Below are positions 1 through 51,618 of a stretch of DNA of 51,618 nt, piece by piece; position 1 is the stretch's first letter, and each line of letters opens with the position of its first letter. A model generated the notes under the pieces. It saw only the letters and a program-made list of their open reading frames with translations, searched no databases and was not told the DNA's origin. Source of the stretch: an uncultured Clostridia bacterium (GTDB lineage Bacteria; Bacillota; Clostridia; Christensenellales; Borkfalkiaceae); contig CANQTD010000011.1 of assembly GCA_947626685.1 (NCBI GenBank), positions 1 through 51,618 of the forward strand, given 5' to 3'. A program made the position numbers and the translations under genes.

Positions 1-222
1 CAGGCAAAATTGATCGTCCGCCGCGGGCGCGACATCGCCGAGGGGACGGGGACTTTGCTCTCCGAAAACGACCGAAAATTAGGAGATTCTTTCCCCGACG
101 TCACGGTGCTTACTATGTATAAGGTAACTGGCAGAAAGGGCTGGAACGGGGAAGAAATTTGGATCCCGAATATCAAACTCCCGAACGATACGGTTTATTA
201 CAATGTGAGGCAGGATGGATAA
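1..222 (+). CDS. C-terminal end of an unidentified protein, cut by the window edge
   Basis: The frame is open from the first base and ends at TAA 220-222, leaving about 73 residues. I do not recognise the family. The fragment is mixed alpha/beta in character, with the motifs RRGRDIAEG and WNGEEIWIPN and no membrane segment. It overlaps the start of the vsr-like gene by 8 bp, so the two were probably translated together. Vsr genes usually sit beside a DNA cytosine methyltransferase or other restriction-modification genes, so this may be part of such a cluster. That is inference from context only. Upstream sequence would settle it. Confidence 0.5.
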   Translation, partial: QAKLIVRRGRDIAEGTGTLLSENDRKLGDSFPDVTVLTMYKVTGRKGWNGEEIWIPNIKLPNDTVYYNVRQDG

Positions 223-632
223 TCACACCAAAGAACAGCGGCATTATAATATGTCGAAGATTAGAAGCAAGGACACAAAGCCCGAAGAAAAAGTGCGGAA
301 ATATCTTTTCTCGCAGGGGTTTCGGTATCGTAAAAACGATAAACGCTACCCGGGGCACCCCGATATTGTGCTTCCGAAATACAAAACAGCCATCTTTGTG
401 AATGGGCTGTTTTTGGCATATGCACGGATGCAAAGAATTTGTCCTGCCGAAATCCAATCTTGGCTATTGGCTTCCGAAACTCGAACGCAACAAAGCCCGC
501 GACGAGGCAAACATTGCCAAGCTGAAAGAAATGGGCTGGAACGTCATCGTCCTTTGGGAGTGTGAGATCAAGAAAAACATAGATTTTTTACAAAAGTTGA
601 GCGAAACAGTAAAACTTATTGACCGAAGTTAA
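215..632 (+). pseudogene. vsr: Very short patch repair endonuclease Vsr, frameshifted
   Basis: Vsr nicks DNA 5' of T:G mismatches made by deamination of 5-methylcytosine and normally protects against a partner cytosine methyltransferase. Two overlapping frames together give a full Vsr. The first (from ATG 215) carries the N-terminal part with YPGHPDIVLPKYK, including the catalytic Asp. The second (from about 407) carries the zinc/catalytic part CFWHMHGC, then WLPKLERNKARD and WNVIVLWECE. They join if one G is removed from the GGG at 404-406, restoring VNGCFWHMHGC and a protein of about 138 residues, close to the family's usual length. As sequenced, the first frame terminates at 565 with an unrelated tail. 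This is either a real inactivating +1 insertion or a one-base assembly error. The ATG overlaps the preceding gene and is preceded by GAGGCAGG. Confidence 0.88.
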
Positions 633-652
633 TTGTCACGCTATTTTTTATG

Positions 653-1303
653 TTAATCCAAACTATATTTTGATTTAATATCAGTATAATAAGCGGAAAG
701 CCAAGTTCTTTTTTTATCAAGAGAGCTGTTCTGATTCATTTCATCAATAGCTTTCCTTATTGAATCGCTTAGCTGTATCCAGTTTTTATCTCTTTCCCCA
801 TTAGGATTTATTTTTGGATCATAGTAATTTAGGAAATTAATATAGTGATATCTATCATTATCAGCTAAAACGGTATGCTTAGAACATCTAATATAGTTCT
901 CGCTATCAAGTTTTTTATCAATTATGATACGAGGATAAACTGCATCCTTTTCTTCCAACTCGACTGCCGAAACCAATCCCGTTCCATACACAAATTGATT
1001 GTCAAAATAAAGATTCCCCTTAGTGATGGCACCACGTAACAATAGACCATGTTCGCGCAAAATCAGTTCTTGTATTCTTGAAGCATAGTGACATAAAAAT
1101 TTCAATGCGCCCTCGTAACCATCCTCAATACATACCATAACATTATCTGAGAATGTTCGGATAATGGCATTCCAATTTTTCTCCGTGCTGCGTCGAAATA
1201 GCTCCTTTATTGCATATAAAAACCCTTTTTCATCCGAAAAAATTTTATTACGATATCCCAATACATCAAAATACAAAATATAATAAGAGTTCAATTTGCG
1301 CAT
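653..1303 (-). CDS. Small class III nucleotide cyclase-like protein, function unknown
   Basis: The 216-residue protein has no signal peptide or membrane helix. Three motifs line up in order with class III adenylate/guanylate cyclase catalytic domains: YFDVLGY (residues 11-17, like FxDIxGF with the first metal Asp at 13), TFSDNVMV (50-57, like the GDAVM motif, second metal Asp at 53), and RGAITKG followed by VYGTGLVSAVELE (90-117, like IGIHxG...YGxxVNxAARLE). The Asp-Asp spacing of 40 fits the fold. The C-terminal 90 residues are unassigned. Activity and nucleotide preference cannot be read from sequence. The ribosome site AAGGAGG lies about 7 bases before the ATG. The gene is convergent with vsr (20 bp apart) and follows the tRNA terminator, and it is more AT-rich than its neighbours, so it may be acquired DNA. 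A signalling or defence role is speculation. Confidence 0.6.
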   Translation of the reverse strand: MRKLNSYYILYFDVLGYRNKIFSDEKGFLYAIKELFRRSTEKNWNAIIRTFSDNVMVCIEDGYEGALKFLCHYASRIQELILREHGLLLRGAITKGNLYFDNQFVYGTGLVSAVELEEKDAVYPRIIIDKKLDSENYIRCSKHTVLADNDRYHYINFLNYYDPKINPNGERDKNWIQLSDSIRKAIDEMNQNSSLDKKRTWLSAYYTDIKSKYSLD

Positions 1304-1337
1304 ATTTTGACCTCCTTTTTTATCTGAAGTATACGAT

Positions 1338-1377
1338 AAAGGCGAAACCGTCTCCTAATGGAAACGGGTTCGCCTTT
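1338..1377 (-). terminator. Hairpin ending the tRNA cluster
   Basis: On the minus strand, AAAGGCGAACCCGT pairs with ACGGTTTCGCCTTT (one mismatch) around a 12-base loop. It begins 9 bases after the CCA of tRNA-Glu. The U-tract is short, so it may be partly leaky, letting transcription run into the cyclase-like gene. Confidence 0.7.
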
Positions 1378-1385
1378 ACTTTGCT

Positions 1386-1460
1386 TGGTGACCCGTACGG
1401 GACTCGAACCCATGATACCACCGTGAAAGGGTGGTGTCTTAACCGCTTGACCAACGGGCC
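1386..1460 (-). tRNA. tRNA-Glu (anticodon TTC)
   Basis: The minus strand folds as a cloverleaf: acceptor GGCCCGT with ACGGGTC, discriminator A, encoded CCA, anticodon stem CCACC/GGTGG with the TTC anticodon in loop CTTTCAC, and T-arm GGTTCGAGTCC. It is the last of three co-transcribed tRNAs. Confidence 0.96.
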
Positions 1461-1491
1461 TTATATAAAAACGGCTTGCGCCGCATCACTC

Positions 1492-1568
1492 TGGTAGCGA
1501 TGAGTGGAGTCGAACCGCTGACCTATCGGGTATGAACCGATCGCTCTAACCAACTAAGCTACATCGCC
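1492..1568 (-). tRNA. tRNA with CAT anticodon (elongator Met, or Ile2)
   Basis: The acceptor GGCGATG pairs with CATCGCT (first pair G-U), followed by A and encoded CCA. The anticodon loop TTCATAC gives CAT. The first pair is not the initiator-type C-A mismatch, so this is an elongator Met or a TilS-modified Ile tRNA; I cannot separate the two by eye. It lies 1 bp after the initiator tRNA. Confidence 0.93.
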
Positions 1569-1569
1569 A

Positions 1570-1646
<77 letters not shown>

Positions 1647-1680
1647 ATGATGCCTCCGGCTCACACCGAATAGCTTATTC

Positions 1681-1709
1681 ATTGTAACGGAATCAAGCCC
1701 GTTTGTCAA
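1681..1709 (-). promoter_or_regulatory. Promoter of the fMet-CAT-Glu tRNA cluster
   Basis: Minus strand TTGACA, 17 bp, TACAAT; transcription would start about 30 bases before tRNA-fMet. A near-consensus sigma-70/SigA-type promoter as expected for stable RNA. No coding is seen in the rest of the gap to upp (1710-1983). That gap contains a 9-bp inverted repeat with a long loop (1738-1746 with 1786-1794), without a clear U-tract. Confidence 0.9.
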
Positions 1710-1983
1710 CCGTTTTTGTACCTTTTTTCCTTTTTTCGGGGAGAAATTTTTATCGCGCGTCCGCAGCTTTCCCTTAGGCACCCCCTTTCTCCCCCTTTGC
1801 GGAAGAGGGCAATGCGGGCGGAAAACAGCGCGCGCGGCAGTGAAGAAGCCTTCCTTTCGCCCTTCCGAAATGGAAAGAATTGCAGCCGTCATATCCCCGT
1901 TCTGCCGCGATCAGACGTAAAACGACCCACCCATGTCCGAAATTCGTGCTTCAAAAATGTGCAAATGGGCTTTCCGCGAGAAC

Positions 1984-2622
1984 TTATTTCGTTCCGAAGA
2001 GGCGGTCGCCCGCGTCCCCGAGCCCGGGCAAGATATACCCGTTGGCGTTGAGTTCGCGGTCGAGGGTGGAGACGTACACGGGCACGTCGGGGTGCTCTTT
2101 CGCAAGTTTCGCGATCCCCTCCGGCGCGGCGATGATCGACATCATCTTGATCTTCTTGACGCCCCGCTTTTTGATCGCGGTGATAGCGTCCGCCGCGGAG
2201 CCGCCCGTTGCAAGCATGGGGTCGACGACGAACACCGTCTTGTCCTCGATCCCCTCGGGAAGTTTACAGTAGTACTCGCACGGCTGCAACGTCTTTTCGT
2301 TGCGGTACATGCCGATATGGCCCACGCGCGCCGTCGGGAACACGCGGTGCACGCCGTTCACCATTCCCAACCCTGCGCGGAGAATGGGCACGATCGCAAC
2401 GCTCTCCTCGGGAACGCGGTACTGCACCGTCTTTTCGAGGGGGGTCTCCACTTCGACGGGCTCGAGCTCGACGTCGCGCATGCTCTCGTAGGTCATGATC
2501 GTCGTGATCTCCTCGATGAGCTCGCGGAACTCCTTCATGCCCGTGTTCTTGTCGCGCAAGATGGAGACCTTGTGTTTGATCAGCGGATGATCGAAGATGA
2601 AAATGTTGGGGAAATTCGTCAT
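1984..2622 (-). CDS. upp: Uracil phosphoribosyltransferase
   Basis: Converts uracil and PRPP to UMP and pyrophosphate in the cytosolic pyrimidine salvage pathway. The 212 residues match the family's usual length of about 208-212. The PRPP-binding loop [14 protein letters not shown] is present, as are ILRAGLGM and the C-terminal uracil-site segment [17 protein letters not shown], which is diagnostic for Upp rather than other phosphoribosyltransferases. The ATG is preceded by GGAGG with good spacing. It has its own promoter just upstream, so although it follows tcdA on the same strand it can be transcribed independently. No obvious rho-independent terminator follows it. Confidence 0.97.
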
Positions 2623-2673
2623 TTTGTGCCTCCGATGACAGATCTGAGAGGGTCCGCGGAACCGCTCTTCTCT

Positions 2674-2702
2674 ATCATATCATATCGTCCGTAAAATTGC
2701 AA
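2674..2702 (-). promoter_or_regulatory. Promoter of upp
   Basis: Minus strand TTGCAA, 17 bp, TATGAT. A second overlapping TATGAT lies 5 bp upstream of the -10. The predicted start is about 45 bases before the upp ATG. Confidence 0.75.
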
Positions 2703-2758
2703 GGATAGAAGCGCACTTTTGCGCAAATGGCCTGTTCCGAAAGTACGCCCGTGAAAAG

Positions 2759-3472
2759 TTATGCGCGGCGTAAGAGATCCTTCACGACCTCGGCGGCGAG
2801 CAAGAGCCCTGCGGCGGCGGGAACGAACACCATGCTCGCGGGAACGGGTCTGTCCGAAGCCGTCCTCTCCTCCTGCGCGGTGCTTTTTGCGGGCGGTTCG
2901 CGCGACCAGACGACTTTGAGACGGGTGACGCCGCGCGCCCTCAGTTCCCTGCGCATGACGCGCGCTAAAGGGCAGACGGACGTCACTCCGATATCCCCCA
3001 CCTCGAGCATGGTGGGGTCGGTTTTGTTCCCCGTGCCCATGCAGCTGATGATGGGCGTGCCCGCCTTCCCTGCTTCGACAGCGAGGGCGAGCTTGGCGGC
3101 GACGGTATCCACGGCGTCGACAATGTAGTCGTATTCCGCAAACGGGAACTGCGCGGCGTTTTCGGGAAGCAGAAAGACGTTCCATTCCGTCACCTTGCAG
3201 GCGGGGTTGATATCCGCGACGCGCTGCGCCGCGACTTCCGCCTTTCCGCGCCCCAGCGTGCTGTGGGTGGCGAGGATCTGGCGGTTGAGGTTGGTGATGG
3301 AAAAGACGTCGCCGTCCACGAGGTCGAGCGCGCCGATCCCAGAACGGGCGAGGGCCTCGGCAGCATATCCCCCCACGCCGCCCAAGCCGAACACGGCGAC
3401 GCGGCAGGACGCGAGCCTCTCGACCCCCTCCCTGCCAATGAGGAGCTCCGAGCGTGAAAATTCGTTCAGCAT
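2759..3472 (-). CDS. tcdA: tRNA threonylcarbamoyladenosine dehydratase (TcdA/CsdL), ThiF/MoeB family
   Basis: Uses ATP to cyclise t6A37 of ANN-decoding tRNAs to ct6A. The 237-residue protein has the E1-like nucleotide fold: FSRSELLIGREGVERL at the N-terminus, the ATP-binding FGLGGVGGYAAE (about residues 28-39), the family motif DLVDGDVFSITNLNRQ, then DAVDTVAAK and CMGTGNKTDPT. It lacks the CxxC zinc pairs of MoeB/ThiF and has the shorter length of TcdA. The chosen ATG follows GGAGG by about 10 bases; an upstream ATG is out of frame and stops after four codons. It is 27 bp behind the asparaginase gene and is the last gene of that operon. Confidence 0.9.
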   Translation of the reverse strand: MLNEFSRSELLIGREGVERLASCRVAVFGLGGVGGYAAEALARSGIGALDLVDGDVFSITNLNRQILATHSTLGRGKAEVAAQRVADINPACKVTEWNVFLLPENAAQFPFAEYDYIVDAVDTVAAKLALAVEAGKAGTPIISCMGTGNKTDPTMLEVGDIGVTSVCPLARVMRRELRARGVTRLKVVWSREPPAKSTAQEERTASDRPVPASMVFVPAAAGLLLAAEVVKDLLRRA

Positions 3473-3499
3473 TTGGACATGCCCTCCGCAAATAGACGG

Positions 3500-4486
3500 T
3501 TATAAAATATCGTTCATGACGGGTTTATAGAAGAGATCCTCGATCTCGTCCTCCGCGGCGAAGGGAAGGAGCCACATGAGTTTGCATGCGGTGGCCTCCA
3601 ACGTCATGGAGCGCGCTTCGAGCACCCTGCCCAGCCCGCGCAGTTTGCCGCCGACCTCGTAGGTGTCGAGAAAGCTCCCCTCCCGCTCCACCTGCGTGGT
3701 AAAGACGACCGTCTTTCCCATTTGGAGAAAGCATGCGAGGCGGTCCTCCCAATCGCCGTAGGCGGGCAGCCCGCCCGTGCCGAACGATTCCACCACGAGC
3801 GCGCGGCAATGCGCGTCGAGGTAGTCGAAAATGTCGGAGGAGAGCCCGGGGATGAGTTTGAGCACGAACACGCCGTCGTCGAGTTCGCGGTAAAAGTGCG
3901 GGCCGCAGTCCGGCATTTCCTCATGGATATAGAAGAAGGGCTTCCCGTCCCGCATGACGGCGATCTCGGGATAATCGATGCTCGAAAAGGCGTTGTAACT
4001 GCGGGTGCGCGTCTTTTTCGCGCGGGTGCCGAGGATGACCTTCCCGTCGAACACGATATGGACGCCGTGCGCGCCCTCGGAGGCGCAGTAGGAAAATGCG
4101 TCGGCGAGATTGCGGCGGGCGTCCGTGTCGCGGAGATACACCGACTTCTGCGAACCCGTGAGCACGATGGGCTTGGGGCTGTTCTGCACGAGGTAGGAGA
4201 GCGCGGCGGCGGTGTACGCCATCGTGTCCGTCCCGTGCGTGACGACGAACCCGTCGTATTTTTCGTACGCTTCCTCGATGACGCGCGCGATCTCCAGCCA
4301 GTGCGCGGGCTGCATGTTGGTGCTGTCCAAATTGAATGGCTGCACCTCGCCCACGCAGGCGACTTCGGCGATCTCGGGAACATACGAGAGGAGCTCTGCG
4401 GGCGTGATGGAGGGCGCGAGCCCCGACTTGGTGGGTTTGGAGGCGATCGTGCCCCCCGTTGCAATGAGAAGAATGTTCTTTTTCAT
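3500..4486 (-). CDS. ansA: L-asparaginase, type I (cytoplasmic)
   Basis: Hydrolyses asparagine to aspartate and ammonia. At 328 residues it has the family length. It carries both active-site threonine motifs, IATGGTIAS near residue 8 and THGTDTMAYTAAAL near residue 84, plus the TRAKKTRTRSYNAFSS segment with the catalytic Lys. There is no signal peptide, so it is a cytoplasmic type I enzyme. Glutaminase side activity is possible. It lies 51 bp after the metallophosphoesterase and 27 bp before tcdA on the same strand, suggesting one operon. The gene keeps a high-GC third position, leaving a long stop-free frame antisense to it that I regard as a shadow. Confidence 0.93.
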   Translation of the reverse strand: MKKNILLIATGGTIASKPTKSGLAPSITPAELLSYVPEIAEVACVGEVQPFNLDSTNMQPAHWLEIARVIEEAYEKYDGFVVTHGTDTMAYTAAALSYLVQNSPKPIVLTGSQKSVYLRDTDARRNLADAFSYCASEGAHGVHIVFDGKVILGTRAKKTRTRSYNAFSSIDYPEIAVMRDGKPFFYIHEEMPDCGPHFYRELDDGVFVLKLIPGLSSDIFDYLDAHCRALVVESFGTGGLPAYGDWEDRLACFLQMGKTVVFTTQVEREGSFLDTYEVGGKLRGLGRVLEARSMTLEATACKLMWLLPFAAEDEIEDLFYKPVMNDIL

Positions 4487-4537
4487 AGTCTTTTTGCGAA
4501 AATTTTGGTTTTGCGCACCCGCCTTTGGGACGGGCCG

Positions 4538-5230
4538 CTACACGATCTGCGTGAGGGTGAATTTCGTCTTGTCGCAGGAAGTGAGGAAGTATTCGATCCC
4601 CTCCTTCTCACAGCGCAGGGGGAAGTACCCCGCCCCGTGCAGGTGCCCGAACACCACTTTGTCGACCCCATTCTCCTCAAACAGCCCCGTAAAGAGGGTG
4701 TCCTCCTTCTTGACGCTGAAGGGGGGAAAGTGGATAAGGGCGATGAGGACGTCCCCCTCCGCGCGCGTTTTCTCCACCTGTTTGAAGGCGAGACGAAGCC
4801 GCTCCGCTTCCCGCTTGTAGAGAACGTCGTCGTGCTCGGCAAATTCGGCGCAGCCCGGCGTGAGCCAGCCGCGGGAGCCCGCGACGATCACGTTCCCGAG
4901 CTTAACGCAGTCGTTCTGCAAGAAGTAAAAGCCGCGCGGCGCGCGCTCGCGGATGCGGGTGATCCCGTTCCACCAATAGTCGTGGTTGCCGCGGATAAAG
5001 ACCTTTTGGCCGGGGAGATCGGAAAGGCTCTCGACGTCGAACATTCCCTCCTCGAACTTCATGCCCCACGACGTGTCGCCGCCGAGGAGCACCACGTCCT
5101 CCGCGCTCACCTTTTCCACCCAATCGCGCCTGATTTTTTCGATATGCCCCTCCCAGACAGGCCCGAAGATATCCATCGGCTTGTCCGCCATGCCCGTGAG
5201 ATGCAGGTCGCTGATCGCAAACACCTTCAT
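4538..5230 (-). CDS. Calcineurin-like metallophosphoesterase
   Basis: A 230-residue cytosolic enzyme with every metal-binding motif of the family in order: ISDLHL (residues 5-10), GGDTSW, RGNHDYWW, IHFPP and FGHLHG. The substrate is unknown; the family includes phosphodiesterases and nucleotidases, and this short form resembles uncharacterised YkuE/YmdB-like or UDP-diacylglucosamine hydrolase-like proteins. I chose ATG 5230, giving MKVFAISDLHL; the longer open frame upstream adds an implausible hydrophobic tail and covers the promoter. No Shine-Dalgarno fits this start. Instead a -10 box ends 7 bases before it, implying a leaderless transcript. It is the first gene of a probable operon with ansA and tcdA. 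Confidence 0.9.
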   Translation of the reverse strand: MKVFAISDLHLTGMADKPMDIFGPVWEGHIEKIRRDWVEKVSAEDVVLLGGDTSWGMKFEEGMFDVESLSDLPGQKVFIRGNHDYWWNGITRIRERAPRGFYFLQNDCVKLGNVIVAGSRGWLTPGCAEFAEHDDVLYKREAERLRLAFKQVEKTRAEGDVLIALIHFPPFSVKKEDTLFTGLFEENGVDKVVFGHLHGAGYFPLRCEKEGIEYFLTSCDKTKFTLTQIV

Positions 5231-5237
5231 ACCGTCA

Positions 5238-5266
5238 AGTATAGCACACCGCGAAAAAAAACGCAA
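5238..5266 (-). promoter_or_regulatory. Promoter placed for leaderless transcription of the metallophosphoesterase operon
   Basis: Minus strand TTGCGT, 17 bp, TATACT. The start-codon A (5230) lies 8 bases after the last base of the -10, so the predicted transcript begins at or one base before the ATG. Confidence 0.7.
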
Positions 5267-5400
5267 GTACTGTATGGCATTTCGGCGGACAAGGCGTAAC
5301 GCGTGGAGCGGAAATAAACGGGACCCGAGAAAAATAAGCCTGAATAGAAATAAACTCGAAGATAAAAAGCTGAGCATGTCGAAAAGATTGTCTGTAAATT

Positions 5401-5430
5401 AAAAAACCGTTGCAACGCGACCCGCAACGG
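5401..5430 (-). terminator. Rho-independent terminator of the XRE regulator
   Basis: On the minus strand CCGTTGC, a 10-base loop, GCAACGG, then TTTTTT. It lies 37 bp beyond the stop codon of the regulator. Confidence 0.9.
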
Positions 5431-5466
5431 CATAAATGTACAAACTTCCAAGCCCTTCTCCATTTA

Positions 5467-5754
5467 TCAATCGTCCAATAATGCCAAAAGCCCTTCTTTT
5501 TGTTTCGGTGAAAGCCGACGGATCCGATGAATCAGCCGCGCGTCTTCCCGTTCGGGTTCATCTTCTGCAAAAAACTCTGCAAGCGTGATACCAAATGCGC
5601 TGCAAATCGCCCGAAGTGTAGAAAGCTTCGGCTCGGATTTTCTCGAATATAAATTATTTACCGTTGATTGGGTCAACATTGCTTCCATAGCCAAAGTATT
5701 GATAGACCACCCTCTTTCTTCTCTTAGAGCGTCTATCCTTTCAAGAACATTCAT
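5467..5754 (-). CDS. XRE/Cro-type helix-turn-helix transcriptional regulator
   Basis: A 95-residue single-domain DNA-binding protein. Residues 4-62 form the five-helix HTH_3 fold, with the turn at LAMEAMLTQSTVNNLYSRKSEPKLSTLRAICSAF-like positions 22-55 and the typical ITLAEFFAED ending. The last 25 residues (RLIHRIRRLSPKQKEGLLALL) are a short helical tail common in small clostridial repressors. The ribosome site AAAGGAG precedes the ATG. It is divergent from the gene at 5909, and the 154-bp gap holds both promoters and a repeated TCAAATGAGT, so it probably represses that gene and itself. There is no ligand domain. Confidence 0.92.
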   Translation of the reverse strand: MNVLERIDALREERGWSINTLAMEAMLTQSTVNNLYSRKSEPKLSTLRAICSAFGITLAEFFAEDEPEREDARLIHRIRRLSPKQKEGLLALLDD

Positions 5755-5774
5755 CGCTATATACTCCTTTTTTT

Positions 5775-5780
5775 ATTATA
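5775..5780 (-). promoter_or_regulatory. -10 box of the XRE regulator
   Basis: Minus strand TATAAT about 21 bp before the start codon. No good -35 is seen at 17 bp, so the promoter may be weak or need help. The predicted leader is about 14 nt and consists of the AAAGGAG ribosome site. Confidence 0.5.
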
Positions 5781-5815
5781 TAGCGAAATTGAGTTAAAAA
5801 CATAACCGAAAAGAG

Positions 5816-5844
5816 TTGACATTCTTTCTCAAATGAGTTATAAT
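5816..5844 (+). promoter_or_regulatory. Consensus promoter of the gene at 5909
   Basis: A perfect TTGACA, 17 bp, TATAAT. A consensus promoter on an accessory-looking gene usually means it is held down by a repressor; the adjacent XRE protein is the obvious candidate. Confidence 0.88.
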
Positions 5845-5861
5845 TTTGTTATCAAATGAGT
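5829..5861 (+). promoter_or_regulatory. Two direct TCAAATGAGT sites, candidate operator
   Basis: TCAAATGAGT occurs at 5829-5838 (ending against the -10 box) and 5852-5861 (just past the start site), with a 23-bp period, about two helical turns. Each is an incomplete palindrome (CTCA-AA-TGAG in the first). A related AATTGAGTTA lies at 5787-5796 near the regulator's own promoter. Binding by the XRE protein is inference. Confidence 0.55.
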
Positions 5862-5908
5862 AAATCGCTCAAGCGATGGCATAATTTACATTTCATAGGA
5901 GGAAACTC

Positions 5909-7018
5909 ATGGAAAAAGAGCCGGTCGATCTTGTCATGCGGTACGAGAAATACCATACAGCCGCAAAGGAAGTTGCCAACAAGGGGTTTCGCAAGTATTT
6001 ACAAACAAATGATTTCAAACTTCTAAAAGAATTGTCCCCGGAGTTGGCGTCTTTGTTGTTAAAACCAAACATAGAGCTGTTTTTTGGCGCGGCGCCTTTG
6101 GTGCAGTTCGGAAACATTTGGGGAACCGCTTGGGGAGAAATCGGTCGTTACAGCTCCTATAACAACGCTAAAATTGCTCTTCGCAAAGTAAAAGTACCAT
6201 TTCAAACAGGTCTAACATTATTTTGGTTCAACCCCTTTCGTCGCCCCAACGAGCCGGGTGCTTGCTCTTCGGAAACACTGAAAGCGGCTTTGAAAATATA
6301 CGGGAACCATGTTGATGTACTGCCGATCGTCGAAGTCGATGAACAAGATAGGACCCAAACGTTTCACAATGCGCGCGAGGTAATGAAAAAAAGCGCGGAA
6401 GAAGCATTGTGCAGTGAAGTCGGCGGATGGTCAGGCATGTACAGTTCGATTGATTCCTGTATATATGAATCATTTGGCCCACTAAGCAAAAAACATTATC
6501 TTGGCGTTAATCCTGTCTTTACTAAAATAAAAACAAGAAAAAGAAAAAACGCTCTTCTATTGGAAGGAAAACAGGAAACCAATCTTCTATTGGGATACGT
6601 CGTTACGCGAGATACTGTTTATTTTGTCCCGGAACCGCTTGGAAAAGAAGCGGAGAGGGAGAAACGCCACTTAGCGGAGGTTACAAAAAGATTAAACAAA
6701 TCGCGACGAAAAAGTATAATGCGCGGTATTTTAATTGCCACAGCTATCATAGCGACAATATTTCTCTTTTTGTTTGGCCCCTCCTTGCTTAGTACATATA
6801 TGCGGTGGTGGCGAAATCACTCGCTCTCTGAAAACAATATTTATTCCATAACAGAATTTTCTAAAACGTATAACGATTCTCCTCCCCTCAGTTATGAGGA
6901 TCGGATAATCTCTTTTTGTGTCGACGACACAAAGCGCGAAGTAGACGCGAAGCTCTCGGCTCCACCTTTGGGGGAGCCGTCACGGAGTGACTGCCCCGCG
7001 CGCACTATTTGCGACTAA
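5909..7018 (+). CDS. Unidentified membrane-anchored protein with repeat-derived C-terminus
   Basis: The 369-residue product is not recognised. Residues 1-260 look like a cytosolic alpha/beta region with motifs FFGAAPLVQFG and WFNPFRRPNEPG. A basic stretch (NKSRRKS) is followed by one membrane helix at about 273-295 and a short outer part. Reading enters a dispersed GC-rich repeat at about 6953, so the last 20 or so residues and the TAA stop at 7016 come from the repeat. The original end has probably been lost. ATG 5909 follows AGGAGG with good spacing. Upstream base composition is AT-rich compared with neighbours, suggesting acquisition. The consensus promoter and divergent XRE gene suggest a repressed two-gene unit; the role is unknown. 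Confidence 0.6.
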   Translation: MEKEPVDLVMRYEKYHTAAKEVANKGFRKYLQTNDFKLLKELSPELASLLLKPNIELFFGAAPLVQFGNIWGTAWGEIGRYSSYNNAKIALRKVKVPFQTGLTLFWFNPFRRPNEPGACSSETLKAALKIYGNHVDVLPIVEVDEQDRTQTFHNAREVMKKSAEEALCSEVGGWSGMYSSIDSCIYESFGPLSKKHYLGVNPVFTKIKTRKRKNALLLEGKQETNLLLGYVVTRDTVYFVPEPLGKEAEREKRHLAEVTKRLNKSRRKSIMRGILIATAIIATIFLFLFGPSLLSTYMRWWRNHSLSENNIYSITEFSKTYNDSPPLSYEDRIISFCVDDTKREVDAKLSAPPLGEPSRSDCPARTICD

Positions 7019-7064
7019 GCGCGGCACGAGCCCGTACGGGCGACGTAGGGGGTTCGCTTGTATC
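6953..7064 (+). repeat. Dispersed double-hairpin repeat, copy fused to the preceding gene
   Basis: Begins CTCGGCTCCACCTTTGGGGG, then GTCACGGAGTGAC, then the shared segment TGCCCCGCGCGCACTATT (6991 onwards) and AAGCGCGGCACGAG. Copies of the same segment lie at about 41349, 41516 and (inverted) 43092-43130. It supplies the stop codon of the upstream gene. Confidence 0.85.
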
Positions 7065-7132
7065 AAAACCCCCTTTCCCCCCTCGGAGGCAAGGTTTTCT
7101 CGGCGAATTCGAGGGGGCTTGCAATTTTGCAG

Positions 7133-7172
7133 AAAAACTCTCCTGCGGTGAGATCATCGCGGGAGAGTTTTT
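7133..7172. terminator. Bidirectional terminator between the 5909 gene and the giant gene
   Basis: AAAAACTCTCC pairs with GGGAGAGTTTTT around a 17-base loop, with U-runs in both directions. It serves the plus-strand gene at 5909 and, read the other way, the giant surface-protein gene. The rest of 7065-7367 shows no coding. Confidence 0.8.
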
Positions 7173-7301
7173 CCGTTTTTATAACGATTTCGCTACGCTT
7201 TTATGAGAGCTTCGCTATCTTGGAGGCGGGCCGTGGCCCGTCCCCCGATCTTGTCTTTTTGAGGCTATACCCTCGGACATGGTACCTTCCGATCGCCTGT
7301 C

Positions 7302-7334
7302 CCCTTGTGCGAGGAGTGCATCGGCGCACAAGGG
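7302..7334. other. Strong hairpin after the giant gene
   Basis: CCCTTGTGCG and CGCACAAGGG form a perfect 10-bp stem with a 13-base loop, 34 bp beyond the stop codon of the giant gene. There is no U-tract, so it is more likely a 3'-end stabiliser or attenuating structure than a terminator. Confidence 0.6.
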
Positions 7335-7367
7335 ACGAGGGATACGGCGAAGGGTTACGCCGAAGGG

Positions 7368-10300
7368 TCACGGGGTCATTCCGTGCTCTGTTTCGGCCTC
7401 TTGACCTGGCATATCGCCCTGTTCATTTTGCGCCTTCTTGCGCTTTTTGCGGGGCTTGGCGTCGGGGTCCTTTTCCCTTCTATTGCGGACGGTGAGGACG
7501 ACGATCGCGAAGATGACGACGACGAACGCGCCCAGCCCGAGCAGAAGGAATTGCAGCCAGAGGTCGGGATAAGGACGGAGGATCCTGAACGAGAAGGTCG
7601 CGCTCAATCCATCGTACAGCTCGCTCTCCGCCACTTCGTATTTGGCGTAATAGGTTCCCGCGGCGGCGGTCTCGAGCTCTTCTTCACTGATCTCGTCGGT
7701 GCAGGCGCTGTCGCGGTAGTACTTGACGGACGCAATGCCGCCGTATTCCGCAACGGCGTCGGTGGCGCGGGAAGCCTCCTTGCCCTCGACCCAATCTCCG
7801 CGGTAGAATTCCACGACCCAACGGTTCTGCATCTTGCCGACGACGATGTGCAGGGTGAGGACGTCTGCCTCGGCGCCGTTTTCATCGAGGAGCATGTAAT
7901 TGCCCTTTTCGCTGCCGCCGAGCGTGACCTCGACGTCGCGCGTGCCCACTTCTTCGTCCGCATAGACGAGACGGACGTCGTCGCCTGCGATGAAGTCGCC
8001 CGTGGTCACGACGAGCTGGCGGCCCGCCGCCGTCTCCTCTTTGTTCCACGAGATCGTGACGGGCTTTCGGGTCACGGTGAAAGCGGTATCTTGGGCGGCG
8101 TTCTGCAAGAAGTAGTTCGCGCTGTCCGAGAGCGTGTAGGTGAAGATCGCGCGCTGCGTGCCTGCGGAATCCCGTTCGAGCTGCGCAGTGACGGTGAGGC
8201 GGAAGTTCTCCCTGTCCGCCGCCACGACGCCGACGACTTCAAGCCCGCTGACGTCGAGCAGATCGTCCAGACTGCGCGAGCCGTTGTATTCGCGCGCGGT
8301 CTCTTTGAGCGTGACGCCCGTGACCGTGAGCGGAGCCTTCGCGACCGTGACGATGACGGAGGAGGAAACTGCCGAGAAGTTGGCGTTTGCGTCGTAGTAG
8401 ACGGTGTAGACGCCCGCGCCGCGGATCTCATCGACGGCCTTGCCTTCGAGGTAGACGCGGCAGGTGTAGTCCTCGCCGTACAGGGGCATGATCCCCGCCG
8501 CGTCGACGAGGGAGGCGGGAGAGACCGTCTCGCCGTTGTAAACGCCCGCGTAAGCGCGCAGTTCGAAGGAAGCGGGCGCGATCACGACGTTGACGCTCTC
8601 CGTACCCGGATTGAATACATAGTCGCGTGCGGCGGTACCCTTCAAAACCGCGGTGACGGTGTACTCGCCCGCATTTACGAGCCCTTCGCCTCCGCGGACG
8701 CTCAGATCGAAGAGCGCATCATCGAGCGCGACGGGAGTGCCGCTGTCGCCGCGTACGAAGGAGAAGGAAATGTCGCCCATGCGGTCGGTGCCGTTGTAGA
8801 CGAGCTGCCCGCTCTCGCTCCTCAGAATGAGGCTCGCGGGGGTGATCTCCACGGACATGGTATCCACGGAGAAGGCGAGGTTGTCGCCGTTGCTTGCGCG
8901 CAAGGTCAGTGTGTACGTCCCGACGCCGAAGATGCGTTCTTCCCCGTCTGCGGTGACGGTGTAGTCGGAGACATCGACGACGGCGGAGGAGTAGAGATGC
9001 ACGAGATCCTTCACGGCGTACCCCTCTTCGCGGTAGACGAGGGAATCCGTCCACGTCACTTCGACCTCGGCGGGAACGATGACGATCTCGACGCAGTCGC
9101 CGTCCTCATACGAAAGCTCGTAGTTGCCCGCAACGCTCTTTGCAAGTTCGACGGTGAGATAGTAGACGCCCGCGTCGCGGATCTCCTCCGCCTTGCCCGT
9201 GACGTGCACGGTGAAGTCGCTCGCGGCGGGATAGACCGCGCCGTCGAAGGCGAACAGGCTCTCGGTGTTGCGCACCGCGCCCGTGTAGGCGAACTGCGTT
9301 TCGAGGGAGCGCACGAGCAGTTTCGCGGGCAAAATCTTCCAGCTTCCGTCCTGCGTGAATACGGGCTCGTTGTAGTTGAGCGTATCATAGACGAAGTTGA
9401 CGCTGACGGAATAGCTGCCCGCGTCGAGCGCCTCGTTGCCCGTGTACACGGCGGAAACGCCCGCGGGAAGATTTTCGAGGACGACGGACTGCATCGTGCC
9501 GTTGTAGGTGAGTTCGCGCTCCGACCACTGAACGCCGTCCATGTCGTAGGTCGCTTTCTCCACGGTGACGGTGCGGACGACGGTGGTCCCGAGATAGTTG
9601 TCCGTCGCGGCGATCACATAGAAGATCTGGTAGCTGCCCGCATGCAGGATGAGGGGGAACGAGGTCACGGGGACGCCGTCCTCGAGGCGGGAAATCTCCA
9701 CTTTCGCGTCCTCGAAATTCGTTTCGTACCTCAGATCGAGGTTGCGGGGCCTGCCGTCGTAGGTGAACGTTTCGCTTTCGAGCCTCGGGGTGACGGTCGC
9801 CTGCCCTCTGCGCACGGTGACGATGACGGTGCTTCTCGCCTCGAAATAGTTGGTGCTCTCTCCGAGAACGACCGTCACGCGGTATTCGCCCGCGTCGCGG
9901 ATCACGCCGTGATCGCACACATATTGCAGGGTGCCGGGCGCGTCTTTCGTGAGCACGCTCGCGCCGCTGTTTACGGTAAATTCTTCGCCCGTGTAGGTGA
10001 ACTCGCGCGGCACGCCGCTGACGTCGATCGAGGCGCGCGCCTTCGTGATGGTGTAAGGGCCGGCGAGCTCGATCGTGTAGCCGTACACTCTGCCCTCGCC
10101 CAACGTGTAGTTGGTCTTGCTGCTGTCGAGCTCAATGGTGACGTACACGCTGTGTTCGCCCGCGTTGGCGCTGTCGAAACGGGCGGTGATCTTGGGACTG
10201 AACGAATCCCCTCCGCACAGCCCGAGGAAGGTGCCGCCGAGCACGGTGGCCACAGGCGTTCCGTCGTAGACCTTGCCCTGCACCTCGTAGCCGCTCACGG

Positions 10301-13300
10301 TGAGACGGCGCGGGGTGATCTCGGCTTGGGCGGTGTACGTCTCTTCGAGACCCGTGAGGACGTAGTTGGGAGCGTCCTTGCCGAGGGCCTGAATGACATC
10401 TTTTCCGATCGTGACCGTGCGGCCGCTGCCCGCGTTGAAGTCGGCGAACACGCCGCTCGCTTCGAGACGGAAGTCGTCGCCCGCGACCGCGCCCGTGAAG
10501 TGGACGGTGATGACGGCGGAGTTCGTTCCGTCGTAAACCTTGCCTTCGACGGAGATGCCGCTCACCTTGACCGCTTTCGGCGTGATCGTGAACGTCTTGG
10601 TCACGCCGTCGATGGGTTCGTAGTTCTTTTCGTCGCCCGAGAAGGAGATGGCAACGGTGTACCTGCCCGCGTCGGTGGGTGCGACCGCACTCTCGTAACT
10701 GCCGCCGTCCGCGCTCGTGTAGAAGTAGGAGACGATGACCCCTGCGGGCACATTCGTCGCTTCGAGACCGTGGGCGGAAGCGTCGTACTCCACGCTATTT
10801 GCGGTGTATTCAACGCCGCCCATATCGTAGGAGATCTTGTTGACCCTGATGAGCATGTAGCGGTTGAATACGTTGTCCGTGTCGTAGTTGTCTACGTCGC
10901 GGCCCGCGAACTCGACGCCCTCCGCGTCGCCGAGCAGGATGATGTACCAGCCCGCGTCCTTCGGATAGCCCTGTTCGTCCCAGACGTTGCCGCGCACGCC
11001 CGCCGCCCGCGATCTGTGCTCCGCATGGACGGAGGCGAGGAGCGACTGAATATCTTCGTAGGTGGGCATTTCGTCGAGGAGATAGGTGAACACGCGCGAG
11101 CGCACGATGACCTCGTCCCCTTCCTGCTTGCCCTCGACGGTGGGATTGAACACCGATTCGCCGTAGGTATCCCCGCGGTAGTTGAGTTCGAGGACCTCTG
11201 CGGTCACCGTCTCGCCGCCCTCGACGACGTCTTTGCCCTCTGCGTCCTTCATGGGCTCGCGCTTGGGCGACTCGGAGATCTCGTCCGACGTCCAGTCGAT
11301 GACGACGTCCTCTTTGTGCTCGTCCTCCTGTGCGGGAGGAACGATCGCCTTGACGGTGAGCACAGCCGTATCGTTCTCGGTGAGCACGGTGACGGTGTAG
11401 TTGTTGTTGGTCAGCGTGAGCTCGATGGAGTAGCTGCCCGCGATGAGGTAGCCCGCGGAGCTCTCCTTTGCGGGAACGCCGTCTGCGAGCGCGGTCGCCG
11501 TGACGAGCTTTCTGAGCTCGGCGAGCCTGTTCTCTTCTGCAACGGAGTTGAAGCCCTCGACGCTCTTGACGATGCCATCGAAGCCCTTTCCGCCGAACAC
11601 GAAGTCGGCGAGGTCGTCGAAGAGCAGGCTGCCGTAGTCGAGCTCGGAGCCCGTCTTGAGGGTGACGGTGATCGCCTCGGGCACGATGACGAGGGTGAAC
11701 GTCCTCACGAGGTTCTCGTGGTACTGCGCTGTCGCGTGCACTTCGACGGTGTACGTCGCGGCGTCGGTGCCCGTACGGGTGCCGACGTAGCTGACCGTGA
11801 CGGGCTGCCCGCCCACTGTGACGAACGCCGTTTCGGGGACAGTCATCTCGTGCGGCTTGCCGTCGTAGGTGACCGTTTCCAGCCAGTTGAAGTCCTCCGT
11901 CGTGACGATGGTGGCGTTTCCGATCGTGTATTTGCCCTTGATCACGGTGAGATCGTAGTTGCCCGCGACGGAAGCGTCGAGCTCCGCAGAGACGGGATAT
12001 TCGCCCGGCGCTGCCAAATAGGTCCCGTCGGCGCCCGCGAGAGCGTCGCAGGTGAGCGTCATGAGGCCTTCGTCGCCGTTGACGAACTGCGTGCCGCCCT
12101 CGGGATACTTCCAATACACGCCGTGCGCGATCGTGAGGGTGCGGAGCGCGCTGCCGTACGCCGCTTGCAGGTCGGCCGTGATCTGAATGGTCACCGCTCT
12201 CTTTGCGATGGTGATCGCAAAGCTGTTGCCGCCCACGATGACATAGTTGCCCGCGAGCGTGCCCGCAAGTTCGACCGAGACGTGGAACTTCGACCCTGCC
12301 GCCGCGCTTGCGACGGAGCCCTCTTCCGCCTCGAACACAAAGCGGTACTCGGGGCTCTCCGCGCCCACCGTGCCGTTGAGGAGCACGGTGAGGATCTTGG
12401 GATCGAGGCGAAGCGCGCTCTCGGGCGTGCGGCCGTTGTAGACGTAGCTTGCGGCAGCCGCGGAGGAACCCGTCCACTTCACGGTCTCGTTGTCCGCGAC
12501 GGTCCACGACCCGACGGTGAGTTCTGCGGGCAAAATGTTGCCTGCGACGCGCTCCGTGGGATTTTCAAGCTCATAGTTGTTGTCTCCGCTCGTGAGCTCG
12601 AACGTCACGGTAATGTACGACGCGATGCCTGCGTCCTTCGAATTGTAGACCGCGCTCTTGCTGAACGTGGGCGCTTCTGCCGAAGCGGGCACGCCGTCGA
12701 GCTTGACGTCGCCGTCGAACAGGGCAACCACCGTCCCGTCGTACGTCTTATCCGACTTGACTTTGTACACTGCCGTGAGCTTCGCCTTTGCGATCGAGTA
12801 GGCACAGTCGCCATTCAAGATCTCATAGTTTTGGAGAACGCTTCCTTCGTCCATGACGACGGAGACCGAATAACCGGCACCCGCGTCGGTCTTTCCGCCG
12901 TTGCTATACGTCCATTCAACGCTGTCCCCGTTTACGAAGTTCGCACCCGTGACGGTGGGACGCTGCAGCTCGCCGTTGTAGGTGAGGTCGCTGCTGCTCC
13001 ATGTGAGGGCGAGCGGCGCGCGCTTCACTTCGAATGTGTGCTCCATGCCGCCGACGAGCTTGAAGTTGCCGTTGTAGCCGTTCTCCTCCGTGAGGGTGAC
13101 GACCACCTTGTAACTTCCCGCATGCGTGGGCATCTCGGCGAAAGGAGCTTCTTTTCCGTAGTTCCACGTTCCGTCGTAAGACGTCCCGTAGTAAGCGTAG
13201 CTGAGCGTGACAAGCCCGAGCGTGATATTGTGCTTTTCGAGTCTTCCGTTGAAGTCGACCGAGGCCGTGGCGGGGAGAAGAGTCCCGCCGTAGGTGCCGC

Positions 13301-16300
13301 CCATGTACTCCGCATTGTAGTTTGCGACGAGTTCGCGCGGCTTGATCTCGAGGTCGACCTTGTTCGATTCGACGCCCGCATAGTTCGCGGTATCGGGGAT
13401 CATGACGCTGAATTTGTACTTCCCGACCGAAACGGGAGCCTCGCTCATCAGAGTTTCGCTGCCGTCCGCTTCGACGCGGTAGAACATGTACTGCGCGGTC
13501 TCCCTGCCGAAGGCGCAGGTGAACTTGTAGTAGCCCTTGTGCGGCTCGACGGTGTCCTCCTGCGCCGTCCCCGCGGGATAGCCGTCGAACGTCCACGAGA
13601 CGTCTTTGCTGCTGCCGTTGAGGGTGATCGTAATGGAGTTGCCCGCCTTTGCGATCTCGAAGGCGATATCCGCTTTGTCCGAACCCGTGGTATCCCACGC
13701 ATAGTTCTTTGCGATCTCCTCGGTGAGCTTGATGCGGATATTGTAGCTGCCGACGTCGGTGCCCTCGTACTTCGTCGCCGCGGTGAACGGCACTTGCGCT
13801 TGGTCGCTTTCAATGAGGAAGTTCTCGATCGCACGCATCGTTTCCGCGAGAGCGTCGAATGCCTCGTCCGAGACGGTCTGCGCCTTTCCGCTGTAAGTGA
13901 GCTTGAAGCCCGCGGGCACGTTTTTCTGCACCGCTTCGACGGAGAGCGTCCTCTTCGCGACGAGCAGGGTCGCGTCGAGCGTGCCCGTGAGGGTGTAGTT
14001 GGCGGTGTCGTCCTTCCCCTCTTCGCCCGCAAGTTCGAGCTTGACGTTGTAGATGGCCGCGTTCACGGGAAGCGCGGCAGAAAGTTCCGCGTTGTCCAGC
14101 CCGTACTTGACGAGAATGGTCACGCCGTCCGCGAATTTGTATCCGCTCTCCTGTGCGCCCTCTCTTCCGTTGACGGTGAAGGTAGCGGGTGTAACCGACC
14201 CGTACACGGTGTCGTTTGCCGTAATGCTCCCGATCACGATCTCCGCCTGCTTCACATTGAGGAGCGCGTCGAGGGTGCCCGTGAGGGTGTAGTTGGCGGT
14301 GTCGTCCAACCCGCTTTCGCCCGCGAGCGCGAGTTTGACGTTGTAGACGCCCGCGTTCACGGGAACGTCCTGCGTGAACGTCGCCTCGCCGAGGCTGTAC
14401 GTCACGACGACGGTCACGCCGTCCGCGAATTTGTATCCGCTCGACTGTTCGCCCTTGCCCTCAACGGTGAAGGTGGCGGGCGTGACCGACCCGTACACGG
14501 TGTCGTTTGCCGTGACGCTCTCGATATTGATCACGACGGAATTTACGGTGAGCACGCCCGACTTGAAGGTGATCGCATAGTTGCCCGTCACCTCGTCGGC
14601 GCCCGCCACGCCGTCGATCGCATAAGAGCCGACGATGTAGTTGAAGTTCCCCTCGTCCGCATGTTCGAGAACGAGCGTGACGGAGATCATGTCGCCTTTT
14701 ATCAGGCCATCGTTCAGAACTTCCCATTCCGTTTGCACGATCTCGGGCGTGACGCCGCGTTGATAGGTCACGGTCTGCGACCTCACGTTGACCTCGATGG
14801 GCTTGGGCGAGACGGTGAAGGAGGCCTTTTCGACGGTGACGGTGTAGTTTTGGAGCGTGAGCTCTCTGTCGAGCCCCACTTCGTACGTCGCCGCGGGGAG
14901 ATAGGTGAGGGTCGAGAGGTCTTTCTCCGTCTCGATCTTCGCCGCCGCCCCAAAGCCAAGCTCATTGTCCGTGAATTGGAATCCCTCGTATCCGAGCGAG
15001 AAGCGCAATTCCGCAATGGTATGTGCGCCGTAGACGAAATCGCCGTATCCTCCGGTCACGCGGACGGTGAGAGCGGCCTTCGTGATCTCCGCCGCTTTCC
15101 AAGCGGTCGCCTCGGTGTAGTTTTCTGTTTCCTCCAACGTGGCGCGCACCCAATACTTGCCCGCATTCTGCGGCCCGTTGGCGCCCCAAGCTGTCCAAAC
15201 GGCGTCGGGGTTCGGCTCTTTTTCGTCGCCGCGCGGCGCGTACTCATAGCGGAACGAGGACGAGAACTCGGAGGTCGCGTGCACGGTGAGGTAATTGCCG
15301 TATTCGACCGAGGCGATCTCGTCGAGCGTGACGGTGCCCTCTGCGCTGGAGATCGTCCACTTCAACGTGGCTTTCGCGCCATCGACCGTAAAGCCGTCCT
15401 TCGTCTCCCAAACATAGTTGCTCGAATCGTTGAGCGTGAGATAGAACGTGTAGACGCCCTTGTTCGTTGCGGTGAGGTGCAGCTCCGGCGTGCCGCCAAT
15501 TTCGGGCGTAACGATGTTGTAGGAGAACCCTTCGGCGTCCTCAAGTTCAAGGCTCACCCTGACCACATAGAGGTCGACGCCCTCCACAACGGTCGTGATC
15601 TCCGCGCCGGTATAGGCTTTGCCCGCAGGGTCTGCGACCGCGTTCACCACCTTCTTTGCGATCTCGATGAAGATCTCGTCGTTCGAGAAGGGTTCGTTCG
15701 TGAAGTTGCCGCTCGCGCTGAGCCGCACGCGCACTTTGTAGGTGCCCGCGGCCGTGGGAAGCGTATCCCGCCAGCTGCCGCCGATGAGATATTCCATCGT
15801 GAACGGCAATTCGCTTGCAATGGGCTTTCCGCTCACCGCCGCCACGTTGAAATCTGCGGAGGCGAACGCGGCTTCGTCGCCATACGTCCACTTCGCGTTC
15901 GAGCCCGCTTCCGCGGTCTGTTGCGATCCGCCCACGGTGAAGGCAGCCTCATGGAGGGTCACGGTCACTTCCACCGCCCTGATCTCGAAGGAGAGCGAAA
16001 CGTCTTTCACCGTTTCCGCGGTCGGCAGGGAAGCCGCCGCATCGCCCGTGCGGGACCAATAGTAGTTGTTCTCGTCTTTCAGGCTGACCGTGAACGGATA
16101 GTAGCCCGCCTCGGTGCCCTTTGTGTTATTCGCCTCTTTGATCTCCCACGAGATTCCGTAGCGGGGATTGGCGACCGTGTTCTGCACCGCCTCGATCGCG
16201 GAGTGCTCGGTCCCGTCGTAGTCAAAGCCGCCGTTTGTTCCGATCTGAATGTTCGCGCTGTACAGTGCGGCGCGGAGCACCAGATACTTGGGCGTCTTTT

Positions 16301-19300
16301 CCACGCCGTCGAGCTCTACTTCGCACCCATTGTTGTTGAGGAAGTTGAAGCACGTCACGCAGGTGCCCGCCTCGGTCGCGGTGACGGTGTAGCTGCCCGC
16401 CTCCACTTTGCTGCCGTTATAATCGTTGCCGCTGAACGCTGTGCCGCTGATGGAGAAGGTCGCCCCGAGGTTGGCGGTGATGATATCGATCGAGTTTTCG
16501 CGCCCGAGCGTGCTCCCCTCGTTCTCGCCGTCGATGAAGCGGTAAGGAAGCTCGAAGTTGAGACCGCTCTCTTTGAGGTCGGGCGAATACGTCCCGCCGA
16601 CGAAGTTTTCGCCCTCGTTGACGACAATGTAGACCTTTCTCTTCTCGATGACGTAGTGCGCCATATTGCTTGCTGTCGTCGCGGAGGCGTAGTTTTCGGT
16701 CTCGCCGAGCTCGACGACGATCCAATGCGTGCCCGCCATCGCCGCGTCGCTGTTCACTTGGAGCGATTCGGCGTAAGTGAGCTTTTTCCAAACGTCCGTA
16801 TTATCGCGGTCGAATGTAGGTTTCTCGTCTCCCGTCGCAATGTAGAGCGTGATCTCGCCCGTCGCTTTCGTAATGTCGAAGTCCACAAATGCGCGGACGT
16901 TGGAGCGGAGGTGGAGCTGATCGGCATGGAACGTGCCGTCGAACACGCGCGTGACAAGCGGATCGCTCAAATCGAAATCTTCATCGCCCTTTTCGTCCGT
17001 AAAGAAGATCTTGGTGTCGGTCTGCTTGGCGATCTTGTAGGAGAGCTGCGCCGTGTCGTCGTTGAGCATGGTGCTCCCGCGCACCCAGCGGTAGTTGTAG
17101 GAGGCTTCCTGTCCGAACGTGATGGGAATGTTGTACGTTCCGACGTTTACGCCCTTGTCATAATCGCCCACCGTGAAGGCGGCGGAAATGGCCTCGTGAT
17201 CGCCGTACGCCTCTTTGAACGCCCCGTCCACGGCGGATTTTACGTTCGTCGTTTCGGGCCCTTGCTTCTCTCCGTTGAAGGTGTAGGCGTAGCCGGAAAT
17301 GGCTTCCTGCGCCCTATCGACGTCGAGCTTGAACCGTTCGACGGTGTACACGGCGTAGCGCGAGGACGTTGTACCCGTGAGCACGACCTGATCGTTGTAT
17401 TGGGCGCCGAGCAGCACGTTGACGCGGTAGTTGCCCGCGACCGTGGGAGCCTCCGTCGTCTCATCTCCCGTGCCGTACTGCGAGCCGTTCCCCGTCACGC
17501 CCGAATAGGTGAGGTAGAAGTACTGATTATAGCCCTCGTTCCCCGTCGCGTCGCTCAGATCCGCCGTGTAGTCTTTCTTATTGACCGTGTACGCGATATC
17601 GACGTCGATGTCGATGGCGTTCCCGTGGTTGTAGTAGATTTTGCCGTCTGCGGAGCCCTCGGGGGCGGTGGCTTCCGTCTTTTTGAACTCGATCTCGAGG
17701 CGTTCGATATAGTAATTGCCGCTCTCGACCGAGATCTCGTAGTTCGCTTCCTTGCTCCCGTCTACATGCGTGACCGCGCCGTTCAAAGTGTAACTTCCCA
17801 CCTTGTACGCGCCGTCGATTTGCTCGCCCGTGAGTTCGGGGGTAAGGATGAGGGCGATGAGATCGACCGCGTCGTCCTTTTTGAACAGAGAACCGCTGCG
17901 AACGCTCCACGCGAAGCCTGCCGTCCCGAACTCTTTGTCGGTGGAACGAACGGTTTGCGCCTCGTGCTCTTCGCCGAAGTAGGAAGTGAGCGTGTTCACC
18001 TTGACCGTGATATGTCGCTTTCCTACGGTGAAGCTCAGATTCTGCGATTCGTTAACGCTGAGCTCGTAGTTTGGCAGGGTCGCGTCATTGAGGTCAATGG
18101 TCACCTTAAAGGTCTCGCCCGCGTTCGCGCCCGCCGCATAGGGCGTATCGCCGTTCATCGCCGAGTAGGTGATGCCGAGCTCGCTGAGGAGCGCGTCGAG
18201 CGTGTCGCCGTAGTAGAGCCCGGAGGCCGTCGCATAGGCGAGCTTTTCGGGGAGTTCGTCGCCGTAGGTCACCTTGAACTCGGAGGAGACGTAGATCTTG
18301 AGCTCCGCCTTCTGAATGTCGAGCGTGCCGATATTCTCGGTTACGCCCTCGAAGTTGACGCCGCCCTCAACGGTCGCATAGATGGCGTACCTGCCGACGG
18401 TTTTCGGCTTCTCGGTGAGGAAGTCGCCCGTTTCGCTGTCGCCTTCCAAAAGTTTATACTTGAAGGTGACGACAAAGTCGTTGAACGTTCTGTTCTCATT
18501 GAGCTTTTGGAAGCCGAGCGTGACTTCGGGTTCTTTCTCAACGCCGTAGGTCTGCGTCACCGCATCGCCATCTTTGAGTGCGACGGTGGCGTAGTTCTTT
18601 TGGATTTGATAGGTGATCGTCTGCGCTTCGATCGAAGTCGTCCCGTCCGCGAGCTTCCACTCATAGTTGACGGTGCTCTGCGCGAGGCGGAAGGAAATCG
18701 TGTATTTGCCCGCGTTCGTCGCGCTGACGACGATGGTGACATTGCCGCCGTCCACTTTCTGCGAGAGGGTGAGGCCGCCGCCTGCGACATAGGTCATGGT
18801 GGCGGGATCGTAGCCCGTGATGTCCATCTTGTGCTCGCTGCCCGTGTAGTAGCAAGTGGTATGCCCGCCCTCGGGTGTGAGCTTCGGCACTTCGAGTTGG
18901 ACCTTTGCGATCTCAAAATACGCAAATGCGACCGCCGCGGCATAGCTCGTATTCGAAGAAAGATCGGCGCGCACGAGGTATGCGCCTGCGTCGGCAGTTG
19001 CGATCTGGCTCGTGCGGGCAAGCCGCATAAGCTGCTCGACGAGAGCTTGCTTTTCGGCCTTATCCGCGCTCGGTTTCGAGATCAAATCCTGATACCGCTG
19101 CCAAAGCGATTTCCCGTTTGTATCGAGCGGAATATAGGTGAAGGTGATGGTCGCAGTCTCCACATCGATCTGCTCGCTGCTCGTTTGCGGCTGGTTGCCG
19201 CCTTCCGTATACGAAGTATCTTTCCACTGCCCATACGTCCAGCCGTTGATCTCGACGGTGAAGTCGACGTTCTCCGAGACCACACGGAACGTCAGAATAA

Positions 19301-22300
19301 TAGAATCGCTTCCGCCCGAGCTGAGTTCCGTGATGAGCGAATAGTCGTGCCGATAGCCATTCTCGTCTTTGAGCGTGACGGTACCGATCCCTTCGCCCGG
19401 AGCGGTGATTTGCACGGTCACTCCTTCATTGCTGAGCGTGATCCCTTCCGACACAGATACGCTGTTGAAGTTATAGGCGAACTCCATAATGCGCTGATCG
19501 AACGCTTGTATCGAGTTGGTCGTCTCTTCCGTCAGATCGGCTTGAATCAAAGTGGAATCCCAAGCAAGGGTGATCTCGAGCGGCGTGATCTCATAGTCGA
19601 GGGAGAGAGATGCGCCGTCATCGGAGATCTCGCCATCGCTGAACTTATAGTTGTAGCTCCCGAGCGTGTTCTTCTGCATCGCCACTTTCACTTTGAAGTT
19701 GCCCACATGCTGAGGGATACCGCTTGTAAAGGAAAGAGTGCGATCGGCATAAGCGCCCGTGTAGGTGAGAAGATAAGAACTGCCGAGCGCGGGTGCGTAG
19801 GCCGCAAATTCGCCCTCCGCCACGTTTGTAAACGTGATCTCCGCGGGGATATCCTTGTTCGACCTATCCTCATTCGATTCGAACACGCGGTTTTGCGTCG
19901 AAGCCGTGATGACGCGGGAGACCACGGTCATGGTGGCCTCCGATTGTGCGAAGCTCACCGTGTAGTTCTTGAAGAACGCCTCTTCTCGATTGCTCACGGA
20001 GACGGTGTATCGGCTCCCCGCGATCGAGAGCCATGCGGCGTATTCTGCCTGCTCCGAGTAATTCTGCTGCGCGGTCGCAAATTTGAACTCAAAGTTCGGC
20101 TCCACGCCGCCCTCGTCCTTTCCGACCCAGCCCACAAGGTACACGCCGAACACAGGCGTATCGCCGTAGGTCACGTCGAACGCCTTATCGGTCGCGGACG
20201 GATCCTTCTCCTCGCTTTGGAGGGAGACGTATGCCGTGAGAGAAGCGGGAACGACGGTAAAGGTGCCCGCCTTAGACTTGTATTCGCCCTCGCCACTCCA
20301 AGTGCCCGTGAAGGAGATCAGGTAGTTCGGGTTGCCGCCCTTCGGAATGAGAACGTGCGCTCCGACGTCCGTCTTGTCGTCTGCGCTGTCTGCGGTGCCG
20401 CCCACGGTATAGGTGACGTTCAAAGACGAAATTTCATCTCCCGCGGCCGCGTTCAGTTCGCTGCCCTCTGCGAGCGCAAGCGTGGGTCGATAGCTTTCTC
20501 CGAGCTTCGAGACGTCAAATTCTGCGCCCGTGTACACGCTCGCCTGTTCGGGGTCGGTGATTTTTAGCGTGATCTCTTTTGCCACCACGGTGAGGACGCC
20601 GTAGTCGCGAAGAGTGACATTGTAGTTTTTGGACGTAACTTCGATGCCGGTAAGGATGAGATAGTAGGTGGAACCCGCCGGCGACGCGGTGCTGTAACGG
20701 GCTCCGCCCTGCGTTGCCCCGATCTGCTTCTTGTCGAGCGTGATCACGCCGTCCTTGATATGGCCGTCCTCCACGTCGCTCGCCATAAGACCCGCCGTTG
20801 CGGTAAAGGAATCGGCCGAATCCGTTCCGCAGAACAACAATTCGAGGTTCTCTTTGAACTTGTCGCCGAACTCGCCGCCGTAGGTGATATCTGCGTTCTT
20901 CACCTGCACATAGAGAGCCGCTTTTCTGATGGTGAGCGTGAACACGAGCTGATGATCGCTTCCGTGCTCGCTGAGATTGTAGTTGCCGTAGTTGTTGTAA
21001 GGGTTGAGCGTAACGGTGATCGTATAGACGCCGACGTCGCGCGCCGCCCATGTGATCGAACCGTTTTCGCCGTAAGCGGGAACTTTGATGCCGTAACGCT
21101 CATAGTCCTCGGGAGAGATCTTCCTTCCCTCATACTCGAACTCTACCGTCATGACGGCGCCTTGCCCCGCCTGTTTTTCGTCGATGTGCTCATCGATCTC
21201 GCCCATGAAGTGGTCGACGGTAAAGGCGTTTTCGTTGCCGTTGTAGGTAATCGTTCCGTTCCCTTTCGCGGCGGGACTTGTGACGACTTGGGGCATGATC
21301 ACGAAGTTCTTGTATGTGCCCTCATTCGCGTTTTCGGTATTGGATTCGATCGTATAGTTGGGATCGTCGTACGCCGCGCCGTCTTTGCGGAGGTGCGCCG
21401 TGGCGACATACTGCCCTGCGTCGATCGCGTCGTCTACGCCCGTTCTGCCATTGAATTGGTAGGTGATGACGACCTCGATCTTGCCCTTATCCGCAAAGAC
21501 GATGAGGCCGTCCCTTGCATATTTGCTGTCGGAATATACGGGGTCTGTCTCCTGCTCGTTCGCTTTGCCGACGACCACATAGGGACGGGCATAGTAGTAG
21601 AGTGCGCCTTCATTTGCAACAATTCGGCGCGTATCCCCCGTTTTGTCGGTGTACTCTTCGATCGTGTAGCTGACTTTGATCGTCTTGGGCGTGATCGCGA
21701 ACTCTTGCTCGGAATCCGTGGCCGTGTAGTTGGGGTCTGTCGTCGAGAAGCTGACCTTGTACTTTCCGACGTCTTTCGGCGCCTCTGCAAGAGGCTCATA
21801 CGCCTCGCCCCTTTGCACGGAGTAGACGATATCGAAGTGTACGCTGTTTACGCTTGCATTCGTCTGCTTGTACTCTTTCGCATGGCCCGTGTATTCGAGA
21901 CCTTCTTCCGGCCCTGCGATGGTGATCGTGATCTGCGCTTTCTCGATGGCGTAAAGGCCCCACGCGTCGTCGGCGTCGCCTTCGCCGTCGTAATTGCCTT
22001 CGAATTTGAGCGTGTAGTTCTTGCCGTAGTCCTTGCCGTCCACTGCGCCGCGCAAAACTGCCTTGACGGCATAGTGGCCAACGGAAGCGGTGCCCGTGAT
22101 ATTGGCGACGGTGTATTCCGTCGTCCCCTCTTTCCAAGTGAGCGCGTCCGTCGTGAGGTAGAACACTTTGGCGAGTTCTTCGCCATAGAAACCGCTATAA
22201 GTGCCGCCGCCGCTCGTCTTTTTGACGGTGACCATCGAAGCAACGTCGTCAGACCAATCTTTCTGTTCTTCTCTGCCCGTCTGGCTCACGTTGAACATGT

Positions 22301-25300
22301 ACTTGTTGGTGCGGTCGGTGATGCTCACGGTGAGCTCGCGCGGCTTGACGGTGAGCTTGCCCGCCGTACCTTCGGTATTCTGGCAGAGAATGTTATAATT
22401 GCCGTTCGTCTCGCTTCCCCATGTGACGAGGACGAAGTAATCTCCCACACTGCCCTTTTCGTAACCGGGAGCATAAGCGTAATCGGATTCCGCACCCGTT
22501 GTGATCTTGCTGAACACGCGGAACGATGCGCCATCTTTACCCTCGAGCACAGCCTCGTTCTGACCGTTGACGAACCCGTCGTAGCGCAATCCGAAAGTCG
22601 CGGGCTGCTCTTCGCCGTAATAGATCTCGGCGTTCACCGCCGTGACTTTGAGATTTTTCTTCCCGACCGTGAAGGTGTACGTTTTCTCCCCGATCGCGGT
22701 GTAGTTGTCGGTCCCCTCCATGCTGTAAGTGACGGTGTACGTCCCCGCGTCGAGGTTGGCGCCGTTCGCACGGTTGCCCTCGCCCGTTGCTTCGAGCCAG
22801 CTCTTCAAAAAGTCGTCGACGGTCTGATAAGTGTGAATGACTACGCCGTCCTTCTTGATGACAACGAGAGAAGCGTTGTTCTTCCCTTCCGTCGGTTGCG
22901 TTTCTTCTTCGCCCGTGACGCCGACTTTGCGGTCGAACTTGGGCACGGGGAGCTGCTCCTTGTTCGTCGCCGCGCCGAAGCCGTTCGGATTGTTGGCCGC
23001 ATCATACGCGCCGTAGATCCAATGGACGCCCCCGCTGAGGGAACGGCTCCCTACGCTGTACTCCGTCACCCATTCGTTTTTCGCCTGATTGATCTTGCCT
23101 TCGAGACGTTGATAGACGGTGGCATGGTTGGCGAGTTGGATGCGGTAATAGATGACGTATTTGCCCGCGTCGACGATCTGCGGGGTCGCCGTGCCCGCCG
23201 CGACAAAGGTGACGCCTGCTTTTCCGCTCCACTTGCTCGCTTCAAAGAAGTCGTCCTTCTCATAATCCTCGCCGCTGTCCTTGTCGGAATTTCTGAAAAT
23301 GACGAACGTCCACTGCGCGGCATTCCCGTCCGCAGCCGTCACGAATTTCGTAAGATCGGCGTAGCTGCCCTCATCGATCGGGCCCTCCGTGTCGTGGTTC
23401 TTGCCGAGGTGCAGGACGTGGTGAAGCTGTTCGTCGTACGTCGCGCCATCCTGCAAAACGCTTGCCGCGCCGTACGCATGCACCGCCTCCTGTTTGAACT
23501 CGGCCTCCGTGATCGTGAACCCGTTCGTGATGGTCTGCCCCTCTACGGTGAGCGATTGATTTGAAACAAGGGTCACTTTGTAGCGGTCGCTGCCGTTGGT
23601 ACCGTCATAGGTCTGGAAATCATAGGAAATGTCATACGAGCCGACATTCCCCGTCTCATCGCCTGTTGTGCCGCCCGGGAGCGCGCCTTTCGAGGAGAAC
23701 GTGAGGAATTTAACGCCCGTTTTGTCCGCCGTATAGTCGCCGCTGTAAATATCGGTGATCGTCTTTTCGGGGCTGTCGGGATAGAGCAGCGAACCCACGT
23801 TCACGGACATGGTATAGGCCTTTTCTGCGCCGAGCAGGTTGAGATCCCAAGCGGGTTCTCTCCCGACCGCGGCGTTGAAGTAGTAATGGTTTGTCGCCTT
23901 CGAGGTGTAAACCGTGATTGTCACGGGGAGTGCGCGCACTTCCATATCGTTCGCGCGCGCCGTGCTTGTACCGTTGGAATACGCCTTCGCGGAGAAAGCA
24001 TAGTCGGGTGCGGTGAGCTTGCTGAGATCGAGCGTGACCGCGTAGTGACCTTTCCCCGACTTGCCCGCCGTGTACGCCGTGACCGAGTAACCGATTTCGC
24101 TTACGCCTTGAATGTTGAATGCGTTTGCCTCCGCTTCGCTCCCTGCGAAGCCCTCGAACGTGTAGGTGGGCACATAACCCTCGAGGCTCTCGCCGTAGTA
24201 GGCGTCGAACACCGTCGAAACGGTCACTTCTGTCCTGTTAATGGTGACCGTGAGCAGAAGTCCCTCGTTGCAGTAAAGCACATGGTTCTTTGCGACGACC
24301 GCATAGTACACATAGTAAGTGCCCGCATGTTGGAACGTGGGAACTGCTGTTTTCCATTCGTAGCCCGTGGGATTTGTGAATTTCCACGCGCCGTCATTAA
24401 ACACGAAGTTGGGGCTCGTGAAATCGTTTTGCTTCCAAATGCCGTCGGCATTATTCATGGTCGCGGCATCCCAACCCGTCGCCCAGCGGAAGTACACGGC
24501 GAAGTAGTTCTGATCTGCGCCGAGCACCGTGCCGTCCCACTTCGAATAGCTGACCTGCTGCCCCGCAAGTTCCGACCCGTCATTGGAATAGTACTTGCCC
24601 GAGATCGCGCTGAACACCGCGTGGGCGATCGCGTCATAATTCTTGGCCTCGGACGAGTATGTCGTGATCGAGAATCCGTCGGAAAGGATCTGCGATGCAG
24701 TGATCACGTAGCCGCTCGCTGCGTCGCGTTCTACCTTGTCCTCGGGAAGCGCGGTATCTGCGAGTTTGAGCTCGTCCGTGCCCACCATGCCCGAATCCAT
24801 GACATACTGAATGGTGTAATTCTTGTTTTTAAGGGTGAGGCGGACGGCGTAGTTGCCCACGTCGGGATAGGTCGTCGCCGTGACAATATCGTTGCCCGCG
24901 CCATCGACCGCGACGATCGTGAACACGTCCCCATTGCCATGACCCGCAAGCGGCGTTTGATCGCTGCCCTGCCCGCCGCGCTCTTTATAGAGGGTCGTAT
25001 TGAGCGAGACGTCAATGTGATTCGCGGGGTCTTGCCGCTGCGCGCCGTATTCGTGGCTCTGCAACGTGTACGTCACGATGATGGGACGGGGATTGACCGT
25101 CACGTTCGCATTCGTGAAGTAAACGTGGTAATCGTAGCCGTCGCGATCCGTCTCGCCGCTCGTGATGAAGTAGCTTTCGCCGTCATAGGTCGCAGGCTTT
25201 CCATTGAAGAGCAACTCGAACGCTTCGGACATGGTACCCACGTCCGTGGTCGGCTGAATGCTTGCGATTTTGACCCAGAAGTTGAGCGCGTCACCGTTCA

Positions 25301-28300
25301 CGAATTGATGCTCTGCATCGGCAGAATCATCGCCGTATTTCCAGCCGCGCACATCGTTGCAATTTTCGGAGCCATCTGCGGCGCCATGCCAAGTTTTGAG
25401 GTCGTCGCCGTAGACGCGGCTATGCGCGAGCGCGTCGATATGCACCTCGCGCGCTTTGAGGCTGACGTTGGCGTACGATTTCTCAAATTCGGCCGTGCCG
25501 GGAGAAGGCAACGTGTAGTTCTTGCCCTCTTCCGTCATGTTGTTGAACTGATAGGCGTAGAACAGGTAATCCGCTTCGCCCTCTTTTACATACTCGAACG
25601 GAAGCGCCGTTTGGTTATTTCCTTTGCTTTCGACGGCACGAACGCGAAGATAAACTTTGTCGCCCGTTTGCACGTCGACGTAGTAAGCGAGCCACGCTTT
25701 GGAACCGACGGTACCGTCTGACCCGACCGTGCGGTCGGTGCCGTCGTAGTAGAACGTGCGTTCTTCGTCCCACTCGATTGCAACGGTGCGTTGATTGATC
25801 GTGTGTCGGCCGACCGTGACTTCAACGATATAGTTCTCGTATTCGGCCCTTATGATCGCCTCCCCGTCTTCGCCCAACTTGATATGGGTCGTGTAAGTTC
25901 CCACGTTGGAGAACTGCGTCGCCTCGGTATAGACGAGGAATGCGAGCGCGTTGACTGTTTTTGCCGAAATCGAGTAGTCGTCGATCGTAATGCCGTCCGA
26001 CCAATCCGCGATCGCAATGCCCTTATCGGTCACAAAGCGGTCGGCGTCGGAAGAAGCACGCGTGTAGCTCCATTTCAGATCGTCTTGGGTGGGCTCATCG
26101 CCGTAGATCGTCGTGAAGGAATTCGCGGTGAGCAGCACGGTGCGCTTCTTCATTGTGTAGCTGTGCTGTTTCAACTCCTCGGTGAGCGACGCCGCGAACT
26201 CATAATTTTCGTTGCCCGTTCCGACCACCTTAAAGATGTATTCGCCCGCATACTTGAAGCCGAAGTCCGTTACCTCGGTTTCTCCCACAAAGAATTGCAC
26301 TTGGGGGACGAGGGGCGTACTTACGCCGCTGTTGTTTTCGAACGACACGAACGGTGCGGTAGGGTGCGTGCCGTTATAGCTCGTGAATTGATCTGTGCCG
26401 TTATAGATGAGCTCGGGATCGGTGATCCAATGGAGCTCTGTCACCTGTTTGGGCTGAATGGTATAAACGCCGTCCTCATAGGTGAAATCGTAATTGGAAT
26501 ATCTTTCCCGATACGTCTCGGAAGCGATCACGAGAACGGTATAATATTTACCGCCCGCTGCCGAATCGCGCTGTACGTGCTCCCCCGTTACAGCACCTGT
26601 CGTTTTGTCTCTGCGATAATCGGGCAAATAACCATATACATAGAAAGCAGTACTGAGAGCGTCACGTTGGTAGTCGTCGCTACTGCCGTCCAGGATCTTT
26701 CCGCTTGTGGGAGAATAGGTCACGGAGTTCTCCGACAGCGTGTGAAGATCGGTATTGCCGAAATAATTGTCGCCAAATTCGCGCGTGTAGTCGCCCGCTT
26801 TCAGGGTGATCGCGATGGGCGTGATCTGGAACTCGTGCGTGTAGAGATCGCGCGTCTCGTAGTCGGTTTCGCCGCCCTTTTGCGTAAAGCAGTAGTTCGG
26901 AGCGGCGGTGCCGCCGATCTCGGTCACGCGCATGGTGTAAGAGCCGACTTCCTCGCCCGTCTTGCTGCGGTTGACGTTCACGGGGCCATTAGATTTATAC
27001 CCGCCGTCGTTCCACCATTGCACGGTGAGGGTGAGGTTGTCGGCGTCCTTGACGAGCGTGCTGTCTACGGTGTGGAAATCTGCGACAGGATTGGAGACGG
27101 TCGCATCGGCGAGCTGATTTGTGCCGTTATATTCTTTATCCTTGCCCCATGTTACCGTAATTTCCTTTGGCTTGATCTCGAAGAATACCTCGAAAGTCGC
27201 CGCCTCGAGCGTCGCCTCGTCTTTGGTGGGATCGTTGTGTTCGAATCCATTTTCGGGATACGAAATGAGCGCAACATACTTGCCCGCCTTATAGGGAATG
27301 GTGGCGGGAATATACTTCGCTGCCGTACTTGCCGCGGCACTGCCGGAAATCGGCTTATTTTGGACAAGTTCATCGTTACCAAGCAGTTTGTGCGCATCAT
27401 AATTGCCGCTTTCGTCGACGATCGCATACGACACATCGCGATCATTGATTTCGGTGGCTTCGTGCCAACCGCTCGGCTCTCCGTTCGGGAACACGCGAGT
27501 GAAAGAAATCGCGGAATCCCCATGTTGCTGTTGAAGGTCGCCGTATTTCCAGCCGCCCGTCCTTTCGGGTTGCGCAACATCGTTTACATTTAAGGTAAAC
27601 GTCGCCGTATAACGTCCCTTGAGGATACGGTACCAAAGTTTGATGGTAACCTGTCCTTTTATCGTCGTCTCATCAGGATGGGTGTCGAAATACGAGGTCA
27701 TCTGCCCGCGCTCATACGAATTGTCGGAGGAAATCCACCGATAGTCCGCCTCCTCGTCGCCGACGGGAATCGTGAGCGTGAGAAGGATATAGTAGTAGCC
27801 GACTTCTTTACAGTCGTTTTGCGGGGTGATAGATTCGCCCTTTTCATTATAGTAGGCGACGGTGAAGGTGACATCCCAAGCCGTATCGCCGTTTGCCTGT
27901 TGGACCTTCTTGGTGAACGTGCCATCCGAGCCCGTCATGTTCCCGGACGCCGCTTGCAGCAATTCGTTCGTAAAGTCGGGGTATAACGCTTCGCCTTCGG
28001 CACGGGGCTGGGCACGGAAGTTATACTTGCCGCTTTCCCCGTTCTCGCCTGTGGCAAGCACGGGCGCCATGACCTCGCGCGGCTTGATTTCCCAAAAGTC
28101 GTTGTATGCCGCAGTAGCCGTGCCCGTGGTCGCATCGGGCATTTGATCGACGCTGTTTTGGTCGCCGTTCCAGAAATAGTTTTTCTTGGCTTCCGTTTGA
28201 AGGTCGACCGTAAAGGAGTACTTGCCCGCGCGCGTCGCTTTGAGCAGCAAGGTGGTCAAAGGCTCCGTCGTTCCGTCTGTAGAGCCTTTGAGATCGCCGC

Positions 28301-31300
28301 CGTTCGCGTCTTTCCCCGTGAGGGTGCTGACCGTCATGAGCGCATTGATCCAATTTTTGAGCTTCAACTCCTGCTCTTTCTGATTGAAGGTGTACGTCGA
28401 GCTCGCATCGGCCTTATCGGGCTTCTCGAGCGCGTACTTATACACGGTGTATTCTGCGCTCGGAATGTCTTGCTCAGCCGCCGTTGCGGAATCGGTTGCG
28501 CCGTCCAACGCGGCGAATGTATAAGTATTGAAATAATAATTCTTGGCGAGCGCGCCCTCGATCCCCGTAACGGTCGCCGTGTAGTAGCCCGCGTTGATCG
28601 CGCCCGTCTTATCGGCGTCGTCAACGCGCTCGTTGCCCGTCGCCGTATGTAACGTGGAACCCGCGGAGAGGGTATAGAAGATCTGGAGATCTTCTTTTCC
28701 CGAGATCCCCTTGCGGCGCGTCTCGAGCGTTTGCTCCACGCCGTCCGTATAGGTGCCGTTGGGCTTAAATGTCGCCGTTGCCGCTTTGCCGAAATTGCCG
28801 TCGCCCGCGCCCTTCCACTCGACCTCGAGCGCGACGGGCAGAATGCGGAAGTAGAAGCTCTTGTTTTCCTTATCGAGCGAGTTGCCGTCGCTGCCGTTCT
28901 TCCATACGAAATTCGTCTTATCTGCAAGCTCGATCACGACATGGTATGCCCCGACTTTGTCTGTCGCGCTATCGCGCTTGACGTCGGTCTCGCTCGTAAT
29001 GCCCGTATTTCCCTCGAGATAGAGCTTGACGCGGTCGGCATTGTTATCCCCAACCGCTTTGCTCGCGCCCAACAAATACGCATAACTATCCGCGTTGAGA
29101 GCAGTTGTAAACGCCTGCGGGTTGCCCGTGTAGTTCGTATTGAAGATTTTGCCGTCCGCTTTGGATATATCGACAGAATTTCCCCCGAGCGTGGGCAAGT
29201 CAAGCTCATAGGGCTTGATCTGCAGGTAGAAAGTGAACTCGTGGTTGCTCGCATAATCCGCCGCGGTGTGGTCGTCTGTGCCCCACGAATAGTTGGCAGA
29301 GTCGGTGAGCGCGATCGTGATCTCGTAATAATCCAGTGCGTCCCCCGACCATGTAACGTCGGTAAAGCCGAGAACGTTTTCGAGGGTATATCCGAGGCTT
29401 TCGACCGCCTCCCCGGGCTTAAAGAATTGCGAATTATTCACCACCTTGCCGTTTACGGTCGTCACGGTGATGTATTGGCTGATCTTGTCCCACTCCTTGA
29501 TGAACTCGTTGTAGAGGTATTTCTTCCCCCGATATGTGACGAATACGGTATCGTTTGCTGTGGTATGCTCGCCGAGCGTGGCGTCGAGCCCATCGGGGAG
29601 CGCAAGCGTGGGTACGAGCACGAAGGACTCTTTGATCGAGAACTCTTTGGGAACGAAGTAGTTGTTGCTTTTCGTGGAGCCGAGGGCGTAGCCTTGCTCG
29701 GTTTTGTCAAAGGCATAGTTGTCGAAAACGCGGATAGAAGCCTGCCCCGAAGGCGTGTCGACCTTGATCTCTTTGCTCGTCACGTCCTCGCGCGTGAGCA
29801 CGGAGTAATATTTACCCGATTTGATGACCTCGGCGTTTTCGACAAAATCCGTCGGACTGCCCGTGACAGATCGATACACCTTCGGAACGAGCGTAAAGGA
29901 ATCGCCCCGGGCAAGATTCTGTGCAATCGGCTTGAGGTAATGCGCTTTCGTGTCATAGCTGAACCAGAAAGCCTCTGTATCCCCGTTTCCTTGCAAATTT
30001 TTGTCCTCTTGGTCGCCCGCCCAATTGATGTCGAACGTCTTGCGCTGCATGGTGAGCGTAACCGTGATGGATTTGGAATACCCCTCCGCGGTCGACTCGC
30101 CTTTCCAAACATAGTTGCCGGGGTAAGTGTCTTTTGCCGTGTTGGTATTGTCGCGGAAGTAGAGCTCTACGGTGTACGAGCCCGCATAAGTGACATAAGC
30201 GTAGAGTTTCCTCTCGCTGTTGTTATAAGAAATGTGGTAGTGACCGCCCGATTCGGAGGCCTCCTTGAACGTCACCCCGGAAGCAGATTCGCCATTCAGG
30301 GTAAACAGCATGGTGTTCGTGTTGTAATTCGAGATCTCGAACTGCGCTTCCAAACCGTTATAGGTACTGACCGTGCCGCCGATCACTTGGGGCTTTTCTA
30401 CCTCTCTCGGCACAACGTACCAATCCACGCCGTGTGCGGTCTGCTCCGTCTCGGGAAGCGAGGCCTCCTCGTCATCTGCTGTTGCAATGTAATAATTCGG
30501 GTTCGCGATGAGATAGAGGGTGTACTTCCCCGCAAGCGTGCCCTTGACTTCGGATTTTTTGCCGTCTACAGCACTCTCTCCGTCGGCCACAAGCCGAACG
30601 ATCGAGGAAAGCCCTCCTGCATTGAAACTCGCTTCGGAATACTTGTTCCCGCCGAATGTAGAATCGACAGATATGATCTCAAGCGTGTTGTCTTGAAGCT
30701 GATGTCCGCCGAACGGGATCTCGTCCGGCTTGAAGAACGGATATTTCGTATAATCGGTCGGGTCGATCCGCATACGGTGGATCACCCAAGTGAGCACGGC
30801 GAATTTACGCTCTCCGCTCGTAGTCTCTTTATCTTCGAACTTGACGGAGCCGTCTGCACGTTCTTCGTCCCAAACATAATTGTTGTAATCTTCCAGTTGG
30901 ACATAGATCGTGTAGGTGGCCGCATCCCTTGCATGGAACGAGCCCAGTTTCCCGTCGTCAACGGTGACGCCCTGCGTAAATCCTGCATCGGTGTTGATGG
31001 ACATTGTCGTCGAGGCCGACGTATGCGTCTCGGTGTTGAAATCGTTGAGCGTGATCGGAATGCTGCTGCCCGTAAAGGAATAGTAATCGAGATCGCCCCG
31101 ATGCGCGGGGATCGTGGGAGCCGTGATCGGCCGCTTGGTGATTTCGAACTTTTCGTAGGCCTCGGCAAAGTTATAGTCGTTGAACTCTTTGTCGACGTTG
31201 TTGAGCGTAACTTCGTGGTAAATGGTGTAGGCGATCGCGTAATAACTGCCGACGGGAAGCCCTCTCAGCTGCTCTGCGCCCCTGTGAATTTCGCCCGTCG

Positions 31301-34300
31301 TGTTTTGCTCCTTCAGAATAAGCCCGTAGATCCCCTTCGGGGCATTCTCGGCTTCCGTCCCCGCCTGTTTATACTCGTCGTACTGCTTTTTGTATGTATT
31401 GAAGATATCCTCGGTGACATAGATGAAGTCGTAGGATTGTTTTGTGCCGTCCCAATCATGTGCACCATAGAAAGGATCGCTCGTCGTTGCGGCTGCGGTA
31501 AGATTTTCCGTATAATAGGTGCGGGTGTAATAGTCGCCCGAGGCGCCGATCGATTCGTTCGGAGTGTGCGTGGGCGCATTCCACCCCTCTGCCGAGAAGT
31601 CCACCTCGAGCGTGTTGCCCTCGTACCTGTTGATGGTAAAGGTGAGAACGGCACCACCCTCTATAAGGCCGCTGCAAATGCCGCCCTTGCCCATATCGCG
31701 GTTGTCGGCAGACCAAGTATAGATCTTGGCGGCCTCTGTGGAGAGCATGACCTGCAAGGTATAGCCATAGGCGTGGGGAAGGCTTGTTACTTCCGCACCC
31801 GTCGTGCCGCCCTGCGAACTGTTGTTCCATTGGATCTGCCATTGCAGCCCGCCGCCTGCCTCGAATATATGCTCTGTATGATCGGGATCCAACTGGAGAA
31901 AATAGTATGCCTCGAGATAGTTGTAAGGGTTCAAGCCGTCCTTCCCGGAATAGACCCTTTCGAGCTCGTTCCCTTCGGCGGCCTTTTTCCAGCGGAGCAT
32001 GAGCGGCTGCTTACTGATGGTAAATTGCGCGTCGACCGTCGCGGTGTTGTAATATTCGAACGCCCAGAAGTAGACCCTCACGCGGTAAGTGCCCGGCGTC
32101 GTCGGAATGAATAGATCGGAGAATTTCTTGCTCTCGTCTGTTTCACCGATATACTCGATACGATATTTGAAAAGCTCCTCCGGCTTTGTGACTTCTTCGT
32201 ACTCAAATTCACGGTCTTTGTTGGTCTGGTATTGAGGCCCCGCATAGCGCGCCATACTCGCGAAAGTATAGGAGTCGGAAAACTCCATACCGTCGTCTGA
32301 TTTGAGCAAGATCGTGTAGACCAAATTTTCTTTACCCGTGTACTCGAGATTGCTGAACTCGACTTCGAGATTGAGCCTTTGGCCGACGATCGTAAGGGCA
32401 TAATACAGATGATAGAGCCCGTTTGTCTCACCGGTCATGTCCTCGTTGCGGTCCTCGGGGGAAAGAGCGTCGAGCGCGCTGCCGCGTGAGGTCAGATTCC
32501 ACTGATAGACGCCGTCGAGATCGAGATCGGCAAAGAGGCGATAGTTCCCGAGCGCGTCATTTCCGCTGATCTGTAAATAATAATAGCTGTCATCTTTTCC
32601 TTTTAAGATATTGACTTTTAGGTCTACGCCATCTTCGACGACGACCTGCCAACTGTTCGGGTGGGCTTTCTGTTCTTCTTCCGTATCGTAATCGGACGAA
32701 GCCACCGCTTCGGTGTGGGCGACTTTCTTCCATTTTTTCGTCGCGTCGTCGTATTTCCAGAGCTCCATGCTCATACGGACGGCGTCCTCTTTGTTGCCGT
32801 AGAACCAGCCGACAGAGAGGTTGTTGAAACGGAACTCGGCGCCCTTCGTCGCGTCTGCTAAGGTCGTGTATTGCAACGTCGTGTACGTCGCCTCGGTCGC
32901 CATCGTGAAGATGGTTGCCCTTTGGACGTCCAGCATAAAGTCCGTCCGCATGCTTTCTTCCGGATCATAGACATAGTCGCGGTAGACGGCGATCTCATGT
33001 TGAATGATGTTTCCGCTTTTATCCTTGATCTCGGGGATCACATACAGAACGCGGACGAGCGCGATCTCGGCGCGGATCGCGGAATAATAGGTCTTTTTGC
33101 CGTTTTTATCTGTCTTTTGGACGGAACTCGTAAAGTAGTTGAAAATCGACTTGCCGTTGAGCTGCGTGCTGTCGATCATGATCCCTTCGCAGTCGTCGAA
33201 AGGCATCAGTTCGCTATCATTCTTTACGAACTCCGTGTTCTCGGGCGTCCCCTCTGTTTGGAATTTCCCATCGGGCCCAAAGACATCGTCCCAAGTATAG
33301 TAATAGCGGGTGACGAAGCCGAGCCCCTCCATGTCCGTTCTCTTCGAAGTAAACACGGGGTGGTTGAAGGTCGCGATCAACGACTTGTTTTCGTCATATT
33401 GTAAATAACGGCCGTACTTGTTGAGCCCGTCCTTCTTGATTTGTTCGTCCGTGTCTGTGGATTGTCCGATATAGTCCTTGATCTGCCATTCGTCGCGGAC
33501 GTTCGTTAAGGTACGGGTGTAGTTTTTCCCTTTTGTGCCCGAGGCATCATCGTGCCGTTTTACATGGAAGGTGAACTCCATGTCGGCCTCACCGCCATAC
33601 GCGGTGTTGAACGCATACGCGGAATTGATGCGTTGGTTTTGAACGTACCCTTCTAATTTGAGCTTATCGATCTCTTCATATTTGACCTTGACGGGGATAT
33701 ACCCATAGGCATTGCTATAATAGAACGTGAGCCAACGGATATAGTACCCGTCCTTATAGTCCTGCCACTCCCCGTCGCCAAGTTGTTTCCAATTTGCCTC
33801 CCCGTTTTTGAGTTCTCCGTCCTCAAAGTCGTCCTCATCGAAGATATGGCGGGTGGTCGCCGACGCCGTATAGGTATTGCCGCCGTCGATCTTCCATGTG
33901 AGAGGGCCGAGATCGCCGCTGATCGTGTACTCATTCGTGAGCGGGGTCACGATCCCCGTATTCATCACATGGTTCACTGTGAGTTGGCCGTTATTTTTAA
34001 GCGTCTGAAGAATACTCGAGACCTCCGACGCATAGATGGGGCTCTCCACTTCGCCCGACGTTCTGCGGTATGTATATTCAAGAACGGGATTGCCGTCTTG
34101 ATCGGGAGTGCCCGTATCCTTGACTGTATATGTGACCGCCGACTGATCTTTGCCGTCGATTTTCTGCGTGTACTGCGCGTCGATATAGTAGCCCCAATTT
34201 CGGGTGAAGCGCACTTTGAGCTCGTTGGACGACATGATATTGCCCGAGCCACCGATCTCGTTGCTCGGCGTAAAGTCAAGTACGACGGTGGACGCTTCAT

Positions 34301-35666
34301 CTTCAGAAGTTGTGCGTGTGAGCGTGGTATTTACCTTGAACGTACCGTATTCTTCGTCGGTGGCGAGCGTCTCAAGCACGCCGCCGTTGTTGTCGTAAAC
34401 GCGCGCGCGAATGGCAAAGCGGAGAGCGTACTCGTCCCCGTTTACAACGAACGCGTCGAATCTGTGCTCGATATCGCTCGTGAGGTGCTTTTGAAGCGTC
34501 CCCTTATGGCCGTTTTCGTCGGTCGCCTGCGGGATCTCCGCTCCGATCTTGCGCTTATAGTAATGCAGCCCGACGCCGCTGTTCGAGGACCAATAGACGG
34601 TGGAGGGAATATGCCCCGTTTCCTCCTGCTCATTGGGATCGTACACCGCATCCTTTTCGTTATCGGGATTGTAGTTGACGGAAATACGCACCGCCTTCGG
34701 AGAAGTGGTCGTACCGGGGATACTGTTGATTGTGTAGGTCTGCGTTGTATAGCCGTCGTATTCGGAGGGATATTGGAGAGCGACGTTGACGCTGTTCTCG
34801 TTTCCGCTTTCAGCGAACGCATCTTTCGGGTTCGTACACGAAATAAATTCGCGGGGGATCTCGAAATAGTGCTCGTTATCGCCCTTCGGCCTCGCCTGAA
34901 TGCTGGCACGGTAGTCAAAAGAGTAAATGTTATAAGTGCGCAGCCCCGTGTTTTTATATACGAATTGACCCTCGGGCCACGAAGCCTGCAACGTGCCGTC
35001 CTCGAATGCGGGCGGGTCGGTATAAAATTTTGCCGTCGCCGTTCTCTTGGCCAAATTCTCTTCATCTGTTCCGCTCATCTCATCGGACGAGCTGATCTCG
35101 AGAAGCGGCGAGACGATGATCGTCACGTCGCGGCCGTCGGTCCAGCTGAAATCGGATTCGCAAAATTCGAAAGGCTTCGTATCGAGCGGATCTGCGGGGA
35201 TAACGGTCGTTTCACCGCCCTGCACCACCGTTTCGCTGCGGTCGTTGAAAGTCGTTTTGTGCTCTGCGCTCGTATGGTTCAACTCGACCTTAATGTTGAA
35301 CTCGTTGGGTTTGAGCACGCGGTTGGGGTCGTTCCCGCTCGTGCCGACCCTTACGTTCGCCACGACTTTCAGACGCGTCTTGAGGTCCCACAATGTGGTC
35401 TCTTTATAGACGCGCCTCGCAAAGTCTATGCTACCGTCCTCCCCGACGTTTTGGTAGCCGTATTTTTCATCAAAGCCGACGCTCACCCAACCGTTGTAGT
35501 AGGTGATGTCGGTGTCGACATATTCGGCAAGTTCCGCGGCTTGCACGGAAACGGGCGCGCTCTTCCCCTTCAAGAGCACCGCCATGCCCGCGATCGCTGT
35601 CACGACGGATAAAAACGCGCACAGCAAGATCGTCCAAGACTTCTTAGAAAACCGTTTCGTAAACAT
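7368..35666 (-). CDS. Giant MBG/YDG-repeat cell-surface protein, 9,432 residues
   Basis: One uninterrupted 28.3-kb gene for a protein of about 1 MDa. Residues 1-45 are a signal peptide (basic start, hydrophobic 12-31, likely cut near VQA-AEL). Residues up to about 1,100 are non-repetitive. Most of the rest is tandem beta-sandwich modules of about 80-100 residues with recurring Y-N/D-G starts, GxY...V centres and NY-W ends. These are the style of MBG (YGX-type, e.g. ITYGGEFGDKF near 4,930, FTTIYGDEP near 3,190) and YDG domains (near 8,380). A final membrane helix (about 9,369-9,393) precedes a 39-residue basic tail. There is no LPXTG motif, so anchoring is by the membrane helix, not sortase. 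A role in adhesion or as a long surface stalk is inferred from the family. RBS AAAGGGAG precedes the ATG. Confidence 0.93.
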   Translation of the reverse strand: MFTKRFSKKSWTILLCAFLSVVTAIAGMAVLLKGKSAPVSVQAAELAEYVDTDITYYNGWVSVGFDEKYGYQNVGEDGSIDFARRVYKETTLWDLKTRLKVVANVRVGTSGNDPNRVLKPNEFNIKVELNHTSAEHKTTFNDRSETVVQGGETTVIPADPLDTKPFEFCESDFSWTDGRDVTIIVSPLLEISSSDEMSGTDEENLAKRTATAKFYTDPPAFEDGTLQASWPEGQFVYKNTGLRTYNIYSFDYRASIQARPKGDNEHYFEIPREFISCTNPKDAFAESGNENSVNVALQYPSEYDGYTTQTYTINSIPGTTTSPKAVRISVNYNPDNEKDAVYDPNEQEETGHIPSTVYWSSNSGVGLHYYKRKIGAEIPQATDENGHKGTLQKHLTSDIEHRFDAFVVNGDEYALRFAIRARVYDNNGGVLETLATDEEYGTFKVNTTLTRTTSEDEASTVVLDFTPSNEIGGSGNIMSSNELKVRFTRNWGYYIDAQYTQKIDGKDQSAVTYTVKDTGTPDQDGNPVLEYTYRRTSGEVESPIYASEVSSILQTLKNNGQLTVNHVMNTGIVTPLTNEYTISGDLGPLTWKIDGGNTYTASATTRHIFDEDDFEDGELKNGEANWKQLGDGEWQDYKDGYYIRWLTFYYSNAYGYIPVKVKYEEIDKLKLEGYVQNQRINSAYAFNTAYGGEADMEFTFHVKRHDDASGTKGKNYTRTLTNVRDEWQIKDYIGQSTDTDEQIKKDGLNKYGRYLQYDENKSLIATFNHPVFTSKRTDMEGLGFVTRYYYTWDDVFGPDGKFQTEGTPENTEFVKNDSELMPFDDCEGIMIDSTQLNGKSIFNYFTSSVQKTDKNGKKTYYSAIRAEIALVRVLYVIPEIKDKSGNIIQHEIAVYRDYVYDPEESMRTDFMLDVQRATIFTMATEATYTTLQYTTLADATKGAEFRFNNLSVGWFYGNKEDAVRMSMELWKYDDATKKWKKVAHTEAVASSDYDTEEEQKAHPNSWQVVVEDGVDLKVNILKGKDDSYYYLQISGNDALGNYRLFADLDLDGVYQWNLTSRGSALDALSPEDRNEDMTGETNGLYHLYYALTIVGQRLNLEVEFSNLEYTGKENLVYTILLKSDDGMEFSDSYTFASMARYAGPQYQTNKDREFEYEEVTKPEELFKYRIEYIGETDESKKFSDLFIPTTPGTYRVRVYFWAFEYYNTATVDAQFTISKQPLMLRWKKAAEGNELERVYSGKDGLNPYNYLEAYYFLQLDPDHTEHIFEAGGGLQWQIQWNNSSQGGTTGAEVTSLPHAYGYTLQVMLSTEAAKIYTWSADNRDMGKGGICSGLIEGGAVLTFTINRYEGNTLEVDFSAEGWNAPTHTPNESIGASGDYYTRTYYTENLTAAATTSDPFYGAHDWDGTKQSYDFIYVTEDIFNTYKKQYDEYKQAGTEAENAPKGIYGLILKEQNTTGEIHRGAEQLRGLPVGSYYAIAYTIYHEVTLNNVDKEFNDYNFAEAYEKFEITKRPITAPTIPAHRGDLDYYSFTGSSIPITLNDFNTETHTSASTTMSINTDAGFTQGVTVDDGKLGSFHARDAATYTIYVQLEDYNNYVWDEERADGSVKFEDKETTSGERKFAVLTWVIHRMRIDPTDYTKYPFFKPDEIPFGGHQLQDNTLEIISVDSTFGGNKYSEASFNAGGLSSIVRLVADGESAVDGKKSEVKGTLAGKYTLYLIANPNYYIATADDEEASLPETEQTAHGVDWYVVPREVEKPQVIGGTVSTYNGLEAQFEISNYNTNTMLFTLNGESASGVTFKEASESGGHYHISYNNSERKLYAYVTYAGSYTVELYFRDNTNTAKDTYPGNYVWKGESTAEGYSKSITVTLTMQRKTFDINWAGDQEDKNLQGNGDTEAFWFSYDTKAHYLKPIAQNLARGDSFTLVPKVYRSVTGSPTDFVENAEVIKSGKYYSVLTREDVTSKEIKVDTPSGQASIRVFDNYAFDKTEQGYALGSTKSNNYFVPKEFSIKESFVLVPTLALPDGLDATLGEHTTANDTVFVTYRGKKYLYNEFIKEWDKISQYITVTTVNGKVVNNSQFFKPGEAVESLGYTLENVLGFTDVTWSGDALDYYEITIALTDSANYSWGTDDHTAADYASNHEFTFYLQIKPYELDLPTLGGNSVDISKADGKIFNTNYTGNPQAFTTALNADSYAYLLGASKAVGDNNADRVKLYLEGNTGITSETDVKRDSATDKVGAYHVVIELADKTNFVWKNGSDGNSLDKENKSFYFRILPVALEVEWKGAGDGNFGKAATATFKPNGTYTDGVEQTLETRRKGISGKEDLQIFYTLSAGSTLHTATGNERVDDADKTGAINAGYYTATVTGIEGALAKNYYFNTYTFAALDGATDSATAAEQDIPSAEYTVYKYALEKPDKADASSTYTFNQKEQELKLKNWINALMTVSTLTGKDANGGDLKGSTDGTTEPLTTLLLKATRAGKYSFTVDLQTEAKKNYFWNGDQNSVDQMPDATTGTATAAYNDFWEIKPREVMAPVLATGENGESGKYNFRAQPRAEGEALYPDFTNELLQAASGNMTGSDGTFTKKVQQANGDTAWDVTFTVAYYNEKGESITPQNDCKEVGYYYILLTLTIPVGDEEADYRWISSDNSYERGQMTSYFDTHPDETTIKGQVTIKLWYRILKGRYTATFTLNVNDVAQPERTGGWKYGDLQQQHGDSAISFTRVFPNGEPSGWHEATEINDRDVSYAIVDESGNYDAHKLLGNDELVQNKPISGSAAASTAAKYIPATIPYKAGKYVALISYPENGFEHNDPTKDEATLEAATFEVFFEIKPKEITVTWGKDKEYNGTNQLADATVSNPVADFHTVDSTLVKDADNLTLTVQWWNDGGYKSNGPVNVNRSKTGEEVGSYTMRVTEIGGTAAPNYCFTQKGGETDYETRDLYTHEFQITPIAITLKAGDYTREFGDNYFGNTDLHTLSENSVTYSPTSGKILDGSSDDYQRDALSTAFYVYGYLPDYRRDKTTGAVTGEHVQRDSAAGGKYYTVLVIASETYRERYSNYDFTYEDGVYTIQPKQVTELHWITDPELIYNGTDQFTSYNGTHPTAPFVSFENNSGVSTPLVPQVQFFVGETEVTDFGFKYAGEYIFKVVGTGNENYEFAASLTEELKQHSYTMKKRTVLLTANSFTTIYGDEPTQDDLKWSYTRASSDADRFVTDKGIAIADWSDGITIDDYSISAKTVNALAFLVYTEATQFSNVGTYTTHIKLGEDGEAIIRAEYENYIVEVTVGRHTINQRTVAIEWDEERTFYYDGTDRTVGSDGTVGSKAWLAYYVDVQTGDKVYLRVRAVESKGNNQTALPFEYVKEGEADYLFYAYQFNNMTEEGKNYTLPSPGTAEFEKSYANVSLKAREVHIDALAHSRVYGDDLKTWHGAADGSENCNDVRGWKYGDDSADAEHQFVNGDALNFWVKIASIQPTTDVGTMSEAFELLFNGKPATYDGESYFITSGETDRDGYDYHVYFTNANVTVNPRPIIVTYTLQSHEYGAQRQDPANHIDVSLNTTLYKERGGQGSDQTPLAGHGNGDVFTIVAVDGAGNDIVTATTYPDVGNYAVRLTLKNKNYTIQYVMDSGMVGTDELKLADTALPEDKVERDAASGYVITASQILSDGFSITTYSSEAKNYDAIAHAVFSAISGKYYSNDGSELAGQQVSYSKWDGTVLGADQNYFAVYFRWATGWDAATMNNADGIWKQNDFTSPNFVFNDGAWKFTNPTGYEWKTAVPTFQHAGTYYVYYAVVAKNHVLYCNEGLLLTVTINRTEVTVSTVFDAYYGESLEGYVPTYTFEGFAGSEAEANAFNIQGVSEIGYSVTAYTAGKSGKGHYAVTLDLSKLTAPDYAFSAKAYSNGTSTARANDMEVRALPVTITVYTSKATNHYYFNAAVGREPAWDLNLLGAEKAYTMSVNVGSLLYPDSPEKTITDIYSGDYTADKTGVKFLTFSSKGALPGGTTGDETGNVGSYDISYDFQTYDGTNGSDRYKVTLVSNQSLTVEGQTITNGFTITEAEFKQEAVHAYGAASVLQDGATYDEQLHHVLHLGKNHDTEGPIDEGSYADLTKFVTAADGNAAQWTFVIFRNSDKDSGEDYEKDDFFEASKWSGKAGVTFVAAGTATPQIVDAGKYVIYYRIQLANHATVYQRLEGKINQAKNEWVTEYSVGSRSLSGGVHWIYGAYDAANNPNGFGAATNKEQLPVPKFDRKVGVTGEEETQPTEGKNNASLVVIKKDGVVIHTYQTVDDFLKSWLEATGEGNRANGANLDAGTYTVTYSMEGTDNYTAIGEKTYTFTVGKKNLKVTAVNAEIYYGEEQPATFGLRYDGFVNGQNEAVLEGKDGASFRVFSKITTGAESDYAYAPGYEKGSVGDYFVLVTWGSETNGNYNILCQNTEGTAGKLTVKPRELTVSITDRTNKYMFNVSQTGREEQKDWSDDVASMVTVKKTSGGGTYSGFYGEELAKVFYLTTDALTWKEGTTEYTVANITGTASVGHYAVKAVLRGAVDGKDYGKNYTLKFEGNYDGEGDADDAWGLYAIEKAQITITIAGPEEGLEYTGHAKEYKQTNASVNSVHFDIVYSVQRGEAYEPLAEAPKDVGKYKVSFSTTDPNYTATDSEQEFAITPKTIKVSYTIEEYTDKTGDTRRIVANEGALYYYARPYVVVGKANEQETDPVYSDSKYARDGLIVFADKGKIEVVITYQFNGRTGVDDAIDAGQYVATAHLRKDGAAYDDPNYTIESNTENANEGTYKNFVIMPQVVTSPAAKGNGTITYNGNENAFTVDHFMGEIDEHIDEKQAGQGAVMTVEFEYEGRKISPEDYERYGIKVPAYGENGSITWAARDVGVYTITVTLNPYNNYGNYNLSEHGSDHQLVFTLTIRKAALYVQVKNADITYGGEFGDKFKENLELLFCGTDSADSFTATAGLMASDVEDGHIKDGVITLDKKQIGATQGGARYSTASPAGSTYYLILTGIEVTSKNYNVTLRDYGVLTVVAKEITLKITDPEQASVYTGAEFDVSKLGESYRPTLALAEGSELNAAAGDEISSLNVTYTVGGTADSADDKTDVGAHVLIPKGGNPNYLISFTGTWSGEGEYKSKAGTFTVVPASLTAYVSLQSEEKDPSATDKAFDVTYGDTPVFGVYLVGWVGKDEGGVEPNFEFKFATAQQNYSEQAEYAAWLSIAGSRYTVSVSNREEAFFKNYTVSFAQSEATMTVVSRVITASTQNRVFESNEDRSNKDIPAEITFTNVAEGEFAAYAPALGSSYLLTYTGAYADRTLSFTSGIPQHVGNFKVKVAMQKNTLGSYNYKFSDGEISDDGASLSLDYEITPLEITLAWDSTLIQADLTEETTNSIQAFDQRIMEFAYNFNSVSVSEGITLSNEGVTVQITAPGEGIGTVTLKDENGYRHDYSLITELSSGGSDSIILTFRVVSENVDFTVEINGWTYGQWKDTSYTEGGNQPQTSSEQIDVETATITFTYIPLDTNGKSLWQRYQDLISKPSADKAEKQALVEQLMRLARTSQIATADAGAYLVRADLSSNTSYAAAVAFAYFEIAKVQLEVPKLTPEGGHTTCYYTGSEHKMDITGYDPATMTYVAGGGLTLSQKVDGGNVTIVVSATNAGKYTISFRLAQSTVNYEWKLADGTTSIEAQTITYQIQKNYATVALKDGDAVTQTYGVEKEPEVTLGFQKLNENRTFNDFVVTFKYKLLEGDSETGDFLTEKPKTVGRYAIYATVEGGVNFEGVTENIGTLDIQKAELKIYVSSEFKVTYGDELPEKLAYATASGLYYGDTLDALLSELGITYSAMNGDTPYAAGANAGETFKVTIDLNDATLPNYELSVNESQNLSFTVGKRHITVKVNTLTSYFGEEHEAQTVRSTDKEFGTAGFAWSVRSGSLFKKDDAVDLIALILTPELTGEQIDGAYKVGSYTLNGAVTHVDGSKEANYEISVESGNYYIERLEIEFKKTEATAPEGSADGKIYYNHGNAIDIDVDIAYTVNKKDYTADLSDATGNEGYNQYFYLTYSGVTGNGSQYGTGDETTEAPTVAGNYRVNVLLGAQYNDQVVLTGTTSSRYAVYTVERFKLDVDRAQEAISGYAYTFNGEKQGPETTNVKSAVDGAFKEAYGDHEAISAAFTVGDYDKGVNVGTYNIPITFGQEASYNYRWVRGSTMLNDDTAQLSYKIAKQTDTKIFFTDEKGDEDFDLSDPLVTRVFDGTFHADQLHLRSNVRAFVDFDITKATGEITLYIATGDEKPTFDRDNTDVWKKLTYAESLQVNSDAAMAGTHWIVVELGETENYASATTASNMAHYVIEKRKVYIVVNEGENFVGGTYSPDLKESGLNFELPYRFIDGENEGSTLGRENSIDIITANLGATFSISGTAFSGNDYNGSKVEAGSYTVTATEAGTCVTCFNFLNNNGCEVELDGVEKTPKYLVLRAALYSANIQIGTNGGFDYDGTEHSAIEAVQNTVANPRYGISWEIKEANNTKGTEAGYYPFTVSLKDENNYYWSRTGDAAASLPTAETVKDVSLSFEIRAVEVTVTLHEAAFTVGGSQQTAEAGSNAKWTYGDEAAFASADFNVAAVSGKPIASELPFTMEYLIGGSWRDTLPTAAGTYKVRVRLSASGNFTNEPFSNDEIFIEIAKKVVNAVADPAGKAYTGAEITTVVEGVDLYVVRVSLELEDAEGFSYNIVTPEIGGTPELHLTATNKGVYTFYLTLNDSSNYVWETKDGFTVDGAKATLKWTISSAEGTVTLDEIASVEYGNYLTVHATSEFSSSFRYEYAPRGDEKEPNPDAVWTAWGANGPQNAGKYWVRATLEETENYTEATAWKAAEITKAALTVRVTGGYGDFVYGAHTIAELRFSLGYEGFQFTDNELGFGAAAKIETEKDLSTLTYLPAATYEVGLDRELTLQNYTVTVEKASFTVSPKPIEVNVRSQTVTYQRGVTPEIVQTEWEVLNDGLIKGDMISVTLVLEHADEGNFNYIVGSYAIDGVAGADEVTGNYAITFKSGVLTVNSVVINIESVTANDTVYGSVTPATFTVEGKGEQSSGYKFADGVTVVVTYSLGEATFTQDVPVNAGVYNVKLALAGESGLDDTANYTLTGTLDALLNVKQAEIVIGSITANDTVYGSVTPATFTVNGREGAQESGYKFADGVTILVKYGLDNAELSAALPVNAAIYNVKLELAGEEGKDDTANYTLTGTLDATLLVAKRTLSVEAVQKNVPAGFKLTYSGKAQTVSDEAFDALAETMRAIENFLIESDQAQVPFTAATKYEGTDVGSYNIRIKLTEEIAKNYAWDTTGSDKADIAFEIAKAGNSITITLNGSSKDVSWTFDGYPAGTAQEDTVEPHKGYYKFTCAFGRETAQYMFYRVEADGSETLMSEAPVSVGKYKFSVMIPDTANYAGVESNKVDLEIKPRELVANYNAEYMGGTYGGTLLPATASVDFNGRLEKHNITLGLVTLSYAYYGTSYDGTWNYGKEAPFAEMPTHAGSYKVVVTLTEENGYNGNFKLVGGMEHTFEVKRAPLALTWSSSDLTYNGELQRPTVTGANFVNGDSVEWTYSNGGKTDAGAGYSVSVVMDEGSVLQNYEILNGDCAYSIAKAKLTAVYKVKSDKTYDGTVVALFDGDVKLDGVPASAEAPTFSKSAVYNSKDAGIASYITVTFELTSGDNNYELENPTERVAGNILPAELTVGSWTVADNETVKWTGSSAAAASYVYNGRTPESALRLDPKILTVLLNGTVGAESPEYRFVFEAEEGSVASAAAGSKFHVSVELAGTLAGNYVIVGGNSFAITIAKRAVTIQITADLQAAYGSALRTLTIAHGVYWKYPEGGTQFVNGDEGLMTLTCDALAGADGTYLAAPGEYPVSAELDASVAGNYDLTVIKGKYTIGNATIVTTEDFNWLETVTYDGKPHEMTVPETAFVTVGGQPVTVSYVGTRTGTDAATYTVEVHATAQYHENLVRTFTLVIVPEAITVTLKTGSELDYGSLLFDDLADFVFGGKGFDGIVKSVEGFNSVAEENRLAELRKLVTATALADGVPAKESSAGYLIAGSYSIELTLTNNNYTVTVLTENDTAVLTVKAIVPPAQEDEHKEDVVIDWTSDEISESPKREPMKDAEGKDVVEGGETVTAEVLELNYRGDTYGESVFNPTVEGKQEGDEVIVRSRVFTYLLDEMPTYEDIQSLLASVHAEHRSRAAGVRGNVWDEQGYPKDAGWYIILLGDAEGVEFAGRDVDNYDTDNVFNRYMLIRVNKISYDMGGVEYTANSVEYDASAHGLEATNVPAGVIVSYFYTSADGGSYESAVAPTDAGRYTVAISFSGDEKNYEPIDGVTKTFTITPKAVKVSGISVEGKVYDGTNSAVITVHFTGAVAGDDFRLEASGVFADFNAGSGRTVTIGKDVIQALGKDAPNYVLTGLEETYTAQAEITPRRLTVSGYEVQGKVYDGTPVATVLGGTFLGLCGGDSFSPKITARFDSANAGEHSVYVTIELDSSKTNYTLGEGRVYGYTIELAGPYTITKARASIDVSGVPREFTYTGEEFTVNSGASVLTKDAPGTLQYVCDHGVIRDAGEYRVTVVLGESTNYFEARSTVIVTVRRGQATVTPRLESETFTYDGRPRNLDLRYETNFEDAKVEISRLEDGVPVTSFPLILHAGSYQIFYVIAATDNYLGTTVVRTVTVEKATYDMDGVQWSERELTYNGTMQSVVLENLPAGVSAVYTGNEALDAGSYSVSVNFVYDTLNYNEPVFTQDGSWKILPAKLLVRSLETQFAYTGAVRNTESLFAFDGAVYPAASDFTVHVTGKAEEIRDAGVYYLTVELAKSVAGNYELSYEDGDCVEIVIVPAEVEVTWTDSLVYREEGYAVKDLVHLYSSAVVDVSDYTVTADGEERIFGVGTYTLTLRASNGDNLAFSVDTMSVEITPASLILRSESGQLVYNGTDRMGDISFSFVRGDSGTPVALDDALFDLSVRGGEGLVNAGEYTVTAVLKGTAARDYVFNPGTESVNVVIAPASFELRAYAGVYNGETVSPASLVDAAGIMPLYGEDYTCRVYLEGKAVDEIRGAGVYTVYYDANANFSAVSSSVIVTVAKAPLTVTGVTLKETAREYNGSRSLDDLLDVSGLEVVGVVAADRENFRLTVTAQLERDSAGTQRAIFTYTLSDSANYFLQNAAQDTAFTVTRKPVTISWNKEETAAGRQLVVTTGDFIAGDDVRLVYADEEVGTRDVEVTLGGSEKGNYMLLDENGAEADVLTLHIVVGKMQNRWVVEFYRGDWVEGKEASRATDAVAEYGGIASVKYYRDSACTDEISEEELETAAAGTYYAKYEVAESELYDGLSATFSFRILRPYPDLWLQFLLLGLGAFVVVIFAIVVLTVRNRREKDPDAKPRKKRKKAQNEQGDMPGQEAETEHGMTP
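13972..14559 (-). repeat. Two near-identical 294-bp (98-residue) tandem modules inside the giant gene
   Basis: Two successive MBG YGX-type units, both starting TANDTVYGSVTPATFTV and ending DDTANYTLTGTLDA, lie in register 294 bp apart (for example GTGCCC at 13981 and 14275). Most other modules in the protein are far more diverged, so this pair is a recent duplication or has been homogenised. Confidence 0.88.
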
Positions 35667-35849
35667 ACTTACTCCCTTTGCGGTCTCTGCGCCACGGCCC
35701 TACCCGAGACGCCAAGCCGCCATAATTATGTTTTCGGCCGCAGAAAGTGAGCTCGCCTGCGGCAACGGCGCACTGCCCCTTACGGGCGCATACGGCGCGC
35801 GTCCCTAAACATGCGTCCGCATAAACCCTATAATATGGCATTTTGCGTG
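35667..35849 (-). other. Long leader of the giant gene, possibly structured
   Basis: From the predicted start near 35849 to the ATG is about 180 nt. It contains a perfect 7-bp hairpin with a 13-base loop (35737-35763), a GTCTC/GAGAC pair closer to the gene, and the palindrome CATAATTATG. I could not match it to a known riboswitch class. The ribosome site AAAGGGAG sits at the end. Confidence 0.4.
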
Positions 35850-35855
35850 GAGTAA

Positions 35856-35884
35856 ATTATATCATGGCATTTTCGGATTATCAA
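35856..35884 (-). promoter_or_regulatory. Promoter of the giant surface-protein gene
   Basis: Minus strand TTGATA, 17 bp, TATAAT. ATGGCATTTT (plus strand) occurs twice, at 35835-35844 and 35864-35873, flanking the -10 with a 29-bp period, and may be a regulator site. Confidence 0.82.
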
Positions 35885-35903
35885 CAACTTTTTACCCTTA
35901 GCA

Positions 35904-35915
35904 CCCCCCCCCCCC
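35904..35915. repeat. 12-base C/G homopolymer upstream of the giant-gene promoter
   Basis: A run of 12 C on the plus strand (G on the coding strand) ends about 20 bp upstream of the -35 box. It is the longest G/C homopolymer I noticed in the window. Tracts of this length are prone to slippage. Confidence 0.85.
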
Positions 35916-36072
35916 ATTTTTGGTAACTTCGTTCATTTTTTGTCGGTTTCTATCTTGATTTTTTGGCTGCTTTGTGTAGATTTCACAATTTTTTGTTGCA
36001 AAATCGGGCGGCGGAGATCCTTTGCGAGAAGCCCTTCATTCAAAGGCTGTCGAAAAGGCGGCGCTTTTCTAC

Positions 36073-36102
36073 AAAAAATGCCCTGCGGGAAAGCCGCAGG
36101 GC
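36073..36102 (-). terminator. Rho-independent terminator after queH
   Basis: Minus strand GCCCTGCGG, loop CTTTC, CCGCAGGGC, then ATTTTTTG, 28 bp beyond the queH stop. It closes the ruvX-pdxS-pdxT-queH cluster. The remaining gap to the giant gene's promoter holds no recognisable gene. Confidence 0.92.
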
Positions 36103-36129
36103 GCGTAAAATGGGACATGGGGTCGGATT

Positions 36130-36720
36130 TTAGCTGCGTTTGCTGTATTTGCAGCCGCAGTAATTCTGGCGATAGAGGCCGTACTCCCGCGAGAGCTCGA
36201 TGGATCTTTGGTACCCGCCCCGCTTTTTGAAGTCGCTCGGGAGATACCTTACGCCGTACTCCTCCGCGAGCGCGAAGCCGATCTCGTTGATGAGGGCGGC
36301 GTTTTTGAGAGGGGAAACGGTGAGCGTCGTGCCGAAAAAGTCGTAGCCGCGCGCCGCCGCTTCCTCCGCCGTACGCCTTAAGCGGAGCGTGAAGCAGACC
36401 TTGCACCGCGCGCCGCCCTCGGGCTCATCCGCCATACCCATGACCGCAGTCTCGTAGTCGGAAGCGGCATAATCGCAGTCGAGAAAATCGGCGAGAGCGG
36501 TCTCTTTGAGGAAGCGGAGCAGCTCGTTTTTCCGCTTTTGGTACTCCTCCCCGCTGTCGAGGTTGGGGTTGTAGAAGAAAGCGGTCGTCTGCACGCGCGG
36601 CGCGAGCTCGGTGAGGCAGTAAGAAGAACAGGGGCCGCAGCAACTGTGTAGAAGAAGCCGCTTCCCCTGCGCGTCTTTCAGGGCCTCGAGCATCTTTTCG
36701 TCGTAATTGACCCTGTTCAT
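36130..36720 (-). CDS. queH: Epoxyqueuosine reductase QueH
   Basis: Catalyses the last step of queuosine synthesis, reducing epoxyqueuosine to queuosine in tRNA; QueH is the non-cobalamin alternative to QueG. The 196-residue protein has the DUF208 signature: LHSCCGPCSSYCL near residue 24, then RCKVCFTLRLRRT, GTTLTVSPLKN and the C-terminal NYCGCKYS. The paired cysteines would hold the iron-sulphur and metal site. I chose ATG 36720, which overlaps the pdxT stop as ATGA; the longer upstream frame lies wholly inside pdxT. It is therefore translationally coupled to pdxT as the last gene of the operon. Confidence 0.93.
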   Translation of the reverse strand: MNRVNYDEKMLEALKDAQGKRLLLHSCCGPCSSYCLTELAPRVQTTAFFYNPNLDSGEEYQKRKNELLRFLKETALADFLDCDYAASDYETAVMGMADEPEGGARCKVCFTLRLRRTAEEAAARGYDFFGTTLTVSPLKNAALINEIGFALAEEYGVRYLPSDFKKRGGYQRSIELSREYGLYRQNYCGCKYSKRS

Positions 36721-37289
36721 CGCGTTTTCGCCATATCCAAAAAGTATTCGTGGACGCGCGTGTCCGCAGTGAGCTCGGGATGGAACGCGGTCGCGAGCAT
36801 GTTCCCCTCCCGCGCGGCGACGATCTTGCCGTCCACCCGCGAGAGCACCTCCGTATTTTCGCCGACCCATTCGAAGATCGGGCCGCGGATGAACGTCATC
36901 GGCACGTCGTCGTAGGGGCCGAACGTCTCTTTCGTGAAGAAGGAGCCGAGCTGCCTTCCGTACGCATTCCGGCGCACGATCGCGGACATGGTACCCAGAT
37001 ACACTGCCTCGTCGTTGGAAATTTTCTTTGCGAGCAGGATCATGCCCGCGCAGGTCCCGAATACGGGAAGCCCCGCGAGGATCCCCTCCCGCAGAGGTTC
37101 AAGCATGCCCCCTTCGCGCAGGAGCCGCCCCTGCACCGTGCTCTCGCCGCCGGGCAGGATCACGCCGTCGAAGGAACCCGTGAAGTGGGCGCGCCTTCTG
37201 ATCTCCACGCATTCCGCGCCGAGCTGCGCGAGCATTTTTTCGTGTTCTTCGAATGCCCCCTGCAGGGCGAATACCGCGATCTTCATCAT
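36717..37289 (-). CDS. pdxT: Glutaminase subunit of pyridoxal 5'-phosphate synthase
   Basis: Supplies ammonia from glutamine to PdxS for PLP synthesis. The 190-residue class I glutamine amidotransferase has all landmarks: [13 protein letters not shown] at the N-terminus, LPGGEST, the nucleophile loop [12 protein letters not shown], and the catalytic AFHPELT. Length is normal for PdxT. The start (two ATGs, 37289 and 37286) overlaps the end of pdxS by 4 bp, and its stop overlaps the queH ATG, so the three genes are coupled. The start region codes for [11 protein letters not shown], where either Met may be used. Confidence 0.96.
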
Positions 37290-38161
37290 TTGCCGCGCTC
37301 CGCCATGAGGAGAGCGATCTCCTGCTCGTTGATGCCGACCATCGCCTCGCCCAAGTCCTCGGAAAGGGCCGCGAGCGTCGCGGGGTCGTTGAAGTTCGTC
37401 ACCGCGCGGACGATGGCGCGGGCGCGTTTTGCGGGGTCGCCCGATTTGAAGATGCCGCTGCCGACGAACACGCCTTCCGCGCCGAGTTGCATCATGAGGG
37501 CGGCGTCTGCGGGCGTCGCGACCCCGCCCGCGGCGAAGTTGACGACGGGGAGCTTGCCGTTGTCGTGGACATAGCGGACCAGCTCATAGGGGACGCAGAG
37601 CTCCTTCGCTTCCTCGAAGAGCTCGTCCTCGCGCATGGCGGCGACGCGGCGAATCTGCGCGTTCATCATGCGCATGTGGCGGACCGCCTGTACGACGTCG
37701 CCCGTTCCCGGCTCCCCTTTCGTGCGGATCATGGAAGCTCCCTCCGCGATGCGTCTGAGAGCTTCGCCCAAATCGCGCGCGCCGCACACGAAGGGCACGG
37801 AGAACTTCGTCTTGTCGATATGGTATTTGTCGTCTGCGGGCGAGAGGACCTCGCTCTCGTCGATGTAATCCACCTCGATCGCCTCGAGGATCTGCGCCTC
37901 GGCAAAGTGACCGATGCGGCACTTCGCCATGACGGGAATGGACACCGCGCTCTGGATGCCCTTGATCATCTTCGGGTCGGACATGCGTGCCACGCCGCCC
38001 GCCGCGCGGATATCTGCGGGGATCCGCTCGAGGGCCATGACCGCGCATGCGCCCGCGTCCTCGGCGATCTTTGCCTGCTCGGGCGTCGTGACGTCCATGA
38101 TGACGCCGCCCTTGAGCATCTGTGCCAAATTTTTATTGAGTTCGAAACGCTCGTTCTGCAT
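37286..38161 (-). CDS. pdxS: Pyridoxal 5'-phosphate synthase lyase subunit
   Basis: Condenses ribose 5-phosphate, glyceraldehyde 3-phosphate and ammonia into PLP as a dodecamer with PdxT. The 291-residue protein shows the highly conserved [43 protein letters not shown] (imine-forming Lys region), [15 protein letters not shown] and [20 protein letters not shown] segments. AGGAGA precedes the ATG. It starts 32 bp after the ruvX-yrzB fusion, with no promoter visible between, so it is probably co-transcribed with it. Confidence 0.97.
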
Positions 38162-38193
38162 GATCTTCTCCTATCGTCCTCTGAAAAAGGGCG

Positions 38194-38976
38194 TCAGTTT
38201 TCGCCGCCGTCGGAGTCGAGAAGCTCCGCTTCGTCCGCGTCCTCAAAGTCCTCGTATTGCGCGCAGAACTCCGCGAACACCTCGTCGAGAAGGGCGTCGT
38301 CCTCGATGGGCTCGAGGGTCTCGTCGTCCTCCCCGCCGACGAGGTGGTAGATGGCGATCTCTTCGCCCTCTTCCCCGTCGTCCTCCTCCGCTTCTTCGGG
38401 CTCCGTCACCTGCGTGAGCGCGACGTACCATTCCTTTTTGTACTCGAACGTCATGAGATGCTCGTATTGCAGCGTATTGCCCTCGTCGTCGATGAGCTCG
38501 ACGATGTTGCTCTCGTCCTCGTAGTGGTTGTTTTCCTCTTTCATTGCGTCCCTCCTTTTGCTTTTCGCAAGATAATTTTCCAAAATATACGCCGCCGCCA
38601 GCGCGTCGACGTGCTTCTTCGCCTTGTCTTTTTTCGCGCTCACGCCGAGGAGACCGAGGTCTCCCCGCGCCTCCCGCGTGGTGAAGCGTTCGTCCTCCAA
38701 GACCACTTCCGTGCCTACCATGTCCGAAAGAGCCTGCACAAAACGGCGTGTTTTCTCCGATTGCACGCTCTCGGTCCCGTCGGCGTTGATGGGGAGGCCG
38801 CACACGATGAGGGTCGCCCCTTTCTCCCGCGCGATGCGGGCGATGTTCTCCACGTCCTCCCGAAATTTCCCCGTGCGGAAGTAGGTCTCGGCGGGCAGGG
38901 CGTACTCCCCGAACGGGTCGGTCGCGGCGACGCCGATGCGCTTGTCGCCGATATCGAATGCGACGATCTTCTCCAT
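38194..38976 (-). CDS. ruvX: RuvX/YqgF nuclease fused in frame to a DUF1292 (YrzB-like) domain
   Basis: Residues 1-140 are RuvX (YqgF), an RNase H-fold protein linked to Holliday junction resolution and 16S rRNA 5'-end processing: VAFDIGDKRIGVAATDPFG, VCGLPINADGTES and LEDERFTTREA. Residues 145-260 are a DUF1292 domain (IVELIDDEGNTLQYEHLMTF... YVALTQV... IYHLV) with an acidic tail. In other Clostridia and Bacilli these are two adjacent genes. Here no stop separates them, yet AGGAGG precedes an internal Met (38544), so both a 260-residue fusion and a free DUF1292 protein may be made. I chose ATG 38976 because it starts MEKIVAFDIGD and fits a leaderless promoter; the 12 extra upstream codons cover the -10 box. 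Confidence 0.9.
   Translation of the reverse strand: MEKIVAFDIGDKRIGVAATDPFGEYALPAETYFRTGKFREDVENIARIAREKGATLIVCGLPINADGTESVQSEKTRRFVQALSDMVGTEVVLEDERFTTREARGDLGLLGVSAKKDKAKKHVDALAAAYILENYLAKSKRRDAMKEENNHYEDESNIVELIDDEGNTLQYEHLMTFEYKKEWYVALTQVTEPEEAEEDDGEEGEEIAIYHLVGGEDDETLEPIEDDALLDEVFAEFCAQYEDFEDADEAELLDSDGGEN
38542..38557 (-). promoter_or_regulatory. Internal ribosome site and start codon for free DUF1292 protein
   Basis: Within the fused frame, AAAAGGAGGGACGCA stands directly before ATG 38544. An AGGAGG at correct spacing inside a coding region is unlikely by chance and looks like the retained start of the ancestral yrzB gene. Product: 116 residues, ending at 38194. Confidence 0.7.
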
Positions 38977-38983
38977 AGCCCAA

Positions 38984-39012
38984 AGTATATCATATTTCGC
39001 GCGAAATGGCAA
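38984..39012 (-). promoter_or_regulatory. Promoter placed for leaderless transcription of ruvX
   Basis: Minus strand TTGCCA, 17 bp, TATACT. The ruvX ATG (38976) begins 8 bases after the -10 box, so the transcript should start at or next to the start codon, and there is no Shine-Dalgarno. The geometry is the same as at 5238-5266. Confidence 0.72.
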
Positions 39013-39031
39013 GAGTTTTTCGGCCGCTCAC

Positions 39032-39067
39032 GGAAAAAGCGCGGAGCACACGGCTTCGCGCTTTTCC
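39032..39067 (-). terminator. Terminator of the small membrane-protein gene
   Basis: Minus strand GGAAAAGCGCG, 13-base loop, CGCGCTTTTTCC, starting 2 bp beyond the stop of the gene at 39069. It ends about 20 bp before the ruvX -35, insulating ruvX. Confidence 0.8.
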
Positions 39068-39068
39068 T

Positions 39069-39272
39069 TTACTTCTTGCTCTTTTTTTCCGTCTTTTCGG
39101 CGTCCTCGCGGTCGCACATGCACTTGAGTTTTTCGTCCATCATTTCGTCCACCTTCTGCATGATCTCCGACTGGCTCTTTTTCACGAGCGAGCGGGCCTT
39201 GTAGCTGTTCGCAACGATGAGCGCGCCGCCGACCATGCCGAGAGCAACGCCGAGACAAAATAATTTTTCCAT
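39069..39272 (-). CDS. Small single-pass membrane protein, unknown
   Basis: 67 residues: a hydrophobic N-terminal helix (about residues 4-22, LFCLGVALGMVGGALIVAN) with Gly-rich packing, then a charged helical cytosolic part (KKSQSEIMQKVDEMMDEKLK) ending in a Lys-rich tail. This recalls YtxH-like small membrane proteins, but the match is general. GGGAGGAAGGT precedes the ATG. It has its own terminator. Function unknown. Confidence 0.75.
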   Translation of the reverse strand: MEKLFCLGVALGMVGGALIVANSYKARSLVKKSQSEIMQKVDEMMDEKLKCMCDREDAEKTEKKSKK

Positions 39273-39351
39273 ACCTTCCTCCCGTCGCTTACAGTTTGTG
39301 AAAACACATAGCGGATATGCGGAAGGGGGCGTGGGGGATTTTGGAAGCGCG

Positions 39352-39921
39352 TCACTGCTCCCCTTTCAACGCGTCGAGCTCGGCGCGCAGACGCTCGTTC
39401 TCCCTTTTGAGTTCCTCGGCGATACGGGCGTAGAGCGCGTCGATCTCCCGCTCCAATCTTTTTTGGAGGAAGGGGTTGATCTCGGACATGCCTGCCGCCT
39501 TTGCTGCCTTCTCTACCCGTTCGGGCTGTTTTTTGAGCAGGTTCCGGTACTTGTTCTGCATGCGGAGCATGAGCTTTCCGTCCCCGCCCGAGGCTTCGAG
39601 AATGCTCCTGCGCACGCTCAGCCCGCGCTTTCTGCCCGCGAGCACCTTTTCGAGAAGCTGCTCCGTCTCCTCCTCGGTAAAGGGCTTGATCGTGCCCGCA
39701 TGCAGGTCCTTTCCGTCGAGGATCTTCCTCACGCGCGCGTCGTCCTGCTTTTTCAGGAACGCATAGTAGTAGTTGCGTACGCTGCCCTTTGCGCGGCTGT
39801 GTTCGCTGCCGTACGTCTCGAAGAGATAGGAGAGCGTCTTGCCTGCGTTTTTTCCCGCGTAGATGTACTCGATCAGCCCGATGGCCTCTTCTTCCGTGTA
39901 GCCGTTGATTTTATTCATCAT
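39352..39921 (-). CDS. Helical, possibly DNA-binding protein with C-terminal coiled coil
   Basis: About 189 residues. Residues 1-60 (NGYTEEEAIGLIEYIYAGK... SVRNYYYAFL) and 80-130 (FTEEETEQLLEKVLAGR... LMLRMQNKYRNLL) look like two related helical units of SANT/Myb-like character, with tryptophans absent. The C-terminal 40 residues form a charged coiled coil (REIDALYARIAEELKRENERLRAE). A prespore-regulator (RsfA-like) relation is possible but unproven. I chose ATG 39921 because GAGGTGG stands 2-8 bases before it; an in-frame ATG at 39948 has no such site. It is divergent from the gene at 39980. Confidence 0.65.
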   Translation of the reverse strand: MMNKINGYTEEEAIGLIEYIYAGKNAGKTLSYLFETYGSEHSRAKGSVRNYYYAFLKKQDDARVRKILDGKDLHAGTIKPFTEEETEQLLEKVLAGRKRGLSVRRSILEASGGDGKLMLRMQNKYRNLLKKQPERVEKAAKAAGMSEINPFLQKRLEREIDALYARIAEELKRENERLRAELDALKGEQ

Positions 39922-39938
39922 AACCACCTCGGGGGAAA

Positions 39939-39967
39939 TTGTTGACATAATTTTATCGCATTATACA
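39939..39967 (+). promoter_or_regulatory. Promoter of the gene at 39980
   Basis: TTGTTG, 17 bp, TATACA. The predicted start leaves a leader of only about 6 nt containing AGGT before the ATG, so nearly leaderless. A TTGACA lies within it but at a poor 14-bp spacing. Confidence 0.5.
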
Positions 39968-39979
39968 TGAAATATAGGT

Positions 39980-40861
39980 ATGCGAGTATATTTTTTGTCC
40001 GAATTTCCCTGCACGCTCTGGGTGGGCGGGCTCCTGCTCGGCGGCATAGACGGGCATGAGCGCAGCGTGGAGATCGACCCTGCGAACGCGCTCTTCTGCG
40101 AATGCAAACGCCCCGCATGCCTTCCCGTCTCCTTCACGTTCGACGAGGCCTTCCTCACCGCTCCCCCCGACCATGTCCGCATCTATCACACGCGGACGGG
40201 CGTGGCGGTCTATGTCTGCGGCTTTCTCCGCGAGGACGCCGCCCTCCGTCCCCTCGCGCAGGAACGCATCCGCGGGACCCTCCTCACCCTCTATGTGCAG
40301 GGAAGGGTGCAGCTCTCCCTCTCCAACGAGACGGGGCTGCATATCGTTTGCCTCGGCGACGAATTTGAGGGCGCGAAACTGCGGGAGGCGGGCGAACTCT
40401 TTCTCATCGAAGCGCAGACCGCGTTCTGCCTCGTGACGCGGGACGGGGAGATCAAAGTGACTTCCGAGGGGACCGTCTCGGAGTGCGGGGAACGGGTGAC
40501 GGCGGAGGTGCCCTTCCGCGACAGCCTCGCCCATACCGCCCTCTGTACGTGGGAAAAAGGCGAACTGACCGATTGCCGCATCCGCACCGCGCGCACGCCG
40601 CAGCCCGCGACCTACGCGCTCGCCCTCTTCGAATCCGTGCTCATCGGGGCTGACCCCGCGCCCTATCTCGCGGAAAATCTTGTGCCGAAAGCGGACGCGC
40701 TCAAAGAGTTTCTCGGCGAGTTTGTCTCCGTCGTTCTCACGGACAGGGGGGATGAGATCGGGCTCGTCTATCCGCGCGGGAAGCGCGTGTTCGAGGTCCG
40801 CTATTTCCGCGTCGCCCTCGGGGAGGACGGCAAGATCTCCAACATTAGCCCGATGGAATAG
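39980..40861 (+). CDS. Protein of unknown function, 293 residues
   Basis: I do not recognise this family. It has no signal peptide or membrane helix. The N-terminal 160 residues look beta-rich (VYFLSEFPCTLWVGG, GLHIVCLGDEF) and may bind a small molecule or partner. The C-terminal part (ATYALALFESVLIGAD... FEVRYFRVALGED) resembles an SnoaL/NTF2-like or cystatin-like fold by pattern only. The start follows a short AGGT-containing leader. The 3' end is immediately followed by the covarying hairpin element. It is divergent from the coiled-coil gene at 39352, which may be its regulator; that is inference. Confidence 0.6.
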   Translation: MRVYFLSEFPCTLWVGGLLLGGIDGHERSVEIDPANALFCECKRPACLPVSFTFDEAFLTAPPDHVRIYHTRTGVAVYVCGFLREDAALRPLAQERIRGTLLTLYVQGRVQLSLSNETGLHIVCLGDEFEGAKLREAGELFLIEAQTAFCLVTRDGEIKVTSEGTVSECGERVTAEVPFRDSLAHTALCTWEKGELTDCRIRTARTPQPATYALALFESVLIGADPAPYLAENLVPKADALKEFLGEFVSVVLTDRGDEIGLVYPRGKRVFEVRYFRVALGEDGKISNISPME

Positions 40862-41030
40862 AAGTTCACGACGATTTCTTGTGCCAAGAAATCGTCGTGA
40901 GGGGTTAGGGTAGTACATCTCAAAACCCCGTCGCCCACCACCATATCTGACCTCAAAGACAATAAGCCGAAAGGGTTCGGCAAATTGAGTGCGCTTATGC
41001 AAAAGCGTGGTTTTGCAACGCGCCGTTAAT
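40862..41030 (+). repeat. Covarying structured element, copy A
   Basis: Begins 6 bases past a stop codon with a perfect 15-bp hairpin (40867-40881 with 40885-40899, loop TGC). Then comes AGGGG...CATCTCA...CGCCC and the core from CCTCAAAGACAATAAG (40951) with stem GCCGAA/TTCGGC, then AAATTGAGTGCGC and a nested stem GCAAAA/TTTTGC inside GCGC pairs, ending CGTTAAT. Confidence 0.85.
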
Positions 41031-41038
41031 AGAATGGT

Positions 41039-41204
41039 TCACAAATTTTCTTGTGCCAAGAAAATTTCGTGAGCGGATAGGCTCTCGTATCTTCTCAAAC
41101 TCTTAGCCGCACAAACCTCGACGTTTCATCAGACAATAAGCGCAAAGGGTTGCGCAAATTGAGTGCGCTTATGCAAAAGCGTGGTTTTGCAACGCGCCGT
41201 TAAT
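41039..41204 (+). repeat. Covarying structured element, copy B (tandem to A)
   Basis: Same layout, 174 bp after copy A. The hairpin has a different sequence (41040-41053 with 41057-41071, loop TGC) but still pairs. The middle is diverged. The core stem is GCGCAA/TTGCGC where A has GCCGAA/TTCGGC, a compensatory change. The rest of the core is identical to A through CGTTAAT. Confidence 0.85.
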
Positions 41205-41740
41205 TGGAATGGGGTCGGGATTTCCCATGCCCTACCCCCTACGGGGGAGGGTGGCACGGCATAGCCGTGACGGATGGGGGGGATCCAAACGCCCCCGTTG
41301 AGGTAGGGCATTCTTGGCTCCTCCCGAGGAGGAGCTGTCACGCAGTGACTGCCCCGCGCGCACTATTCTCTACTAAGCGCGGCACGAGGAGCGTAGCGAC
41401 GAAGTAGGTGGGTACGATTTTAGAATCCGCCCCACCCCCCTACCCCCCTCCCACGGAGGGGGCAAGTCGCAACTTGGCGCCCCCTCGAGGGGGAACTGTC
41501 GAGCATTAGCGAGACTGCCCCGCGCGCACGATTTACAACTAAGCACGGCACAAGGAGCGTAGCGACGCAGTAGCGTAGTCGAAACATGTCCTTATTATAA
41601 TGTGGACACCCATTCGACTACGGCTTGCGCCTCCGCTCAGGGTGACGTGATTGGGAACACCCCTTCCGTCGCCTACGGCGACACCCACCCCTCGAGGGGT
41701 GGGCAAGAGGACAGCAGGGTGGGGTTCAGTTCCCTTTTTT
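41205..41740. repeat. Cluster of GC-rich hairpin repeats, no gene seen
   Basis: Contains CACGGC-ATA-GCCGTG (about 41252), CTCCTCC-CGA-GGAGGAG with GTCAC-GCA-GTGAC (about 41315-41350), and a further CCCCCTCGAGGGGG unit (about 41480). Two are followed by the shared TGCCCCGCGCGCAC segment. At about 41574-41621 a separate imperfect palindrome (GTAGTCGAA ... TTCGACTAC, inner TGTCC/GGACA) looks like a small mobile or structured element. No coding frame here looks real. Confidence 0.75.
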
Positions 41741-41742
41741 GG

Positions 41743-41785
41743 CAAAATTAAAAGCCCTCTGCGCTCGGGAGCGGGGAGGGCTTTT
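41743..41785 (-). terminator. Terminator of the cyclophilin-like lipoprotein gene
   Basis: Minus strand AAAAGCCCTC, 16-base loop, GAGGGCTTTT, then AATTTTG, 40 bp beyond the stop. Confidence 0.9.
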
Positions 41786-41825
41786 CTGTCAATATTTCGT
41801 CGTCAAAATCGATCCGCCGTCAGCA

Positions 41826-42824
41826 TCAATATTTCGTCACTTTGACCGATTTGATGATGATGGGTGCGGACATGGGCGTCGCGAACGGCGTCTCGGAGTT
41901 GTCGAGCCCCGCCGTGGCGAGCTCGGGGAACGGCTCGTAACGGTTGAGCTCCTTGACCTGCTCTTCCGTGAAGGAATAGGCCGTTTCTTCATCCTCGCCG
42001 TCCTCGTCGGAGGTGTGCTCGGAGATATAGTCGCGGATCGCCTTCAACAGGCCGTTTTCGAGCTGTTCGTCGTACTTTTTCGCCTTGCCGAAAACGGTGT
42101 TCTTCGCCGCGAGCTCGCTACTCGTGCTCGACGAAGTGTAGGTGTAGAAGAGGGACGTGGTGCTGTGGTAGATATAGCGCTGGTACTCGAGGGCCTGTCC
42201 GTTGTTGTTCTTGCCGCCGTCCGCGCGTTCGACCACGATCTCCTCGGTGAAGTCCTCGCTCTTGGCGGAGGCATACATGACGAGCGCACCCTTGCTGTGC
42301 GAATACTCCCTGCCGCCCTCGTTTTGGATCCTCGCCGTGGATTCGCTGCGCACGGTATAGACCCCCTCGCCCTTCTTCGGGTTGTTCTTGGTGCCGTCTT
42401 TATACCATACCGACTGCGTGAACTTGATCTTCGAGTTCGGAGCGTTTTCGAGAGCCTTGACCTCTTCGAAGTAGTTGATCTCGGTGAGCTCGAACGTCTT
42501 TTGCGAATTGTCTGCGTCGTACGAGAAATCGTTGCCGTCCTCATCCAACAGACGGTAGCCGCCGCCGTAGAGGAAACTCGAGGTATAGTCGTGGATGACC
42601 GTACCGTTGTAGAAGCCCGCGTCCGCAAGCTCGATGAAGTGGATCACGGTCTGGGGAGCGTCGTCGCGGGAGAGCGTGTACTCCACCGCATAGTCCTTTC
42701 CGTTGAAGGTATAGGTGATGGTGACCTCGGGATGTCTGGTCGTGCAACCGCCGAACAGCAGGAGCGCGCCTGCGGAAAGAGAGGCGGCGAGCGCGACGGC
42801 AGCGATGCGATGTTTCTTATTCAT
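41826..42824 (-). CDS. Lipoprotein with a divergent cyclophilin-type peptidyl-prolyl isomerase domain
   Basis: 332 residues. A lipoprotein signal peptide ends LLLFGGC (Cys 27), so it is membrane-anchored outside the cell. Residues about 45-105 match cyclophilins: VEYTLSRDDAPQTVIHFIELADAGFYNGT then IHDYTSSFLYGGGYRLL. In active cyclophilins the latter reads FHR...FMxQGG; here the catalytic Arg is replaced by Asp and the Gln by Gly, so isomerase activity is doubtful. A long insertion (about 110-285) and a C-terminal strand complete the fold. It probably assists folding or binds exported proteins, possibly the giant surface protein, but that is a guess. CAGGAGA precedes the ATG. Confidence 0.82.
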   Translation of the reverse strand: MNKKHRIAAVALAASLSAGALLLFGGCTTRHPEVTITYTFNGKDYAVEYTLSRDDAPQTVIHFIELADAGFYNGTVIHDYTSSFLYGGGYRLLDEDGNDFSYDADNSQKTFELTEINYFEEVKALENAPNSKIKFTQSVWYKDGTKNNPKKGEGVYTVRSESTARIQNEGGREYSHSKGALVMYASAKSEDFTEEIVVERADGGKNNNGQALEYQRYIYHSTTSLFYTYTSSSTSSELAAKNTVFGKAKKYDEQLENGLLKAIRDYISEHTSDEDGEDEETAYSFTEEQVKELNRYEPFPELATAGLDNSETPFATPMSAPIIIKSVKVTKY

Positions 42825-42853
42825 AAAATCTCCTGAAAAACATAGATAATCTT

Positions 42854-42882
42854 ATTGTAACCTCATTTTGCCGATCCGTCAA
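42854..42882 (-). promoter_or_regulatory. Promoter of the cyclophilin-like lipoprotein gene
   Basis: Minus strand TTGACG, 17 bp, TACAAT; leader of about 23 nt. Confidence 0.8.
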
Positions 42883-42941
42883 GCACTTTCGGTGATTTCG
42901 GCGTGAAATTTGTGGGGATCTGATCGAAAAAGGCATTGATT

Positions 42942-43035
42942 GCCGTCCCTTTCGGGTTCGCAAAACGCACCGCCCGCCTCGCTGTCCCCTTTGGGGTCGC
43001 AAAACGCACCGCCCGCCTCGCCGTCCCCTTTGGGG
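42942..43035. repeat. 39-bp tandem repeat, two and a part copies
   Basis: Unit CGCAAAACGCACCGCCCGCC... ending GTCCCCTTTGGGG occurs at 42959 and 42998 (39-bp period), with a partial copy of its end at 42942-42955. Each unit contains the small hairpin CCCCTTTGGGG. Confidence 0.88.
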
Positions 43036-43580
43036 AAAGTACCCGCGCAGCGGGGGAAAGGGGTTTTGAACCCCCTACTTCGCACTGCGTGCTCGTGCCA
43101 CGCTTAGTCGCAAATAGTGCGCGCGGGGCAGTCTCGGCTACGCCTCGACAGCTCCCCCAAAAATCACCCCGCAAAAATCCTACGGCTTTTTGCGGGGACC
43201 CCGATGGTGGAGCCGAGAGCTGCCCTCCCTTGCCCACCCCTCGAGGGGTGGGTGGCACGAGCAACGCGAGTGACGGAAGGGGTGTTGCTTGATCGGAACG
43301 ACACCCCCTCAGTCTCGGCTACGCCTCGACAGCTCCCCCAAAGGTGGAGCCGAGGAAGGCCTTTTCGGAACGCTCGTGCTCCCGTCTCGCGGTCGCTCGC
43401 GATTCGCCCGTTGCTCCCCAAGCGCGGTAGTACTTCGCGTTATTTGCTCTCTGAACTGCGTATAACTCTATCGGAACGCTCGTGCTCCCGTCTCGCGGTC
43501 GCTCGCGATTTGCCCGTTGCTTCCCAAACACGGTAGTACTTCGCGCCGCTGCGCGGCGCTCGTGCTCCCGTCTCACAGCT
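43036..43580. repeat. Repeat cluster between the lipoprotein gene and tRNA-Gly, no gene seen
   Basis: Holds inverted copies of the dispersed double-hairpin repeat (shared segment at 43092-43130, further copy at about 43312-43360). It also has a 74-bp direct repeat at 43366-43439 and 43472-43545 (106-bp period, starting CGGAACGCTCGTGCTCCCG) with a third partial copy at about 43558. The third copy abuts the tRNA-Gly terminator. Long frames here read only repeat sequence. Confidence 0.8.
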
Positions 43581-43582
43581 CC

Positions 43583-43609
43583 AAAAAATGGCCACCCGTT
43601 GGGGTGGCC
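43583..43609 (-). terminator. Terminator of tRNA-Gly
   Basis: GGCCACCC, loop of 4, GGGTGGCC, then ATTTTTT on the minus strand, starting 6 bases after the tRNA. T-runs lie on both sides, so it may also stop plus-strand transcripts. Confidence 0.92.
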
Positions 43610-43615
43610 TTTTTT

Positions 43616-43690
43616 TGGAGCGCGAGACGGGAGTCGAACCCGCCGGAATCAGCTTGGGAAGCTGACGCCATACCGCTAGGCGACTCGCGC
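43616..43690 (-). tRNA. tRNA-Gly (anticodon CCC)
   Basis: Acceptor GCGCGAG/CTCGCGC, discriminator T, encoded CCA, anticodon stem TCAGC/GCTGA with loop TTCCCAA (CCC), T-arm GGGTTCGACTCCC. A single gene with its own promoter and terminator. Confidence 0.96.
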
Positions 43691-43702
43691 ATCTTCCCCT
43701 CT

Positions 43703-43731
43703 ATTATAGCGGCCAGAGGGGGGTCTGTCAA
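43703..43731 (-). promoter_or_regulatory. Consensus promoter of tRNA-Gly
   Basis: Minus strand TTGACA, 17 bp, TATAAT, a perfect consensus about 13 bp before the tRNA. Confidence 0.95.
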
Positions 43732-43767
43732 GCAAATTCGCTTCGTTTGCGCCAATTTGCGAAAAAC

Positions 43768-45141
43768 TTATTGCGCGCTCACAAAGTACGCGCTCCCCGA
43801 GTAGGAAAACTCGATCGTGACGGGCTTGTTTTCCCGCGAGACGGTGAGGACGAGCTTGTCGCCGCGGCGCACCTCGAGGAGCAGGTCGGTGAGCTTGTGG
43901 AGACGGGTGACGGCGATCTCGCGTTCATACGGCTTCCCGCCCCGCGTGGAAGTGAGCTTTGCGAAGGCGATCATGTCGCCCGTTCTCAGATCGGAAGCAC
44001 TCGCCGCCGTGTCGGGGTCGATCTGATTCACGACGACGCTCTCCTCGATATAGACCTTGCCGCTTTCGGGGTCGTAGACGGCGCGGCTGTCCTGCACCTG
44101 TGCGCGGATCCCGAGGCGGGCGACCATCGCGCCGCGCGCCCTTCCGTCCGCGGCGCAGGTGTCGATGATATTCTGCGCGACCGCGAGCGCACGGTTGGCG
44201 GGGATCGCATACCCGAAGCCGACCACGCCCTCTTCCTCGGAACGGGCGTTCACGATGCCGATGAGCTCGCCCGACGCGTTGAAGAGCCCGCCGCCCGAAT
44301 TGCCGTGGTTGACGGCGGCGTCCGTTCTGATCTCGAGCATGCTGAGCATCGTTTTTTCGTCCGCCGCATAGACGTCGATATACTCCGTACTGACGGAAAC
44401 GACGCCCTTCGTCACGGACATGCCCTCCCCGTCCGCGTTCCCGATCGCATAGACTTCCTCGCCGACGGTGACGGAATCGGAGTCCGCGGCAACGATTGGC
44501 GTGACCCAAACGGAGTTCTCCTCGCTCTCTTTGAGAAGGGGGCTATCCTGCACCGAGAGGACGGCGATGTCGTACTCCATCGCCCCGCCGAGATAGGTCG
44601 CGGGGATCGCCGCCGACGCGATCTCGCCGCCGTAGAGGTACACGGTGATCCCGTCGCTGATGTGCGCGACGCTCTCGCGGCCGTTGCTCTCCTGCTCGTA
44701 GACGACGTGGTAATTGGTCACGATGAGCGCGTCCCCCTCCGTCTTGTCGAGGGAATAGATCACGCCGCCGCCCGCGGTGTAAAACTCGCTCCCGTTCGCC
44801 TTGACGAAGCGCGCCTGCACGCTCACGCTCGAGAGGAGCGCGGTCTGCACATAGGCCCCGTTTGCGCCGTCTAAGCCGAGCCCGCGTAAAAATTCGTAAT
44901 ATGTCCCCGTAAAACTGCCGTCCTCTTTCGCCTCTTCATAGGCGCGGCGGTATGCCGTGGAGGGCGCGCCGAGGGAGGAGAGCCAGCTCTCGGGAGAGCC
45001 GTCCTCGCCGCGGGTCACGGCGACGTCGTAGGGAGAGGACCCGTCCCAAAGGCCTGCGGAGAACAGGGAGCAGCCCGACAGCGCGAAGAGCGCGAGAAAC
45101 AGGATCGCCGCGAGGACCGCGGCCGTCATTTTCTTTTTCAT
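43768..45141 (-). CDS. HtrA/DegP-like serine protease, lipoprotein form
   Basis: 457 residues. A lipoprotein signal peptide ends LFALSGC (Cys 24), so the protease is anchored on the outer face of the membrane. The trypsin-like domain has the full triad: His in VTNYHVVYE, Asp in EYDIAVLSV, and Ser in NHGNSGGGLFN. A PDZ-like C-terminal region (LGIRAQVQDS... VVNQIDPDTAASASDLRTGDMI) follows. Unlike typical HtrA, which has a transmembrane anchor, this one has a lipid anchor, and about 80 N-terminal residues are of unknown role. It would degrade or refold misfolded exported proteins. It has its own promoter and a leader of about 35 nt; no close terminator is evident beyond the tRNA-Gly promoter. 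Confidence 0.92.
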   Translation of the reverse strand: MKKKMTAAVLAAILFLALFALSGCSLFSAGLWDGSSPYDVAVTRGEDGSPESWLSSLGAPSTAYRRAYEEAKEDGSFTGTYYEFLRGLGLDGANGAYVQTALLSSVSVQARFVKANGSEFYTAGGGVIYSLDKTEGDALIVTNYHVVYEQESNGRESVAHISDGITVYLYGGEIASAAIPATYLGGAMEYDIAVLSVQDSPLLKESEENSVWVTPIVAADSDSVTVGEEVYAIGNADGEGMSVTKGVVSVSTEYIDVYAADEKTMLSMLEIRTDAAVNHGNSGGGLFNASGELIGIVNARSEEEGVVGFGYAIPANRALAVAQNIIDTCAADGRARGAMVARLGIRAQVQDSRAVYDPESGKVYIEESVVVNQIDPDTAASASDLRTGDMIAFAKLTSTRGGKPYEREIAVTRLHKLTDLLLEVRRGDKLVLTVSRENKPVTIEFSYSGSAYFVSAQ

Positions 45142-45182
45142 AAAACACCTCGAAGGGAGACCGGCGAAATTTCCGTATTGAT

Positions 45183-45211
45183 ATTATACCACGAACGTGA
45201 AAATTTGACAA
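45183..45211 (-). promoter_or_regulatory. Promoter of the HtrA-like lipoprotein gene
   Basis: Minus strand TTGTCA, 17 bp, TATAAT. Confidence 0.85.
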
Positions 45212-45234
45212 CAGAATTATGAAATATAATTGCC

Positions 45235-45525
45235 GAAGCGGTTGCCTCGGCTCCGCCCCACCCCCCTACCCCCCTCCCACGGAGGGGGCTATCTTGGCGC
45301 CCCCTCTGGGGGAGCTGTCGAGCGTTAGCGAGACGGAGGGGGTTCAAAACCCCTTTCCCCCGCTACGCGGGTACTTTCCCCAAAGGGGACAGCGAGATCT
45401 TGACGCCCCCTTGAGGGGGAGCTGTCGAGGCGTAGCCGAGACTGAGGGGGTGTCGTTCCGATCAAGCAACACCCCTTCCGTCACCTTCGGTGACACCCAC
45501 CCCTCGAGGGGTGGGCAAGCGTTTC
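45235..45525. repeat. Cluster of dispersed hairpin repeats, no gene seen
   Basis: Two plus-strand copies of the double-hairpin unit (GCCCCCTCTGGGGGAG with GTCGAG...GAGAC at about 45298-45335, and GCCCCCTTGAGGGGGAG with GTCGAGGCGTAGCCGAGAC at about 45411-45442). Between them is GGGGTTCAAAACCCC and a copy of the CCCGCTACGCGGGTACTTTC unit also found at 43040-43060 inverted. A further hairpin CCACCCCTCGAGGGGTGG lies at about 45497. Confidence 0.78.
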
Positions 45526-45530
45526 GCACG

Positions 45531-45563
45531 AAAAAAAGGAGGAGCGAAAACCGTTCCTCCCGC
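45531..45563 (-). terminator. Terminator of the rubrerythrin operon
   Basis: Minus strand GGAGGA, 11-base loop, TCCTCC, then seven T, 6 bp beyond the last small gene. Confidence 0.9.
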
Positions 45564-45568
45564 GTTGT

Positions 45569-45694
45569 TCAGAGGTCGTCGGCATCCTGCACGGGACGGC
45601 CGAACGTTTCGTCCGCGCACGTTCCCGTATAGCTGCCGAGCATATCCTCTTCCGAGCGCATGTCCGCGCCTCTTTCGAGCCGCTTTTTCTTCAT
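45569..45694 (-). CDS. 41-residue conserved small protein (SYTGT...PVQDADDL type)
   Basis: Starts MKKKRLERG and contains MLGSYTGTCADE and ends PVQDADDL, a pattern I recognise from short clostridial hypothetical proteins. There is one Cys and no membrane segment. The ATG overlaps the stop of the preceding gene (TAATG), indicating coupled translation. Function unknown; its place downstream of rubrerythrin suggests a link to oxidative stress or metal handling, which is inference. Confidence 0.75.
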   Translation of the reverse strand: MKKKRLERGADMRSEEDMLGSYTGTCADETFGRPVQDADDL

Positions 45695-45822
45695 TACGAG
45701 CAGTCCTTCGCGTTTTTCGCGTTCTTGCAGCCCGAGCCGCTCTTGCCGGACGTCTTGCTCTTGCTTGCGCTTTGCGCGTTGTTCGTGTTCGCGTTGTTCG
45801 TCTTATTGTTCGTCTTTTTCAT
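45694..45822 (-). CDS. 42-residue Asn/Lys/Ser-rich small protein
   Basis: Starts MKKTNNKTNNAN and ends GCKNAKNAKDCS: low-complexity, basic, probably unstructured, with two cysteines near the end. AAGGAG precedes the ATG, which overlaps the rubrerythrin stop as ATGA; its own stop overlaps the next start. Small proteins of this Asn/Lys/Cys type are common in Clostridia but uncharacterised. Function unknown. Confidence 0.78.
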   Translation of the reverse strand: MKKTNNKTNNANTNNAQSASKSKTSGKSGSGCKNAKNAKDCS

Positions 45823-46415
45823 AAGTTCTCCTTTTTGAAGGGAAGATGCAGCTCCACTTCGCCCTGCGACGCGCCGCACAGGGGGCAGATGTTCCATGCT
45901 TCCTTCGAAGTGTGCATATAGCCGCACTCGCTGCAGATCCACAGCATCGGGCGTTCCGCCTTATAGAGGGAGCCGTCCTTGAACGCCTCGTGCAAATATT
46001 CGAAGATGATCCGATGGTTGGCCTCCACCTTCGCGATTTGTTCGAATTTGAGCGCGATCTGCCCAAACCCCTCCTCTCTTGCGATACGCGCGAACTCGGG
46101 ATACAAGACCTCGGCCTCGTCCTGTTCGTCGATCGCCGCAAAACGCAAATTGTCCTCAATGGTCCCCGCGTGGAACGGAAAGCTCGCGTCGATATGAATG
46201 TTGTCGAGACTTCCCGCGTTCTGCAAGATCGCTTCGAATACGACCTTTGCGTGGTTCGTCTCATTCTTAGCGATCGTGCGGACGGTGTCCGCAAGGACCT
46301 CGTAGCCCTGTTTCATGGCAGCTTTCGCCGTGAGCTGGTAACGCATGCCCGCCTGACATTCTCCCGCAAAAGCCCGCGCGAGATTGTGCAATGTCCGCGT
46401 CTTGGTAAAATCCAC
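45819..46415 (-). CDS. Rubrerythrin
   Basis: A non-haem di-iron peroxidase that reduces hydrogen peroxide in anaerobes. 198 residues: an N-terminal ferritin-like four-helix bundle with the di-iron ligands in AFAGECQAGMRYQ, NETNHAKVVFE, EQDEAEVLYPEFARIAREEG and VEANHRIIFEYL, then a rubredoxin-like domain with two pairs, CSECGY and CPLCGA. I chose GTG 46415 because GGGAGGAG lies 8 bases before it and it starts VDFTKTRTLHNL, matching the family. The longer ATG frame has no ribosome site. It heads a three-gene coupled operon with two small proteins. A promoter is not clear. Confidence 0.94.
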   Translation of the reverse strand: MDFTKTRTLHNLARAFAGECQAGMRYQLTAKAAMKQGYEVLADTVRTIAKNETNHAKVVFEAILQNAGSLDNIHIDASFPFHAGTIEDNLRFAAIDEQDEAEVLYPEFARIAREEGFGQIALKFEQIAKVEANHRIIFEYLHEAFKDGSLYKAERPMLWICSECGYMHTSKEAWNICPLCGASQGEVELHLPFKKENL

Positions 46416-46532
46416 TGTCGTCTCCTCCCTTACGACAGCATTTTGCGCAGACCCGCAAATTCTATGCGGGAAATTTTTCGGAAAAGCGGGACACATCCCC
46501 CCGCCCGAACGTTGTAAAATCGGCCCGCGCGA

Positions 46533-46561
46533 TTGACTTCGGGGCCGCGGTATGCTATACT
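46533..46561 (+). promoter_or_regulatory. Promoter of the gene at 46582
   Basis: TTGACT, 17 bp, TATACT; leader of about 14 nt carrying AAGGAG. Confidence 0.85.
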
Positions 46562-46581
46562 GAAAAAAAAGGAGATCTCAC

Positions 46582-47643
46582 ATGAAAACAAAAAAAGGCG
46601 CGCTCCGCGTCTGGATCGGCGTCCTCGCGGCGCTGCTCTCCGTCCTTTTGCTGCTCATCCTGTTCTTGACCGCGTGGTGGTTCGGGTTCTCATACCCCTA
46701 TTTCGACAGCGTGACGGCGGCCGAAAAATTCATCCCCGGGACCTCTTCGGGCCTCTCGCCGCAGGGGTTGTGCCTTCTCCCCGGGGACGGGCCCTACCAA
46801 TTCGCCATGAGCGGGTACGTATCGGGGCAGCCCTCGCGCGTCTACCTCATTCCCAAAGACAATGTGCCCGCCAATATCAAAAAGACGGAGCAGTACGTCA
46901 CCTTCACCGAGAACGGCGAGGATATCGAGACGCACTTCGGCGGCGTTGCCTGTTCGGAGGACTATCTGTACATTGCGAGCGGCGGAAAGATCGTGCGCGC
47001 CGCGCTCGAAAAGGTGCTCTCCGCAAATAACGGCGCGGCGGTCGAGATCGAGGACAGCTTTTCGGTGGGCTTCGGCGTCGCCTACTGCTACATTGAGGGC
47101 GGCAGGCTGTATGCGGGCGAATTTTACCGTCCGAAAAACTATGAGACGGACCCCTCCCACCATATCGCGACGGAGGGCGGCACCAATCACGCCCTCGTCT
47201 ATTGCTACGAGCTCGACGAGACGCGCGAAGGGGGTGTTGCGGACATGGTACCCTCGTTTGTCGTCTCGGTGTGCGATCAGGTGCAGGGTTTCGCCGTCGC
47301 GGACGGCTGCGTTTTCCTCTCCTGCTCCTACGGATTGCCCGATTCCGTGCTCAGAATGTATCGCGATCCCTTCCAAGAGGCGGACGGCACGTTCCGCGTG
47401 GGCGAAGAGGACGTTCCCCTCTACATTCTCGCGCCCGATGAGGGGAGCCGCATGCGCCTGCCCTGCATGAGCGAGGAGATCTGTTTCGGAAGCGGGCGGC
47501 TGTACATTCTGTTCGAATCCACGAGCCCCAAATACCGTTTCGTGACCTTCCACCGCGAGAGCTACATCGTGAGCCTCGACCCCGCCGCGATCGAAAATGC
47601 AAGCGGCACGCAGAAGGCGTTCTTCGGTATCCCCGTAAAGTAA
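46582..47643 (+). CDS. Membrane-anchored extracellular protein of unknown function
   Basis: 353 residues. A basic start (MKTKKGALR) is followed by one membrane helix (about 9-33), so most of the protein lies outside. The rest consists of repeated blade-like strands (GLCLLPGDGPYQFAMSGYV, DYLYIASGGKIVRA, GRLYAGEFYRP, GCVFLSCSYG, GRLYILFESTSPKY), which suggests a beta-propeller. No catalytic residues stand out. AAGGAG precedes the ATG. It has its own promoter and a terminator shared with convergent dnaJ, so it is a single-gene unit. The call is from pattern only. Confidence 0.65.
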   Translation: MKTKKGALRVWIGVLAALLSVLLLLILFLTAWWFGFSYPYFDSVTAAEKFIPGTSSGLSPQGLCLLPGDGPYQFAMSGYVSGQPSRVYLIPKDNVPANIKKTEQYVTFTENGEDIETHFGGVACSEDYLYIASGGKIVRAALEKVLSANNGAAVEIEDSFSVGFGVAYCYIEGGRLYAGEFYRPKNYETDPSHHIATEGGTNHALVYCYELDETREGGVADMVPSFVVSVCDQVQGFAVADGCVFLSCSYGLPDSVLRMYRDPFQEADGTFRVGEEDVPLYILAPDEGSRMRLPCMSEEICFGSGRLYILFESTSPKYRFVTFHRESYIVSLDPAAIENASGTQKAFFGIPVK

Positions 47644-47665
47644 GCGGTCCCTTACGGGTCATATA

Positions 47666-47705
47666 AGCAAAAGAGCCCCCCGAAAGGGGACCCTTTTGCT
47701 TTTTA
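47666..47705. terminator. Terminator between convergent genes 46582 and dnaJ
   Basis: GCAAAAG...CCCC, loop, GGGG...CTTTTGC, then TTTTT on the plus strand. It can serve both directions. Confidence 0.85.
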
Positions 47706-47711
47706 GGAGGT

Positions 47712-48848
47712 TTATTTCTTATACGCCGTCACGCCGTAGAGCGCGGACATGTTGTCGGCGTATTTTTTCGCCTTGTCGAACTGTTTGATCTCCTGCGAGG
47801 CAGCGGCGGCTTTGAGCGCGTCCCGCTGTTCCCGCGAGAGTTTGGAGGGAACTTCCACCTGCACGCGCAGATACAGATTCCCCGTGCCGTTCCTCGATTT
47901 GATGCCCCTGTGCCTGATCGTAAACGTCTCGCCGCTCTGCGTTCCCTCGGGAATGACGTACTCGATCGCGTCGTCGAGCGTGGGCACGAGCACCTTGCCG
48001 CCGAGCGCAGCCGTATAGTAGGGAACGGGGAGATCGACGTAGAGGTCCATGTTCTTGCGGGTGAAGAGTTTGTGCGGCTCGACGCGGAACACGACGATGA
48101 GGTCGCCCGGTTCCATTCCGTCGGGGCTCGCCTGCCCGAATCCCCTGCGGCGGATATACGAATTGGTATCCGCGCCCGCGGGAATGTCGAGCGTGACCGT
48201 CGTGTCGCGGCGGATGAACCCCTTCCCCTTGCAATCGGGGCACTTGTCGGTGACGATCTTGCCGCGCCCCTTGCAATCGGGGCATGCGCCGACGCGCACC
48301 GTCCGCCCGAAGATGGTCTCCTGCGTAAAGCGGACCTGCCCTCTGCCGCTGCACTTTGCGCACGTCTTGAACGCCGTACCGTTCTTCGCCCCCGTGCCGC
48401 TGCACGCCTTGCAGGGCTCGTTGCGCGAGTAAGTGAGGTCCTTCCTGCACCCCTTTGCCGCGTCCATAAAGGAGAGCGACATGGTGAGCTGGATGTCCTC
48501 GCCGCGCGTTTCCCGCTGCATGGACGCACCGCCGCCGAAGCCCTGAAAGATGGAATCGAAAATATCTCCGAAGCCGCCGAATCCTCCGAATCCGGCGCCT
48601 CCGGGACCGCCCATGCCACCCATGCCCGGATGCTCGCGCTCATAATCGTATGCCGCGCGCTTCTGTTTATCCGAGAGGACCTCGTTCGCCTCGTTGATCT
48701 CCTTGAACTTTTCCGCCGCGAGCGGGTCGTTGGGATGCAAGTCGGGGTGGTACATTTTGACGAGCTTTTTATATGCCGTCTTGATCTCCTCGTCCGACGC
48801 GTTCTTGCTTACGCCGAGGATCTCGTAGTAATCCTTTTTATCTGCCAT
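47712..48848 (-). CDS. dnaJ: Chaperone DnaJ (Hsp40)
   Basis: Co-chaperone that delivers unfolded proteins to DnaK and stimulates its ATPase. 378 residues in standard order: J-domain (1-70) with HPD at 34-36, a Gly/Phe-rich linker ([20 protein letters not shown]), four zinc-binding repeats ([32 protein letters not shown]), and two C-terminal substrate domains. This is a type I DnaJ with all cysteines. The ribosome site (GAGG) is weak and distant. dnaJ follows dnaK on the same strand but 634 bp away, the gap being filled with repeats. Confidence 0.97.
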
Positions 48849-48889
48849 ATTTTTACGAATTTTTCCTCAACGGGAAATCTTGCGCTCAT

Positions 48890-49330
48890 CTCGAGGAAGC
48901 GACGAAGTAGGGGGTTCGCCTCGGCTCCTCCCGAGGAGGAGCTGGCACGCTGCCTTTGCGTGGCTGAGGTGGGTACGATTAGAACCCGCCCCACCCCCCT
49001 ACCCCCCTCCCACGGAGGGGGCAGCGAGAACTGCGTTTTGCAACCCCGCAGGGGGTAGGGCTTGGCTCCACCTTTGGGGGAGCTGGCACGTAGTGACTGT
49101 GGTGGGTACGTCTCGGCTCCACCTTTGGGGTTCTCCTCATACCGAGCGTAGCGAGTGTATCTTTAAGATTCACTCACTCCGCTTTCGCTCCGTTCGGAAT
49201 GAGGAAATCCCGACCCCATTTCAATAACGGGGCGTTCACCCCCCTCCCCTACCCCTCCCCCTCAGGTATAAGGGGGAGGGCAAGAAGAGTTACCCAAACA
49301 AAATTTGTGGACCCACTATAATCTCTCAAA
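48890..49330. repeat. Repeat cluster between dnaK and dnaJ, no gene seen
   Basis: Holds plus-strand double-hairpin copies (CTCCTCCCGAGGAGGAG at about 48926; CTCCACCTTTGGGGGAG at about 49066), CCCCACCCCCCTACCCCC, and an imperfect hairpin ending CTCATACCGAG...CGGAATGAGG (about 49136-49203). The latter's middle (GATTCACTCACTC) recurs at the very end of the window (51606-51618). Confidence 0.75.
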
Positions 49331-49334
49331 AAAC

Positions 49335-49480
49335 AAAAACCGCGCTTTTTGTTTTTTGCCCCAATTTGCGCTGCGCGCTTATTGTCTTTGAGGAGAATTT
49401 AGGTCGTGGGCGACGGGGCTTTGAGATGCACTTCCCTAACCCCTCACGACGATTTCTTGGCACAAGAAATCGTCGTGAAC
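49335..49480 (-). repeat. Covarying structured element, copy C, right after dnaK
   Basis: Read on the minus strand it starts 5 bases after the dnaK stop. The perfect 15-bp hairpin (49445-49459 with 49463-49477) is identical to copy A. Then AGGGGTTAGGG, CATCTCA, CGCCC, and CCTCAAAGACAATAAG, followed by the core stem GCGC-GCA-GCGC (different sequence, still paired) and AAATTG. The distal nested stem is degraded. Confidence 0.82.
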
Positions 49481-49482
49481 CC

Positions 49483-51276
49483 TTACTGATGGAATTCGTC
49501 GCCGCCGGGGTTGGGATCGGAACCGCCCTGTCCGCCGCCCTGCGCGCTCTGGTACATCTTCGCGATGACGGGCTGGATCTTTTTCTGCAATTCGTCGAAC
49601 GCCGCGTTGTACTTCTCCTCGTCGTCCGCCTCGAGATCCTTCTTCGCCTCGTCCACGGCGGACTGCAACGTCGCCTTGTCCGCTTCGTCGAGCTTGCCCT
49701 CCGCTTCCCTGATCGTCTGTTCGACGGAGAAGATGAGCCCGTCGAGCTTGTTGCGCGCGTCCACTTTGGACTTGCGCTTCTTGTCCTCTTCGGCATACTG
49801 CTCGGCGTCCTTCACGGCCTTGTTGATCTCGTCCTCCGAGAGATTGGTCGACGAAGTGATCGTGATATCGGTGCTCTTGCCCGTGCCGAGGTCCTTCGCC
49901 TCGACGTGCACGATGCCGTTGGCGTCGACGTCAAACGTGACTTCGATCTGCGGGATCCCGCGGGGCGCGGGCGCGATGCCCGTGAGCATGAAGCGGCCCA
50001 TCGTCTTGTTGTCGCGGCAGAACTCGCGTTCGCCTTGCAGAATGTGGATCTCCACGCTCGTCTGGTTGTCCGCCGCCGTGGAGAACACCTGCGACTTCTT
50101 GACGGGAATGGTGGTATTTCTGTCGATGAGGCGGGTAAACACGCCGCCGAGCGTCTCGATGCCGAGGGAAAGGGGCATGACGTCGAGAAGGAGCACGTCT
50201 TTGACTTCGCCCGTGAGGACGCCGCCCTGAATGGCCGCGCCGACCGCGACGCATTCATCGGGATTGATGCCCTTGAAGGGCTCTTTGCCCGTGATCTCCT
50301 TGACCTTCGCGACGACTGCGGGGACGCGCGTCGAACCGCCGACGAGAATGACCTTGTCGATATCGTTGTAGGAGAGGCCCGCGTCCTTCATGGCGAGGCG
50401 CATGGGTTCCGCCGTCTTTTCGATGAGATCGGCGATGAGGGCTTCGAACTTCTGGCGGGTAATGTCGAGCTCGAGGTGTGCGGGGCCCGCATCCGTCATG
50501 GAGATGAAGGGCAGGGAGATCGAGGTCGAATTCATGCCCGAGAGCTCGATCTTCGCCTTTTCCGCCGCCTCTTTGAGACGCTGCATCGCCATCTTGTCTT
50601 TGGAGAGGTCGACGCCGTGGCTCTTCTTGAATTCGCCCACCATGTAGTCCATGAGGCGTTTATCGAAGTCGTCGCCGCCGAGCATGTTGTTGCCGTTCGT
50701 CGCGAGGACCTCAAACACGCCGTCCGAGATCTCGAGAATGGAGACGTCGAACGTGCCGCCGCCGAGGTCGTAGATCATGACCTTGCTGTTTTGCTTTTCC
50801 TTGTCGAGGCCGTAGGAGAGCGCGGCCGCCGTGGGCTCGTTGATGATACGGAGCACGTTGAGCCCCGCGATCTTGCCCGCGTCCTTCGTCGCCTGACGCT
50901 GTGCGTCGGTGAAGTAGGCGGGGCAGGTGATCACGGCGTCCGTCACTTTCCCGCCGAGATAGGCCTCCGCGTCCTGCTTCAATTTGGAGAGGATCATCGC
51001 GGAAATCTCCTGAGGGGAATAGGACTTGTCGTCGATCTTCACCTTATAGTCGGACCCCATTCTGCGCTTGATGGAGATGACCGTCTTGTCGGGGTTCGCG
51101 ACCGCCTGACGCTTTGCGACCTGCCCGACCACGCGGGAACCGTCCTTCTGGAATGCCACGACGGAAGGCGTCGTCCTGCTGCCCTCTGCGTTCGAAATGA
51201 CGACGGGCTCACCGCCCTCCATCACGGCCACGCACGAATTTGTCGTACCCAAGTCAATACCGATTACTTTTGCCAT
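49483..51276 (-). CDS. dnaK: Chaperone DnaK (Hsp70)
   Basis: ATP-driven chaperone. 597 residues, slightly short of the usual 605-640. The nucleotide-binding domain has [15 protein letters not shown] at the start, the connect motif [12 protein letters not shown] and [12 protein letters not shown]. The substrate domain starts after [17 protein letters not shown], with the lid helical ([14 protein letters not shown]). The C-terminus ends in a Gly-rich stretch and FHQ rather than EEVD-like acidic residues. AAAGGAG precedes the ATG by about 10 bases. grpE is expected further upstream, beyond the window. No CIRCE palindrome is visible in the sequence shown. Confidence 0.98.
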
Positions 51277-51314
51277 AATATATTTACTCCTTTATATTTT
51301 CACAAAATTTTCTT

Positions 51315-51510
51315 CACAAAATTCTTTCTTATTGAGCCCCCTGCGGGGAGCATACTGCGGGCAAAGAATTTTCGTGAGGGGTCTGCTATCGACATCTCAC
51401 CACTTTTTCGCCCGCCAACCTTATTGTCCTCAAAGACAGGAAGCCTGCGGTGGCGTTGCAAATTGGGTCGCGCAGCGCAAAAGCGCGGTTTTGCTCGCGC
51501 ACATTATTTG
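51315..51510 (+). repeat. Covarying structured element, copy D, upstream of dnaK
   Basis: Plus-strand orientation, antisense to dnaK. An outer stem CACAAAATTCTTT/AAAGAATTTTCGTG encloses an inserted hairpin (CCCCCTGCGGGG). Then AGGGG, CATCTCA, CGCCC and CCTCAAAGACA. The core continues GCAAATTGGGT, then GCAAAAGCGCGGTTTTGC (same nested stem as A and B) and ATTATT. The rest of 51277-51618 holds only repeat fragments. Confidence 0.75.
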
Positions 51511-51618
51511 GAAAGGGGTTGGGAAACACACTTCTCGCCGTCCCCTGCGGGGGGAAAGGGGTTTCTCTCACCCTCATACCGAGGCGAAGCCGAGCGTATC
51601 TTCAAGATTCACTCACTC

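Follow-up and report, generated by a model that had tools for sequence, protein, structure and literature searches.

Giant bacterial proteins are often merely listed by size. The locus described here, a single gene for a 9,432-residue surface protein in an uncultured Clostridia bacterium, raises the question of what such a protein is, which of its parts selection maintains and how its expression may be controlled. The sequence analyzed, hereafter the window, is the whole stretch of 51,618 nucleotides from contig CANQTD010000011.1, which belongs to a genome of 1.78 Mb in 52 contigs. Comparison with relatives reveals what selection keeps, namely the head and the order of the modules, and what it swaps, namely the anchor end. 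It also ties giants to switch-like promoters, a link that is testable from the sequencing reads of the same samples.

Architecture of the giant gene and its product

The gene is one open frame on the minus strand, starting with ATG and containing a single stop, the terminal one, as the first-pass annotation of this DNA had claimed in describing an uninterrupted giant surface-protein frame. The gene and the parts of its product are as follows.

7368..35666, minus strand: giant surface protein gene, 9,432 aa (open frame and homologues)
35538..35666, minus strand: predicted signal peptide, residues 1-43 (hydrophobicity and relatives with the same layout; cleavage site not predicted)
32442..35537, minus strand: head, residues 44-1075 (without a Pfam family at E 1 or a sequence-profile match in the PDB)
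15057..32441, minus strand: collinear core, residues 1076-6870, built of MBG-like modules that have one-to-one orthologues (module comparison)
10857..15056, minus strand: variable zone, residues 6871-8270 (indels relative to G288; duplicated module)
7371..10856, minus strand: C-terminal block, residues 8271-9432, type alpha (two YDG modules and anchor)
22380..22652, minus strand: MBG_2 module, the core's best Pfam MBG match (Pfam)
12555..12782, minus strand: YDG module, 32.2 bits (Pfam)
10353..10583, minus strand: YDG module, 58.8 bits (Pfam)
10101..10316, minus strand: YDG module, 46 bits (Pfam)
7479..7571, minus strand: C-terminal transmembrane helix (hydrophobicity)
7371-7478, minus strand: K/R-rich tail after the C-terminal helix

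The N-terminus is hydrophobic in windows from about residue 9, in agreement with the signal peptide proposed earlier. The sole C-terminal hydrophobic stretch covers residues ~9,366-9,396 and precedes a basic tail. The last 120 residues contain no LPXTG-like motif, which bears out the earlier suggestion of a membrane anchor lacking LPXTG. A search for sortase (PF04203) gave no match in any of 8 genomes, the window's own among them, and was positive in 3 of 14 control genomes. Sortase anchoring was rejected on these two grounds, the missing LPXTG and the missing sortase match. The lack of a sortase match in 8/8 genomes goes beyond the first-pass annotation, as do the switch-like features upstream of giants described below. 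The protein has the export signal, stalk domains, anchor and unusual length of fibrillar adhesins, and it is very probably a membrane-anchored surface filament. For the adhesive domain that also marks this class, the head gave no Pfam or PDB match.

Tandem Repeats Finder detected no array within the gene, the only hit being a 2.8-copy 13-mer at 7338-7373 that touches its last bases, so an assembler has little to collapse. A 4,420-aa frame on the plus strand (7305-20567) was rejected as a gene: it is a codon-aligned shadow of the giant gene, in which just 17 of 9,433 codons are TTA, CTA or TCA and none of these lies beyond codon ~5,500.

Modules and head

Searched against Pfam in three pieces, the protein matched YDG (83.7 bits, three stretches) and MBG_2 (29.1 bits) above the cut-off; another MBG_2 match (18.3) and one to MBG_3 (17.7) fell short of it. 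At Pfam's curated cut-off it belongs to the MBG/YDG modular surface proteins, and all three YDG places in the window genome fall in the giant gene. NCBIfam gave no match on three pieces of the protein, and the N-terminal 3,000 residues matched no Pfam family at E 0.01. The MBG/YDG assignment made earlier is right in kind, but Pfam recognizes few of the modules.

An in-house module HMM identified 67 modules at i-E<0.01 and 74 at i-E<1. Their median length is 96 residues and the first clear one starts at residue 1145, consistent with the earlier remark that the N-terminal ~1,100 residues lack the repeat. The HMM produced 433 matches in 9 real proteins versus 9 in 18 reversed or shuffled decoys; because it was trained on these same proteins, the module count is a description and not an independent test. 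When the window modules are compared among themselves, the median score of the best match is 30 bits, against 68 bits for the best match in the relative G288. One neighbouring pair is a recent duplication (62% identical, residues 7064-7248), and the other best internal pairs listed over the full module are about 26-37% identical.

Profile searches against the PDB gave one match for the head, at E 0.4, and none for the core. When seven head sequences were searched with Pfam, five families appeared, each in one member only (best E 0.012).

A family of collinear giants

In the comparisons below, G000 denotes the window genome or gene, and G288, G232, G366, G275, G113 and G368 are relatives. The first head search, covering 61 relatives, returned the own genome only; head relatives occur in 5 of the 103 genomes of the genus, own included. 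Over its full length, a 961-column core profile matches 8 genes, found in 7 of the 398 family genomes, again with the own genome included, and two of these 8 genes belong to another genus. A profile scan of GTDB contigs yielded 6 loci with four sample numbers, all titled uncultured Clostridia bacterium isolate Lapin-..., a name that suggests rabbit and is the sole host evidence. Eight further genes share the head and/or core of the window protein in collinear order; L049, a gene beyond the 8 profile matches, was compared over its first 3,947 residues only.

Between G000 and G288 a single alignment spans 7,477 columns, with 42% identity. Divided into 300-residue bins, 28 of 32, C-terminal bins among them, show 39-53% identity, and the four bins of residues 6,601-7,800 show 27-35% with much of the sequence unaligned. 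The giant evolves fast, given that the DnaK of G288 is 94% identical to that of the window genome. In the core of this pair dN is 0.49 and dS 1.83, and dN is below dS in the closer pairs for which dS could be estimated; the closest pair has a dN/dS of about 0.46, a value that also fits relaxed constraint.

Of the 66 window modules matched in G288, 53 find their best counterpart in the collinear position; among the 13 exceptions, 11 start at residue 6,872 or beyond. The pattern recurs in G232C14, where 45 of 66 are collinear and 20 of 21 exceptions lie at residue 7,064 or beyond. Fewer are collinear in relatives of core type B (37/65 in G113 and 34/66 in G275), partly because single modules are too diverged to place. 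The window modules are individuals, each with its own orthologue as far as residue ~6,870, and the C-terminal quarter is a zone of duplication and exchange. The first-pass annotation spoke of a long repeat stalk; the ~67 modules are there, but they are not interchangeable.

That the frame is an assembly artefact, or one in decay, is scarcely credible: although these are draft contigs, with two relatives running past contig ends and one beginning inside, open collinear frames recur in genomes of several samples and dN/dS is below 1. An assembly join, which the first-pass annotation had named as a possible objection, was rejected since the relatives from other samples are open and collinear. The length itself, called extreme among bacteria in that annotation, is real at 9,432 aa, but giant frames are normal in this bacterial family. 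Among the matches listed, the window frame is the fourth longest of at least 32 frames that reach 5,000 aa, spread over 29 genomes, complete and contig-truncated frames being counted together.

Exchange of the anchor end

The cores fall into type A (G000, G288, G232C14 and G366) and type B (G232C32, G275, G113 and G368), and A and B cores are 30-33% identical. The C-terminal block is of type alpha in G000 and G288 only, among the members compared, and of type beta in all others. G366 combines an A-type core with a beta C-terminus: it is 65% identical to the B-type G275 in the block and 31% in the core. Furthermore, the last 2.5 kb of the two G232 paralogues are 91% identical in nucleotides, compared with 38-53% before. 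Both G232 contigs end inside this shared 2.5 kb, and the copies differ by 9%, so they are not one sequence assembled twice. The variable zone of the window protein lies near the edge of exchange in relatives. The comparison shows an exchangeable anchor end and a core of different modules in constant order.

Among A-type members, core identity is 64% between G232 and G366 versus 42-43% to G000 and G288. Of the 103 genomes in the window's genus, 100 matched the DnaK query. Because this yardstick has no match at E 0.001 in G366 and G368 (6 and 5 candidates scored), horizontal transfer of the A type is not separable from old paralogy.

Promoter region of the window gene

Three features lie upstream of the window gene.

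35856..35884, minus strand: promoter TTGATA-N17-TATAAT, with TG before the -10 and 11/12 consensus bases
35904..35915, minus strand: G12 tract, 19 nt upstream of the -35; proposed slippage switch
36080..36102, minus strand: terminator-like hairpin that follows queH, the gene upstream (QueH family)

The hairpin stands between queH and the giant gene, which therefore likely has its own transcript. The G12 tract is the longest of five G-runs of at least 10 in the window assembly; since about one G12 is expected by chance per such genome (our own estimate from base composition), only its place is telling. It lies outside the -35/-10 spacer. Where a homopolymer-switched promoter is understood as one with a tract of at least 8 in or next to the core promoter, the window gene belongs there by the adjacent position only. 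A similar layout occurs in G113 (G10, 21 nt, TTGCGT-N17-TATAAT).

Inverted repeats at the window gene are limited to weak AT-rich 11-15-mers, and an invertible promoter was rejected here for lack of a good inverted repeat. The recombinase of G275 had no match in G000 at E 1e-20. With a G-run just upstream of the promoter, variable transcription is plausible for the window gene and, within the class, least certain for it; phase variation of this gene is marginally favoured.

G-runs, inverted repeats and recombinases upstream of giants

The survey comprised 51 giants, 40 of them new and hand-picked among the matches listed (frames of roughly 4,000 aa and longer with an MBG-type match) and 11 known before, several of which had already displayed the switch-like features. 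Two without a signal-like start were dropped, leaving 49 usable giants, 38 of them new. Start codons were chosen by rule, and those of G203C1 and a few others may be wrong. The controls were 168 of 190 genes, 22 having been removed because their upstream DNA shares sequence with that of a giant; before removal, 8/190 had a run of at least 9 and 3/190 an inverted-repeat promoter.

A G-run of at least 9 lies upstream of 12/49 giants versus 2/168 controls, both controls in one intergenic region; the giants are related to one another, and this and the following giant counts are not independent. Runs of at least 8 in the spacer of a promoter with a score of at least 10/12 were found in 8/49 giants and 0/168 controls, always pointing at the giant, in a test that permitted spacers of 14-26 nt and admits G035 (10/12). 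Examples are TTGACA and TATAAT around G13, G9 and G8. Each of the 8 spacer cases belongs to the 38 new giants, as do 10 of the 12 long runs (p ~7e-7 each). Under a stricter spacer test, random placement of the runs scores equally well in about 1% of 10,200 trials.

Inverted repeats around the promoter were found with 18-nt arms in 7/49 giants versus 2/168 controls, and with 28-nt arms in 6/49 versus 0/168. Together, the two tests identify 8 distinct giant genes, L049 and G227C80 passing the 18-nt test only and G275 the 28-nt test only; none of 245 hexamer-block shuffles had an inverted-repeat promoter. The enclosed promoter points away from the giant in 7 cases and towards it in one (L049). 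Six of the 8 were known before the survey, and in the 38 new giants alone the counts are not significant (2/38 vs 2/168, p 0.16; 1/38 vs 0/168, p 0.18). The new contig G183C36 starts exactly at such a repeat arm and was left out of the count. Additionally, a tyrosine recombinase lies directly upstream in 4 of the 8 cases (G275, G232C32, G366 and G030), as counted at giants only. No switch-like feature was seen in 28/49 giants.

These data bear on the alternative that the window protein is a constitutive giant adhesin under normal control, the promoter G-runs and inverted repeats of its class being chance or ancestral features. We consider it unlikely: the near-consensus window promoter with its G-run outside, the 28 featureless giants and the non-significant inverted repeats in the new giants agree with it, but it leaves unaccounted for the spacer G-runs, which occur in 8 giants and no control, always face the giant and all come from new giants, and the recombinases beside half of the inverted-repeat promoters. 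We prefer stochastic phase variation, which these promoter signatures make likely for the class of giants.

Comparison with known systems

The modules of the staphylococcal proteins Ebh and Embp are of FIVAR/GA type and helical. The window protein differs in its MBG-like modules, and Pfam on three pieces gave no FIVAR/GA family at E 0.01. In other respects these giant surface proteins (~1.1 MDa) resemble it in their reported giant size, secretion signal and C-terminal membrane anchor, which is transmembrane/cytoplasmic in Ebh (Ebh, PMC6548404; Embp, PMC9302970). Periscope proteins (SasG, Rib, Sgo_0707 and CdrA) likewise carry an N-terminal functional domain on a stalk of domains, and the YDG and MBG_2 Pfam families were made during the study that describes them (PMC8201768). 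Their stalks consist of highly similar repeats in variable number, whereas the window modules are diverged and their order is fixed. A periscope-type stalk was rejected in view of the single 62% pair, the median internal score of 30 bits, the collinear modules and the lack of arrays, although module number does vary in the C-terminal quarter of the window protein's family.

Giant1-5 of Apilactobacillus kunkeei are extracellular proteins of 3,000-8,000 aa encoded in a ~1.5 Mb genome. They resemble the window family in sequence exchange between genera and intragenic recombination, and differ in having beta-solenoid heads, repeats that are either helical or beta, and C-termini of DUF5776; the abstract and structure section of that paper do not mention switches (PMC12863079). 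DUF5776 had no match in the window protein (Pfam, three pieces).

Homopolymer tracts in the promoter spacer are familiar from Neisseria porA-type promoters. The tracts of the giants are G-runs, in Clostridia, before giant genes and known here from sequence alone, and so differ from sabA, where a promoter-region poly-T is reported to vary in length within a strain (PMC2715451). For the other type of switch, the parallel is CwpV of Clostridioides difficile, also a modular surface protein with invertible DNA upstream, in which 21-bp inverted repeats enclose a 195-bp invertible segment; it differs in that the segment does not contain the promoter and switching is proposed to act through a terminator, as well as in its size of 167 kDa and its cell-wall-binding motifs (PMC2784873). 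Firmicutes_A genomes in a defined gut community are reported to carry a median of 3 invertons each, and one mainly Clostridia inverton group is tied to a tyrosine recombinase family (PMC11892184). Surface proteins are given as a main bacterial group in a survey of huge proteins in UniProt (PMC11573180). The single ideas are already covered by Ebh, the periscope proteins, the A. kunkeei giants, CwpV and sabA; among the open-access papers listed, none joined the giant proteins of this lineage to such switches.

Proposed function and expression

Taken together, we moderately favour the reading of the window protein as a fibrillar surface protein, plausibly an adhesin or shield, of a class that appears from its promoters to be under stochastic phase variation. 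The protein would be exported by Sec as a single-molecule surface filament, its fold, length and export all being predictions, with the head (residues 44-1075) held far from the cell on ~67 small beta modules and one C-terminal helix with its basic tail keeping the protein in the membrane. Small modules span a few nanometres each. A series of 67-74 modules would give a filament of about a quarter of a micrometre. Its function would most likely be that of an adhesin, or of a crowding shield like staphylococcal Ebh.

A shield or spacer that is no adhesin, whose length keeps off neighbours, phages and host cells as proposed for Ebh, SasG and SraP, is possible but doubtful. Ebh offers a precedent, with its secretion signal, C-terminal transmembrane/cytoplasmic anchor and size-dependent shielding (PMC6548404), yet a pure spacer needs neither modules conserved one to one nor a conserved head.

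Improbable, in our estimate, is a membrane-spanning pair in which the giant and a neighbouring membrane protein (N-terminal helix, RSFxAKL repeats) form a signalling or force-bearing complex. A homologous partner gene lies directly downstream in 3 of the 6 family members with downstream DNA (G113, G366 and G368) and in G030, but the window gene and G288 have no adjoining partner, and the small protein encoded after the G275 giant aligns with a partner across no more than 23 residues. The partner domain is present in 14/14 genomes searched, and at many other loci too. The tails of the giants are basic in most, and the partners have acidic stretches.

Returning to the phase-variable surface filament, giants of this class are probably ON in some cells only, as their upstream signatures suggest. 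The switch would be a G-run in the promoter spacer in some relatives and an invertible promoter in others, half of the latter with a tyrosine recombinase. More tentatively, and with our confidence leaning against it, we put forward a 'phasome of giants' in this family of uncultured gut Clostridia. Many giant genes would be controlled by either of two stochastic switches that work independently, one a G-run that tunes the -35/-10 spacer and the other an invertible promoter, which in some cases has a tyrosine recombinase of its own. Such genes would combine these switches with individually conserved modules and an exchangeable anchor end that might move between genera; each cell would then show a random subset of very long filaments. 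If switching is true, this little-known and uncultured gut lineage would wear a bet-hedged coat, its surface being a gamble and not a fixed property, which would bear on colonisation, immune recognition and phage attack.

Other observations

Just downstream of the giant gene, the window encodes an HTH regulator (PF01381, 5467-5754) and a 369-aa protein without a Pfam match (5909-7018). A tyrosine recombinase, two genes like this regulator and then tRNA-Ala are found upstream of the G366 giant (L074:15087-17426), a region that resembles an integrated element. By eye, a direct repeat resembling TTGTTAGGA occurs twice upstream of the giant in both G288 (L028:1-272) and G366 (L074:14545-15110); it is perhaps an operator.

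Partner genes directly downstream of several giants are located at L037:12822-15809, L043:13299-15203, L073:4789-6834 and L075:3-1025. Their products have an N-terminal helix, RSFxAKL...FGVRGKTLCLYLAL repeats and E/P-rich tails; a Pfam scan of the L037 and L043 copies gave no match over the cut-off.

GC3 rises from 5' to 3' along the window gene (0.70 to 0.83-0.86) and the G288 giant (0.48 to 0.78), and also in G232C14, G232C32, G275, G113 and G222. The rise is little or absent in the giants of G366, G368 (5' end missing), G122 and G030. One idea is biased gene conversion at the exchanged end.

Finally, a 39-bp unit is present in 2.4 copies at 42942-43035 of the window, near tRNA-Gly. Similar translated strings occur in the mechanical ORFs 39953-41002 (minus strand) and 49366-51618 (plus strand), which suggests a dispersed repeat.
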